From Nereocystis luetkeana (Eukaryota; Sar; Phaeophyceae; Laminariales; Laminariaceae), in NCBI GenBank assembly GCA_031213475.1, contig JARUPZ010000020.1, forward strand, positions 9,475,562 to 9,539,561: a stretch of DNA of 64,000 nt, written 5' to 3'. Positions 1-64,000 of this stretch are shown here, piece after piece. Below the pieces are notes generated by a model. The model did no database searches, was not told where the DNA came from, and saw nothing but the letters and a program-made list of their open reading frames with translations. Numbering within the stretch: the stretch's first letter is position 1; each line of letters starts with the position of its first letter. Made by a program: the position numbers and the translations under genes.

Positions 1-1231
1 AGCGATCCCAATAGAAAAGAGCCAGCTCGCGGGACACTTTTGAATGTCCAGAGCACGCGCCACGGAGCCCGGCCGGAACCGAAATTAGCGAGGTATTTAT
101 TTTCCACGCGTGTTCCCTGTGTGCTCCACAGCCGAGAAGGCGAGAAAAGCCCCGCGGCCGGAAGAGAAAAGGTTAGCAATGTGCCAAAAGAGTCAATTTC
201 TGACATATACCTGATACGAAGTATATATATATATGTTCATACCTCTAGCGCTGTTGTTGCTGTCTTCGCATTGAACCTTTCTTTCTCTACCCAACGGCAT
301 CGGTACACCCAGTCTCCGCCCTGATTATTCGTCCTACCGGTACTTTTTTTGTGGTCGCAGACTCTGTACGTATGACGGATCCGTTGATATTCGCATACGG
401 ATCAAGATACATTTGGCGACAACGCACCGGGTACGAAACACAACGATGATGTTACAGAATAGGGCCGGCAACAAGAGACAACTGGTGTTGATATTTATAT
501 GGATAAACCTTGATACCGTCTTGTACCACCAGGCTTGAACGCCCTCGAGCACAGGCTGCTATATACCTGGTTGGTTTTAGTGTAGCGGTCGACGCTGATC
601 ACGTTTTATTGGTACAAATTTCTTAATGTCCCTCGAAAAGCGGGCATTCTGTTCTTGTCATGAGTAGGCTGTTTCTTAATTCATCGGCTCTATACTGTAA
701 GCAAATGAGGTGACAACGTACCGGGTACGAATACACATCATAACAAGCTTGAACAAAAAAATGGCAACTAAGAAAGCATACGAAACCAAAGGGAAGCCTG
801 AAAACATGACACAAAATACCTTCATACGAATGACGCAAGAAGGCCGATACCAGGTACAATGCAAGAACGATTGCGTACTATTTATTGTGTCGGATATCGT
901 ATCCAGCGTTTCGATAATATCGAAGTATCGAACATCGATATATCATATATCGCAATATCGAACATCTAAATATCGAATTTTCGATATATTATATACCCTG
1001 TCGAACTTTCAATATATCGGAATATCGAACATCCATGTACCGCGCTTTCGAATACATCGTATCGGACGTGTTTTGCAGTCCATCCCCCTGGCACCCCCCG
1101 TCTTTTTTTTCGCAGATAGTGAACGAAAGCTTCCATGTATCAAATATCGGAGACCGTATCGTATACGATTAGTTTTACCGTGTTTTCGGTATTGTATCGG
1201 ACTCGGTTCTCGTTCAATATCCAGCACGACT

Positions 1232-1339
1232 TTCACGGGGGGCCATAGTAAATGGGGCCAAATATTGTTAGTAAAAATAGCGAAATATACAGGTTTTCGC
1301 GTATACCGTAGGTTCTATATAGTACGGTCCCCCGTAATA
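1232..1339 (+). mobile_element. Family A MITE, copy 1
   Basis: The ends are diverged (TTCACGGGGGGCC...CCCCCGTAATA). The interior keeps CAAATATTGTTAGTAAAAAT and CCGTAGGTTC. Confidence 0.8.
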
Positions 1340-1496
1340 CTGTAACTAATTGCACACACCTATTTCATACGTGCCGAAGAGAAAGATATAATAGTTACTG
1401 CGTGAAAAGAGGCAACACCAAAGCAGACGGAGAGGGGCACCAGTAGGGAGCAGCTCGCCGCCTTCCTCCTCCGAAACATGATGGAATTGACTAGGT

Positions 1497-1705
1497 TATA
1501 GTATGGGACTCGAGGAAATGAATACCAGGTAGGTTTTTAGGTATGGGATTCGGAGAAATGACAGGGTTTTTAGTACAGAAGTTGAAGAAAATGATAAGGT
1601 TTCACCGTAGAATCCGGGGAAATTATACTGTTTTAGTACAGGATTCGGGGATCTGGCCAGGTTTCAGTATAGGAGTCGGGGAAATGACAATGTTTTAGTA
1701 TAGAT
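1497..1705 (+). repeat. Minisatellite, ~45 bp unit
   Basis: Repeated TAGTATGGGACTCGAGGAAA-like units with GGTTTTTAGTA; imperfect, about five units. Confidence 0.7.
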
Positions 1706-2547
1706 GTAGGGTTAGGATTAGGGTAGGGGCATATAGCACCCAAATATTGTGAGGCTCCTCCCTTGACTATATATAGTACAGGAGCTCCATACCTCACACA
1801 AAACTTGCCCTGAGGAAATAATATCGCGTAGTCCGATGAGCCCACTACTAACGGTGTCACACAAATGGGATGCCGGGTAGTTTTTGAGCTTTCAGGAGCT
1901 CCGTAAATCAGATTTTTTTCGGCCCGAAAATTGCCACCAGGTTACGTACCTCCATCGTGGCACGTGTCCCTCTCCGTGTGGCTCCAGTATTATGAGACGA
2001 TGTCATATCTATTACTCTCTGGCCCACGCCCTACCCTACCCGAAGGAGCTTGAGGGACAGAGAAGGTACAAATACGATACAAACACGCGAAAGAAAATCA
2101 ATGCCAACATGGGCATAACGGGTGTACCGTTGTGACAAACATAGGTTGTTTGTTTGCAAACAATTTTTGCTGCAACCTATTTGGTTGCTTGCAAACCAAT
2201 TTACCAATTTTGCTTGCAACCTATTTTGGTTGTTGGGTTTCTTGCACATAAAGTCTGTTTCATATGCGATACGTATCAACTTCAACCCACCAAAACAATG
2301 AGGAACCTCATCGTGAAGGTTGTCGGGAGAAAGTGACCAAAACGACTCCTTTGGCCTAGTTACTCCTGGGTTGGGTCAAATCTGTGGGTCTTCGGCGTCG
2401 CGTGCTTTAGCCGACCAGCTTCTCGTGTCCGTCGGTTTTCAATTTTTTCACGAGGGTGTAATTCAACCCAATTGGATTGTCGCAGATACGCACACTGTAG
2501 TGGTTCGGACTTGGGACACCATTGTGACGGGAAAATCGATCAAGTTG

Positions 2548-2577
2548 GGGTGGGGGGGGGGGGGGGGGGGGGGGGGG
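2548..2577 (+). repeat. Poly-G tract, ~30 bp
   Basis: GTTGGGGT followed by an almost pure G run. Other long G/C runs: 11990, 25409, 27320, 28132, 31181, 33877, 36224, 53017, 56530 and 57804. Confidence 0.95.
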
Positions 2578-3792
2578 AAGTCTGGTTGTGCGTGTAATTG
2601 TTCGAATATTAATATATGGACAGGTCGGTATTTATGTTTCGTTCTCGTATATGTTCTAAGTCGACCATGAGGGGTTGGTGGGTGTTTGTTTATTGTTTAT
2701 TCATACTAATGCGAAGGAGGCGTGTTTGTTGAAGTTTGTTTTTTTGGCTTCGGATAGAACTGAGGCCGTCGAGAGTTGTATGCATGTTTCTTGTTCATGC
2801 AATAACTCTGACAGCCTCGGTAGGGGTGATTGCTCCCAGATTTTCGGCATTTTTGTGTCTTTTGTTTTGTGGCATGGAACCGACCGCAAGTAATTTACGG
2901 TTGAATCGATCATTATCGTACACATTTATGTAGTGCTTGAGATAACACATCCCCCGGGACAAACTTGCCTCCCTACGAGTTCGTCCGAAACTACTGTGAG
3001 AGGGCACACGCGACGAAAAGGAGAACTGGTCACCACTTCCTTGATGAAAAATGGTTGAGGGTCACTGTGTACAGTACGAGATGGATAGAATTAACCTTAA
3101 CCCGTAAGCCAATGAGAGTAACCCTGGTGTCGACCCTGAGCCAATCGGACCAAAATCTCGAGCAAGTGGTGAGCTTTACTCACGAAAATACCGGCGTTGG
3201 GGAGTTTTTTTTTATCGAGGTATTTCCAAGAGAGACATCGCTCGGGGTTCGCAGCCCCCTCCCTCGTCGAGCCGTGCCGGGAAAAACAGCGCGGACGTTC
3301 TTCTTTATATAGGGGGGTGTGCTATACACCACCTGTGTCATAATTTTGCACGGTAACCTAACCCCTTCCTTTTTTTGTGTTGACCCTTTTTCAGTGCCGC
3401 AGTACAGAAACATGTATTTGACTCTAATTTCAAGTAGTTTTCCTCCCCAAACGGGAGTTCGATCCGAAAGCGGATTTCATGCAGGGGGGGGTGGGAGCAA
3501 AAAGAAGTGTCGAAAACAAAACAGGTGCCGATTTCAGCTTTGGCGACATGGAGCGGCAGTCAGCCAGGCAGCCGAGGCTGCTGGCTGCTGGGGTGGGCTG
3601 TGGTATATATGTGTGGAAAGTGCAGGGGAAGGAGATGCTCGCTAGGCGCGCAGGATGGTGGTGCCCACGTAGAGCTGCGAGTCGGGGCACGGATTATAAC
3701 CCTCTACCGTAGGAACCTTCAGACGGGGAATATATATATACATATATATATATATATTATGTATATATTATATATATATTGCATAAAGCGAC

Positions 3793-3908
3793 TATTACGG
3801 GGGGCCATAGTTAACAGGACCAAATGTTGTTAGTAAAAATGGTTGAATACATGGGTTTTTGTATAAACCATAGGTCCTACCTGGTATTAACTATGGTCCA
3901 CCGTAATA
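3793..3908 (+). mobile_element. Family A MITE, copy 2
   Basis: It runs from TATTACGGGGGGCCATAG to ACTATGGTCCACCGTAATA. It holds a CCTGG micro-insertion at 3878. Confidence 0.88.
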
Positions 3909-3924
3909 CTGTATGTATGATTAC

Positions 3925-4110
3925 AGCGACGGCCACTGCGTGAGTGATCGGGGGATGATATTTCTGCAACATGGTGTCCGAGTTGCAATGGTTGAGTGCG
4001 AGGAGTGGTGCGGCACGGGCGCACCGTGATCCCACACGCTTAAAATGGTTGGTAACACCAGAGCTGCCAACCATTGTTTCGGTCGCTATCTCTACACACC
4101 CCAAGGGCTC
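3925..4110 (+). repeat. Dispersed repeat shared with 23420-23615
   Basis: CACTGCGTGA..GATCGGGGGATGA and GTGTCCGAGTTGC match GCCACTGCGTGATTGCGGGA and GTGTCCGAGTTCCGC. AACCATTG inverted words also recur at 8075-8120, 11340-11400 and 29440-29500. Confidence 0.6.
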
Positions 4111-4156
4111 AAGTCACCACCTGTATACGGTATTAGACGGTACTTATTGGTCAGAC

Positions 4157-4287
4157 TATTACGGGGGTAGACACACCAGTACATAGTCATCAGAGAACCG
4201 AATAGGCTTGGTAGAAATACTGAAATACGTTTATGTATACTTTTTTGTGTTTAGGGTGGGTCCTGCCTACTACGGTCCCCCGTAATA
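4157..4287 (+). mobile_element. Family A MITE, copy 3 (diverged)
   Basis: TATTACGGGGG and CTACGGTCCCCCGTAATA are kept at the ends while the interior is heavily changed. Confidence 0.65.
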
Positions 4288-4431
4288 ATAGTCACTCGTT
4301 TCCCGAAGGTACCGATTATCCGACTTTTTGGGTTTCCATACTGCAGGGAAGGATTGTTGAATGCGGGGTACATTTTTTGTTTTGTGAGTAGGGGCCTCCC
4401 TGGCGTATATGTGCACAGATAGGAAATACCC

Positions 4432-4680
4432 TGGTACGTATCATCTACAGATCATCTGCAGACCATTCCCACCAAATGATGTAGATATTTCAAGGCAGAT
4501 AGATAGGTTCCTGATCTGTGTGGTCTACAGCTCGTGGTGCCGGGTGAAAACCGTATAGTCTGCAAGATCTGGCACATGTTGAACTGAGTTGGATCTGTAC
4601 TGTACAGATCTTACACAAAGTCTCACAACGACAGGCGATGAACCATAGTAGATGATCTATTTGCAGATAATGTAGGGATG
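4432..4680 (+). repeat. Family D repeat (GATCATACAGATC type)
   Basis: Multiple ATCTGTA/TACAGATC words, a CCCACCCGGCAACATGAGCT-like core in reverse, and AGATGATCTATTTGCAGATA. Other copies: 6310-6445, 7390-7640, 8620-8930, 13905-14440, 21008-21270, 23968-24200, 25805-26060 and 61738-61965. Confidence 0.75.
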
Positions 4681-4765
4681 CAAGGGTCTATGGTCATACG
4701 ACTACGGCCATGCATGAGATCGAGTACATGCTTCCTATCGAGTACACCCCCCCCCCCCACCTCCT
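4673..4765 (+). repeat. Family C repeat, 3' half with poly-C
   Basis: GTAGGGATGCAAGGGTCTAT, ACGACTACGGCCATGCATGA and TATCGAGTACACCCCCCC. Confidence 0.78.
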
Positions 4766-5032
4766 TTCTTATGCAGGGGCACCTTCCCTGTCGGTGGTGG
4801 AGCAATCGAGCTGTCAAAAATCGGTCTAGGGGGTACGATGACTCACATCCTCAAGCCACTATTCTTAGTACTACAGCGAAGGAGAGTAATCAGGGCCAAC
4901 TATGCTTCGTGTAAAAATATTGGAATGTATACCTGGTAGTTTTTTGTGTAAATCATGGGTCCTGATTAACATGGTCCTCCGTAGTAGCGTTGATGGAGGG
5001 TCCGATTTTTCGTGCTGTATGGAGTTTTTTTT

Positions 5033-5292
5033 TTTTTTTGCTCGAAGGACACGAACTACCGAGAGCGCCTAGCTTGGGTGAGCACGGGAAGAAAGTAACG
5101 AGCCCTCCTCGCGATAAAAATGCATGGCGCGTGCCGTAGTGGGGGGGAGGGGGGGGGGGGGAGGCGTCTATGTGGCCCCGGATCTGAGTTACGACTATAC
5201 TTCCCGGCTCTGAGCACAAGAGGGAGAGAGAAAAAAAAAGAAGCGAAGGATATATATATGAGATGGAATGAAGAAAATGAAATAAACAGAGG
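5033..5292 (+). mobile_element. Diverged SINE body
   Basis: It keeps GAGAGCGCCTAGC, CGCGATAAAAATGCATGGCG and CCCCGGATCTGAGTTACGA. No A/B-box head is visible. Confidence 0.75.
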
Positions 5293-5751
5293 GATGATTC
5301 TTGAGTACCTTGAATGAGACGGGGTAGGATGGGGCTTGGTTTCCAACTGTATCCCGCGCTCCTATTTTTGTGGTGCAATGTTCGTGGGCGAAAAAGAAGA
5401 ACGGCGCGATGAGCAAACTGAAGGAGAAAATGAGAAACAAGGTTGCCTAGGGTTGGGTTTCCAAGTGCAACCTGGCGTTAACGTGTTTTTTTTTCGTGCA
5501 GTGTTGCCGGCGGATAAGAAGGACGACACAACGGCCGAATTGACGGAAAAATTTGAGAAACAGGGCAGCGTAGATATGGTGGGGTTTCCAGTTGTAACCC
5601 GGCGTTTTTTCTTACAATTCGGGCAGTGTTTGTCGCCGACGAAGAGGAGGAACGACGGCATTACCGAACTGACAGATGAGATGAGAGACGGCATTGCAAA
5701 GGATTGGGGTTCCCATTGTAAGCCAGCGTTAATGTCTTTTTCTTTGCGCAG
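5260..5751 (+). repeat. Tandem copies of intron end plus start of PPR exon a
   Basis: Units of 123-125 bp begin at about 5379, 5502 and 5627, and the true exon starts at 5752. Each holds a GGTTTCCA...AACCYGGCG intron end, a T-rich tract, then a decayed version of the exon start (compare CLSPTKRRN with CLSAVKKNV). Two copies keep a GCAG acceptor; the first has lost it. The whole array reads open in one frame. Confidence 0.85.
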
Positions 5752-5858
5752 TGTTTGTCGGCGGTGAAGAAAAACGTCGCCATGACTGAGCTGATGGAGC
5801 AGATGAAAGGGGACGGGCTGGAACCCGATGTGGACACGTACAACTACGTCATCTACGG
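5752..5858 (+). CDS. PPR gene 1, exon a (first recognised)
   Basis: Acceptor GCGCAG ends at 5751 and the donor GTGAGA starts at 5859. The exon is 107 bp and ends in phase 2. It encodes the second half of a PPR motif ending in LEPDVDTYNYVIYG. It aligns with 60231-60352 of the second PPR gene. Three degenerate copies of its first ~65 bp with the preceding intron end lie immediately upstream. Confidence 0.82.
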
Positions 5859-7221
5859 GTGAGAATTCGCCAGGATGAAACCGCCCATCCTGACCCTGGG
5901 TTTTCTTGGTAATGTGTCGGTACTATCGTAAAAAGGGGGCGGCGGGGGGGCGGGGGCAGCGAAAACAAGCATGCGACTTGCTCCGGTCCGGTATTGTAGG
6001 GATGTGAAGGTATGTTGTGTTCATACGGCTGCGCCCATACTTGGCATGGATACACCCCCCTCCCTCCTTGTATACGGCCATCGATGACATGGGTATACAC
6101 CCCCCCCCACACATTTCGCTTCCGAAGCTTCCGTTATGGTACAAGATCCATCCCAGGAAAGTAGATGATACGACCCCCACGTGGCAACACGAGCTATTGC
6201 GGGGGGCCATAGTAAATGGGACCAAATATTGCGAGTAAAAATAGGTAAATATATACCTGGTAGGTTCTTGTGTGTGCCGTAGGTCCTATTTTCTATGGTC
6301 CCCCGTAATAGATCATACGTACAAATCAGGAGAACTATGTTCCCTGAAATATCTTGATCATGAAGTGGGAATGATCTGCACGATCTGTATGATCTGTAGT
6401 ATCTGTAGATGGCCTGTCCGGTCTGTGCTCTAATTCCGAAAGAGGTTCGTTTTGGGTGCACGGCAGTGGGAGTACCGTGGGATGTAACGCATGAAATTGA
6501 AACGGCCCGGGGAATACGTAAAGGCAAAAGGCATGTCTAACCAGGGGGTGCTTCGGTACATACACATGCAACCATGCGATCCCGGTGGCTTCCGCAGGCT
6601 TGGCATAACTAGCCAGTCACTCGTGGCGAGCTGCTTCGAGGTGTGCAACTTTTTTTTGTTTCTCGTGCATCATCGTATAGCCGTTGATCGTTTGCCGTTA
6701 TTCGTTACGTAACCGTCGTTCGTGTGCTGCGACAGCCACGCGACGGGCAAGGATGTGGCGGCGGCTGTGCGAACGTACGATGACATGCTTGCCAACGGCT
6801 TAACGGCAGATGACAAGACGCTCTCCAACATGGTCATCGCGCACTCCTGGGAGAGCACAAAAGACATGACCAGGTCAGCCCTTGCCTCGCTGCACCTTGC
6901 TTTGCCTTGTCTTGCCTTGCTTTGCCTTACCTTGCCTGAATGAGGACAAGGTTTTTTTTGGAGTTCATGTGTTTTATGGTAGCTTTTTTATTACAGGGTT
7001 AGGGGTCATCGCGCACTCCTGGAGGAGCACGGTCGTCACACACTCCTTGAAGAGCACGAAGGACTTGACCAGGTCAACCGTTGCTTTGCCTTGCTGTGCC
7101 TTGCCGCGCCGCACCGCGCCGCGCCTTCCGTCGCCTCTCGCTGCCCTGCCTAAGAAAAAAGGGGTAGGGGGAGAGAGAGTTCGCAGGCGAGAGCGGAGGG
7201 GAGGGGAGAGGGGTCATCCGG

Positions 7222-7272
<51 letters not shown>

Positions 7273-10200
7273 GTGTCTGAGTTGCAGACAACCGTGATTG
7301 ACCTCATACCACTTGCTCATTCCCCACGCACGTTTTACTACCTGATATCTCGATAAATTGGCACCATTGTTAACGTTACACACATGTCGGACAGATAGAT
7401 CACGATCTGTATCTGTAGATAATGTAGATCATCAAGATGCTAGGCTACCGTTATGAGGTGTTGTGCATGATCTGCACCGTACAGGTCCAGCCCAGGAAAC
7501 CTGTCGTACAGTAGATCATGCAGGTTATTCGGCTCCCACGCGGCAACATGAGCTAGATCATACAAATCATACAGATCATACAGATCAGGAACCTATCTGC
7601 CCTGAAAGAACTAGATGATGAACTGTCAGAGTCGATCACCCGTACGAGGTGTGCAAGGCTTTTTTTGTTGTTTTCTCCTATTTGTTGCGCTATGTGGTGC
7701 GATGCGGTGGGGGGCAGGACGTTCGAGGAGCTTAGAGCAAAGGACCTGGAGCCGTCAAGGGCTTCTTACCACAGCATGATATCGGCACTGAGGAGGGACG
7801 AGAACTGGCAAGCTGTTCGCACCGTGAGTTTTTGGACTGCTGTGATTCCTGCGCCCCTACTTTTTTTTTTGCTTGGCGTTGTCTTCGCGACGGCGTCAGC
7901 ACACCCAGCGTTCGTCCTGATTCTTCATCCTAGAGAGACACCTGGTACAAGCTATGAAGCAGCAAGAAATGGAAATACATTGGTCGTTGAAGAAAAGATG
8001 TTTATATTTATATACATACCAGGTATCTGGTATATATACGCCGTTTGGGTGTTGAAGGTAGTGACCTAAACAATGGTTGGTATATTGGTAACTTTGGTGC
8101 TATCAACCATTGAACCGTCTAGGGGCAGCGGAAGCGCCCAGCAGTATGTACGGGTAGGAGGTGAGATCACGCTGCGGCCGTGCCGTACGACTCCTTGCAT
8201 TCAACCACTGTATCATCCCCTTGTTATCACGCCGTTAGTTAGTTACGGTCGACCATTTTTCCCGCTTAAGTCCTAAGAGGGATGAGACGATGTTGTGTAC
8301 CAGGTAGTTAAGAAGCCGTGCCTACGCTTTGGGACACAAGCTACTGGGAAATAGGTTGAAGATATAGTGTGGGATCAATTTTGCAGTAGCACTAGGGGGA
8401 GAAGGGAAGGTGTGGACGACACAATGCCCCGACAGTACCCTTCAGGTTGTACCAGTGGTACCGGTGCTTTATACCTTTTACTGTTAGCCCTGCTCGTGAA
8501 GTTGATCGTTTTGGGTAGACCTTTGCGCACATTTCATCATGCCACATTCTTATGGTCGTCAGTCGTCAGGCACCTTACGCTCAGGGCTATATCCTTGCAC
8601 GAGTGTTGCACACCTCGGATATATCAGACATATCAGACAGATCAGATTCTCACTCGATGATCTAGATGTTTCAGGGCAGACATAAAATATTAATCCCTGA
8701 TCTGTATGATATGTATGATCTGTATGATCTGTATGATCTAGCTCATGTTGCCGGGTGGGAACCGTATAAACTGCATGGTCTAGCACGTGTTACCTGAGTT
8801 GCATTTGTGTTACCCAGATATTGCGCAACGTATTACAACGGCAGGTGAGGATGTAAATGATGATCTATCTGTAGATGATCTATCTGTACATTATATATCT
8901 GTACATGGTCTATCTATCCGACGTGTGCGGAGTATCGCAAACCCATAGCATCTGCGATTGTTTTGAATTTCTCTGTCCCGATGTCTGTGACACAGGCGAT
9001 GACCCTCCGTAGCAGTTTCTATGCAGATGACAGGTTCAATACTTTGCGACGCCCACGTACAGTACCTGTAGTGGAAATGCGCAGCAGCAGTTCGATTGCT
9101 CGTAATGCCATCCAGGGTGCGTACGTATGTATACGGCGGGCCGTCATCCCCCGTTTCCCACCCTTGCCTGCTCTCACCCAACCCACCCCAAGCCCCCACC
9201 ACCCGATCCACCATCCTATCCATCAACCCATCCATCCACCCAACCCCTGCACCCTCCTCCAACAACCCCCAACAGACTAATGTGACGTGGAGATGACCAC
9301 GACAGACGAATGTGACATGGAGAGATTTGGCACACTAGATGTTAGCGAGAAAACGATCGCTATCCTGAGAGATAGATGGTGGTCACAGAAGGCGAAAGAA
9401 AAAGGGGATAAGATAAGCAACACGTTTTTTTGTGAATGCTGTAAATCGAAGAAAAAAAACGTACATGAGCGCCCGAGTGTTGGAGGTGTCTCTATTAGGA
9501 GTAGGAACGGTGCTCTGTCTCGAAAGGGATGCGCGATCAATGGCCAAATTATTAAGGCAAGCAACAAATGAGTACCCCCCCCCCCCCGCGCGCCTGTCTG
9601 CCTGGTCGATGAAAACCCGACGTGCGCCGTCCCGGAATTGTAGGGATGCGAGGGTCTATGGTCATAGGTCATACGACTACGGCCACCGTGCATGATATCG
9701 AGCACCCCCCACCCCACCCTCGTCCCCTCCTCCCGCCTCTCTCACATACGCCTGCCCAACTCCCGTGTGTTTCCTTGTGTGTGTGAAGTTGATGCACGCG
9801 ATGATAGAGGAGGGGAGAGCACCGAACGACCCCGCGTTCGCCGTTGGGTTCATGACCGCAAGAAAGCTTGGAGACCCCGACTTTGCGAAGTTGCTGCTGG
9901 AGACGCGGGGCCGGGCGGGTTTGCCTTTGAGGCACGATTTCTTTGTCAACGTGGGTGCTTGGGTTATTCGATAGCAATGGTTGGGGTTCACTGTGTTCGA
10001 GACGAATACAATCCATCCTATCCTTAACCCCTTTTAGGACCCCAGTCCCGTTTTGGGGACAAACTACTTACAATTTGAGTGTTTCGTCCCCACTCATGAG
10101 AGTGCGGTGCTAAAAGGGTTAACCCTTTTAGGACCGCAGTCCCGTTTTGGGCACAAACTACTTATAATTTGAGTGTTTCGTCCCCAAAACGGGACTGGGG

Positions 10201-13200
10201 TCCTAAAAGGGTTAACTTAACCTCAAGCAAGCCGATCAGGGGGTTTGCGAATACTTTGGTTTTGGGTTGGGTTTCTCGTAGTCTGTTCCTTACTGGTGTG
10301 CAATATCCGCTCTGTCTCTGTATGTATTGATCGTTTGTACGCTAATATTGAAACAAAAAAGGTGCTTACGTTTACGGTGCACCCCCCCCCGGTGGCTTGG
10401 TAGGTGGTCCGCGTGCCTGCTAGGATCAATTTCGCGGACTCGAGCCTCACCCGAGTGCATGCTCGTGAGGACTTTTTCTTGTATAACAACTGATTAGCGG
10501 AAAGCGCGAGCGTGAGTAAACAACACTCGATGAAAATCGACGAGCAGTGGGAATGCTGAACCCTATGCGCGATAAAAATGAAGACACGCACGGGCGGGGA
10601 GAAGGGGCGAGACCTGTGACCAGGGCTCGTCCAGTAGAAGATCGCTGAGGGGAAAACGTCCGACGGGTTAAGCTGGAAAGTAGAAGTGATGATAGAAAGA
10701 GTGGTAGCAACCCCAACCGACGAGAAGTTAATTGCTGCCGGAAAACAAGTGACCCAAGTGACGGTTTTTAACTTTTAAGTTGGATAACTTTGCGCGTTGG
10801 TTAGTAGCAAACGGAGCAGCTCCTGGTTGGCTACGTAACGCCTTCGGATTCGCCTGTTTAACCAATCAGCTCCTCGTGAATGTTTGCTTTCAAATATTTT
10901 TCTAATCGGGTCGTCGCGAACACCCTGTATAGTCAGACCCGATCAACCATTGGTCAGCGTTATTAGGGTGTTCGCGAAGAATTTGGTTGGAACCAATTTG
11001 TTTGGGTTTGTTGTGCTCTGTTTCCTATTCAAAAATGGACCCCAAACCCAGGAAGCTTCACAATCTTCCTAACGTGGCAAAAAGTGGCCAAAATGCTAGG
11101 GTTGGGGTATTACTCTTCAGGAAGGAAGGTTCTACGTATAGGTTGGGCTGATTTTTTTTAATCGGAAACAGAGCACAAGGATCCCAAACAAAGTGGCTCC
11201 AAACAAATTATTTGCAAACACCCTACAAGCGCTGTGTATTCCCTTTGTCTTGTACGCAGTGTACCTCAACCACTTCCTCGAGTAAGCGCTACCAGGTAAG
11301 GTAAGCTCTACTGTTACTTTGCACCCTTTTGGACCCCTGTTGGTAACGACCAAAACAATGGTTGATAACTTTTGGTGTTACCAACCATTCAACCATCTGT
11401 TTAGGATCATGTCGTGCCCGTGTCGTGCGATTCCCTGCGTTGTATTTGTATTCCCCCCCCCCTATTATATATAGGTTGGGCTGGCCTCGGTTGACAACGA
11501 TACTGTAAAACATGCCGCTCACTACGTGAGCTACACGACCCGGGCACCGTTTTTTTCTTCTTTTTTTTGACGGTCGGTTGCAGCTGGTTGTCGAGTTAGG
11601 TCGTTTGTGCGAGGTAAAGAGCCTTCGCTCCGCACGAGGTAATTTATCGTATCACGTAGTGTTCATGGTAAGGCACCCAAGAGGCAGTTACATAATACTC
11701 CCATTGCTGTCTCTGGAAGTGGCTGCACCGGAAATTTAATTAATTCATTGAAGCTGTCATCCATATGCAAGTCCGCCTCACAAGCGGTTCTTGGTAGGAT
11801 GCAGCTCACCCTTCATGCGACTTGCCGGACACCTCACGGCGCTTCACGCTTGGTGCAAGCAATGTCTGCCTGGTCGGTGAAAGCCCGACATGCTCCGTCC
11901 CGGCATTGTAGGGGTGCGAGGGTCTATGGTCATACGACTACGGCCATGCATGATATCGAGTACCTGGTACATGTTTCCTATCGAGTACCCCCCCCCCCCC
12001 CCCCCCCCAATCATGCGGTGCCCGTCGCTGTAATCAAGTTGTATCATCAAATGCTAGAGGGTCAGTCCGTTTATGACTGCACTCCCTTGTACAACACAAT
12101 TTAGGACTATTTACTCGGAATTAGAGTCAAATTTAGGTTTCTGTACACTGCAGTCCTAAAAGGTTAGCAGGCGGTCTGGGGTTGGGGTTGCACTTGTACA
12201 GCAGGCCCCTAACAGTTCTATTGCTGTAGTGGCAGGGCTGCTCGCCTGATATAACCGTTCCGGATGGTAACGGTCGCTGCTGTTGTTTTTTACCGTTGGC
12301 GTTGGCGGTTATAGTCGGTCCTTCTGGGTGCGCGTTGCTGATGGTACCCGTTGCCACCGGTGGCCGTTGTTGCTGTTGACCGTTGCCACCGGTGACCGTT
12401 AGCTGGTGACCGTTATTGCTGTTGACCGTCGCTGCTGGTAACCGTCAGCTGTTGACCGTTGCTGCGGGTAATTGCTGGTGGTTGTTGCTGCTGGTGCGGT
12501 GCTCTTTTACTCTGAAAAAGGTTCAACCCTTTTAGGATTGCAGTCCCGTTTTGGGGACAAACTACTTGTAATCAGAGTGGTTTGTCCCCAAAACGGGACT
12601 GCAGTACTAAAGGGGTTAAGAGGCGTGCTGCGGTAGGGGTTTTACTCTTTTAGCCCCCAACCGGTTTATTGCTGTAGTGACAGGGCTCGTCAACCGATAT
12701 GACCGTTGCTGGCGGTGACCGTTGCTGCTGTTTGTTTTTACCGTTGGCGTTGGCGGTTATGGCCGATCCTTCTGGGTGACCGTTGCTGATGGTAACCGTT
12801 GCGCCTGGTGACCCTTACTGCTGGTGACCGTGACTGCTCGTGACTGTTACTGCTCGTGACCGTTACTGCTCGTGACACCGTTACTGCTGATGACCGTTGC
12901 TGCTGGTGACCGTTGCTGCTGGTAGCCGTTGCTTCTGCCAATCGTTGCCGCTGGCAACCGTTGCTATTGGTATCCGTTGGTGCTGGCAACCTTTGCTGGC
13001 AACCGTTTATGTTGATAACCGTTGCTGATGGTAATAGTTGCAGCTGGTGACCGTTCCTACTGATGACCGCTGCTGTTGGTATCCGTTGCTAGTAGCCGTT
13101 GCTGCTGGTAGATGTTGCTGCTGATCTTCCCTCGGAACTATTGCTGTGTATATTTGTCGATAACCGTCGCTACGTACCCGTTCCTTCTGGTAGCTGTTGC

Positions 13201-16200
13201 TGCTAATACTCATTCCTTCTGGTAGTTGTTTCTTCTGGCAACATTTGCTGCTGGTAACCGCTGATGTTAGTATTGTTAGCCGTTTTTTCTTGTGACCGTT
13301 GCTGATGGTTACCAATACTGCTGGTGACCGTTGCTGCTGATAATCGCTGATGGTAGCCGTTGCCGCTGGTAGCCGTTACCGCTGACAGCCTTTGCTGCTG
13401 GTAGGTGTTGCAGCTGGCAACCGTTGCTGCTGGTAGTTGTTGCTACTGATCTTTCCTCGGAGTCGTTCATGGTTATCTTTGCTGGCAACCGTTGCTGCCG
13501 ATAACGGTTACTTCTGGTAGCTGTTGCCGCTGATACTCCTTCCTTCTGGTAACCGTCGCTGCTGGCAACCGTTTCTTCTGGTACCCGTTGCTGCTTGCCG
13601 CCGTTCATTTTATTAATAGTAACCTTTACCTTTCAACTTCTGGTGGCTGTTGCTGCTGATAACGGTTGACGTATACCGTTCTTACTGGTAACTGTTGCTG
13701 CTGGTCGCCGTTCTTATTGGTAACCCTTTCAACTTCTGGCGACTGTTGCTGCTGATAACGGTTGACGTAAACCGTTGCTACGGGTAACCGTTGCTGCTTG
13801 TGGCCGTTGTGCTGGAGGTCGTTGCTGCTGCTAATTATTGCTGCCGGTAACCGCTGCTGGCAACGCGGTAACCGTTGCTGCTGATAACTATTCCATACCT
13901 CGGATGACAGATGATGATCTATCTGATCTGTCTACAGATTGATGATCTAGTTCCTCACCTGCCGTTGTGGGAGGTGCGGGATCTGCATAGTACAGATTCA
14001 GCGCGGGGAACATGGCGCTAGATCATGCAGATTATGCGGACCCCACCCCGCAACACGAGCTAGATCTTACAGTATAGATCGGGAATGTATGATCTATCTG
14101 CCTTGAAAGACCCAGACCATGAAATGGGAATCGACCATCTGTACGAAGATGTCAACCTTTCCTTATGGTAACCCTTCAATCTGTTGACCGTTGACGCAAG
14201 CCTCTCACACGCCGGACAGCTCCTAACCAGCCGCTATGCTATTTTCTGTAGGCTCCCAGAAGACGTGTGCTTGAAGTAGATCATGCAAATCACACGGCCC
14301 CCACCAGGCTACGTGAGCTATACAGATCGGTACATACCAGGGGTTTCTCTGCGCGCTGAAATACCTAGACTACGAATCCAGGGATCAATCCGCCGCGAAA
14401 TATCTACAGTAGATCGTTAACTGGGGATCGATGATCTGTCCGATGATTCGTGTGGAACATCGCGCAGGTGATGGTGACGCTCGCTGAGGCCGGCCGGCCC
14501 AAGGAGGTCCTAGTACTGTGGCGGCAGCTGGTGTGCGTGCAAGGGCTGGGTTCGGTGGACATCAAGCCGGAAACCTACGCTCTTACCATCCGATCGGCGA
14601 CGAAGCTTCGCGCGTGGGAAGAGGTGGAGACGATCCTCGGCATGATGGAGGTAAAGGAAGTGGTGTGGGAGGGGTGGGGGAGGAGGAGGGGGGGGGGGAG
14701 GGGGCGCCCTAATTTGGGGGGGGTGTGTGCTCGATAGGAGAGATGTACTCCATCTCATGCATGGCCGTAGTCGTAAGACCGTAGACCGTCGCATCCCTAC
14801 ATTGCCGGGAAGGAGCATGTCGGGTTTTCACCCACCAGGCGTACTGTTTCGTTGCTTGCCTTAGTCATTTGACCATCGACCAAGACGGTGGGGGAGGGGT
14901 GCTCATTTGTTGCCTGCCTTGCAGTAGTCGTTTGGCCATTGATCGCGCATCTCTTTCGAGACGGAGCACCGGTCCTACTCCTAAGAGAGACACCTCCAAC
15001 GGTTGGGCGCTCGTTGCGTTCGCTCCATGTACTACGTACCAGGCAGAGTATTTTTGTGGGGAGGGGGGGCATACTTGTGTCGTGCATGGCCGTAGTCGTA
15101 TGACCATAGGCCCTCGCATCTCTACAATGCGGAGGCGAAGCTACGTCGGGGGGGGGGGGAAGTTGAGGGGGCAAGGAGGGGTGTGATGAACCCTTTTCTT
15201 ACCGCAGTCCCGTTTCGGGGACAGACTCGTCAAATTTCAAGTAGTCCGTCCTAAACCCGGACTGCAGTCCTAAAAGGGAGGGGTGGGATGGGGAAGCGCG
15301 GCGTGAGATGAGGCGGGGTAGGCTTGAGTTTGGGCGAAAGGGAGAGCGGAGTAGGGTGGGGCGGGGTGTAGCGTGACAACCATCTGCGAGAGGTGTTTTT
15401 GCCGCGTTCGGGGATCTGTTCGGGATAGGACTGAGGTCAGCTGCGGGTTGCTCGCTTGTGCCCTCTTGTTTGCCGAGCTTCGCTTGCTCGCTCGCTTGCT
15501 GGTGGTGTTTTTGTTCATTTCTCGGTGTGGGTGGCACGCCCGGGGGAGCCTACACGAGTGTCTCTGGCTCGTGTAGAACCTCAGCCCTGCCCTGTTGGTA
15601 GTTCACCTTTGTGTTGGGGTGCTCATCACAATGACAGGAGCGTTCGATGCCCATCGACAACTACCTCCACATCGCGGTGGTATAGCCACACAGGCCCATA
15701 CGGGACGAGGATGGCGTTGAGTGCGCACGGACACATTTGTATAACCAATAAAAAATAATAGACAAGCTTAAGTAGAACACACAAGATGGAAGACAGCCAC
15801 ATGCGCCAGAAAAAAACAAAGAAACGAACAAACAAACGCCGGTCAGACCGACGCATATTTTGTTTTTAACAGATACAAATTCAAACTAAAGAAAAATCCC
15901 ATAGACATGTCTTACGGGGGACCATAGTAAATAGGACCTACGGTACACACAAGAAACAATATATTTACCCATTTTTGCTGTTGTATTCTGTCTCTCTACC
16001 GTAGATCATTAAATGTAAGATGAGGCTCCTGCGCCGGGCAGGAGGTCTCGTCTGCTATATTCCCCCCGCGCTGAGTAGACTAGTGTATCACGTACTCTGC
16101 GCGGGGTTAGTACCTGTAAATGATCTGGGTATACAAGAATGAGAATACTACAGTAATCCTACTGCCGGGTGGGTGGGATGGTCTCATGAAATGTTGCGAC

Positions 16201-19200
16201 CAACTCTACTCCCGAGGTTTCGGGAGCGAAAAGAAGAACTGACCTCGTTGCGATACAAATTCCGAGACATTTCGATATCATCGATGATTCCATTATTTGT
16301 GATAAATTTGAGCCCATCGATTGGATCGCCATTTTACGAAGAATATTTGGTCCTATTTACTATGTTCCCCTGGTAAAACACAAAAAATTGAACAGACACA
16401 GTTTGGACGACGACGGTTTCACACCGGCACTTTTCTATTTTTCAAAACCAATTAAATCAAGGGACATATTTGTGAAAATATAACTTCAATACTTCGTACA
16501 ATGCGGGTACTACTAATATGTTTCAGGTATCAACGCGCACAAATCTAAAACCTCCGTAAACAAACAACACAGGCGCGCTCGATGCCCATCGACGACAACC
16601 TCTACCTAGCGGTGATGGGACCGCGTTCGCTCCTGCGGGATAAAAGTGATGTTGAGCGGGTCCTGAAGTTCGTCGGGGAGCTGGAGAGGCGCAGCGGGGC
16701 TACCATGGCGCCGGCCCTGCAGCTGCAGCTGGCGGTTGTGTGTACTTCGGCGAAGATGTACGAGCGGGCGACGCCGCTCTTCGAAGTTGCGGTAAGGAGT
16801 GATATTTGCGGGGGGGGCGGGCGGGCCGCCGGGAGGGGGGCGTGCTCATGTTTTGCTTGCCTCAGCCATTTGACCATTGTCCACACCTCCCTTTCCAGAC
16901 GGAGCAACGTTCCCAAACCTAGTAGAGACACCTACAACAGTTTGGCGCTCATTCCCTGGTACGTTGTTTCCATGTATTTCATCGGGGTTTTTTGCCAATC
17001 GTATCCCCTCCCTGTTTCGCCGCCTGTGGCCACCATCCTAGAAGGGGGGGAGGCTCATGTCACGCATGCCCGTAGTCGTATGGCCATAGACACTCGCACC
17101 CCTACAACGTCGTGATGGAGTCGGTCGGGTTTTCAACGGGGGGGAGTGGGATTGGGAGGGGGGGGGGGGTACTCTGTTGAGTTTGGTCTGCCCCAAAAAA
17201 AAGGCGGCTGTATTGGTGGGCCCTTTTCCAATATGTACGGGAAGGCGTTGACTCTCTCCTCGAGCGGTAGTGAGGCTTGTTACTATGGCCGGGGGGAGGT
17301 CCCATTACAATCTGGGAGAAGGGATCTTTAAGTTGGTAGGCTGTTCAGGTACTTTGGTTCCTGTTGGGATCAAGGTACGGGCGGAGACCCAACCCAACCC
17401 CTGACTCTAGCCCTAACCCCGACCCCAAACCGCAACCAAAACGGGTCAAAACTGCCCATAAACGCGGCTGCGCCGCGTTTGCATCGAACCAGGAATTTCT
17501 CAGCTGCGGACGACGATTCCGAAGTGCAGACCGCGCTAGGCAATTTTCAAGTCAAAAACACCCCTAAAGATCCCTTCTCCCAGATTGCTAAACCTGCTTG
17601 CCGGGGGGGGAGTCGAGGTTTGGGTTTTTGCGGGGGGCACGGGGGGGGGGGGCTAGGAGGTGGAGGGGGCTACTATACCCCATCCTGTCTACGTAGGTCT
17701 CGGAAATAGGAGTGGGTGTCGAGCATTGTTGTTTTCGAGTACCGAACTGACAAACGCACAAACTGTCCTCCATTACGAGTATGTATTCATAACTAACAGA
17801 CAGGCAGACGCACAAACAAAACCTTTCCCTCCTCTGCCCTCCTTCGCCCTTTGGGCTGAAACCATCTCAGCAAAATGCGGAGGTGCGGATAAGCGGGTAC
17901 CGCAAGCAGGCCCTGGTCCAGAATCTCGTCGGGCTCGGGAGGCACGAGGCCGTCAGGGCCGCCTGGAGCGAGAGCACTTCCAAGGTGGGGCAAAACTTCC
18001 ATGGCGCTGTTTCGCACTCCGCCGCGGTTAATCCCCTTCAGACTCGAAACTCGATAATGACGTAAGACACGCGCTTACCGCATTTCAGGTCACTGTACTT
18101 GAACCAAGCCAACCCCTCTCGGACTACCCTTCTGGTGTGGGCACCGGCCGCTAGGAACTAGACTCATATTTCGGTTTCGGTATACAGCAGTGCGGTATCA
18201 ACAGGGTTGGTAATTTAGTTGCGTATCAGCAGAAACAAATCTACAGCAGTGGCTGAAAACTGAAAAAAGTAGTATTTCGTGCGGGTAATCGAGTAAGAAA
18301 GGACTGCAGTCCCGACTTGTGGACAAAATACTTGGAACTTGACGGGTTTGCCCCGCAAAACGGCGCTGCACTCCTAAAAAGCGGGTGCACGTGAAAAACA
18401 AGTCCGACACTCCACTGTAATACCCATTCCCGTGGCGCAGACAGGGAGGGGGAGGGGGGCGGGCGTACTTATTCGTTGCTTGCCTTATTAATAGTCATTT
18501 AACCATTGACCACGCATCGCTTTCGAGACGCAGCACCGTTCCTACCCCTAGTAAAAACACCTCCAAAAATTGGGCGCTCTTTACAGCGGGGGGGGGGGTG
18601 TACTCATTATCATGCATGGCTCTTTACTGGGGGCGGGGTATACTAAAACGAATTGAAAAAACGAAAACAAAAACCACCACGTACTGCTGTTTTATGTTTT
18701 GTTAACTTTGTGCAGAAATCCTACTCTTACTGTTTTTTTTTTTTGTTTTGACACTTCTAGGAGCATGGTGTCGTGTGCCCGCCCCTGTATGAGGAAGCAA
18801 ATATTCGTATACCAGGTATATACCAGGTACTGGTGAGGGTTGTTTATGTTCGTGTTTGTGTTTGTGTATGTGTCCTGTGTCCTGTATGTTTGGGTGCGTG
18901 CTTCTCGGTGCATGTGTCCTGTGTGTTTAACCTCCTGCGTTTTATTTTTTTGTGTTTTTACTGCTTCCTGCTGCTGTTGCTACTAATATTGCTGCTGCTG
19001 CTGCTTCGTGCTGCTACTGCTGCTGTTATTGCTGCTGCTGCTTTCGCTGCTGCTTCCTGCTGCTGCTGCTGCTGAAACTGATGTTGTAACTGCTTGCTGC
19101 CGTTACTGCTTCAATTACTGCTGCGGTTGCTGCTGCTGCTGCTGCTGCTGCTGCTTCTGCTGCTGCGGTTGCTTCTGCTGCTGCTGCTTGATGCTGCTAC

Positions 19201-19222
19201 TGCTTCCTGCTGCTGCTGCGGT

Positions 19223-19265
<43 letters not shown>

Positions 19266-22200
19266 TGTTTATCTCTGCTGCTGCTGCCTCTGCTGATGCT
19301 GCTGCTGTTTGTTTATCTCTGCTGCTGCTGCTGCCTCTGCTGCTGCTGCCTCTGCTGCTGCTGCCTCTGCTGCTGCTACTTTCTCTATTGTGTCCCCCTG
19401 CTATTGCTGTTGCTTTGTGCTGCTGCTGCTATCATCCCACTGCTGCTGCTGCTTGCTTATCTCTGCTGCTGCTACTACTTTCTTTGCTCCTCCCCCCTGC
19501 TTTGTGCTCCTGCTATCATACCACTGCTGCTGTTGCTGCTGTTGCCTGAGAAGGACCGGAAGGAGTACATCGGGTCGATGTACCTGCTCTTCATGACGGC
19601 GGCAGAGAAACTGGGGGACGTCGACTGGGCCTTGCGATTGCACCAGACTTGCCTCAAGGAGGGCAAGAAACCTAGCCGCTGGTTTCACCCCATCGCAGTA
19701 AAAATGCTAGCAGAGGCAGGGAGATTGAGAGAAGCCGCCGATATCGCTGAGGTGCTTTTTTTTCTCATCTCTCACGTAGTCCGATACCTGCTGGTACCCG
19801 ACGATATCCCTGAGATGGATTATTTTTGTTTTCTCGCACGTAGTCCGATACTTGGTACCTGGTACCGGGTATGTTTTATTGCCCGATATTTTATTCCGCC
19901 ATCTCTGTAAACATAATCCCCATTTGATTTCTGATTTGGACATCAAACATTGCTTATATCCCCGGCTACTAGGAGCGTACACGGTGCGTGGTTAAGAAGC
20001 CCCCACAGTGCGGGTGGCGGCGCATGTAGGTTGAGAGAAACCTCCGATATCGCTATGGTGATCAGTCGCTCTCTTTCGAGTACAGTTGTTCGTTTTTTTT
20101 TGCTTGTGTCGGATACCTACATGAAGAAACAGCTCGTTGGTTTCTAACGGTGAAGATGCTGGTGTAGGCACTGAGCTTGAGAGAAGTTGCCGACACCGCT
20201 GAGGTGAACTGTTTTTTTTCCCTCTCTGGGGTAGTCCGATACATGATATGTTTTTGTGTCCGATAATTCATACCAGGTACCAGGTATCACTGTGCACGCA
20301 AATGTAAGGACCGGTTGGTCTTCGCATTAACGTATAAATGGTCCTTATATTTCCGTCCAGGGTGGTACGTCGAAGTGTAGTGTATGGTTACGAATCCCAC
20401 ACGTTTGTTCCATCCCACCGCCGCTGCGATAGTGACGGGGGGCAGCAGGTTCAGAAAAGCCGCCAGATATATCTTTGCGTTGGTTAGTTTTTTCTCTCTC
20501 AAGTCCAAATTTGGGGAGGGCGGAGAAGAACCTACTACCAGTACGTATGTGAGAGCCCGGATCTGAGTTACGAGTAGGAACGAACAGGGGCGAGAAGGTC
20601 GAGCTTAACAGATGGGATGAAGGAGCGATGACAACAACTAACCGAACGCGTGGTGGGTACCTCAACCCTTCTAGTGCTTCAGTCTCGTTTTGGGGACAAA
20701 CTACTTTGAGTTTTTGTCTGGTTCGCCCCTAAAACGGGACTGCAGTCCTAAAGGGGTTGAGAGCGTTGAATTCGCACGGGGATGCGATCGTTTTCGGCGC
20801 TCGTTTTCTCGACAGCGGTAACGCTTGTTTGTTGAAGCCGGAAAAAAATGTGTTTTCGCAAGGCTCTTGTTCGGTGTTGGCAACCTTAACCTTCCCCTTC
20901 CGGGAACATCGAGCGCTAATAAAAGATCGTAGCACCACTGTTCTGCGAGCTGCAAGGCCCCTCGCGGTATCTGTGGAACCATGTTGGAAACTTACATAAC
21001 TCGAACAGCTCATGATCTAGATCATCTACACTTGAAGCAGTTCCTCACCTGCCGTTCTGAGGTGCTGTGCAGGGTCTGTATACCTGGTGTTATGGCACAT
21101 ACCCAACCCAGGTAACTTGTCCTGAATCGCGCAGATTACACGGTTCCCACCTGACAACGTGAGCTAGATCATACAGATCATACAGATCAGGGATCTATCT
21201 ATCTTCCCTGAAAAGTCTTGGTCTTCGAATGGGAATGATCTGTGGATGATTTGTAGATGTTCTTCAGAGGTGTGTGAATTTGTAAAATAGACATTGCGTA
21301 GACCCAACGATTTTGGGTAGCTCCTCTACAATATTTTGGCGCCGAACTGCAACCCCAGCTATAGAACGACTCCAAGGTGGTCATCGTGTGGGCATCGCGT
21401 GTCTCGCGGCATTTGTCACGAGTTCTGTTTACAGGGTTGCTCGCAAAAAAACAGAAGCGACACCACACTCGTGAAAAATGATCACGGTCAAAACAATCAA
21501 TGGGGTGGGATTTTACGGACGGAACTGTGAAGGAACATTTTATTTCATTGGTTGCATTTTACTTGGCTTCAAGCCCCTCTGCATGAAAACGATCGCTATC
21601 CTAGGAGATAGGAGGTGGCCACAGGTGGCGAAGCAGGAAGGGGATAAGAATAGCAAAACGTCTCTATGGAAGATAAGGAAATAACGTTATGAACGCCCAA
21701 CCGTTGGAGGTGTCTCTTACTAGGAGTAGGAACGGTGCTCCGTCTCGAAAGGGATGCGTCGTCAATGGTCCAATGACCTAAGGCAAGCAACAAATGAGTA
21801 CGCCCCCTGTCTGAGTCTCGCAAATGCGTAGAGGGGTGTCGGATTTTTTTCTTCTTTCTCTTGTGCACCCTTGGTGTATTGCAGGAGTCTTGGACCTTGC
21901 ATGCATTCATCCTTCCGAGCAGGCGGGCTGGCTCATGGCCTAGTACATATCGCAGGCCGTCTATCTGTGACGGGTGGTACGTAATTCGTCCGTTTTTGTT
22001 TGTTTTTTTCTTATCCCGCAGACTTTGCGAGCAAGCACCCACCACAAGCTTCCCCCGGAGAGCTACAACATCCTGTGTCGGTGTTGCATGGAGGAGGACG
22101 ACAAGGAGCTGGTGGTCCAGATTGTCCAGGTGATGATACTGCTGCTACTGCTTCAAGAGTACTTGGTCATGGTTGTTCGTGATGGTGGTGGTTTGTGGTG

Positions 22201-25200
22201 TTGGTGTTGCTGCTACTGCTTGTGGTTGCTCTTGTCCCAGGTGGTGTTGCTGCTGCTGTCGCGTTTGTCGGTGTTGGTGGTGGTGTTACCTCTGTGGTTG
22301 TTGTTGGTGTTGGTGGTTGTGTTGCCGCTTTTGTTTTGTTGTTCGATGGTGTTGTCAAGGGTACACGAAGAAACTAAAAAAAAAACGCACCCCCGCACTC
22401 TTTTTTTTTTTTCGAGTCCCAGACAGGGGAAGGTTAAAAAACGAAACTGAAGAAAAAACATATTTTATTCAGTTTCAGACGAAATATCCCAACCCGCTAT
22501 ACAGTTTGTTTTGAATTCCGACATCGTGGCGAGGTTTCTTTTTTTTGTTTCGTGCACCCCTGATGTTGTTGTGTTGCTCGTTCGTGGTGGAGGTGGTGGT
22601 GATGGTGGTGGTGGTGATGTTGCTGCTGTTGTTTACGTTGCAGGTGCTGTTTGCTGCGGCTGGTGTTGTTTTTTGTCGGTGCTGGTGATGGTGTTGCTGT
22701 TGTTCGTGATGGTGGTAGTGGTGCTGTTGTTGTTGGTGCTGGTGTTGGTGATGGTGTTGCTGTTGTTCGGGGTGGTGGTGGTGGTGGTGGTGGTGGTGGT
22801 GGTGGTGGTGGTGGTGGCGGCGGCGGCGTTGCTGCTGGTGTCGCCGTCGATGGTGTTTAGTGCCGTTTTAACCTTTTAGTGCAAAACTGCAGTCAGTCCC
22901 GTTTTTGGGAGAAACCAGTCAAATTCCAAGTAGTTTCCCCCCAACACGGGACTGCGGTCCTACAAGGGTTTATGTGTAGTCCGTTGTCACGATCAAGGCA
23001 GGCTCCACTAATTCTGGACGGGGAAGCTCCGAATAAACCAGCTATCTTTCATGCGACACGCAGGAGGGCGGGATTTTCTGGTGGCAAATTCCACCAGAAA
23101 ATGCAGTCCCCCTGCGTAGTGTGAGTAGTCTGTACCCGAAACGTGGGTGGAGTTTTGTTACGGAAAGGGTTAAGATATATGTAAGTGCGGATCTGACCGA
23201 AGATTTATACCGAATAGAAACGATCACCATGACCATGAAGTGCGATATAACCGTATTGCAACTGTATCCACGTAAAATTTGGGGAGATAAGCTACTCGTA
23301 CGTGGACCTTTTGTGTGGGGTCTCTTTTTCCCTTTGGACCCGCACGAGGCCTGCCTGATTTATAGCAAAGAGGGGAAACTTGATCCAAAACGCGACTACG
23401 ACTACAGCAACCATTGTGGCCACTGCGTGATTGCGGGATGACGCGGATGAGTGTCCGAGTTCCGCTGCGGGGAGTCTCACGGCAGGACCGGGTGCAGCAT
23501 GATCCTCTACCCGCGTGTAGTGCTGGTGGCTGCCCTCTGGTCGAAGACGATTGACACCACCAAAGGTGCCAATCCTTGTTCCGGTCGCTCATCTTCAACA
23601 CCCAGAGGCGTTACGCTCCGAAAACAAAGTCCCCTCTTTTTTTTACCTCGTACACATTCCAGGCATGACAAATAGTGCGTTCACCAAAAACAAAAGTGTG
23701 TGGAGTTTCTACTGGGGCCAAAATCGGAACTGACCGAATGTTTACCGAATTAAAACGACTGGCAGGAAATGCGCAGGGGCAAGGGTGCCCTCTACCTGCC
23801 GCCCCCGGGGGCACTGGGCTTCGTGGTAGCCGCGTTCATCGACCAACGACGATCGTCGGAGATCCTGAAACTGTTCGAGAGGATGCGGGCACAGGTGCGC
23901 GTTACTTCCCGCGCTATTCATAGCGCCTTTGGGACACTGGATAGAGTAGGAGAGCACGCGTCGGACTGATCACACGATCTATCTATCTGATATGTATGTC
24001 TACTGTAGAGCCTCTAGATCACGACCCTAAGTTTTTTACATGCCGTGCGGGATCTGTGTATAGTACAGATCCAATCAGGGTCCTGTACGTGGATCATGGA
24101 GGTTATACGAACGGTTCCCACCCGGCAACATATGATCTGCTCGTATGTGGATCGAGCATCTATCGTAAAAGTGAGAATCGACAATCTCGACCGCAAACGC
24201 GGGAATCGAGATTCTGCTCTTCCAAGTGTCGGAAGCGGCTTGACGATTTATCGGGGGGTAGCTTGCCACTTACCAGGTATTCGAGAACATGGTTGAGGTT
24301 CGCGTGGTACCAGGTGAATAGGACGACTGTAACCCTGATCGCAACCCTGGGCCAAATCAGACCCGATCGACCTTTGGTGTGTGCCAACCATTTTTTCGAA
24401 TATGTGGTGAAAAAAAAAGAGGTATTATTGCTATATTAAGGCGAACACGCTGTTGGTGCATGGGAGAAATACTCAGAAAGCGTTGGAGCGCGAGTGCTTG
24501 AGTCTAAAAGAGGCACGGGGAAACCACCGGAGGGGGGTGTTCCTGTGGTACGTTGGCTTATTTACCATTTTCCAAGTGGGCCGGCGCCCCCGATCGTATA
24601 GTGGTTCAGACCATGTCACTGATGCGCCAAGGTCATGCTTTCGAGTCCAGCTATGACGTTTTTTTCTTTTTTTTTAATTGTGAAAAAGAAAATGCGGAAA
24701 ACGCCAGCGTGGTTTTTTGCCATAGATCGACGCGAGTGGAAGAGGGAAGAAAATGCTGAATTGTTCTTGCGATAAAAATGAAGGCACGTAGCGTAGTGGA
24801 GAGGGGGGGGGGAGAAAAAAAAAGCATGCCATGTATGTGACCCCGAATCTGAGTTACTACTGGGGGAGAGGGAAAAGTAGGGCGAGAATCACCGATAGGA
24901 TGGAAAAAAGAAGAGAAAAAATGGTACATGAAAACATCAGCGTCGGTTGTACGAAGTAACCCGGAGCTTCGGGGGTAGGGTTTTATAGACGGAGCAAGCA
25001 ATGCCCGAAGTTGGATGCTATTACCGGGGAGCGCAGCAATACCACTATGTTCTGAATTATAGGGATCATTTGAAAAGGGTCCTTACACTTTGAGACAGAG
25101 TGGTACACAGTTATGATAACCAAATATGGTGCGTAACTCATAGGCAGCAGAGCTTTTTACCACTAATTCGAGGTTTTGGTCTGATTGGCTTAGGATCGGA

Positions 25201-26367
25201 GATAGGGTTGCTGTGATTGGCTTACGGTTAGGGTTCGGGTTTGTTCTATTCGTCTCGTATACAGTGTGTGTCAGCCATTGTCTCGAACATGTTGTCAGCA
25301 ACCCTCAACTTTTTTTATCCATCGTGATTTCTGGTCACGCTGCCCCCCCCTATGGTCATACGACTACGGCCATGCATGAGATCGAGTACATCTCTCCTAT
25401 CGAGTACACCCCCCCCCCCCCCCCCGAAGTTTTGGGAGCTGCACGACAGGCGCCCTGTGTTGTACTTCTTGCACGGCGCGCCCACACACACATTCACCAC
25501 AGAGGGCGGCTGATAACACCACACTCGTCTTTTTGCCACTCCGGACGGAGAAAGACGTGGAACGTTTTAGCATTAGCATGGAGACTAAACGGTCCTTACA
25601 CTTCCGTCAAGAGGGGTGGTATACGTTTTGATTTCCATTCCATTCCTTTTTTTTGTTTATTTTTACGAATGTGGTGCATTGGTTTTCGCAGAACTTTCGG
25701 CCCAGCGGGTGGTTGGTTTTGGATCGTTGGTTGCATCGTTGGTTGGATGGTTGATATATCGATTAATCGAGTGACTGAGTTGATTGGTTGGTTGATTCCC
25801 ATCCCTCGGATGGATCATCTACAGGCAGATGGTGAACTATCTGATCTGATCCATGAACAGTAGATTATCTAGTTCCTCAACTGCCGTTGTGAAAGGTTGT
25901 GCAGGATCTATCTGCCCGCATAAATGAAACATGAGCTAAATCATGCAGATTATACGGATCCCACCCGGCGGCATGAGCTAGATCATACAGATCATAGAAG
26001 ATCGTGGATAGATCTCCCTTGAGATACGAATCTAGATCGTGAAGTTGGAATCGATTTTCTGCCGGAGGTGGTGCCCACCAGTTTTTTTTTTTTCGTTTTT
26101 CCCCGCCTCATCCCCCCGCAGAATTTCCAACCCAACGGGGACGTTTACGCCCTCCTGGCCGAGGCTGCGGTGGAGGCAAAACACAGGACGAAGGCGGTCG
26201 AGTTTGTAGCGGAGGCGAAGAAGCGCGGGGTGGAAGCTAGCGCAACGGCGGTGGCGTTCACGGGGGGGGGGGTGTTCGCACGTGGCGTTTCGAACGCCTC
26301 TGGCGCACCCGCTGGAGCAAGAGAAAGGTGCGCGACGCTTCGTGCGCTGCGTTTGGCTGTGCTTTAG
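5752..26367 (+). CDS. Pentatricopeptide-repeat (PPR) protein gene, 12 exons recognised, 5' end missing
   Basis: Exons read: 5752-5858, 6736-6873, 7718-7823, 9789-9950, 14468-14650, 16573-16791, 17871-17984, 18761-18832, 19551-19751, 22022-22129, 23766-23894, 26122-26367. The phases are compatible throughout (first three exons linked 2-2-0, then all phase 0) and give 594 codons plus a stop. Helical PPR signatures recur, such as GLEPDVDTYNYVIYG, AVRTYDDMLANG, KPETYALTIRSA and NFQPNGDVYALLAEA. PPR proteins are helical-repeat RNA-binding proteins that usually process or edit organellar transcripts; that role is inferred here from the family. No initiator methionine or targeting peptide was found, so 5' exons lie unrecognised in 1-5700 or outside. 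The introns hold MITEs, SINE fragments, minisatellites and decayed copies of exon edges. The 72 bp exon and the 3' end are the least certain parts. Confidence 0.8.
6195..6310 (+). mobile_element. Family A MITE, copy 4
   Basis: It runs from TATTGCGGGGGGCCATAG to CTATGGTCCCCCGTAATA. A CCTGG micro-insertion is at 6254. Confidence 0.88.
6736..6873 (+). CDS. PPR gene 1, exon b
   Basis: The acceptor is GCGACAG and the donor AG|GTCAGC. At 138 bp it has the same length and phase as 60688-60825. It encodes a PPR unit with VRTYDDMLANG followed by KTLSNMVIAHSW. A decayed copy of its 3' end with the donor lies at about 7004-7090. Confidence 0.85.
7004..7090 (+). repeat. Decayed copy of the 3' end of PPR exon b with its donor
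   Basis: The stretch repeats GTCATCGCGCACTCCTGG and GACTTGACCAG|GTCAACC from exon b, followed by the same TTGCTTTGCCTTGC intron start. It contains an internal second duplication of the GAGCAC piece. It lies about 130 bp after the true donor. Confidence 0.85.
7224..7271 (+). repeat. (CTG)n microsatellite, about 16 units
   Basis: Pure trinucleotide run in the intron between PPR exons b and c. Confidence 0.95.
7718..7823 (+). CDS. PPR gene 1, exon c
   Basis: The acceptor is GGGGCAG and the donor ACC|GTGAGT. At 106 bp it has the same length and phase as 61592-61697. It encodes FEELRAKDLEPSRASYHSMI and the start of the next helix pair. Confidence 0.85.
9285..9720 (+). repeat. Family C repeat, two halves
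   Basis: AAACGATCGCTATCCTGAGA and CTCGAAAGGGATGCGCGATC lead to AATGAGTAC plus poly-C, followed by GTAGGGATGCGAGGGTCTAT. Confidence 0.78.
9789..9950 (+). CDS. PPR gene 1, exon d
   Basis: The acceptor is GTGTGAAG after a T/C-rich stretch and the donor AAC|GTGGGT. It is 54 codons in phase 0, with HAMIEEGRAPNDPAFAVGFM and LGDPDFAKLLLETRG. If the donor were not used the frame would end at a TAG at 9972-9974; the in-frame exons downstream favour splicing. Confidence 0.72.
10024..10215. mobile_element. Two head-to-tail family B fold-back elements
   Basis: Each unit has the arm TTAACCCTTTTAGGACC.CAG and the inner CCCGTTTTGGGGACAAACTA paired with its inverted complement. They share a GGGTTAACCC junction near 10119. 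Confidence 0.85.
11735..12010 (+). repeat. Family C repeat, 3' half with poly-C and CCTGG insertion
   Basis: It contains CAAGCGGTTCTTGGTAGGAT, GGTGCAAGCAATGTCTGCCT and GGCATTGTAGGGGTGCGAGG, ending in about 20 C. Confidence 0.82.
11961..11969 (+). repeat. CCTGG micro-insertion with empty sites elsewhere
   Basis: GATATCGAGTACCTGGTACATG here corresponds to GATCGAGTACATG at 4719-4730 and GATCGAGTACATC at 25380-25391. The difference is exactly CCTGG plus a TA. Confidence 0.92.
12360..13890 (+). repeat. Minisatellite of GTGACCGTTGCTGCTG units
   Basis: About 1.5 kb of 15-21 bp units (GGTAACCGTTGCTGCTGGT and variants) in the intron between PPR exons d and e, containing one family B element. Open frames on the - strand here are repeat artefacts. 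Confidence 0.9.
12523..12619. mobile_element. Family B fold-back element
   Basis: Inverted arms CCCGTTTTGGGGACAAACTA and GTTTGTCCCCAAAACGGGAC within the CTG-type minisatellite region. Confidence 0.85.
13905..14440 (+). repeat. Family D, two adjacent copies
   Basis: CCTCACCTGCCGTTGTGGGA, GTACAGATTCAGCGCGGGGA and CGCAACACGAGCTAGATC occur, then a second part from 14265. Confidence 0.75.
14468..14650 (+). CDS. PPR gene 1, exon e
   Basis: The acceptor is CGCGCAG and the donor GAG|GTAAAG. It is 61 codons in phase 0. It encodes VTLAEAGRPKEVLVLWRQL and KPETYALTIRSATKLRAWEE, two typical PPR helix pairs. Confidence 0.82.
14700..15175 (-). repeat. Family C repeats, mixed orientation
   Basis: GCATGGCCGTAGTCGTAAGA, TGCCTTAGTCATTTGACCAT and GAGACACCTCCAACGGTTGG. 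It holds an empty micro-insertion site at 14862. Confidence 0.78.
15189..15278. mobile_element. Family B fold-back element (diverged)
   Basis: CGCAGTCCCGTTTCGGGGAC pairs with an eroded arm ending CTGCAGTCCTAAAAGGG. Confidence 0.75.
15635..15686 (+). repeat. Truncated copy of the acceptor and start of PPR exon f
   Basis: CAG then GAGCGTTCGATGCCCATCGA matches the exon f start at 16571. The copied frame reads RSMPIDNYLHIAVV and ends at a TAG. It is interpreted as a broken duplicate, not a used exon. Confidence 0.82.
15911..16005 (-). mobile_element. Family A MITE, copy 5 (one end lost)
   Basis: The left end CTTACGGGGGACCATAGTAA is clear; the right side decays after CCATTTTTGCTG. Confidence 0.65.
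16340..16378 (-). mobile_element. Family A MITE fragment, copy 6
   Basis: Only AATATTTGGTCCTATTTACT and ATGTTCCCC of one end remain, about 200 bp before PPR exon f. Confidence 0.5.
16573..16791 (+). CDS. PPR gene 1, exon f
   Basis: The acceptor is CAACACAG and the donor GCG|GTAAGG. It is 73 codons in phase 0, starting ARSMPIDDNLYLAVMG. It contains SDVERVLKFVGELERRSG and KMYERATPLFEVA. A decayed copy of its first ~50 bp lies about 0.9 kb upstream at 15635-15686. Confidence 0.82.
16800..17135 (-). repeat. Family C repeat, directly after PPR exon f
   Basis: TTGCCTCAGCCATTTGACCA, TTCCAGACGGAGCAACG and GCATGCCCGTAGTCGTATGG. Confidence 0.75.
17300..17595 (+). repeat. Repeat F, copy 1
   Basis: CATTACAATCTGGGAGAA through GATTGCTAAACCTGC. 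It includes a CCCTAACCCC-type tract, an AAACGCGGCTGCGCCGCGTT palindrome and an uninterrupted CGCGCTAGGCAATT. Confidence 0.88.
17871..17984 (+). CDS. PPR gene 1, exon g
   Basis: The acceptor is CATCTCAG and the donor AAG|GTGGGG. It is 38 codons in phase 0, with ISGYRKQALVQNLVGLGRHE, which reads as one repeat unit. Confidence 0.75.
18299..18384. mobile_element. Family B element, diverged fragment
   Basis: GACTGCAGTCCCGACTTG and CGCAAAACGGCGCTGCACTC remain of the two arms. Confidence 0.65.
18450..18630 (-). repeat. Family C fragment with TTAA insertion
   Basis: TTGCCTTATTAATAGTCATT and CATCGCTTTCGAGACGCAGC, ending in poly-G and CATTATCATGCATGG. Confidence 0.78.
18761..18832 (+). CDS. PPR gene 1, exon h (tentative short exon)
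   Basis: A T-rich tract and CTTCTAG precede EHGVVCPPLYEEA. The frame then crosses two TACCAGGTA micro-insertions (18810-18818 and 18821-18829). Two phase-0 ends are possible: CAG|GTACTG after 18826, or CTG|GTGAGG after 18832. Either joins in frame to 19551. The tail residues IRIPGIYQ derive from the insertions. Confidence 0.5.
18962..19545 (+). repeat. CTG/TGC-rich microsatellite up to PPR exon i
   Basis: Long imperfect triplet array reading Leu, Cys or Ala according to frame. It ends about 6 bp before the exon and may serve as its pyrimidine tract. Confidence 0.9.
19551..19751 (+). CDS. PPR gene 1, exon i
   Basis: The acceptor CCTGAG follows about 580 bp of CTG-rich repeat; the donor is GAG|GTGCTT. 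It is 67 codons in phase 0. It includes YIGSMYLLFMTAAEKLGDVD and AVKMLAEAGRLREAADIAE, the clearest helix pattern in the gene. Two decayed copies of its 3' end lie at about 19980-20260. Confidence 0.85.
19980..20260 (+). repeat. Two decayed copies of the 3' end of PPR exon i and following intron
   Basis: Copies near 20008-20057 and 20121-20203 share TTGAGAGAA..CCGA.A.CGCT with the exon end at 19720-19751. The second also shares the GTAGTCCGATAC intron sequence. Both carry frame-breaking changes. Confidence 0.8.
20505..20632 (+). mobile_element. SINE 3'-body fragment
   Basis: It keeps GAGCCCGGATCTGAGTTACG and GATGGGATGAAGG only. Confidence 0.55.
20661..20762. mobile_element. Family B fold-back element
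   Basis: The outer arms CTCAACCCTTCTAG and AAAGGGGTTGAG are symmetric variants of the usual TTAACCC ends. Confidence 0.8.
21008..21270 (+). repeat. Family D copy
   Basis: CCTCACCTGCCGTTCTGAGG and GAGCTAGATCATACAGATCA then TTCCCTGAAAAGTCTTGGTC. Confidence 0.75.
21575..21810 (+). repeat. Family C, 5' half
   Basis: AAACGATCGCTATCCTAGGA, GTTGGAGGTGTCTCTTACTA and GCAAGCAACAAATGAGTACG. Confidence 0.75.
22022..22129 (+). CDS. PPR gene 1, exon j
   Basis: The acceptor TTATCCCGCAG is strong and the donor is CAG|GTGATG. It is 36 codons in phase 0, with KLPPESYNILCRCCMEEDD and KELVVQIVQ. TGC/GGT-rich triplet repeats begin directly after the donor. Confidence 0.83.
22130..22360 (+). repeat. Triplet-rich (TGC/GGT) tract after PPR exon j
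   Basis: Imperfect TGCTGC, GTTGTTGGTG and GGTGGT words start at the donor site. Confidence 0.75.
22560..22858 (+). repeat. (GGT)n-rich microsatellite
   Basis: Imperfect GGTGGTGGTGATG words ending in about 12 GGT and GGC units. Confidence 0.9.
22868..22972. mobile_element. Family B fold-back element
   Basis: Arms TTAACCTTTTAG and GGGACTGCGGTCCTACAAGG flank AAGTAGTTT. Confidence 0.78.
23766..23894 (+). CDS. PPR gene 1, exon k
   Basis: The acceptor is CTGGCAG and the donor CAG|GTGCGC. It is 43 codons in phase 0. It contains PGALGFVVAAFIDQRRSSEI and LKLFERMRAQ, the first helix of a PPR unit completed by the next exon. Confidence 0.82.
24592..24921 (+). mobile_element. SINE with a different tRNA-like head
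   Basis: The head reads TATAGTGGTTCAGAC and GCTTTCGAGTCCAG, a separate A/B-box pair. The 3' body (CGATAAAAATGAAGGCACGT, ATCTGAGTTACTACTG) is shared with the other SINEs. The tail is A-rich. Confidence 0.75.
25345..25430 (+). repeat. Family C fragment with poly-C
   Basis: TGGTCATACGACTACGGCCA and TATCGAGTACACC running into about 16 C; an empty CCWGG site at 25387. Confidence 0.8.
26122..26367 (+). CDS. PPR gene 1, exon l (probably terminal)
   Basis: The acceptor is CCCCGCAG. NFQPNGDVYALLAEAAVEAK completes the unit begun in the previous exon, followed by AVEFVAEAKKRGVEAS. The frame then crosses a run of about ten G at 26262-26271 and ends at TAG 26365-26367. The last ~40 residues look less constrained. 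A donor AAG|GTGCGC at about 26326, or a length change in the G run, could alter the true end. Confidence 0.65.
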   Translation, partial: NFQPNGDVYALLAEAAVEAKHRTKAVEFVAEAKKRGVEASATAVAFTGGGVFARGVSNASGAPAGARERCATLRALRLAVL

Positions 26368-26714
26368 GCTTTGCTTTTGCCGTGCTGTGCTGTGCGGTAA
26401 CCCCAACAAGAATCCGTCTTAGCCCTCCGTCATGTGGTGTGCGCCACATCGCGTATTTTGCTATCCTCACCGTGCATACCGCTGTTTGCAGAGGGCCTGT
26501 TTTGTTACCCCTCGCGCCTGTTCGTTAGATTGTTTGTGCACGGTGGAGAGCCGTAGTTCCACAGAAGGAGGAACTACTGTAGTGTGTACATGGTGGGGCG
26601 CCCACGAGGCAGTTGCACACCTGGTATTGTATACCTGGTATTCATTGCTGGCTCTGGAAGTGCCCCAAACCACACAAAAAAAACAAATAATTATTTCGAA
26701 GCTGTCATGCAACG

Positions 26715-26950
26715 CAAGAAATTAGCTCGTTGAAGCTGCCATCCTTTTGCAAGTCCGCCTCACCAGCGGTTCTTAGTAGGATGCAGCAGCTCGCGCCCTT
26801 CGTGCGGCCAGCCCAAAACACCCCACGGTGCATCGCGCTCGGTGCAAGCAATGTCTTCCTGGTCGGCGAAACCCGACGTGCTCCATCGCGGCAGTGTAGG
26901 GATGCGAGGATCTATGGTCACATGACTATGTCCATGCATGACATGAGTCA
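26715..26950 (+). repeat. Family C, 3' half
   Basis: AAGTCCGCCTCACCAGCGGT, GCTCGGTGCAAGCAATGTCT and GTAGGGATGCGAGGATCTAT. Confidence 0.78.
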
Positions 26951-27189
26951 ACCCACACCCTCCCACCCCACGCCGACCCTCACTCCCACTCACCCTACCC
27001 CAATTCAACCTACACCCCGCCCCCACCTTACCCCGAACTCACCCCTCCCCCACCTCTCCCCCACCCCTGCCCCGTCCTCCGGATCGCCAGCACGCCAGTT
27101 AACGAAGACCGTTCGTTGTCTGGCTAACAATGGCACTAGCCTTATGGGGGCAATGCTGTAGCAGTAGAGCGATAATAGCACACACACGC

Positions 27190-27480
27190 GTTTGCGAGCG
27201 GCTGAAAGGGGGAGGAGGAGGGGGAAGGAAGGGGGGAGAGGCGTTCTCGTTTGCCGCTTGCCTTAGTCATTTGACCATTTCACCGCGCATCCTCTTCGAG
27301 ATGGAGCACGGGGCGGGGCGGGGGGGGGGGGGGGGGGGGGGGGCTGCTCATGTCATGCATGTGTGTGTGTAGTCGTGTGAACATAGACACTCGCGTCCCT
27401 AAAATGCCGGGACGGAGCACGTTGGGGTTTCACCGACCAGGCAGACATTGCTTACACCAAGCGCGAAGCGCCGTGAGGTG
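27190..27480 (-). repeat. Family C repeat with ~25 bp poly-G
   Basis: TTGCCTTAGTCATTTGACCA and GAGATGGAGCACGGGGCGGG lead into poly-G, then CATGCATGTGTGTGTGTAGT and CCAGGCAGACATTGCTT. Confidence 0.75.
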
Positions 27481-27599
27481 TCTGGCGGGTCGCATGAAGG
27501 AGGAGGAGGAGCAGGCGAAGGAGGGGGGTGCGGGGGAACGAGCGCGACGAAGCTGGACAATGTCGATGCGGAGGTCACCAGCCAGCCGCGATCACACAT

Positions 27600-27790
27600 C
27601 GTAATTAGACGAGAGTCGACGAGACAAGAAAGGACCATGATTTCTTCTCGCGATAGAAATGCGAGGCACGCACCGTAGTGGGAAGGGGGGGAAGGAAAAA
27701 AAAAGCCTGCCATGTAGTATGTGACCCCGCATCTGATTGAAGGCAAGGACGGAGGGAAAAAAGAAGGGGAAGACAATAAAGGGGATTTAA
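27600..27790 (+). mobile_element. Diverged SINE body fragment
   Basis: It keeps GAGAGTCGACGAGACAAGAA, CTCGCGATAGAAATGCGAGG and GTGACCCCGCATCTGA. Confidence 0.72.
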
Positions 27791-28059
27791 CTCAAACAAA
27801 AAAAAGAAGATATGTACCTGGTAAATACTTGAGTAACGAAGCGATTTCCAGCATAGCAGCATCAGCGGCTTCCTGCAGTATCCTGTGCTGTGTATGCTGT
27901 ATGCTTAGCTGGGATGAGGGTGTTGGAGAAGGTACTCGATGGGTAGCGACCGAAGGAGAAGGTCTCTCTCCGTGTTTTGCTGAAGTTATTGTTTAGTACC
28001 AGTAGGTTGCTTACTACCATATATCTGGTATCTGGTATCGTTTAGCTGGTACTGCGCAA

Positions 28060-28540
28060 CTATTGGGGGTGTTCGATGTCCGGTGGCGATGGGTTTTCTC
28101 CTGGACATGCTGAAGGGTGCTTCTTTGTGGTACCCCCCCCCCCCCCCCCCCATATGTTATAGATAGGCTGGGTTGGCGTCGGTTGGTAACGACACTGTAG
28201 AACAGGCGGCTCACTGCTTGAGCTAGACAACCAGGGTACCGTTTTTTTTGTTGGCGGTGTGTCACAGCTGGTGGTCGAGTTAGATCATCGTGCGGGGTGG
28301 AGAACCTTCACTCCGCACAAGGGGAATAATCGTACGACGTACCAGGTAGTGCTTATGATAAGCACCCAAGAGGCAAAAACATCCTACCCCCATCTGTCTC
28401 TGGAAGTGGCCACACCGGAAACTATATTTACTCATTGAAGCTGTCATCCATACTCAAGTCCGCATTGCAAAACGAATCTTGGTAGGATGCAGCTCACCCT
28501 TCATGCAACTCGCCGGACACCTTTGTAGGCGTACAGCAGA
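28060..28540 (+). repeat. Family C related region with poly-C and CCAGG insertion
   Basis: It matches 11460-11820 (GTTGGTAACGACACTGTAGA, AAGCACCCAAGAGGC, CTCATTGAAGCTGTCATCCA). Confidence 0.75.
28340..28348 (+). repeat. CCAGG micro-insertion with empty site at 11657
   Basis: ACGTACCAGGTAGTGCTTATG here corresponds to CACGTAGTGTTCATGG at 11654-11669 in another copy of the same repeat. Confidence 0.9.
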
Positions 28541-28960
28541 TACAATTTGTGGGGCTGCCATGGGGCTGCCTACTGCTGTGGCGCTGCTGCGGAGCGACAG
28601 TACCTCCCTCGCGGATTGAAAGTGTCTTGTCAAGAAACGATTTTGAAAAATCGGCAAATAATCGACTTGATAAAAATCGTTTCCTAAGAGGGTGCAAAAC
28701 TCTTTGGCTCTCCACCGCGAGTCCAAAAAACAAGACTACTGGCTGTACGAACGTCTTACCGAAAGTCGAAGCAAAATTCTGTGTTTGTTACTGCACAACA
28801 CTCTTTTAAAACTCGCGCGTGTACATTTGTTTCGAGTCGATTTTTGTTTTTTTTCATTACACGTCCGGCGAGCACGACACGCGAAAAATGTGCGAAAAAC
28901 GGCACACTACACATCATGACGGCAAGTTAGCATCTACTACTGTAGATAGATGACCCATTT

Positions 28961-29056
28961 GCCCTTTTAAAACCGCAATAATCCCGTTTGGGGGGCAAAC
29001 AACTTAAAATTCGACTGGTTTGTCCCCGAAACGGGGCTGCAGTTCTAAAAGGGTTG
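28961..29056. mobile_element. Family B fold-back element
   Basis: The arms are CCCTTTTAAAACCGCAATAA and CTGCAGTTCTAAAAGGG. Confidence 0.8.
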
Positions 29057-29660
29057 ATAAATCGTGATCTGTCCGGCGTGAACCTGTACCCATACCTACG
29101 AGAAGTTAACCGCTCCGAAGGCAGGTCTTTTATGTCCCATATCCCCAAAAACAAGACAAATCGCGCCTGAGGTTTGCTGTACGAGTACGGCGCAGATCTG
29201 GGGTATAATAAGCCAACCGAGCCAATCAGAATACTACTACTGTCTGCGATTCGTGATTTCAATATTCGGTACCAAGGTACGAGGTAGCGTCATCTGTGTA
29301 GGGCGATGGTGCCAGTCTTTTGTGGTGCGGTACCGATGGCGAAGAAGACCAAGACCAATCCAAGCCAATCTGGGCGTGGAAGTAAGCGCGGTATTCGTGG
29401 TCGTGTTCCGTACACATACATGGGACCCCCGAGACAGGGGCCAAAACAAAATGGTTGATAGATTGATAACTTTTTTTGTGTTTCAACCATTGAACGGTTT
29501 ACTCCCAGCAGTAGGGGTGGGATTATGCCTGCGCCCCCGTGCCGGGTGCCGTACGAATCCTTGCATTCAACCAATGCAATTCGGACACCATGCCGTAGAA
29601 TACCACACCACACCCCAACTCATTGGTGCTTTCACCTACCAGGTATATATATATGTATGT

Positions 29661-29997
29661 ATGTCGCCCCGGTGGTTCAAGTGGTTAACCTCGAATTCTG
29701 CTTGTTTGAGTCCTGGGTTCGAGCCCCAGGTGGGTCGGACTTTGACTTTATTTGCAAAAATAAAAAAGGATTCAATTGTTGAGAGCGCCTTGCAGCGTGG
29801 GTAGGCACAATTCGATGCGAGTCGACGAGGGAAGAAAAGGCTGAAACCTTCTCGCGATAAAAATGAAGGCACGTACCGTAGCGGGAAGGGGGGAGATGAG
29901 CCTGCTATGTGACCCCGGATCTGAGTTACGAGTTGGAAGGAGAGAGAGAAGAAGATGGGCGAAGATAATGAATGGGATGAGAAAAACAAAAAAAAAA
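29661..29997 (+). mobile_element. tRNA-derived SINE, copy 1
   Basis: The head contains A-box TGGTTCAAGTGG and B-box GGTTCGAGCCCC, which fit RNA polymerase III internal promoters. The body runs GCGCCTTGCAGCGTGGGTAG, CTCGCGATAAAAATGAAGGC and ATCTGAGTTACGAGTTGGAA to an A-rich tail. Confidence 0.9.
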
Positions 29998-30000
29998 TGT

Positions 30001-30210
30001 AAGACAATCCGCCTCACAAGCGGTTCTCAGTAGGATGCAGCTCACCCTTTATGCGACTCGCCCAATACCTCACGACGCTTCGCGCTTGGTGCAAGCAATG
30101 TCTGCCTGGTCGGTGAAAACCCGACGTGCCCCGTCCCGGCATTGTAGGGATGCGAGGGTCTATGGTCATACGACTACGGCCATGCAGGAGATCGAGTACA
30201 TGTCTCTTAT
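30001..30210 (+). repeat. Family C, 3' half, directly after SINE copy 1
   Basis: CCGCCTCACAAGCGGTTCTC through CATGCAGGAGATCGAGTACA. Confidence 0.8.
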
Positions 30211-30291
30211 GATATCACACAGTGGTTTTCGCTGCAATCGTAAGTCACATTTTATCGTCAACTTTTCCCTCTGACGTCCCCCAGAGCGTTA

Positions 30292-30385
30292 TTAACCTTT
30301 CAGGAGTGCAGTCCCGTTTGGGGGGAAAGCCATTCAATTTTTAAGTAGTTTGTCCCTAAAAAGGGACTGCGGTCCTAAAAGGGTC
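30292..30385. mobile_element. Family B fold-back element
   Basis: The arms are TTAACCTTTCAGGAGTGCAG and CTGCGGTCCTAAAAGGG. Confidence 0.82.
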
Positions 30386-30419
30386 ATACCACCCGTGTTT
30401 GTATACAACTATATACGAT

Positions 30420-30835
30420 GATTCCATAGCATCTTGACCAGTATCTGTGTCTGAATCCATTTTGCAGTATATTGACCAGAAATATCAACCAGCATGATAA
30501 ATCGATTCATCAGTGTTTTGACCGGTGTCTTGACCGGCATTCCGGCATCTGGATTGAGCAACGAGTATCTCACCCAGTATCTGGATCGATTGGCCAATAT
30601 TTTGACCATTAACATTACTAGCAGCTTAACCAGTATTTCGAGCGATTGGCCAGCACTTCGACCAGTAGCTCACCCCGTATGTGGTTCGACCGACCAGTAT
30701 CACGACCAGTATCGGGATCGATTGACCAATATCTCAGCAAGTATCTGGATCGATCGACCAATATCTCAGCACGTATCTGGATCGATGGATCAGTACTTCA
30801 ACCAGTATCTGGATCCCGCACACGACGACTATCGA
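30420..30835 (+). repeat. Minisatellite, GATCGATTGACCAGTATCT units
   Basis: About a dozen 24-33 bp units with CCAGTATCTGGATCGATTG. The open frame through it is a by-product. Confidence 0.85.
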
Positions 30836-31929
30836 TAAAAATAAATCACTTTATTCTGTACGTCAGGAATGAGCTTGCTACCTCCCCCTCCCGTCCCTGC
30901 TCATGCACGCCGATCATAGTGCTACCCCGACAAGCAAAACAAAAGCTCGATTCGTCCCGGACACCCAATCTTGCAAGCAGAGATCTTATCCCAGCATATC
31001 TGGCACCTGGTAGAGTATTATCGTGCCGACACAGGGTTTACCCCGACGAAATAAAACAGCTCATCCAACGAGAGCCACCGAAGGCTCGCTCGCTCAGAAG
31101 CAAAACTATCGCATCATAGTCTTCATAATGTTGCGAAAGCCTACCCTCCGACGAAAAACACAAGCTAGCTTAACCTGCCCCCCCCCCCCCCCCCCCCCCG
31201 CGCGCCAGACGACTACGGCCATGCATGACATGAGTACACCCCCGTCCCCACCCCCGACTGCTCTACCGTTTGCTCGTTTCCACTCCCCCCCCCTCTCTTA
31301 TCTACCATACAGGAAGCACAACAATCCCGACCCAACCAAAACAGCAACCATCGGAAAGAGGTGGCATTCAAACGCGACCTGCTACTACATTAACGTAAAA
31401 GCGAGAGCGGCAGAAAGCAGCACTCGCACACACTTTTCGTCTTGCTGCTGAAGGGTCAACCCATGCAAGAGCGCGATGAACCCGCGGCGTGACGAAATAG
31501 AGTACGACCAGTTTCGCAGTCAGTAACAGCAGAATCACACTCCATGAAGCGGGAGCAAAAGAGTATCCACTTTCCTCGACAGCATGGCACAGCCGCGCAT
31601 ACAAACGGTAGTATTTCCTACAAAGGAATCAGGACACTGACCCTGGCAAGGTTCCGCTTTCGAGGAGCGGTGTGTCCCACACTTCACGTCAAGTACAATA
31701 ACCGCTCCCCCGGAATTCAGAAGGCTTGGGTTCTCTTGTGGGGCTCTTTTTTACGCCTCATTTTGCTATGATAAAAAACGCCGTGTCGTCATGGAAACCC
31801 TTTCCAGCCTCTTGTACTCGGCTACATATGATAGCACCCGATCGACGCAAACAAAAAATCTTCCACCATATTATGCTACACGCCATATCGAGATGGAAAC
31901 CCCCTAAGGATGTGTCTAGTAGGGTGTAT

Positions 31930-32350
31930 GCTCTGAATATCCCCGGGTATCTACCCCTACCCGGGTATGACCAACATAACCAGGTTTGGTACCCAGGCAT
32001 CTACCCGGGTATGGCCAACGCAACCAGGTTTGATGCCCGGGTACCTCGGAGTATATACCAGGTCCGATACCCGTATATACCAGTTTTGATGCCCGGGTAC
32101 CCATAGTATATACCCTACCTAGCTTTGACACCCAGGTACCCCGTGTACCCTACCCAGGTTTGGTACCATGATACCCAACAGTAAATATACCCTACCTAGA
32201 TAAGGTACCCGGATACCCAAGAGTATGTACCCTGCCTAGACTAGGTAACCGAGTACCCCAGAGTATACCCCCTACCTAGGTTAGATACCCGGGTACCTCA
32301 GAGTATATACCTACGTTTGGTACCCGAGTACCCCAGAGTACATGCACCCT
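31930..32350 (+). repeat. Minisatellite, ~40 bp unit, beyond the FBPase stop codon
   Basis: Units of CCTACCTAGGTTTGGTACCC and GGGTACCCCAGAGTATATAC, about ten copies, starting about 40 bp past the stop of exon 7. It could lie in the 3' UTR. Confidence 0.88.
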
Positions 32351-32386
32351 ACCCTACCGGTCAACACCCCCTTGAAAGCAGCCCTC

Positions 32387-32589
32387 TTACGCCTGCTTGT
32401 ACTCGGCTAGCACCCTGTCAACAAAGGGGGGATTTCCGATGACGATCGGACAGCGCTCGTGGATGTCCGTAGGGGTGATCTCGAGGACGCGGCCGATAGA
32501 TCCGTTGAACATGCCCGTTGACGCCGTCCCTCCCGCCTGCTCGATGATCAGCGCCATGGGGAACCCCTCGTAGAGGACGCGGAGCTTGC
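32387..32589 (-). CDS. FBP: FBPase exon 7 with stop codon
   Basis: The acceptor is AATCAG. It encodes [20 protein letters not shown], then [20 protein letters not shown], and ends AEYKQA at TAA 32389-32387. A ~40 bp minisatellite starts about 40 bp beyond the stop. Confidence 0.95.
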
Positions 32590-35500
32590 CTGATTCGTTT
32601 TATTCAGACCATTGGTTCCAAACGGAGCATAAAAGAGACGACGTTTCGGCGTCAGTTTGAAAAGAAATACAACAAAAAACGAGAACATGCGAAAGAAAAA
32701 TATAGTGATACACATGTGGGAGGACGTGAAAAACAGAAAGATTGGAATAATTACATGTGAAGATCGATATCAAACACTGCTCGTAAAATAGTACCAGGTA
32801 CTATTTTCCTCTTCCCATCCTTCCTCCAGTCCTTCGAACCCCCCCGCCCCCCTTCAAGCCTCTACTATTAATAGGGAAAAGAAACAACTCGCCTTAGTAA
32901 CAGCAGCGTCCAATGAACATCCAAAATGTATGCACCCAACAATAACAGCAGCAAACACATCACCAACTCCGCCAACACTAAAAACATAACCAACACCACC
33001 AACAACAATTCCACCCCTAATAGGGTACTGAGGAGTGCTACGATACAGTACGGGTACTGTACCTTTTTTTTCAGCGTGCTACCGCGTACAACAGGGGTGC
33101 TGTACTTATTTACGAGGCGTGCTACTGTATATTTTTTTAGGCGTGCTGCGATAGGGGTACTGTACCTTTTGAAACAAGATCCCCCCCAGTAGGGTACTGA
33201 GGCGTGCAACAATACGTGTACTGTACCTTTTTTTTTTTAGGTGTGCCACAATTGGGGTACTGTACTTTTTATGAGGTGTGCTACGATAGCTACTTTCTTT
33301 TTTTGGCGTACTACGAAAGGGGTACTGTACCTATTTTAAGTCTTTCAAGCCACACTATTTCTGACTACCGGGGGCTCCTCGACTGCATAGACCGACCGCC
33401 TAATATCGTTGGAAAACGGTTACACTACTCTGCATACTCTACTGTAGGCCTTCCACGATGTTATTCGTCATGTACTTACAGTAGGCCACGCCAGGGATTT
33501 GCTCATGATACGGTCAAGCTCTCATTTTATTCATTTAAAGCCGTGAATAAACCTCAAGTCGAAGAAAAGAGCTTTAAAAAAAAAACGCCTCCCTCTCTCC
33601 CTCCCTCCCTCCCTCCCTGCCCAAGACTCTGCCAGTACATCTCACCCTTGGTGGATTTCTTGTCAGCAGGGTAGAGGAACAGCCCACCGTACAGCAGCGT
33701 ACGGTGAACGTCCGAAACCATGGAACCAACGTAGCGCTGGGCCCACGGGGGAGATTCCGACTTGAAGCCCATCACCGCCCGCTTGATCTCCTCGTCCCAG
33801 CTGTCGAAGTTACCCTCGTTACACGAGTAGATGGTCTGGTTTCGAGGGTTTGTACGTTGATTGGGAGGCGGGGGCGGGGGGGGGGGGGGGGGGACGTGTG
33901 GTGGGCTGTTGTCCCAGCTGCTGAAGTTACTCTCGTTACACGAGTAGGTAGTCTGGCGTACGAGGGTTCTGTATAATACGTAAGGGGCAAAACGGGGGTG
34001 GGGGTATCGTCTGGTTTGGGCATTTAGAACGCTGCGTGCGGGACAAAGAAAGGGTGGCGTGGGAGGAAGGGGCGGGGTAGTAGCGCGCTCGCGGGGGGGG
34101 GGGGGGTTGCTCACTTGTTGCTCGCCGTGGTCATTTGATCAGTGACCACGCATCCCTTTGGAGATGGAGCAAAACTCACCTTCGGCTGGGCGGGGATTCG
34201 AACGTTGGCCTCGATGTGGATGAACTCTCCCAGAGAAGGGTCCAGGGTAAACCGGTGCACGCCCGAACCGTAGAAAGTCATCACCAATTCCGTTGCCGAC
34301 CCGTACATGCAGTATCCGGCCACCTTTGCATGCGAGGAAAAAAAACATTCCACAAAGGGTTTCGTTTTCCAAGAACAAACACGAAAACAAACATCATGAT
34401 TTTTTTTCTTTTTTTGAAAAAAATGTGAGGCGTGGTTTTCGCGAGTCTTGTAATTTTTCACGAGTCCTGTCATTTTTCACGAATCGGGACAAAAATCGTG
34501 GAAACAACAACAAAAAGGTTAGATCACGCCTGTTCAAGTATTGTCACGTTGTGTACTACGTTTTGCCATGCTGGCAAGACAAGATAAGACTAGTCAAAAG
34601 AACCCAACCCGAGCCAACACAGCCACGAACAGTAGGGCTGGACACTGGCACAGTATGTACTGGCAGGAGTAATCTACTGATTGACCTGGCCAGCACATTC
34701 GCAAGTACTTTTACCAGGTATGTAAAATACGTACGCCCAAACAACACGCCGTAATACAATGCGGGGGGCTATAGTAAATAGGACCTGCGGTAGACACAAA
34801 ACCTGTATATTTCGCTTTTTTTACTGCCATTATCTGGTCCTATTTACTGTGGTCCCCCGTAATAGTACAGAAACCCACCAATAGCGAATCGGGAGGAGAG
34901 AGGAGAGACAGTATACTGCTGCAGTCTATTAATAGTGTACTGATATTGACGACAGTATAATTGCTACTGATTGATAGATCGGGTGGCTAGGTATCGGTTC
35001 GACTATTACGGGGGACCCTAGTTAACAGGACCTATGTTAAACATAAAAACCTATATATTTAACCATTTTTACTAACAATATTTGGTCCTGTTAACTATGG
35101 CCCCCCGTAATAGCTCTTACAGACTTTTGCCTGTATCTCCCTCTCTCTTTCGTGTTGCTTCATCCGTGCAGCAGATACCTGCCCTTCCTGAGTACGTATG
35201 ATTTCCGTCTATTAATAGCAGCCTTTCTGAAGTCCTCACGTCGTTTGCATTCCGTTTTTTTTTTCTTTCCTTTTTTTCACTTCAGATTTTCGTTTTTTTC
35301 GTTTTATTGTATTTTGCTCTTATTTTTCCGGTCTTGCTTGTGTTGTTGTGTTCTCGTACCCGGTACGCTGACACTTCACTTGCTTGACACTTGAATTTGC
35401 GATGTAGTTTTATTTTTGGTATTTTCTCTGTCTCTCAGTGTGTGACCACAGAATCAGTATCTCTCTAGGATAGGGAATCAGTACGGACACTGGGTGTACT

Positions 35501-35920
35501 GATGAAGCTGGGTAGAAAGGACGATTTAATATGAAGACAACAACAATTGAGTCAGCCAGAGCCCAGGCCTAAAAACAACGACAGCCGAACCAAACCAAAC
35601 CAAACCAAACCAATCCAAGCCCGACAAAAAAAACACCATACCCAGCCCGAAAATAACGCGACCCTACCGAACCCAAACCCGAGGCCGCCCTCACCTTGAT
35701 GTCGGTACCCTTGCGCAGAACATCGCCGATGTTCCCTCCCACCTCAGAGATTTTGTCGTACACGGCGAATATGGTGCCGGTGGAGACGTTGCAGTCGATG
35801 TTCGAGGACCCGTCCAGAGGGTCGAAAGCCACGCAGTACTTGCCTGAACAAAAAATCAGCAACGGTCGCAACGAGCAGAGAGAGCAACAACGGCGAGTAG
35901 CAGAGGGATCACCAACAGCA

Positions 35921-35955
<35 letters not shown>

Positions 35956-38900
35956 GGCAGAAGCAGCAGAAGCAGCAGCGGCAGAAAAAAACAGCAAAAT
36001 ACAAAAAAGAGGCAACGAACGAGCTCAGAGACGAATTGGCACCGTCCCGATTTTTACTTCAGGGGAAAAAAAAAAATGAAAGAAAACACTCGTCCTCTCA
36101 TCGTGTTCATCTGAATTTCCTTATTGATCGTCCTACAAAAAAAAAAAACTACGAGGACGCACGTACCTCGAACAATACACAAGACTTCCCCTTCGGAATT
36201 TATTGTTGACTTGAAATACCGAGGGGGGGGGGGGGGGGGGAGGACACTCAGTATCATGCATGGCCGTAGTCGTACGAAATACCGGAGGTATCACAATACC
36301 CCAGAAGCACCCACTCATTGGTACAAACGCCTCGAATCGCTTATTACTCCAAACAAGGAAAATCTCCGACTTTGCGACACAATTTCGGGAGTGCCGGCGT
36401 GATGGTGCTGAACTCACGCGGGTCTACAATAAGACTCGAGCTCTCTGAGGCAGTACGTACCAGGCAAGAATCACCATCTCTATGGAGCCGACAGAGAGGA
36501 GGCAACTCTCGAGACCTGCAGCAAAGCAGGCAGTCCCGACATTCTGTGGGAAGTCCGAGAATTTCCCTGTTTGGAGTACAAGCGATTCGAGGCGTTGCTG
36601 TTCTATTCGTTCCGGGTTCGACACCAGCCGTGCGATTTTTTTTTTTGTTCCTTCTTTTCTGCTTCTTATTTTGTTTGCTTCTCTTCGTGGCTATAGACGA
36701 TCGCTGCTGCCTACATGGGATCAGGGTATAGCCCGGAGGGGTCCCTGTGGGTGCAACCATGGTAGCTGTTGGGCCTCCCGCGGCTCCTGCGGAGGGCTAA
36801 CTTCATTTCTGCGCCTTGTGGATGGGAGCAGGGTACGAATGGGATAACTTTCGGGTGAGGTTCAGGGCGCGGCTGGGATTGGATTGGGATGGGAAGGCCC
36901 AAAGGTCCGCACCACCTATGAAATCATTTTCCTCATTTTTTTGGTCCTCTATCGTAAGTGGTTCATAGGTGCCGGTTCGTGGATCAGTGTTCAATGAATG
37001 CCCTCCAATCACCTGACTTCTTGTTCTCGATGATGATTGGCTCCTCGTTCTCCTCGGATACGAGCACCGCGCACATGTGCGACTCCTGCGCACGACCAAA
37101 AACAAAAGAAAAGAAAACGAACGGGCAGCAGGGTGGGTAGAGGCTGTTCAGCTGCAATAGCTCCGTCCTGCTTTTGCGGGGGGGGGGGCTAATGTTGTAA
37201 GAATCAGGATCCGCGATGGACGCCAAAACCATGTATTCCCCCATGTCTAAACACCATGTCATGCTCTTGCGGGGGGGGGGGCTAATGTTGTAAGAATCAG
37301 GATCCGCGATGGACGCCAAAACCATGTATTCCCCCATGTCTAAACACCATGTCATGCTCTTGCGGGGGGGGCTAATGTTGTAAGAATCAGGATCCGCGAT
37401 GGACGCCAAAACCATGTATTCCCCCATGTCTAAACACCATGTTTGGTTCTGATTACTGTAATATGTTGACTTGTAACCCCCAACACTAGGGCAGAGAGGG
37501 TACCGTCGGCGTCGTTTTTTTATTTACCGACGGGACTCCACTACCACCGGGGACCATAGTAAAGACGACAAAATGTTGGTTAGTAAAAATAGCGAAATAG
37601 ATACCAGGTAGGTTTTTGTGTACACTATAGGTCCTGTTAACTAGGGCCCCCCGTAATAGTATGCTGTTGCAATTCCCTTCGTCTTGCTCCAATTATCTGT
37701 GCAATCCCCAGTGTCTTGCTCCGACTATCTTTGCAGTCCCGTTTGTCTTGCGCCAACCGTATTTGCAATTCCCTTTGGCTTAGCTCCAATTATATTTGCG
37801 GTCCCATTCGTCTAGCTCCATGATTCTTTTGCAATCCCATTCGTCTTGCTCCAAATAGATTTGCAACCCCAGTCGGCCTGCTCCAATAATATTTGCAATC
37901 CCTGATCCCACTCGTCTTTCACCACCGTGCTAAGAAACGTAAGTAAGGACCGTTTGTGTATGATCACGAACACCCCTACAACTACAATCGTGATAGCTAC
38001 ATAAATATCCCATGGGACGTTTTCAACTTCATCGGGTTCCGTGAAGATTCGTATCAAAATCGTTTTTTGGTTCATCAGGTTAGGTATAGACGTGAATAAA
38101 ATGATACCAGGTATAAATTAGGTACGCCGACGCCCCGCCCCCCCCGGATTGTACCATGAACAGAACAACATTATACACCATCCACATTTAAAACCGTGAT
38201 AGTTTGAACACCTCTCGACCGACCCGTCAGCGCTTGAACATCCCTCCTAGCCCAGCCCGACACGACCCGTGAGCGTTTGAACATCCCTCCCAACCCGACC
38301 CGTGAGGCTTTGAACACCCCTCCCAACCCGGCCCGACACGACCCATGAGCGTTCGACCTCCTGCCGACCCGGCCCCGGCACGACACGACACAACACGACC
38401 CGTGGGCGTTTGAACACCCCTCCCGACTCGGCCCCACGCGACCCGTAAGCGTTTGAGCACCCCTCCCTACCCGGCCCGACACGGCCCGTGAGCGTTCGAG
38501 CACTCCTCCCGACCCGTGAGCGTTCGAACACCCCTCCCGATCCGGCCCGACACGACCCATGAGCGTTTGAACACCCCTCCCGACCCGGCCTGATGCGACC
38601 CGTGAAGAAAATGCCACGTCCTTGATGCGTTGAAATACTCTTGTTGGTTGTGGTTTTGCTCACCGTGAGGGCGGAAATCATGATTTCATTGGACAAGATG
38701 TCGAGCTTCTTGACGTGATCCCCCGACGAGTTGTCCGTGCCGGCCAGACCGTAAAGTCCAGCAATTCCTGGCGGAGGGGGGGGAGGGGGGGGGGGTGTAC
38801 TCATTATCATGCGTGACTATAGTCGTATGACCATTGACCCTCGTATCCCTATACAACGCCGGGACGGAGTACGTCGGGTTTTCATCGACCAGGCAACCAT

Positions 38901-41900
38901 TGCTTGCACCAAGCGCGAAGCGCCATGGGGTGTTCGGCGAGTCGCATGAAGGGTGACCTGCATCCCACCAAGAGGGGGTGCTAGGAAACTGACGCGTGCT
39001 GCCTTACCATAAACACTACTAGGTACCACGGTACGTGATAGGATCATTCCCCTTGTGCGGAGGAGTAAAAGGTTCTCCACCCCGCACAAACGATCTGTTC
39101 ACTCGATCGCCAGCTGTGACCGGTCGTCGAAAAACAAGACGAAAAAAAAACGGTACCCTGGTTGACTAGCTCATGTGAGCGGCATGTTTCACAGCAGTGT
39201 CGTTGCCACCTGACGCCAACCCAACCTATATGGAATAGATGGGGGGGGGAGCGTACTCATGTGTTGTTTGCCTTATTAATACCAGGTAGTCATTTAGTCA
39301 TTGACTACCCATCCCTTTCAAGACGGAATACCGTTTCTACTCCTACAGTAATAGAGACACGTCCACACCAACAGTTGCCCGGGCGCTCAAACCTGGGGGG
39401 GGGGGGCGTGAAGCACGTTGGGATTGGAGTGACACACGAATGAAATATCAATACCAGGTACTCGTCAGTAAAAAGTATAAATATACATACGTGCGTACTA
39501 TTTATAATATCGATATCAATATCAGCATCAAGGTCAATACTACTAATATTAATAATACCAGTATCAATGTCAATCTCAATTTCAGAATCAGCACCAAACC
39601 ATTGATAAAAATATCAACTTCAATTTCAACACTAGTCAACTCCAATACCAATACCAGTACCAATATCCTTGAGGGATACCTGGTATCAATATCCACGTAT
39701 CAACGTCAGTTTGCAGTATGACAATGTATTAATAGTACTATTAATAATACACCCGCAGTAGTACGTAGTGGAGTTACTTGATATGGTTCTCCATGAATAT
39801 CGACTCCGTGTTTATTACCGTGTTTATTAATAGTACGAGTACGGGTGACAATTGCGCCCGGCAGAAGGTTCTTCATGGTACCTAGTATGTGATATCATAA
39901 CTTTGCGTAATATTAATACCAGGTACAATCATATGTATGCAGTATTACAGGGGACCCTACTGCTGTAGTAAACAGGACCGAATATTGTTCGTAACATTAG
40001 TGAAATCTATACCTGGTAGGTTTTTGTCTGTACCGTAGGTCCTATTCACCATGGTCTCCCGTAATAGTGTTCATACATCACGACTGCTTTGAATAATGCT
40101 GCTGCCCACCATGCAATATGTATTTGATATTGAGCTTCATCTCTCAGATTCCGACTGGCGGTGGTATTGGGCAGGACTTTCTGATTTGGTTGTTGAACGT
40201 GCTGTGATGTTGCCCATCAGGGTTACAATTAGGCTCATTCTTATCGGAGAGGCATTTTTCCAAATTTTCCAAAGTTTGGAAATAATTGGAGATATGTATC
40301 AATAAACGGACGCGTTCTGTCACTATATATTCGTGAAATTCTCCAGAAGCAAAAATATCAAGTTTGTTACCATTCCAATATTTGGAAAAAAAAACACACA
40401 GGAAAATACGGAAGATTGAAAAATTGCGCGGAAAAAATGTCGAAATTTTGGGGGAAAAAAACTCTCCGATAAGAATGACCCTCAGGTGGTGAGCAGTGTT
40501 GCGCTGGCGCACCTTTTTCGTCGCAATTCCGCTTAGCGAACCATAAACAAACGCGGGCGCACGAGCGGCTTGCCTTGCCGCACCTCCGTTGAGGCCCCAT
40601 TACAATCTGGGAGAAAGGACCTTTAGGTTGGTAGGCTGTTCAGGTATTTTGGTTCCTGTTGGGGTTCAAGGTACGGGCGATGACCCAACCCAACCCCCTA
40701 ACCCTAACCCTAACCCTGACCCCAAACCGCAACCAAAGCGGGCCAAAACAGCCCATAAACGCGGCTGCGCCGCGTTTGCATCAAACCAGGAAATTTCTCA
40801 ATTGCGGACGACGATTCCCAAGTGCAGACCGCACTATTCACCCCTTCAGAACCGCAGTCCCGTTTTGGGGACAAACTAGTTGAAATTTGACTGGTTTGTC
40901 CCCAAAACGGGACTGCGGTGCGAAAAGATTTAATGGGCAATTTTCAAGTCAAAAACACCCCTAAAGATCCCTTCTCCCAGATTGCTAAACCTTCTCCCTC
41001 CGTTTTGGAGCACCTTTTTAGGCCGAGTGTAGCGAAAACCAATGCGCGGGTCCAAAAACGCCGAAGCCCAAAACACGTCTGTGGGGGGCTGTTTTGGACA
41101 CACGAGGCGGTTTTTGTTTTTTGGTGATTTTAGCCGCAGGGTCAAAATTTGTCCTGTTTTCTCTTCCAGGCCCCTCTTCCGAAAATTCGTTCCGATTTTT
41201 TCGTGGCTTTGCGTTTTTTGGGAAGTACATCCTGTAAGTTCACCCTTATGACGTTTTCCTTTGTCCAAGCCTTAGACAAGCATGCAACAGCTCGCATACA
41301 TAATACAGAGAGGGAAAGGGCGGTTTCAAGGGTATTTCATGGTTAAATGAGGAACCACACCTAGATGAGTACCAATTGCTCCGAAATAAAAAAAAAAAGC
41401 CTCGTGAATACACGGAAACCCTATTTATTTCTCCAATATTTACTATTCGGCAGGGAACAGTGCACGGCATCGCACATTCCGAGTAAATCTACCCATAAAT
41501 ATTACATGCCCAAAGTTTTGCTCCGGCGACCCTCCGGGTCGGAGCCCTTACACCCCTGGCGAACGCACATAGAGCAACATCATTGAATACCATTACATAG
41601 TACCACCCGTAAACATTTACGAAAGTACGTACATAGGTAGGCATACCGCACACCTGTTTTTGGCTTTTGCCTTATATATAGAAATCGGCGGAATTGTGCG
41701 CCGCACACATAACCCCGGATTTGGGACAAAGGGACAACGGGACATCGTAACGTATTTTCCCGCTGGCGCATTAACCCTTTTAGAACCGCCGTCCCGTTTT
41801 GGGGAAAAAACAGTCATACTTCAAGTAGTTTGACCCAAAAACGGGACTGCGGTTCTCAAGGACTTAACAGCAGCAGTACTGCCTGCATAGCTCGTGCATA

Positions 41901-44900
41901 TGTTGGTATGTATACCTGGTAGTATTAAAGCTATTTCTTATAGCGGGCTTGCTTTTGCTGCACAGGAAGAACGGTTTAATTTGAGAACACACACACACAA
42001 GCGGATTGAGAAGCATTTTCCATCATTCCAGGGGAAAATTCTGCTGTGGTGGGTGTCAGTTGAGTTGTGATTCATCCTGCTCTCTTGATCTTGATAACTG
42101 AGCGACTACACCACCGATAAAACTACCTGGTAGCTGCGGACGAGTATGATACGAAGCAATTGGAATAATACGGTATACCTGTCCACTACTCTGCTACTAT
42201 AATAACTGTATACCTGTCCACCCGTCGCGAGGCAAGAACTCTACAGTCTATGTGTGTTCTCAAAATATGTTCGTATACGAGTTCATTTGTTCTCAGGAGT
42301 TTTTTTCCTTATGCGAGGAAATGGTTGGCACGAGATCAGGAGGCGACGTATTGCTTGTTGTGTGTGTTCTTCACATTAACCCTTTTAGAACCGCAGTCCC
42401 GTTTTGGGTACAACCCAGTCGAATTTCAAGTAGTTTGTCCCCAAAACGGGACTGCGGTTCTAAAGGGGTTAAACCGTTCTTTCTACTCGTCGACATCCAG
42501 CACAACCAGTGTCCGTGCCGATTCTTCAATCCTATTAATAGAAGAGATACAAGTTCTGTGGTCACAAAGCTACGCCGCAGAGATACTACTACTGTACGTT
42601 GCCACGTACCTGGTATGCAGTAAGCACAGCAGTGGGCAATGCAATATGCAATGCCATGTCATCATACTAGCCGGTCGCCCCGGTGGTTCAAGTGGTTAAC
42701 CTCGAATTCTACTTGTTTGAGTCCTGGGTTCGAGCCCTAGGAGGGTCGGACTTTGACTTTATTTGCAAAAATAAAAAAAGGGATTCAATTGTTGAGAGCG
42801 CCTTGCAGCGTGGGTAGGCACAATTCGATGCGAGTCGACGAGGGAAGAAAAGGCTGAAATCTTCTCGCGATAAAAATGAAGGCACGTACCGTAGGGGGAA
42901 GGGGGGAGAAGAGCCTGCTATGTGACCCCGGATCTGAGTTTCGAGTTGGAAGGAGAGAGAGGAGAAGATGTTCGAAGATAATAAAAGGGATGGAAAAAAA
43001 AAAAAAAAAAAACTAGATACGACAGGCACGACATACACATTCTATAAAATAGAGAAACGAAAGGAAACAATCGAAGAGAAAACAAAAACAAAGAAGACAA
43101 ATCGAAAGAGAAAAAGAAAAACATGTTGTTGTTCATCACATCACATGATCAAGCCGTTCTTTGCAGTGCAACCCGTCGACATCCAGGACAATCAGTGTCC
43201 GTGACGATTCTTCAATCTCTAATTAATAGAGAAATACGAGCTCTGTGGTCACAAAACTACGCCATATATAGAGATACCAAGTACTATTTAATAATATTAC
43301 TACATTTTTATACACCTGGTATTGAATAGTAGACCAAGCCACCGAGGGGTGGCAACGTAGTATCTCTGTGGCGTAGCTTTGTGACCACATAACTTGTATC
43401 TCTTCTATTAATAGGATTGAAGAATAGGCACGGACACTGGTTGTGCTGGATGTCGATGGGTAGAAAGAACGGTTTAATGGGAAGAACACACACACACTCC
43501 CCTCTGCTGTTCGGAGTAGAGACGGTGTTATGGCCGAGGGCGGCTAAGAAGAGCGGGAAGTGGTACCGGGGGGTCGTCGAAGCGGCGGGCTGTTTCATGG
43601 CGAGGTGACACAGGGACGAGGCACAGAGGAGACGGCTGCGCCACGCAGCAGAGGACGCCAAGAACGGCGACAAGGGGAGGGGGGGAGGGGGGAAGGGCAG
43701 CCGTACTGACACACCTGTCGACGAATGCAGAAGAGAAATGATAGATCGGGTGGCTAGGTATCGGTTCGACTAGCTTTTACAGACTTTTGCCTGTATCTCC
43801 CTCTCCTTCTTGTTGCTTCGTCCACGCAGCAGATATCTGTCTTTCCTGAGTACGTATGCTTTCCGTCTGGCAGCCTTTCTGAAGTCCTTGCGTCGTTTGT
43901 ATTATGTTTCATTTCAGATTTTTTTGTTTTGGTTTTTGTCTTCTGTTCTTATTTTCTGCTCTTGCTTGTGTTGTGTTGTGTTCTCGTACCGGGTACGCTG
44001 GCATTTCACTTGCTTGACACTTGAATTTGCGACTACTTTTTTTTAATTTTATGTTTTTGGTATTTCTCTGTCTCAGTGTGTGACCACAGAATCAGTATCT
44101 CTCTAGGATAAGGAATCAGGACGGACACTGGGTGTACTGATGAAGCTGGGTAGAAAGGACCATTTAATGTGAAGACAACAACAACAACATACCATGCGAT
44201 GTTCATCGTACTGGATACGACAGGCACGGCCTACATTTGTGGGTTGTCTTCACATGAAACCATCCGGTTAATTTTGCCATCTTGTGGCCCTCACTTGTTC
44301 TCGCTCAATTTTTAGAGTTGCGAGACGAATCAAAGTTGGCAACAACCGTGGGGTCGAGAGGAACTCAAATACGGGGTCAATTTTTTTTTAATCTGTCTAC
44401 TTTCGAGCAAAAGTGGCCCGGGATTCGGGAAAGAAAGAAAAAAAAAATCGACTTTCTGCTTTGTGTTTTTTTTCCCTGTATGCGGTAAAATAGAATACCC
44501 ACATACCTGGTATATAGAATATGTATAATATACTGTAGGTATTCTACACCATCAGGGATAGCACTTGCACGATAGATGAAATGTTGATGCCAATCTTGAC
44601 GAATGTTCTCGGTCCCATCATCGAGACGCCTGGCCTGCAGCGTCGGGATCAACTTCCCCGCCGTTGCCGTCGTCCTCGGCGGGAGTCATCCTCACCCGCG
44701 AGCGCCAGCTCCCGGCTCTGCCCGCCTTGATTGCACATTTTTGTCTTGTCCTTGATTGCTTTGGCCTATATGTTATGCGCCGCCGCACATCCGAAAAGCG
44801 GCGGGATTTCTGGCGGGGCAAACTTTCCTCCAGACGGTGGCCTCCTGCTGCGACGCTCTCCTCTGGTATCGCTGCTGCGAGCAGCGCGCCTCTCCTCTAG

Positions 44901-47900
44901 TCCACCGCTAAGCGGTTCCGTTTCTTCATCTTCGTCGTCACTCCGCTCGATCTGCGAGCCTTCGGAAGACGCGCAGTCACCCGAGTAGCCAGCGTATCCC
45001 CCCAAGATCATGCCTTCCGATTCCGAACTGTTGTTGTTGACTTCAACGCACCTCAGTCCCGGGGGGCATCTTGTCCTGGCCCGGCCAATCGCCGAGAGCA
45101 TCTGGCTTGCCGAGGACGCCCTTTTCCATACCTCCCCGAGATCTCGAAGGCCATGTTGTCACAACAGAATCCTGAAACTTTCTCAAGAGTCTACTTACTC
45201 ACTCTACTCCGCATGGGGTGCATGTGTGCAGTGTGTGCAGATCCAATACGCCCGAATCCGTTGGGTTCGTCGGGGATGTCGCGTCAGATACTGCACATAA
45301 AAACGAAACTCAACCCCGCCCTCCATACAAGGTTTTGTTTCTTTTTCTCTGCCAAAACTCGGCACAAAATAAAAAACAAATCACTTGACATGAAGCTCGT
45401 CGGCGAGATCTGTTCAAAACCGGCCTCAAAAAAAAAAAGGCTCGAAGTTCGTTCATATAAAACCAAACGAAACCACCGGGAAAATCAACTGATTTGGGAA
45501 TATCTCGCTAGCAAAAAAAAAAACAAAAAAACTGATCGTTGCAAAAGATCCGCCTGAAACATGGCTTTTAAACGGCAGTATATTCCATGGCACCATTTTT
45601 TTTCCAGCTCCTTTTTTACAAGTGTCTGCCACATCGCCTGCGGGGGGGGCAGGACAGTTTGTTTCTATTTTTTTTGTTATGTTCTTTCGATTTGTCTTAC
45701 TTTGTTCTTGTGTTTTCTTTGTTTTTTTTTTCGTTTCTCTATTTCATAAAATGTGTATGTCGTGCCTGTCGTATCCAGTATGATGACATGGCATTGCATT
45801 GCCCACCGGCTGTGCTTAGTGCTTAGCTTAGTGCATACCAGGTACGTGGCAACGTAGCATCTCTGCGGCGTAGCTATGTGACCAAATAACTTGTATCTCT
45901 ACTATTAATAGGATTGAAGAATCGGCACGGACGCTGGTTGTGCTGGACGTCGACGGGTAGAAAGAACGGGCACACACGTAGCAGTGACCCTCAACCGTTT
46001 CTGGAATACTTGGTAATCTCCCCTCTCCGTTCTACCCGTCGGCAGGAATTTTCGTTTTTCTCTCTCTCGAATGTACAGTGTATCTGATTGCTGGCGTGTG
46101 TATGCAGTGCCTCTCGTATCCAGTACGATGAAAGGGCATCGCACTGACTGTCTACTCTTCTTACTGCAATACAACACCAGGTATACCATCCTTGCTGCTG
46201 TGTCCACGGAGAGCTTGTACGTATCTCCGTACATGTACATAGGGTGAACAGTCAGCACGGACACTGCTTGGGTATGCTGGACTTCGACGAGTACAAGAAC
46301 GATTTAATCCTTCAAGGATAGCAGACCCGTCTACGGGATAAAATTATAATTTGAGTGGCTTGTCCACAAAACGGGACACCAGTACTAAAAGGGCTTAAGG
46401 GCGACTATGATCGGAGAGTTTTTTTCCAGAGTTTCCAGACTTTTCGCAGTTTTTTTTTTGCGCATTTTTTTTCATCGTCCATATATTTTCCTGATTTTGG
46501 TGCTTCACAAATAAGTCTAAATTCAACTCTCCCGATAGTTTGACCTCTGTTACATTTTTAAAAATATGACAGAACGCCTCCGTTTCTCAATAACAGATTT
46601 CCAACACTTGGAAAATTCTGGAAAGAAAACTCTCCGACAGCAGTACCTCGTACTGCTGTCTTTTTGTTGTCGAACCTTCGGTGGATTGATCAAAAATACA
46701 TAAACCCCTTTGGATGCAAGCTGATCGAAACAATGATTATTTTCAGTGTTATCAACAGCGTGAGCGGCCAGCATTGCCGGCAGAATCATGTTGCTCCTAT
46801 ATGCTGTGCGACTCCTTGCGTCGAAACTCGGACACCAATGGCAGTAGTATTATTTCCCAATGACGCAGTGAAGTGACCGCGTTGCTGTCATCGTAGGCGT
46901 CACTTTTTCCCTCTGACGTCGTGCCAGGGTCAAGGTACGTGTCGTGTGTCAATCCAAACCAGGGATGCGTGTTAGGCGTTACGCGTTCACTCGATCGCGT
47001 TGGCATCTTGACAAAAGGCGTTTGCAAAAAAAAACTACCTTCGCGATTTAATGCAACCTGAGTCTTGGCCAAAAAAAAGCCTCGATACATTGTGGAACTT
47101 CCTATTCATACGCACCAGGTGTTTGTTGTTATGGCTGCGTTCGCTGTATACAGGTTTTGCGTTGACGTTCGCACAATCGGCCAATTTGATGCGACGCCCG
47201 ATTTTTGCACTTTTCTTGGCCGCAACACGCATCCCTCATTTAAACCGTCGCTCCCGTCCTCCCGTTGTAACAGCAGAACCGGCTGCCGCTACATACAGTA
47301 CTACCCTCGGCGGAAATCTAAGGGAGCGTTTATACATAAATGTGAAGAGCCAGCGGTTCTTATATTTCCGCCAAGAGGGTACCACAGGTGCGTTGGCAAT
47401 GTCATACCTGGTAGCCCATACCTGATAGCACCCAGTGCCCGTGCTGACTCTTCTTCCTACCGGTATGATGTGTATTGATAGAACTCTGTACTCACGAAAC
47501 TAAGGCACATAGAATGCTACAGCTTGCTGTGTCATGCAGCATGTAGGGCGTGCTTGTGCAGCAGTGTAAGGATGAATGAAAGCAGACACTACCTGGTACC
47601 AGGGGCATAGTTGATGCAGTGAGCAGCAAAAGGAGAGTAGACAATGCAATGCCATGCCATCGACCATCGGACTGGATACGAAGAACAGCATACAACATGC
47701 CAGCAACACACAGATGCGTTGACATCGAGGAAGACATAAAACAGAAAGAAAACAAGGACAAAAAAACACAAGATATTCAAGCAAAAAAGGAACACATTCT
47801 TCTAGAAAGAAAATAATCTATACAGCAGTACGTACAGCATTATTAATACAACAACAGCAAGGAATAAGCAGAGGGCGGAAGGGAAAATCCTCGTGCTTGA

Positions 47901-48487
47901 GGCAAGGCGGGTAGGCAACGAGGAGACGGAGGCACCCCGGAATAGCGTGAGACATTTGGGAAATAGTCACTGATGGTTCCAGCAATATGAACAGGGTTAC
48001 GAGTACACACAGCAGTAGTCTACACGAGCTTTCCCGTCGGGATTCTGGTCGGTTTTAAACCCCGAGGGTGTCTTGAGCTGAAAAGGGAGATCGCATTCGT
48101 TCGTTCATCGTACATAGCTACGGGCAAAAACGAACAACACAACAAAAACCCTTGAAAACAAAAAAACAAAGAAAGTGCTCGCAGCCACCATCCAGGGCAA
48201 AGTAACCTGGCAAGCAACACCGATCGAACGAGTTCATTCTTACAGGTACTCTGCTGTAGTTCTGCATGTACTGCTGATACCAAAAGTAAGGCGCACTACC
48301 GGCTTTTGCATACAGCGAGCGTGATGGCCGTACAGGAGATCGACTTACGGGCAACGGGTATACGGCATTTGGAAACGACAAGGCAGCGCGTGCAGTGTGT
48401 GAACCCACAGGACTATGAAAAAAGGTCCAGAGTTATTGGAGCCTGTCCTGCGACCACGGACTGCATCGAATTGTGAGTTAATGTGAG

Positions 48488-48537
<50 letters not shown>

Positions 48538-48721
48538 AAAGGTCATGTCAATCATGCATACCGGCTTTGCGAACGGCGCGCGTGATGGCCTTGCAGGAGA
48601 TCGAGATCGCGTTCATGAGGATGGCCAGCTCGTGGTCTCCGGTGCTCCTCATCACAAACGCTGACAGGGTGGGGGTGGACGCCTGGTCCACCTGGTCCGG
48701 GTCTTGGGGTCTCGAAGCCAT
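32387..48721 (-). CDS. FBP: Fructose-1,6-bisphosphatase, cytosolic type, complete 7-exon gene
   Basis: Exons in transcript order are 48721-48562, 38767-38664, 37085-37013, 35843-35695, 34323-34180, 33835-33646 and 32589-32387. Together they make 1023 bp, exactly 340 codons plus stop. The enzyme removes the 1-phosphate of fructose 1,6-bisphosphate, a committed step of gluconeogenesis. Metal-site residues are present: SEENEE around residue 98 and [10 protein letters not shown] at 120-129. The sugar-phosphate segment [18 protein letters not shown] and [10 protein letters not shown] near residue 273 are also present. Length and N-terminus match cytosolic enzymes. No transit peptide or redox-regulatory cysteine insertion is seen. 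The N-terminal [14 protein letters not shown] lies where AMP binds in animal enzymes. The 9.8 kb first intron is packed with repeats. Confidence 0.95.
33020..33340 (+). repeat. Minisatellite, ~60 bp unit, in FBPase intron 6
   Basis: Repeated GGGGTACTGTACCTTTTTTT and GGCGTGCTACGATA units, about five copies. Confidence 0.75.
33646..33835 (-). CDS. FBP: FBPase exon 6 (substrate-binding segment)
   Basis: The acceptor is AACCAG and the donor AAGG|GTGAGA. It encodes [20 protein letters not shown] and [20 protein letters not shown], including residues that contact the sugar phosphate in this family. A decayed copy of its acceptor and first ~45 bp lies just upstream at 33905-33963. Confidence 0.95.
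33905..33963 (-). repeat. Truncated copy of the acceptor and start of FBPase exon 6
   Basis: On the - strand, CCAG then ACTACCTACTCGTGTAACGA repeats the exon 6 start at 33835 with a few changes. It lies about 70-130 bp upstream in the intron, across a poly-C tract. Confidence 0.85.
34180..34323 (-). CDS. FBP: FBPase exon 5
   Basis: It is 48 codons in phase 0. It encodes [17 protein letters not shown] and [20 protein letters not shown]. The donor is AAG|GTGAGT; the acceptor CAAAG is weak but fixed by the protein alignment. Confidence 0.94.
34757..34864 (-). mobile_element. Family A MITE, copy 7
   Basis: It runs from GCGGGGGGCTATAGTAAATA to CTGTGGTCCCCCGTAATA. Confidence 0.85.
35006..35110 (-). 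mobile_element. Family A MITE, copy 8, with proven TA insertion site
   Basis: The element is TTACGGGGGACC...CCCCCCGTAA flanked by TA on both sides. The other copy of repeat H, at 43763-43780, reads GGTTCGACTAGCTTTTAC with one TA and no element. This fixes the ends and the TA target duplication. Confidence 0.93.
35210..35217 (+). repeat. TTAA micro-insertion (TATTAATA) in repeat H
   Basis: CCGTCTATTAATAGCAGCC here corresponds to CCGTCTGGCAGCC at 43863-43875 in the second copy of repeat H. Confidence 0.85.
35695..35843 (-). CDS. FBP: FBPase exon 4 (catalytic loop)
   Basis: The acceptor is TTGTTCAG and the donor AAG|GTGAGG. It encodes [20 protein letters not shown], the signature carrying two catalytic aspartates, then [11 protein letters not shown] through GTDIK. 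Confidence 0.95.
35920..35990 (+). repeat. CAG-rich microsatellite in FBPase intron 3
   Basis: GCAGCAGCAGCAGCAGCAGC with AGAAGC interruptions. Confidence 0.9.
37013..37085 (-). CDS. FBP: FBPase exon 3
   Basis: The acceptor is GCGCAG and the donor TCAG|GTGATT. It is 73 bp, encoding [15 protein letters not shown] and the next nine residues. The paired glutamates are expected metal ligands. A triplicated ~90 bp repeat lies just upstream in the intron. Confidence 0.93.
37168..37442 (-). repeat. Triplicated ~90 bp unit in FBPase intron 2
   Basis: Three nearly identical copies of GCTAATGTTGTAAGAATCAG...CATGTCTAAACACCATGT, differing mainly in the length of a G run (11, 12 and 7). Confidence 0.93.
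37541..37658 (+). mobile_element. Family A MITE, copy 9
   Basis: The left end is eroded (ACCGGGGACCATAGTAAAG) and the right end intact. A CCAGG micro-insertion is at 37612. It lies in FBPase intron 2. Confidence 0.83.
37680..37915 (+). repeat. Minisatellite, ~34 bp unit, in FBPase intron 2
   Basis: About seven units of TCGTCTTGCTCCAATTATCT and TTTGCAATCCC. Confidence 0.87.
38205..38605 (-). repeat. Minisatellite, ~25-48 bp units, in FBPase intron 2
   Basis: Units of GACCCGTGAGCGTTTGAACA and CCCCTCCCGACCCGGCCCGA, GC-rich, about ten units. Confidence 0.88.
38664..38767 (-). CDS. FBP: FBPase exon 2
   Basis: The acceptor is CGCCAG and the donor ACG|GTGAGC. It encodes [16 protein letters not shown] and [17 protein letters not shown], the conserved segment before the metal-binding loop. 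Confidence 0.94.
38770..39430 (-). repeat. Family C, long reverse copy in FBPase intron 1
   Basis: GTGTACTCATTATCATGCGT, CCAGGCAACCATTGCTTGCA, a GTGAGCGGCATGTTTCACAG region, then the poly-G half with the nested insertion at 39284. Confidence 0.8.
39284..39298 (+). repeat. Nested micro-insertions TA-TTAA-TA-CCAGG-TA
   Basis: Within family C the empty form is GCCTTAGTCATTT (TA at 14862 and 57840). A single insertion GCCTTATTAATAGTCATTT is at 18481-18498. Here both cores are present. Each step adds its core plus one TA. Confidence 0.92.
39440..39720 (+). repeat. AT-rich (AATATCAATACCAGT)n-like repeat
   Basis: Imperfect ATATCAATATCAGCATCA words over about 280 bp, containing two TACCWGGTA sites. 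Confidence 0.7.
39943..40066 (+). mobile_element. Family A MITE, copy 10
   Basis: It runs from TATTACAGGGGACC to CCATGGTCTCCCGTAATA. It carries a CTGCTG insertion at 39958 and a CCTGG insertion at 40010. Confidence 0.87.
39958..39967 (+). repeat. CTGCTG micro-insertion in a family A MITE
   Basis: GACCCTACTGCTGTAGTAAAC here corresponds to GACCCTAGTTAAC at 35014-35026. The added bases are CTGCTG plus TA. Confidence 0.85.
40236..40477. mobile_element. Family K element with TCTTATCGGAGAG inverted ends
   Basis: ATTCTTATCGGAGAG at the left is matched by CTCTCCGATAAGAAT at the right, with TTTCC/GGAAA-rich sub-terminal sequence. It is about 240 bp with no coding capacity. Confidence 0.75.
40595..40995 (+). 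repeat. Repeat F, copy 2 (interrupted by family B)
   Basis: It matches 17300-17595 closely, with three exact CCCTAA units near 40699-40716 and the family B insertion at 40837. Reverse fragments of this family are seen at 49845-49900 and 52433-52545. Confidence 0.88.
40837..40933. mobile_element. Family B element inserted in repeat F (empty site known)
   Basis: Repeat F at 17532-17549 reads CGCGCTAGGCAATTTTCA. Here the same sequence is split after CGCACTA by TTCACCCCTTCAG...GATTTAA, then TGGGCAATTTTCA. One flanking TA has become TG. Confidence 0.88.
41771..41867. mobile_element. Family B fold-back element
   Basis: It runs from TTAACCCTTTTAGAACCGCC to GCGGTTCTCAAGGACTTAA. Confidence 0.83.
42376..42472. 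mobile_element. Family B fold-back element
   Basis: Nearly consensus arms TTAACCCTTTTAGAACCGCA and TGCGGTTCTAAAGGGGTTAA, next to a reverse copy of repeat I. Confidence 0.87.
42476..42625 (-). repeat. Repeat I, reverse copy
   Basis: CTACTCGTCGACATCCAGCA through GGTCACAAAGCTACGCC. Other copies: 43155-43290 (-), 43330-43500 (+), 45835-45975 (+) and 51955-52130 (+). Insert content differs between copies. Confidence 0.82.
42587..42596 (+). repeat. CTACTG micro-insertion in repeat I
   Basis: GATACTACTACTGTACGTTGCC here corresponds, read in reverse complement, to GGCAACGTAGTATC at 43351-43364. The added bases are CTACTG plus TA. Confidence 0.83.
42671..43012 (+). mobile_element. tRNA-derived SINE, copy 2, with ACTAG target duplication
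   Basis: The head is CCGGTCGCCCCGGTGGTTC with intact A and B boxes. ACTAG precedes the head (42666-42670) and follows the poly-A (43012-43016). Confidence 0.92.
43330..43500 (+). repeat. Repeat I, forward copy
   Basis: GGCAACGTAGTATCTCTGTG through GCACGGACACTGGTTGTGCT. It has a TATTAATA at 43406 and an empty CTACTG site at 43358. Confidence 0.82.
43737..44190 (+). repeat. Repeat H, copy 2 (empty sites)
   Basis: The same sequence without the MITE and without TATTAATA. Both copies lie on the + strand about 8.8 kb apart, one on each side of FBPase exons 2-4. Confidence 0.9.
44580..45130 (-). other. GC-rich coding-like block of unknown identity
   Basis: The - strand frame 45101-44766 gives 111 residues with an acidic stretch (SDDEDEETE) and a basic Arg/Ser-rich stretch, then stops. 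A second frame just downstream (to about 44618) reads [21 protein letters not shown] content is well above the flanking intron DNA. It lies inside FBPase intron 1 on the same strand. It could be exons of an unrecognised nested gene or a decayed gene fragment; I do not recognise a family. Confidence 0.3.
45835..45975 (+). repeat. Repeat I, forward copy
   Basis: It carries CCAGG at 45836 and TTAA at 45903. Confidence 0.82.
45903..45910 (+). repeat. TTAA micro-insertion (TATTAATA) in repeat I
   Basis: CTACTATTAATAGGATTGAAG here and at 43403-43421 corresponds to CTTCTACGATTGAAG at 52034-52048. Other exact TATTAATA sites start at 13611, 18486, 32875, 34927, 39284, 39727, 39739, 39825, 39911, 42533, 47841 and 55174; about one is expected by chance. 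Confidence 0.88.
46311..46398. mobile_element. Family B element, one arm eroded
   Basis: The right arm CCACAAAACGGGACACCAGT and AAAAGGGCTTAA is clear; the left arm is mostly lost. Confidence 0.65.
46406..46638. mobile_element. Family K element, second copy
   Basis: ATGATCGGAGAGTTTTTTTC and GGAAAGAAAACTCTCCGAC form the inverted ends. It lies directly after a family B remnant. Confidence 0.72.
48296..48348 (-). repeat. Truncated copy of the 3' end of FBPase exon 1 with donor region
   Basis: CGGCTTTTGCATACAGCGAG and GTGATGGCCGTACAGGAGAT parallel 48562-48605 (both read on the + strand). The copy lies about 215 bp inside intron 1. It is too diverged to be a working exon. Confidence 0.75.
48420..48537 (+). 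repeat. Repeat G with (AAC)n, copy 1
   Basis: CCAGAGTTATTGGAGCCTGT and GAGTTAATGTGAGAAC run into about 16 AAC units. It is the inverted counterpart of 53518-53625. Confidence 0.85.
48562..48721 (-). CDS. FBP: FBPase exon 1 with start codon
   Basis: ATG at 48721-48719 in the context GAAAACATGGCT. It encodes 53 residues, ending [11 protein letters not shown] split across the intron. The donor is GCCG|GTATGC. The ending [14 protein letters not shown] matches the family N-terminus, so this start is preferred. A decayed copy of the exon's 3' end and donor lies in the intron at about 48296-48348. Confidence 0.92.
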
Positions 48722-49552
48722 GTTTTCTACTGGAGGTGCTGCTGCTTCTTTTGCTGCAGAGCTTCAGTAGGAGCCGTGATAGTCACCATTTTCGACAAGA
48801 CAGACACGGGAAAACGATACAACAGGTAGCAGCACCAGCAGCAGCAGCAGCAGTTTTAAGCAAAAGCAGTAGGGCGAAGCAACAGCAGTGCAGCGAAAAC
48901 GTGAAGCGAGGACAACAACAACATCAACGAAAAACAAGTACCAGGTACAATTACTACGTGCCCGGCAGGGACCTACTGTAGGCATGACGAACACACTGCT
49001 GGCTCCCTCAACGGTGGGCCATGTGGTTCCCGTGCGCAGAATCAACCCTCTTTTCTTTTTTTAAAATCGTCCATCAAGCCCCCCGATCCCACGTCCGCCT
49101 AAAAACCCTAGGGGATCAATCAGGCTGTGTGGAAGCAGGGTGCCACGCGGGAGCAGGGTGTGGGTTCACCAAGTAAACATCCCGAAAAAACAATAATGGA
49201 GCAATAAAAGGGTAGTTTCGACCAAGTGGTAAGTGATGCGTAACGCACGTGTTGTATGCTCCTCACGTCAAGATTGATCGGCGACGATGAGTGAGAGTGA
49301 GGAGGCGCGTGGAGTACGACACCGATGCTTTGGGGCAGCCGTGCGGAAAGCGAAATGTCCCGTGTGTCCCGAAATGTCCTGTGTGTCCCATGTCCCATCC
49401 CATGCCACTGGCGGTAACACAAGTTACAGGTACGTACGTACAGAAGTCGTAGTTTTCAGTTTTTACACCACAACGTGTCCGCCGCTGGAAAATTCCGGAT
49501 AGCTTCTGCTGGTCAAGACAGGACAGCAGCAGTACACACCTAACATTCTTCT

Positions 49553-49661
49553 TGCCCCTTTTAGGACCGCAGCCCCGTTTTGGGTACAAACTACAGCATT
49601 ACTTAGAATTTGACGGGTTTGTCCCCAAAACAGAGACTGCCAGCAGTCCCAAGAAGGGCTG
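49553..49661. mobile_element. Family B element with CAGCAT insertion
   Basis: CCCCTTTTAGGACCGCAGCC begins the left arm; the loop carries the micro-insertion at 49592. Confidence 0.8.
49592..49601 (+). repeat. CAGCAT micro-insertion in a family B element
   Basis: ACAAACTACAGCATTACTTAG here corresponds to ACAAACTACTTACA at 10060-10073. The added bases are CAGCAT plus TA. Confidence 0.82.
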
Positions 49662-49903
49662 AGAAGAGATCTTTCAAGGGGTGGATTATAAAAATCTTCC
49701 AGGGGTGGACTGCTTATAAACTTCCGGGAAAATTCCAACTCACTACTGTTCGTGGTATACCGGAGGCTAATCGTGGCCATCGTGGGGTCTGCATTCCGGA
49801 AATTGTGGTCCACAACTCGGAATAGTTTATTTTAAAACGAAAGCGGCGAAGCCGCGTAAGCCGCGTTTGCTTCTGGCCCGTGTTGGGGTCAGGGATGTTG
49901 TTA

Positions 49904-50000
49904 TTAACCCTTTTAGAACTGCACACCCGTCTTGGGGACAATCCACTCAAAGTCCAAGTAGTTTGTCCCCAAAACGGGACTGCCGTCCTTAAAGGGTTAA
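49904..50000. mobile_element. Family B fold-back element
   Basis: It runs from TTAACCCTTTTAGAACTGCA to CTGCCGTCCTTAAAGGGTTAA. Confidence 0.85.
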
Positions 50001-50262
50001 AAGGTTACGGCGGTCGAGTTCGGGAATTCCTCGCTCGATGCGGCAAGCGAAATACAGCAGTATAAGAAGTTTTTCATACGCCGGATAGTTTGTTTTGAAG
50101 CTTGTTGACCAGGAAGACGGCGAATCGTGTTCACCGCAGTTCAGAAAATTCTCTGCAGCAGTTTTCGACAGCGTGTCTGCAACCAGGAAAAATCCGGATT
50201 CTTATGGTAGTTCTCGCGCCCTCTGTGCATAGTACATCATTCAAACGTCGTACAGCAGTAGT

Positions 50263-50585
50263 CGGTCGCCCCGGTGGTTCAAGTGGTTAACCTCGAATTC
50301 TACTTGTTTGAGTCCTGGGTTCGAGCCCCAGGAGGGTCGGACTTTGACTTTATTTGCAAAAATAAAAAAAGGGATTCAATTGTTGAGAGCGCCTTGCAGC
50401 GTGGGTAGGCACAATTCGATGCGAGTCGACGAGGGAAGAAAAGGCTGAAATCTTCTCGCGATAAAAATGAAGGCACGTACCGTAGCGGGAAGGGGGGAGA
50501 AGAGCCTGCTACGTGTCCCCGGATCTAAGTTACGAGTCGGAAGGAGAGAGAGAAGAAGATGTGCGAAGATAATGAATGGGATGAG

Positions 50586-50621
<36 letters not shown>
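50263..50621 (+). mobile_element. tRNA-derived SINE, copy 3
   Basis: Full-length, with a ~37 bp poly-A tail ending at 50621. It directly follows a CAGCAG micro-insertion (50251-50260). Confidence 0.92.
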
Positions 50622-50623
<2 letters not shown>

Positions 50624-50678
50624 GACCAAATAAAAGTACCAGGTACGTACGTATACGTCTTGTTTTATCAACCGTCTA

Positions 50679-50947
50679 TTTTTTTTATTTTTTTTTTGCT
50701 CATCCTATTCATTATCTTCGCACATCTTCTTCTCTCTCTCCTTCCAACTCCTAACTCAGATCCGGGGTCGCATAGCAGGCTCTTCTCCCCCCTTCCCGCT
50801 ACGGTACGTGCCTTCAATTTTTATCGCGAGAAGATTTCAGCCTTTTCTTCCCTCGTCGACTCGCATCGAATTGTGCCTACCCACGCTGCAAGGCGCTCTC
50901 AACAATTGAATCCTTTTTTATTTTTTCAAATAAAGTCAAAGGTCGAT
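50679..50947 (-). mobile_element. SINE body, reverse orientation, tRNA head lost or replaced
   Basis: A T-rich start is followed by the complement of the SINE body as far as CAAATAAAGTCAAAGG. The expected A/B-box head is absent. It lies about 57 bp from copy 3, tail to tail. Confidence 0.85.
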
Positions 50948-51583
50948 GAGCCGTGTGAGCTAACCAGCAACACCGTAACAACCAGCAACACCATAAATAT
51001 CATGCTGCGCCTGTGTTGTACGATTGCAACGAATACTACTATCAATGGTGATGCAGAAATAAAATTAATACTACAGTAGTTCGCGTACCAGATTTATCAC
51101 CCTCCCGCATAGTTGACGAAACAGGGCGGAGACGGCAGTCTGGGTAGCAAGGTACCAGGCGGAAAATAAGGGGGAATCTGGTTATACTACTCGTACCACA
51201 AACTGCTGCCGCCACCTGGAGGGTGCTTTGGGCTTTGGTCTGCCTGTTATTTTCCTTTTGTTATTTTTTTCCTTGGTTCTTTGTCTTACTCTGTTTACAA
51301 GCAATGGTGTTTTTGTTATTTTTTCTTTTTTTTGCCAGCTCTTTCTTTTTCAAGTGTTGGCCACCTCTCGCCTGCGGGGGGGCGGCACGACAGATTGTTT
51401 CTTCCAGTTTTTGCTTTCATTTTTTTCTTCTTCTCTTTCGATTTGTCTACTTTGTTTTTGTTTTCTCTTTGATTCTTTCCTTTCGTTTCTCTATTTCATA
51501 GAATGTGTATGTCGTGCCTGTCGTATCTACTCCGTATTTAATAGTATGAAGACATGTAACTAATGACATGGCATTGCATTGCC

Positions 51584-51904
51584 GGTCGCCCCGGTGGTTC
51601 AAGTGGTTAACCTCGAATTCTACTTGTTTGAGTCCTGGGTTCGAGCCCCAGGTGGGTCGGACTTTGACTTTATTTGCAAAAATAAAAAAAGGATTCAATT
51701 GTTGAGAGCGCCTTACAGCGTGGGTAGGCACAATTCGATGCGAGTCGACGAGGGAAGAAAAGGCTGAAATCTTCTCGCGATAAAAATGAAGGCACGTACC
51801 GTAGCGGGAAGGGGGGAGAAGAGCCTACTATGTGACCCCGGATCTGAGTTACGAGTTGGAAGGAGAGAGAGAAGAAGATGTGCGAAGATAATAAATGGGA
51901 TGAG

Positions 51905-51937
<33 letters not shown>
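51584..51937 (+). mobile_element. tRNA-derived SINE, copy 4, with ATTGCC target duplication
   Basis: ATTGCC flanks both sides (51578-51583 and 51938-51943). A related uninterrupted sequence GCATTGCATTGCCCACCGG is at 45812-45830. Confidence 0.93.
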
Positions 51938-51941
<4 letters not shown>

Positions 51942-51954
51942 CCAACTGCAGTGC

Positions 51955-52130
51955 TTACTGCATACCAGGGTACCTGGTAAGTGGCAACGTAGTATCTCTG
52001 GGGCGTAGCTTTGTGGCCACAGAACTTGTATCTCTTCTACGATTGAAGAATCGGCACCGACACTGGTTGTGCTGGATGTCGACGGGTAGAAAGAACGGTT
52101 CAATGTGAAGAACACACACACACATCCCAC
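51955..52130 (+). repeat. Repeat I, forward copy
   Basis: It carries CATACCAGGGTACCTGGTA (two adjacent insertions) but lacks the TTAA insertion at 52038. Confidence 0.82.
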
Positions 52131-52137
52131 AGCTACG

Positions 52138-52233
52138 TAACCCCTTTAGAACCGCAGTCTCGTTTTGGGGACAAACCACTCAAATTTCAAGTAGTTTGTC
52201 CCCAAAACGGGACTGCGGTTCTAAAGGGGTTAA
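52138..52233. mobile_element. Family B fold-back element
   Basis: It runs from TAACCCCTTTAGAACCGCAG to CTGCGGTTCTAAAGGGGTTAA and is almost a perfect palindrome. Confidence 0.87.
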
Positions 52234-52662
52234 GTGACCGGGCAATTTTCATCGTCATTTTTCAACTTCGCAGTCCACAAGAAAGCGTCTCGTGGACCGC
52301 TGCTTTGACCTCTCTCGGGGTCTCTCGATCGATGCGATGGCCGGCAGCTTTTCACACCCGCTTCAAACCCTTGTTGGCCAAGTAAAAGGTCAATCGTAGT
52401 CCCCGCAGTTTGGCAAACTACTCGCTCGACACCAAAGCAGAGAAGCCGCCCCTAAACCGCGTTTCTGACCCGTCTTGACTCCGGAGTGGGGTCTGGGTGA
52501 GGGCTAGAGGGTTAGGGGCTGGGTCTACGCCCGTACCTTCATTCCACCATGACTACGTTAAAAATATATTTTGTTGTGGGTATCCCATTTACGTTTTGCC
52601 CTTGCTCTCGTACCTCTCCAGCTCCCTCCCCCCCTTTCGTGACTTAGAGCAGAACAGGTGCG

Positions 52663-52885
52663 TCTTTTCTGTTTCCTTCTCATTCATTATTTTCGCCCTT
52701 CTTTTGTTTCTCCCTCCTGTTGATAGTCGTAACTCAGATCCGGGGTCACATACATAGCAGTCAGTCTCTCCTCCCCCCTGCCCACGACGGCTTGCGCCTT
52801 CAGTGACATTTTTATCGCGAAAAGACTTGAGCCCGTTCTTCTTTCTTCCTTCCTTGGTCGACTTGACTCAAAATGCGCATTGATA
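52663..52885 (-). mobile_element. Diverged SINE body, reverse orientation
   Basis: The complement of the SINE body: CGTAACTCAGATCCGGGGTC and CATTTTTATCGCGAAAAGAC. Confidence 0.78.
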
Positions 52886-53170
52886 GTGAACAGCCCGGCT
52901 TCTGGAAGATCCAGCCGGACACGTTGTAAATAAACAACGATGCAACCCAAGTCTTTCTTTTATCGCGTCAAGGTCTCTTCTGGCCTTCAGAACCGTATAC
53001 AAGTGCTTTATTGAGGGGGGGGGGGGGGGTCAGTCACGGGGTTGAAACCTCAGCCTCCTTCTGCCGGTTAAAATATACCTGGTACCTGGTATATATACCC
53101 TGCATGAAGCCTTCTAAAACCCGTAGTACGCGCGATCGAATTGTCACACACAGCCTTTGCAAAGATGAGC

Positions 53171-53280
53171 TATTTACGGGGGACCACAGTTAATAGGACC
53201 AAATATTGTCAGTAAAAATGCTTAAATATATAGGTTTTTATGCATACCATAGGTCCTATTAACTATGGCCCCCCGTAGTA
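53171..53280 (+). mobile_element. Family A MITE, copy 11
   Basis: It runs from TATTTACGGGGGACC to CTATGGCCCCCCGTAGTA. It has no CCWGG at the position filled in copies 4, 9 and 10. Confidence 0.85.
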
Positions 53281-53517
53281 GCTCCGACGAAATCCTCGAT
53301 CTCGCAGCTGTTGCTGAGATAATTTTGTACGCATACCACAGCAGGTAGGAGGTAAAAGGTACCTGGTTCGTAGCAAACATCCTTGGTTATGAAAGGGGGT
53401 CTCCACTCGACACTTGCCACCGGACCGGTAGTAGCGTTACTTGCGGAGGGATATATAATCGAATAATCCTCTGGTCGGCGCGAGAGACGGAGAGACATCG
53501 GGGGAAGTCTTATGTAC

Positions 53518-53518
53518 G

Positions 53519-53550
<32 letters not shown>

Positions 53551-53625
53551 CTCACATTAACTCATCGCCAGAATATAATGCAGTCCGCGGTCGCAGGACG
53601 GGCTCCAATAACTCTGGAGTGGAAG
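53518..53625 (-). repeat. Repeat G with (TTG)n, inverted copy
   Basis: GTTG units, then TTCTCACATTAACTC and GGACGGGCTCCAATAACTCT, are the reverse complement of copy 1. The copies are about 5 kb apart. Confidence 0.85.
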
Positions 53626-54092
53626 AAATACGTACGGGTTCCTGGGTCCTGTGGGCAACTAACCTTGTATATACCTGCTGAAGTTATGTACGATGATGAT
53701 CTTGAATGCGGATTTTTCTACGGTAGTAAGAGTAGGGCGTCGGAGGTGGTGGGTCGCGAGACTAAACGGGCGGGTGCGAGCTGCGCGGGTGCTGCTTTTG
53801 ACTTTATCGACGTTATGACGTGGGCTTCCGTTGCACCGACCGATGGCCCTTCAACGCGTGCACCTCCCGTACGTACGCTGTACCCTTCAGGTATGGCAGG
53901 TACGTACGTACATACATGGCACGTACGTAAATATATGGCACGTACGTACATACCTGGTAATTGATACCAGGGGTATCAGTAGTTGGTGCCTAATCTGCGA
54001 GCCATTATTTCAATCACGACCTGCCACGGCCATGATCATTGTGAAGTGGAGGTCAAGACACCAGCTGGAAGAGTGAGGCATCAGCCGCCAAC

Positions 54093-54188
54093 TTGACCCT
54101 TTTAGAGCTGCAGTCCCGTTTGGGGGACAAACCACTCAAACTCCAAGCAGTTTGTCTCCAAAGCGGAACACCGGTCCTAAAAGGGTTA
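54093..54188. mobile_element. Family B fold-back element
   Basis: CCCTTTTAGAGCTGCAGTCC pairs with GGTCCTAAAAGGGTTAA. Confidence 0.82.
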
Positions 54189-54664
54189 AAGCTTACGGAA
54201 GCTGTTCGTACGGTATGACAGGTACCTGGTAGAACCAAAGACGCCAGATAACAGGCCCCCTCCGACGAATTTCAAAGCCGATATTCTGGACGGCGGGGAG
54301 AACGAGCGTGGACGCCGAGCGGCGCGTTTTTAATGGGAAGTTCTCGACGAGATATTTATTTCGAAAATGCCGCTGTCGCCATTTTCATTGGCCGCGCCCT
54401 CCGCTACTTTTGGAGGAAATCGGCGCTGAAATTCGTTCAGGGGGTGGGTATTTGCTGTGTACTGGTACTCAGGTACTGCAGCTACTGCTGCTGTGTTAGG
54501 CGTTGCGTGTTTACCGGACAACAGCAGTCGTAACACACCAGCCGCCGAAAAAATCACTTGTTCTTACTTACTTACCCCTGGTATTGTACGAATACACTAC
54601 TCTTACGTCGTACCAGGTATACGCTCTGTCTGCTGCTCTGTGGCCGTACACAGCAGCAGTGGTA

Positions 54665-54820
54665 CTGCAATCCTGCTTGGGTAACAAACTACCCTTGTAC
54701 TCGATAATTTGTGTGGTTTGTCCCCAAAACGTGTACCAGTAGGAGACAAACCACTGAAATTTCAAGCTTTATTGTCATAGTGTGTCCGCAAAACGGGACT
54801 GCAATCCTGAAAGGGTTGAG
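54665..54820. mobile_element. Rearranged family B element(s)
   Basis: Two pieces (about 54665-54735 and 54736-54820) each keep GTTTGTCCCCAAAACG-type or CGCAAAACGGGACTGCAATC arms. Confidence 0.6.
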
Positions 54821-54866
54821 ATCTCTGTACCTCACGTGCGTACATATTATATCAACATCATACTGG

Positions 54867-54883
54867 TACCTGGTACAGCAGTA
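54867..54883 (+). repeat. Composite micro-insertion TA-CCTGG-TA-CAGCAG-TA
   Basis: Two core classes sit side by side sharing a TA. Related composites are TA-CAGCAT-TA-TTAA-TA at 47833-47848, TA-TTAA-TA-CCAGG-TA at 39911-39925, and doubled CCAGG or CCTGG at 20271-20286 and 53076-53091. Confidence 0.85.
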
Positions 54884-57699
54884 GATCGCATCTGGCAGAG
54901 GATGGGACGGTGAGAGATGGGGGCTCGTCTGCTCTTATGATCGGAGGTTTGTTGCTGCTGGCTCTTTCAATACCGTCGGTTGATGTAAACTTTCGAATTG
55001 TGCGATCGGTAATTTATTAATGCAAGCTGCGAGATTACAGAGGTCTTGTCTTGCGCCCCCTGCATTCCTCTTGAAGGACATGCAATATACAATGGCCGGC
55101 GATTCCTCAGGCAGGGTCGTGCCAGCAAGGCGATGCCTAACCCTTCGTACGAGGGTAGACTACTCCTGTACGGTATTAATATCAGGTACCTGGTATACTG
55201 CCACTTGTATTAAGTGTACGAGTACGTATGTCTGGTATGATACGTGAGAGAAAGGACCTTACGAAGCCCACAGCTCCCCATGTCTGCATGTCTGATGATG
55301 GAGCCGATTGGCCGAACTACCGAGAATCTCGCATCGCTTGCAAGTGCACGACGAGAGCCCTACAGAAGCAGTACTGGTATGTTGATGAATGTTAAAAAGC
55401 ACCGCATCACGCCGCGAGATGGATTCCACTGCTGCTGCTGCCGGCTGTGTACCTGTGTGTGCTTGCTGTTCTACATGCATCGCAACATCGCAACACACAC
55501 GCATGTCTGCTAGTACTGTACGACCGATATGCCGACAAGGATAGCCCGCACCCCGAAAATCGGTGCAAACGAGGGCAAGAAGCGCCTAAGGCGGGTATAT
55601 ACTCTACAAGCCGTTGTGCTCGGCTATGCCGAGCAGCGATGTAAGGTGAGCCGGAAAAGGAAGAAGGCTAACATGGTGCGTACATCAGAGTAATCGCTCA
55701 TGTTGTCGAGATAAACAAGCGCGACAGAAAACACGAACGTGCAAGCGACGTCCGTAGCGGCAGAGCCGGAGCGTTAGAGTGTTTAAAACACAGATCAGAC
55801 TGCGTCCTCAGCAACTTCGGCCGCCTCACCTCGTGGAAGATCCTGGTGCCTCGTGGAGTGGAAGGATACGTCTGTTGCGCGAAGGTTCTTGGCTTCAAAA
55901 GCGGCAACGTCACGAGTGGAACCTGAAACATCTACGAACTCGCTTTCAGGAGAGTTTAACATGAGACCATTGTCTAACAACTAAGGGGATAGGGGGATAT
56001 ATAAGCTTTATACGTTGTTCCATGATTTTGCTTTGTTCTTGTGAAGTATGAACGCCCCTTTCAGATAGGCCACTCAAGGTGCTCAAACCTCCTGCTCTCC
56101 TCTGCGCTAGCTATCCGCGCTATCTCAACGAGTACGTAAGGGGTAGGGGCAGGAGGCCATGCTAAGGGCACGCTGGTACGCCGTGCAAAGTGCCCGGCGA
56201 GCCGCTGGGTCTCCTTGTCATGGAGGACGAGGGCGAGGAAGAGAAGCAAGTGCATTAGCGAAGCCGCTGGCTGACAGCAATTGCCAACTACCCATAACGC
56301 GATCGCGATTCCAAGGGAATCATGTTGTTGACCAGCAGAGGGCCCAGCAAACCTTGCAAGACAGGGCAAAGGATGTAGATGCGTCGGGGGCAAGGAATGA
56401 GAGTCGCGGTCGACAGGATCATGATGGCGAAGGGCGTTCCCTGGGGGTGAGTCCATACGCATATGCCTACAGCTCTAGCCCTGTCTGCTGAGTTATGGTC
56501 AATGGATTCAATGGTTAGTGGTTTGTGTGCCCCCCCCCCCCCCCCTTATCTACCTGGTACATTACATGCATGTCATCAGGTACGGTAAGTACCGGTGCGA
56601 CAGGTGAAAGGTACGCACGGCAGTACGAGTAGCCGTGATGTCCACTATAATGTTGGTGAGCGCTGGACAGGACGCGGTTAAGATTCCGGAACTGCTGTAC
56701 TGCACCGGCCCTGCTGTACTTGCTGTACCAAACGTCCTTCTTCGCAATCGGTAGGCATCAAAGTGGCTCTTGGAGATTCCCGACTGCTTGCTACAACGTA
56801 CCGTGCAGCAGCACTGCAGTTGACAAGAGGCTCTCGGGGTGGGGCGCCTCTGAATGGCAACACCACCTTGAAGCTATGGTCATGCAATACCTTTTGGTCA
56901 ATTTCTATCTTTCACGTCGGCCCAGACCCAACCCGACCCCAACTCTAGCCCTAATCCTAACCCTAACGCCAAACCCTAACGCCAACCCTTTGGGGAGTTC
57001 GAGGTCAGCAAGGGCGCAGCGTGAGCTTTACGGATTATCGCTGTCCCTAAATATACAAGAACTTTAACTTTTGTATTTGTTGTTATTGATAATACAAGAG
57101 TAATCCTCATCTTTGGAGACATAGTAGTGGTATACAACTCGTAAACCAAGTACGAATGAGTACCTTGTAATATCCTCTGTCAACGCCCCCTTGGGCGAGC
57201 GTTTTTTCTTCTTGATTTTTCAATAAAACGTTGTCCATGGGGAGAACAAAGAGATAGGGGGGGACTTCGTGAAACGAAGAAAAAAAATGCCCCGGAGAGA
57301 AAACGCGCCGGGGGTTTCTTCCAAAGGACGATGTTCTCGATACACCCAGCACAGACTCGTGCGTAGCTCGCCTGCCCCCCCCCCCGCCGCGTACCTCGCG
57401 CTCAATAACCAGCGATGTCGGGTCTCAACAGGATCTACAAGCAAGCACATAAGAAGCAGAGATCGGACAGCACTTGAGAATGCTTGCACCCTTCGTCCGG
57501 GGGTAGCCGTGTGACGAGGAGCAGGGGGGTTGTCCCTCTGACACCGAACGAAAGGGTCCAAAGACTAAGAAGACAACAAACAACAAGCAACAACAACGGA
57601 TGTGCATGGAGTTCCTCAGACATAGCCATGTTTTCCCCCCGGGGTGACGTCGTGTTTACGTGCTGTCCCCGAGGGGACGGCAGTTTATGTTGATACTAA

Positions 57700-58050
57700 A
57701 GTTGTCCCCGGTGATACCAAAGAGGTAGGGGGGGCTTCGTCAGAGTAAAAAGTCAACTCATTCCCCAGGGATAGCACAAGGTTTATCCACTTTTCCGGCC
57801 TTTGGGGGGGGGGGGGGGGTACCCATTTGTTGCTTGCCTTAGTCGTTTGACCATTGACCACGCATCCCTCTCGAGACGGAGCGCCGTTTGTACTCCGAAT
57901 AGACACCTCCAACAGTTAGGCGCTCACTACGTCGTTTTCATGAGTTACATAATTTTTTTGCTAGTCTAATCCCCTTCCTGTCTCGCCGCCTGTGGCCATC
58001 ATCTACGTGCTAGGATAGCGACCGTTTTCTCGCCGCTATCTATTTGGGGG
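57700..58050 (-). repeat. Family C, reverse copy with poly-G
   Basis: TTGCCTTAGTCGTTTGACCA, CTCGAGACGGAGCGCCG and TAGGATAGCGACCGTTTTCT. An empty TTAA site is at 57840. Confidence 0.78.
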
Positions 58051-58385
58051 GGGGCACAACACATAAACGGGGGCGTTGACAGAGGATACTACCGGTGCTC
58101 GTTTACCACCGGTACAGGGCAAGTCGAATGCACACATTTTTATTGATGGAATACTACAGACTGCGGTAGTATAGAAATAGCGCCCGATGCATTAACGCAG
58201 CTTGCTAAGTTAAGTATCAACCATTCAAACGGTCGAACTCACATCTAACGTGTTTTGATCAGTTTCAAGATATGTCGATATTATAGCTGTCGCTAGGAAC
58301 TCGCGCAGCAGGATTTTAATACTCGTGTGCGTTGGGTGTGTTGATGTAAAACAAAATACAAAATCATCGAACATACAAAACGTAC

Positions 58386-58494
58386 TATTACGTTGGACCC
58401 TAGTTAACAGGACCTATGGTATACATAAAAACCTATATATTTAACCATTTTTACTAGCAATATTTGGTCCTGTTAACTATGGCCCCCCGTAATA
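58386..58494 (-). mobile_element. Family A MITE, copy 12
   Basis: It runs from TATTACGTTGGACCCTAG to CTATGGCCCCCCGTAATA and closely resembles copies 8 and 14. Confidence 0.87.
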
Positions 58495-59395
58495 GATACG
58501 AAAAACAAAACATCTGACAACTACTGTACACGAGAACGCCGATCACACATCACCCCCACCACCACCACCAACCACCATTGACCCGCCCGCCGCCGAGGAG
58601 ATCCCAACACACGCCTGGCCGTCCTGCGCTTCGACGTGCAGCTGCACCGTTCTCGACCGGCGTCACCTTTCAAAACTTTCTCTACGTATCCTCTGGAGTA
58701 CCCAAGTGTAAAGTTTGTTCGGAGGTAGAGGCTTTACGGGTGCGACAACGGCCAACAGCTGCTGCGCTGGTGCTGATGATGGTCCGCGGACTCTGTAGGA
58801 GGGATCGCACAGCAGCAAGCACGCGAGATACTAGAGTAGCACAGCAGGTTCGCCCAGCGAGCCGTCCCCATCCGAGCCGTCCCCATCCGAGCCACTGGGT
58901 GCGCACGGCCTCGGCGGCGGTTGTCCTGCCGCGTTGACGTATTTGTAGTTTTACTAAAAAACTAGTAGAAGCTCACTGCGTGGGGTGAGCGTTTGAAGGT
59001 CATAGTCGAAGTCCTGGCGACGCTGCAACTGTGACTCCCGGGGCGTCTCCTTCGCGGAATGAGCTCATACATACCGAGTGTTGAGTACACCTTGCGCCGA
59101 GATTGTACCAAGTACGCGTTGTGCCGAGATAATACCAGACACGCCTTGTGCCAAAACCGCACCGAAGAGGCCTTGTACACAGACCTAACCCTAAGCGCGG
59201 CTTAGTTGTTTTTTTTGTTTTTTTTTTTAATGCGCTAAAGGCTACTGCCGTGTGCGCATAAGACCAGCACATCAGCATCACCCTCCCCGGTGCTACTGAT
59301 GAATTGGTGCTGTTCGCTTCTGTTCCGTCGGACGTCATCAGATGCGCCAAAGGACACCCGGAGCAGCCCTGACGACCCGCCTGAGGGGTATGTTT

Positions 59396-59511
59396 AGTCA
59401 CAAGGGAGGCGGGCCGTGGAGACTTGCAGTGCACGTGCTGGAGAAGGGCCGAAACGAGGGCATCAAGGATGCCAAAGCATACAACGCCGTCTTGAAGGCA
59501 ATGAAGGACAA
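59396..59511 (+). CDS. PPR gene 2, upstream PPR-like exon (tentative)
   Basis: The frame reads GGGPWRLAVHVLEKGRNEGI and DAKAYNAVLKAMKDK, a good PPR unit. The edges are uncertain: the frame is open from 59342 (after CATCAG), and the likely donor AA|GTTACT does not obviously match the phase of the next exon. Confidence 0.5.
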
Positions 59512-61697
59512 GTTACTCTGTAGTCAACCAGCGGTACAGGGTGGGGTGGCTACAAAGGCAGGAATAAGGATGTCATGGGTGTCAAGAGCTACTCGTAACG
59601 CCGCCGTCTTGAGAAAATTTTCGTTTTTGTTCTTGCTTCGAATGCCAAGGGTAAGGTAAGGTGCCTAACAAAGCTTACTACGCGGTTCTTGAGGCAGAGA
59701 TCATTTTGGGATCATTTCAGCGTCGTTTCGAACCCTTGTGCCACCCAGGTACTGTATTGTGGCAACAAAAACAGAAAAAATAATGTGCGTGCGTGGCAAG
59801 CAGTGCTCGGTACAATTATGACACATGCTACGATCGGGGTCGCACCGACTTTTGCCTTCTGGGGCTCGTGGCTTGATGAGCTCTATACTATTAGTGAGTC
59901 ACCCAAGCACTGACTTTGGGACAATAAATTAAGCGCAACCCGATGGTCTAAGTATGCAACAGATAGCACGTATAACCCTACTGCTGAAATGCTGTTCCAA
60001 CTATATACTGGGTAGGTTTGCTCGATTGAGGAGGCGCCGACGTTTTATTTTTTGCCCAAGTAATGCTGCCCCCTGTCATAACACGCGTCCCATGGTATTG
60101 CAACTCCTTGTTGCACTCGTAGTTTGGACACCCACAGCCTCAACCCCCGCTGCTACTGCTACCGTTGCTACTGCTGCTGCTGCTGCTGTTGCTGCTGCTG
60201 CCTCCTGCTGCCTCTTGTTGCCCTCAGTAGATGATAGCCGTCGACGAGTGGATGGGCGAGGATAAGCTGAAGCAGATGGAGGGGCTGTTCCGCCAGATGA
60301 AACTCGACGGCCTGGAGCCTGAAGTGCACACTTACAACAGCCTCATACACGCGTGAGTCACCCTAACTGGTTGGCATGACCGCCCCATTTGACTGACCGT
60401 CCCCTACATTCAAACTATACAACATGCTAGGAGACCGCGGTTTGACCCCTTGACTGACTGCCCTCTATATTATAGCTAGTGTGCAATGTGCTAGGAGACC
60501 GCGGTTTGACCCCTTGACTGACCGCCCCTACACTGTAACTAGTACACATATGTTACGAGACCGTGGTTTGACGCCTTGACTGACCGCCCCCTACACTAAA
60601 CCTACAGTACTTTGCTATATATGTGACTGACGCCTAGCCATCTCCTGACATCATCGGTTTTGACGGGCCCTGTTTGCCGGGTGACAGGTATGGACAGGCG
60701 GGAAAGGGGGAGGGAGCGGTTCGTCTCTACGAGGAGATGGTCAGGGGGGGCGTCCTGCCTGACCGTAGGACCCTGTCGAGCATGATCGTGGCGCATTCCT
60801 GGCGGTCGGTTAACTGTATGCGGAGGTATGTCTGCAGCCTTGCGTATGCCCCTCCCCCCCCAAAAAAAGAGCAGATGATTGTTAGAGGTCGGACGCCGTA
60901 CCAAGAATAGATCCGCTGTTCGTTGTACGAGATACAGAGGCGTGTTGGTATAAAAGGAGAGGATTGTTTGAGATAGGGAACCTTCCGAGGTTATATTCCG
61001 TTGGTTTCTGTAACACAGAACGAGGCGTGCTGGTTCATAGTTTGTGTGCTTGTTTCGTATCTGACCTTGTTGGTAGACGTGTATTTTTCTACCCCTGCAA
61101 CATTTATTCCATGCTTCGTCCAGCGCTTCGTCGCTAAAAACGAGGGTGCAGTTTCAAAGGGGTTGGCGTGTGTTTTTGTACTTGCTGGTTATACGGGGGA
61201 CCATAGTAAATAAGACCAAATATTGTTGGTAAAAATAGGGAAATATATAGGTTTTTGTGTATACCGTAGGTTCTATCAACTATGGTTCCCCGTAATACAA
61301 CAGAAGTGCCTTTGTGTGTAACGGTTCTACCGTCTCTCTTTTCTTGCAACGGTTCTGCCGGCTCTTTTTTTTATCACGACGGTTCTGCCGAGGTCTCTTG
61401 CCTTGTAACGGTTCTGCCAGATCTCTTACCCGGTATATATCTTGCAAAAGCTCTGCCTGCTCTCTTGTCTTGTACAACGGTTGTATCGGCTCTTGTATCT
61501 TGTGACCGTTTTACCGGCTCTCTTCCCTTGTAACTACCGTTTTTTGTACGTTGGCGTTCTTGCTCGCGCCCCTTGTTTTCGCGAACTGCAGGGTAGCGGC
61601 GGAGATGAAGTCCAAGGGCTGGTTGGCTACACGCAGGGCGCACTCGGCCATGATCGGCGCCCTGCACCGAGTGGAGGACTGGAAGGGCGTGCTAGAT
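59396..61697 (+). CDS. Second PPR protein gene (paralogue of gene 1), partial
   Basis: Exons read: about 59396-59511 (tentative), 60231-60352, 60688-60825 and 61592-61697. The last three line up one-to-one with exons a, b and c of the first PPR gene. The second and third of these have identical lengths (138 and 106 bp) and identical phases. Motifs include LEPEVHTYNSLIHA, AVRLYEEMVRGGVLPD and HSAMIGALHRVEDWKG. The protein is expected to bind RNA, most likely in an organelle; that is family knowledge. No start was found, and no counterpart of exon d was recognised before the window ends, so the gene either continues beyond 64000 or is broken. The introns carry MITEs, minisatellites and a CTG tract. 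Confidence 0.75.
60165..60215 (+). repeat. CTG-rich tract before PPR gene 2 exon a'
   Basis: ACTGCTGCTGCTGCTGTTGC, then CCTCCTGCTGCCTCTTG leading to the acceptor. Confidence 0.88.
60231..60352 (+). CDS. PPR gene 2, exon a'
   Basis: The acceptor CTCAGTAG follows a CTG/C-rich tract and the donor is CACGC|GTGAGT. It is 122 bp ending in phase 2. It encodes KQMEGLFRQMKLDGLEPE and VHTYNSLIHA. It is homologous to 5752-5858. Confidence 0.8.
60370..60605 (+). repeat. Tandem repeat, ~65-80 bp unit, in PPR gene 2 intron
   Basis: Four units of GAGACCGCGGTTTGACCCCT and TGACTGACCGCCCCCTACA. Confidence 0.85.
60688..60825 (+). CDS. PPR gene 2, exon b'
   Basis: The acceptor is GTGACAG and the donor GGAG|GTATGT. 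It is 138 bp, the same as exon b of gene 1. It encodes GQAGKGEGAVRLYEEM and RTLSSMIVAHSW; by eye about 17 of 45 residues match exon b. Confidence 0.85.
61190..61297 (+). mobile_element. Family A MITE, copy 13
   Basis: It runs from TTATACGGGGGACCATAG to CTATGGTTCCCCGTAATA. It lies in the intron before PPR gene 2 exon c' and has an empty CCWGG site at 61248. Confidence 0.87.
61310..61540 (+). repeat. Minisatellite, ~36 bp unit, in PPR gene 2 intron
   Basis: About seven units of TTGTAACGGTTCTGCC and GGCTCTCTTGTCTTG. Confidence 0.85.
61592..61697 (+). CDS. PPR gene 2, exon c'
   Basis: The acceptor is AACTGCAG and the donor GAT|GTGAGA. It is 106 bp, the same as exon c of gene 1, in the same phase. 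It encodes VAAEMKSKGWLATRRAHSAM and EDWKGVLD. A family D repeat begins soon after. Confidence 0.83.
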
Positions 61698-61737
61698 GTG
61701 AGATATTATTTAGGGTTTTTACATACGCACCGATTAG

Positions 61738-61965
61738 ATCCCGGTCCACAGATCATCTGCAGGTCACCTAGACCTTAACCTGCCGTTATGATTCGTCGTG
61801 CAGGATCTGTATAGTGCAGATCCAACCCGGGAAACATGTCCTCAGGTCATGCATATTTTACGGCCTCCCCCCGGCAACATGAGTTAGTTCATACAGATCA
61901 TACAGATCAGGATTGTGTATGCCCTGGAATATCTGTGAATTAGATAGATAATTGGTCTATGTGGG
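61738..61965 (+). repeat. Family D copy after PPR gene 2 exon c'
   Basis: AACCTGCCGTTATGATTCGT, GTGCAGATCCAACCCGGGAA and CATACAGATCATACAGATCA. Confidence 0.75.
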
Positions 61966-62030
61966 GCTCGGTGATCCATACCGAGTGGGGGGCTGGAAGG
62001 GCGTGGTTGATGTCACGTTTCTAGGGCTGC

Positions 62031-62139
62031 TATTACGGGGGGTCATAGTTATCAGAACCTGTGGTACACATAAAAACCTATATGTTTAACCATTTTTACT
62101 AACAATATTTGGTCCTGTTAACTATGACCCCCCGTAATA
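62031..62139 (-). mobile_element. Family A MITE, copy 14
   Basis: It runs from TATTACGGGGGGTCATAG to CTATGACCCCCCGTAATA, shortly after PPR gene 2 exon c'. Confidence 0.88.
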
Positions 62140-64000
62140 GTTGGCTTACTGCTAATGACTTGGCGGCAAATTGTTGTATACCTGGTACCACATATAAACA
62201 AAAATACATGGACCGTTTGTTATTCGTATTATTAGTGTTTAAACAAACCGAATATTTCCGTCCAGGGTGACAGTTGTTACAGTACTTGGGCGGCGAAAGC
62301 AAGCCAACTGGCGCAGCCTTTCATCAATGAAAAACACGCGTCGAGCTTGAAGCGGCGGCAGTCAGAGGCAGTCAGAGAGATGCCAATACAAAAAACTCCG
62401 TAAAAATACCGCACGCAGCCAAAAGCAGATGTAGCCAACTGTAAATACCTATTAGTAACCAACTAAATAACTAGATGGTGACTGATAGTCAGTCAGCTCA
62501 CGGCCCTATTTAGAGATATTATCATTATTTGAGGCGTATGCTTGTCCACTCTCATCCAAAATACCTGGTATATGTTTATCCTGCTATTAAATAATAGATT
62601 AGGCTAGGCTACTCGTATGGTTTACGCTTTCAAGCTTTCTTAGATTTTTCCCCAGTTACGCCTCTTGCGCTCGACAAGAAGTCAAATTCTGCTATTTAAT
62701 CCAGGTCCTTTTTTTACGCAGCAAAATTCCAACTGAATATACCAGTCGGCAACTTACAGTCAACTGATCAACTTGCCGGCGACTTGCCGTCGGCCAACTC
62801 ACAGACGTACCATACCAAGCAAGCTGTCTTGCTCGGCTCGGCCTTGTCTCGTGAAGTAGATCGCGAAGGCTCAAAAGCTGGAAAGCGAGTAAACGCTGAC
62901 CGAGGCTACTGCGGTACGGTCGCCTCTGACATCATTCCTTTTTACCATTGCGCAGTACAGAAGCACACATTATCACTCTACTTCAAAGTATCACTGCCCA
63001 CCTCATGAGACCACAGTCGCAAAGGGATGGGGAGCACTTCGGGCCTCGCGTTTTGATAGCTACCTAAAACAAGGATAGATTTACTCTGATGCAATTGTTT
63101 TTTTTAGGATACTCCGCCAATCTTTTTTTCGTTTGATTTGATTTGAATCTGACTGGTCGAAAAGTGAATCACCACGCAGGCATTTTGACATTCGATTCGA
63201 CTAAAACGAAACAAAACGAGTGCGACAAGAAGTCTTTTGGGGCTTCTTTTGCTCTTCGTGCTATTCGAATTGGAGAGTTTGTCCAACTCGACCTGGCATG
63301 TTCCGGAAACCGAAGCAAGCCAGGTAATTTTGCGCCGTGTTGTCGACTGATTCCCAGGTGAGATCCACCATTCCCGAGAGAAAGGGCCACCGGAGTAGCC
63401 CCAGCTCGAGGTCCGACGGCCCCTAGCACAGAGTAGACCATCCGCGGCGCCTCAAAAAATTGCAAGGCCGTCGCAAACCCAGTTTTGCATCCCTCTTTGC
63501 CTCGCAAACCACGCGAGCACCGACCAGGTCACGACTTCGCTCAGAAGTTCGATCGCTGTATCCCCGTCGCTGTGCCTGCGTTGGGCTTGGGGGCTGCGCC
63601 AGCCATCCAAGGCGTCCCAAGAGCGATATAGCCTCTTCCGCGGTGCCGGCAGAAACAATCGGCCGCTGACCGCGGCGCCCCGGGGAGGACGCGGGCCGTC
63701 GCTGGCCTCGTTGGTTGCCCTCTGGTGTTTGTTGACCCTTGTGCGTTTTTTTATTTATTTTTATACGCTATTCCTCGATAGGACCCAAAGGCACGAAATT
63801 CCGGTCAATTCGAATTAAATTATTTTTTTCCTATTCGCTTATCGTTAAAAAGGTTTCTCGTTAAGACTGGCCCTAAGTCCCACGAGGGACACCACCCTTA
63901 TACTATACCACTGCAGACTGCTACAGCTGTACTGCTCCACAGAAAACATGTCTTGACTCTAACCTCAAGAAATGTGTTCGCCAGATAAGAGCGTAGTCGG
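62140..64000. other. Right end of the window, no recognised gene
   Basis: 63400-63720 is GC-rich with overlapping open frames on both strands and could contain an exon of an unrecognised gene. No PPR exon d counterpart is visible. Confidence 0.45.

Follow-up and report, generated by a model that had tools for sequence, protein, structure and literature searches.

The window, the whole 64-kb stretch of DNA that was analysed, contains 48 exact copies of the 9-mer TACCWGGTA, scattered between position 848, where the first copy begins, and position 62570, where the last one ends (Table 1). The copies are called scars here, after the reading favoured below. The W reflects orientation only, because TACCAGGTA reads as TACCTGGTA on the opposite strand. 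Upon shuffling the dinucleotides of the window 100 times, the mean count was found to be 0.55 and the maximum 3, and an order-2 Markov model gives an expectation of 0.82. In the 465-Mb genome the motif occurs 182,395 times, compared with 1,744 times for the same pattern read backwards, an enrichment of about 105-fold. The mean density in the genome is one exact copy per 2.55 kb, and that of the window is about 1.9 times higher. The original prediction of at least 45 scattered copies where about 0.5 were expected, an over-representation of about 100-fold, is in agreement with these numbers, and in two of the checks proposed with it, against shuffled sequence and by a genome-wide count, the motif was far above expectation.

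At each position of the motif, words with a single mismatch to it are over-represented. Enrichment was also seen for TACCSGGTA, the S-centred form (16 copies versus 1 for the reversed word), and is read as decay. Nine nested pairs, in which two scars have one TA in common, were found among 150 scars.

Table 1. Scars, junction variants and MITE copies in the window
Feature	Position	Strand	Evidence
CCWGG scar	848..856		exact match
CCWGG scar	1523..1531		exact match
CCWGG scar within 105-bp-type MITE	3878..3886		aligned places: TA 21, TG 13, CA 1
CCWGG scar	4930..4938		aligned places: TA 3
CCWGG scar	6254..6262		aligned places: TA 14, motif 2
CCWGG scar	8017..8025		exact match
CCWGG scar	8298..8306		exact match
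CCWGG scar	11290..11298		exact match
CCWGG scar	11961..11969		aligned places: TA 12
CCWGG scar	18810..18818		exact match
CCWGG scar	18821..18829		exact match
CCWGG scar	19856..19864		exact match
CCWGG scar, nested pair, first; TA common to both scars	20271..20279		exact match
CCWGG scar, nested pair, second (partner 20271..20279)	20278..20286		exact match
CCWGG scar	24271..24279		aligned places: TA 1
CCWGG scar	26632..26640		exact match
CCWGG scar	27815..27823		exact match
CCWGG scar	28340..28348		aligned places: TA 4
CCWGG scar	29637..29645		exact match
CCWGG scar	32792..32800		exact match
CCWGG scar	34712..34720		exact match
CCWGG scar	37602..37610		aligned places: TA 9, motif 2
CCWGG scar	38105..38113		exact match
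CCWGG scar adjoining TTAA scar (39274)	39280..39288		1 aligned place: TTAA scar only
CCWGG scar	39452..39460		exact match
CCWGG scar	39677..39685		exact match
CCWGG scar	39917..39925		exact match
CCWGG scar	40010..40018		aligned places: TA 13, motif 3
CCWGG scar	41913..41921		exact match
CCWGG scar	42124..42132		exact match
CCWGG scar	42607..42615		aligned places: motif 1, TA 1
CCWGG scar	44504..44512		exact match
CCWGG scar	45836..45844		aligned places: motif 1, empty 0
CCWGG scar	47405..47413		exact match
CCWGG scar	47590..47598		exact match
CCWGG scar	48939..48947		exact match
CCWGG scar	50637..50645		exact match
CCWGG scar	51971..51979		aligned places: TA 3
CCWGG scar, nested pair with 53083..53091	53076..53084		exact match
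CCWGG scar, nested pair with 53076..53084	53083..53091		exact match
CCWGG scar	53951..53959		exact match
CCWGG scar	54223..54231		exact match
CCWGG scar	54611..54619		exact match
CCWGG scar	54867..54875		exact match
CCWGG scar	55187..55195		exact match
CCWGG scar	56551..56559		exact match
CCWGG scar	62179..62187		exact match
CCWGG scar	62562..62570		exact match
TTAA-class scar TATTAATA	18486..18493		aligned places: TA 9
TTAA-class scar TATTAATA	39274..39281		aligned places: TA 1
TTAA-class scar TATTAATA	42533..42540		aligned places: TA 7
CWG-class scar (TACAGTA)	33044..33050		aligned places: TA 2
CWG-class scar	39344..39350		aligned places: TA 7
105-bp MITE and flanking TAs, tip TTACGGGGG	35004..35112		empty site 43739-43805, single TA
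105-bp MITE and flanking TAs	58386..58494		repeat comparison
105-bp MITE and flanking TAs	62031..62139		repeat comparison
105-bp-type MITE, +7 bp, contains CCWGG scar at 3878	3793..3908		repeat comparison
Junction variant TACCAGGGTA	51963..51972	+	word match
Junction variant TACCAGGGGTA	53965..53975	+	word match
Junction variant TACCAGGGGTA	54573..54583	-	word match
Junction variant TACCAGGGTA	4427..4436	-	word match

Sequence gained at TA and its surroundings

Within 264 kb, 128 TACCWGGTA sites were tested for alignment to another repeat copy. Such a copy could be aligned at 19 of them; 16 of these 19 have a gapless counterpart of 2 nt, which is TA in 15 cases. A stricter repeat of this comparison in 311.5 kb gave 11/11. 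These alignments support a net gain per site of 7 bp, consisting of CCWGG and a TA, at a plain TA. The aligned repeats thus bear out the earlier proposal of CCWGG plus a duplicated TA, but the 5-bp insertion size given with it has to be replaced by 7 bp. Duplication of the target TA on insertion is a feature of Tc1/mariner (IS630) footprints, with which the TA at 15 of the 16 gapless sites agrees.

The gains are mostly private to single repeat copies. The motif is common to another repeat copy at 6/128 sites, and for 109/128 sites the 264 kb contain no copy that could be aligned, so that duplication of larger units accounts for a minor part of the count. The 6 sites would be the part explained if the count arose from sequence composition or from duplication of larger repeats; with the 109 sites and with expectations below 1 for the window from both the shuffles and the Markov model, this origin can practically be dismissed.

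The flanks of 129 TACCWGGTA sites were compared with those of every TA that the sample contains (14,461 in total). W is found at -7 with a frequency of 0.85 versus 0.53 for all TAs, and on both sides together with a frequency of 0.74 versus 0.29, showing that the preference is symmetric. The other preferred bases are A at -6 (0.50 versus 0.26), A at -3 (0.43 versus 0.27) and R at -1 (0.79 versus 0.60). The target consensus is about W A N N A N R [TA] Y N T N N T W.

Longer junctions also occur. There are 11 copies of TACCAGGGTA and 5 of TACCAGGGGTA, while the same words with T (TACCTGGGTA and TACCTGGGGTA, respectively) have 0 and 0 copies, and the reversed controls for the four words gave 0, 0, 1 and 1. 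The centre of the longer forms is therefore A in 16 cases and T in 0. Their 32 flanks, with W at -7 in 0.75 and R at -1 in 0.81, are similar to those of the scars. Judged by their sequence, the longer forms look as if one whole CCAGG end had been joined to a trimmed one. An overhang of 5 nt would be strictly needed only by TACCAGGGGTA (5 sites).

The near-perfect palindrome and the extreme copy number might also be expected of a functional site, such as one at which CCWGG serves binding, methylation or recombination and which owes its spread to selection or biased conversion. This is very improbable given the exact gain at TA, mostly private to single repeat copies, the existence of asymmetric longer forms, and the excess of single-mismatch neighbours at all motif positions, which is unlike constraint.

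Other TA scar classes and a 105-bp MITE

Two further TA scars were found in the genome, TATTAATA (TTAA class) and TACWGTA (CWG class). The flanks of TATTAATA at -3 to -1 have T, A and C with frequencies of.60,.51 and.51. At the same positions, the ends of a TA-TTACGGGGG MITE have T in 14/24, A in 16/24 and C in 16/24. The flank preference is common to the TATTAATA scars and this abundant, TA-inserted MITE of 105 bp, whose empty site is a single TA, clearly so at two loci and mixed at a third. The TA-MITE with tip TTACGGGGG has the TA insertion, the inverted ends and the flank preference of a parent of TATTAATA.

TACWGTA is enriched (135 versus 49 for the reversed word) and also represents a gain at TA, at 12/13 gapless sites. 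Words with TA-empty copies were scanned among the best 40 of 80 candidate words. Such copies were seen for TACTACTA, TATATA and similar words, which are tandem repeats; these were not counted as scars, because length changes of tandem repeats give the same picture. The word TACGAGTA occurs 53 times versus 1 for its reverse, is absent among the TA-empty words listed, and is not claimed as a scar.

Proposed excision model and known transposons

The best explanation of TACCWGGTA, with a probability of about 0.7, is that a cut-and-paste DNA transposon inserted at TA, duplicating the TA, and left the motif behind as a scar when it was excised. At excision, the transposase would cut so that each side keeps a 3' overhang made of some 5 nt of the tip, 5'-CCAGG-3'. 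These overhangs could pair with each other at all bases but the central one, where A faces A; they would anneal, and resolution of the mismatch either way would give TACC(A/T)GGTA. The overhang with its length, the CCAGG tip and the pairing step are all proposed as parts of this model. The transposase would be Tc1/mariner/pogo-like, and the parent element would nearly have vanished from the genome. The palindromic core and the A-only variants fit a scar in which the end nucleotides of a transposon stand between two TAs, with CCAGG as the candidate tip.

The tip of the mariner element Mos1 begins with CCAGGTG, its target is TA, and 3 nt of one end remain in its footprints. Mos1 thus resembles the proposed element in the first five bases of its tip and in its target. 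It differs in its 3-nt footprints, and a search of the genome with the profile PF13358 gave 0 matches. A CAG footprint reads TACWGTA through its central mismatch. The CAG footprint of Sleeping Beauty/Tc1-type elements is described in PMC8151067. These elements share with the proposed one the TA target and its duplication and, if the model holds, a footprint that consists of the last bases of the transposon (here the putative CCAGG tip), but with CCWGG the core here has 5 nt instead of 3, and a single genome carries copies on the order of 10^5. In Tc1/mariner elements the second strand is cut 2-3 nt inside the 5' end of the element, and the joined donor of ISY100 is a palindromic TATATA junction, as stated in PMC2170065. 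Excision leaves terminal nucleotides there too, but the 5-nt core, with a predicted overhang of about 5 nt, exceeds 2-3 nt. PiggyBac, likewise a cut-and-paste DNA transposon, targets TTAA and excises without a scar according to PMC8151067; it was rejected as a source, the gain here being 7 bp at TA.

One reverse-transcriptase frame was compared with databases, and among the 120 of 536 matches listed the entries that carry an organism name are a bacterial MAG entry (71%) and Ectocarpus (43-53%), so the host is probably brown-alga-like. For the brown alga Ectocarpus, PMC12477816 reports 17 families of Mariner-Tc1 MITEs with almost 12,000 copies, of which most are non-autonomous. Neither footprint nor excision occurs as a word in the main text, so that the paper does not describe such scars in these terms there. 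Among the papers listed in searches of the open-licence literature, neither a description of the motif as a scar nor either form of the 9-mer was found.

If the excision model is right, repeat annotation misses one of the commonest mobile-element traces of the genome, because each scar is only 7 bp long. The scars would record transposition directly, including insertion preference, tip sequence, repair outcomes and, via decay, time. The scar classes, with cores of 3, 4 and 5 nt and their own flank preferences, would show, when compared, how ends cut by a transposase were joined in nature in a brown-alga-like lineage. They would also predict the tip of a transposase cutting further inside its ends than those described. 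Tentatively, and with somewhat less than even odds, a transposon with an unusually long 5-nt overhang made about 10^5 passages and was lost again by excision from nearly all sites, leaving scars and not copies as the trace of its history. Usually the copies of an element are more numerous than its footprints; here the relation would be inverted. In a bolder form, an enzyme may insert CCWGG and TA without any resident element.

Search for a parent element and transposase

The parent was sought among inverted TA-bounded repeats in 264 kb and 341 kb and with the pattern TACCAGGCCCNTTNCCCTA in the genome. An intact element with ends TA-CCAGG..CCTGG-TA and scar-like flanks was not found in the 341 kb or among the places listed from that one genome-wide search; the original prediction had proposed a search of this kind, for CC..GG ends within TA. 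An inspection by eye of 182 listed events in which repeat copies differ by a larger insertion also yielded no parent. Outside scars, the 341 kb contain 80 TACCAGG and 68 TACCTGG tips; since the 80 include junction variants and loci fetched because they carry TACCAGG, they give no sign of many intact tips.

Among the matches listed from the 341 kb and the genome pattern search, the only CCAGG-ended inverted family was the TGTGGATACCAGG family. This MITE family, with ends TGTGGATACCAGGYCC (L003:3302-3603, L029 and L030) and inverted ends that read TA-CCAGG, might have produced the scars, and by eye there is no duplication outside TGTGGA at L029 and L030. This origin is very improbable. Just outside the TA, 11/13 ends of the family are within one mismatch of TGTGGA (L031, a two-mismatch match with other flanks, being left out of the 13), as opposed to 0 of up to 332 scar flanks, and L003:3302-3603 was rejected as parent on these flanks. 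Moreover, the TACCAGGCCCNTTNCCCTA search with at most 2 mismatches gave only 57+54 genome matches versus 23+20 for the control. The 6-kb candidate L029 has no transposase-like frame by eye.

The missing parent, the lack of scar-like flanks in the only CCAGG-bounded inverted family, and the large excess of scars over any candidate parent would suit a micro-insertion, templated or untemplated, in which the 7-bp unit itself enters at TA and no full element is ever resident, the agent being a polymerase active in repair or a transposase that joins fragments of ends. Such an origin is nevertheless unlikely, because the A-only asymmetric variants (16:0) are those expected when an intact transposon end is joined to a trimmed one, and for the sister class TATTAATA there is a MITE whose target preference is the same. 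The templated repair process named as one source in the original prediction gained no support. The other source named there, excision scars, gains from the symmetric target, the asymmetric junctions and TATTAATA with its MITE, and loses from the missing parent.

A profile search of the genome for PF03184 (DDE_1 transposase), which is of the pogo/Tigger type, gave 28 matches. Four of these places (L037-L040), three of them independent, were read in 4-kb pieces. DDE_1 transposase genes are thus present; CCAGG inverted ends were absent from the pieces, and no link to the scars was seen in the three regions. L039 matches L040 with 100% identity along 3,982 bp; the two are probably one region assembled twice.

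Abundance and insertion at TA

The window contains 48 copies of the 9-mer TACCWGGTA, compared with 0.55 expected from dinucleotide shuffles and 0.82 from an order-2 Markov model. The over-representation claimed in the original prediction is borne out genome-wide (465,085,209 bases in 1,987 contigs, the window being C20:9475562-9539561), with 182,395 copies against 1,744 of the pattern read backwards. The mean density is one copy per 2.55 kb, the window being about 1.9 times denser, and 25 sampled 10-kb stretches outside it contain 0 to 9 copies each, with a mean of 4.1. Four of these stretches adjoin the window and the others were placed at arbitrary round coordinates of other large contigs; one includes 2,500 masked bases. 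The excess is real and genome-wide: the count is not near expectation, and neither composition nor duplication of larger units accounts for it.

Sites with enough flank for comparison number 128 in 264 kb, and 109 of them have no alignable copy. Sixteen of the remaining 19 have a gapless counterpart across a 2-nt site, which is TA in at least one copy at 15 of the 16; other copies often have TG or CA there, as would be expected from decay of TA. The motif is common to another repeat copy at six of the 19 sites, five of which also have an empty counterpart, and two of the 19 have neither. A stricter rerun on 311.5 kb gave TA at 11 of 11 sites. The proposed insertion at TA thus stands, except that its size is a net gain of 7 bp and not 5 bp. 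In a catalogue of 333 small gains built blind to TACCWGGTA, the most frequent word was TATTAATA (12 sites), followed by GCAGC (11), CTC and AGATCCGGGG (8 each); TACCWGGTA was joint fifth with six sites, as many as ACAT and CGTAGTCGTA.

The best-supported reading is that TACCWGGTA sites are excision scars, a source already suggested in the original prediction, although the parent transposon was not found. In Tc1/mariner elements the cut falls two to three nucleotides inside the 5' ends (PMC2170065), and the Sleeping Beauty footprint is CAG (PMC8151067). Of the DNA transposon groups of Ectocarpus, Mariner-Tc1 ranks among the most diverse; its nearly 12,000 copies are mostly MITEs (PMC12477816). 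The words footprint and excision are absent from the main text of the Ectocarpus paper, and no description of TACCWGGTA was found in the open-licence literature searched. The scars appear to work like Tc1/mariner excision footprints; this is a likeness and not proven membership, because parent and transposase were sought and not found. Two features are unusual: the core is long, and a parent is almost absent.

Junctions and probable scar classes

If both ends left a 3' CCAGG overhang, their pairing with a central A-A mismatch would yield TACC(A/T)GGTA. One whole overhang joined to another trimmed to one or two bases would yield TACCAGGGTA and TACCAGGGGTA, with A and never T at the centre. There are 11 and 5 such sites in 311.5 kb, and no T-centred form of either. 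Slippage in the G run is an unlikely source of these words, because both A and T forms would arise. The 5-nt overhang is required by the five TACCAGGGGTA sites alone, since overhangs of 4 and 2 nt can also make TACCAGGGTA. In the 32 flanks of these sites the frequencies are 0.75 for W at -7, 0.47 for A at -6, 0.38 for A at -3 and 0.81 for R at -1. TACCSGGTA (16 against 1 reversed, 311.5 kb) is read as a scar with a decayed centre.

Single-mismatch neighbours of TACCWGGTA exceed background by about 5 to 14 per position, compared with 129 exact sites. This gives a rough mean divergence near 7%, and by a rough estimate the scars including decayed ones may number close to double the exact count. 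Of 150 scars in sequence with 17,226 TAs, some form nested pairs, one scar having used the TA of another. There are nine such pairs, where random choice of TA predicts about 1 to 3 by hand arithmetic. TACCAGG-TA agrees with the preferred target WANNANR-TA, so a scar is itself a suitable target, which would explain the excess.

Two further classes, named by their cores TTAA and CWG, were compared with the CCWGG class. There are 93,112 genomic copies of TATTAATA, which is TTAA plus TA, and 10,689 of its reversal. The empty site of TATTAATA is TA at 12 of 19 gapless sites (264 kb) and at 10 of 15 in the stricter run (311.5 kb), which makes its fit weaker than that of the CCWGG class. TACWGTA (135 against 49 reversed, 311.5 kb) has TA at 12 of 13 gapless sites (264 kb) and at 8 of 8 in the stricter run (311.5 kb). 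Over background, CCWGG flanks prefer W at -7, A at -6, A at -3 and R at -1; TTAA flanks prefer T, A and C at -3 to -1, and CWG flanks C or G at -1. These distinct preferences suggest distinct transposases rather than a single repair habit. TACGAGTA (53 against 1 reversed in 311.5 kb of sampled loci) resembles the Minos footprint; in the 311.5-kb run it is not one of the words for which a TA-empty copy was seen.

Candidate parent elements and transposases

The likely parent of the TTAA class is a frequent MITE, about 105 bp long, TA-TTACGGGGGACCATAG..CTATGGTCCCCCGTAA-TA, with 14 complete copies in the loci examined, four of them alignable to sequence without it (see table). Flanks of the 24 ends fitting a loose end pattern (264 kb) have T 14, A 16 and C 16 times at -3, -2 and -1, like the TTAA-class scars. 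A TTA overhang on both ends, with the last two bases paired, would produce TAT-TA-ATA, the observed scar; the minor word TATTAAATA (13 sites against 3 reversed, 311.5 kb) may be the form with a one-base overlap.

For the CCWGG class, an intact element with CC..GG ends within TA, as originally envisaged, was not found in the 341 kb scanned or by one genome-wide pattern search. The sole inverted TA-bounded family found there with CCAGG at its boundary reads TGTGGATACCAGGYCC. TGTGGA (at most one mismatch) lies just outside TA at 11 of the 13 family ends seen and in 0 of up to 332 CCWGG scar flanks, and the family was therefore rejected as the parent. By eye there is no clear duplication outside TGTGGA, which may be part either of the ends or of the target, so that the family ends given here are provisional. 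Non-scar tips show no useful excess in 341 kb including targeted loci and junction variants (TACCAGG 80, TACCTGG 68).

PF13358 has no match in the genome, and PF03184 (DDE_1) has 28, several in long stop-free frames. Four PF03184 places were inspected; two of them, loci L039 and L040, have the same sequence, which leaves effectively three regions. The 4-kb pieces around these places showed no CCAGG inverted ends. By eye, the LLxDGxSSH block of DDE_1 has G in locus L038 where locus L037 has D.

Positions of repeats and transposase matches (L, sampled or fetched loci; C1, contig of the genome, G000)
Feature	Position	Observation
105-bp MITE	window 35004	Empty counterpart 43739-43805 (98.5% identical) has single TA
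105-bp MITE	L012:8192	Neighbours without MITE have single TA
105-bp MITE	L002:7030	TT in most MITE-free copies, TA in one
105-bp MITE	L002:6727	Poor alignment to MITE-free sequence
TGTGGATACCAGGYCC MITE family	L030:131-611, L029:220-6234, L003:3302-3603	Long inverted repeats
DDE_1 (PF03184)	G000 C1:8320630-8321181 and 27 other places	Profile match
TTAACCCTTTTAGAACCGCAGTCCCGTTTTGGGG repeat	window 42379-42469, 52140-52230, 10122-10212	TTAA-bounded
GGTGGTTCAAGTGGTTAA..GGGTTCGAGCCC repeat	window 42670-42790 and elsewhere	tRNA-like, interspersed
AGCTGCCTACAGACAGCT-like units	L010:3476-5160	Inverted units in dense array

Other repeats

Several copies were seen of a palindromic repeat of about 91-97 bp starting TTAACCCTTTTAGAACCGCAGTCCCGTTTTGGGG, which looks like a TTAA-target MITE. 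The GGTGGTTCAAGTGGTTAA..GGGTTCGAGCCC repeat, judged by eye, is probably a SINE. Runs of C or G in the window are long and many (190 overlapping nine-base runs), and CAG and CAA repeats are numerous there.
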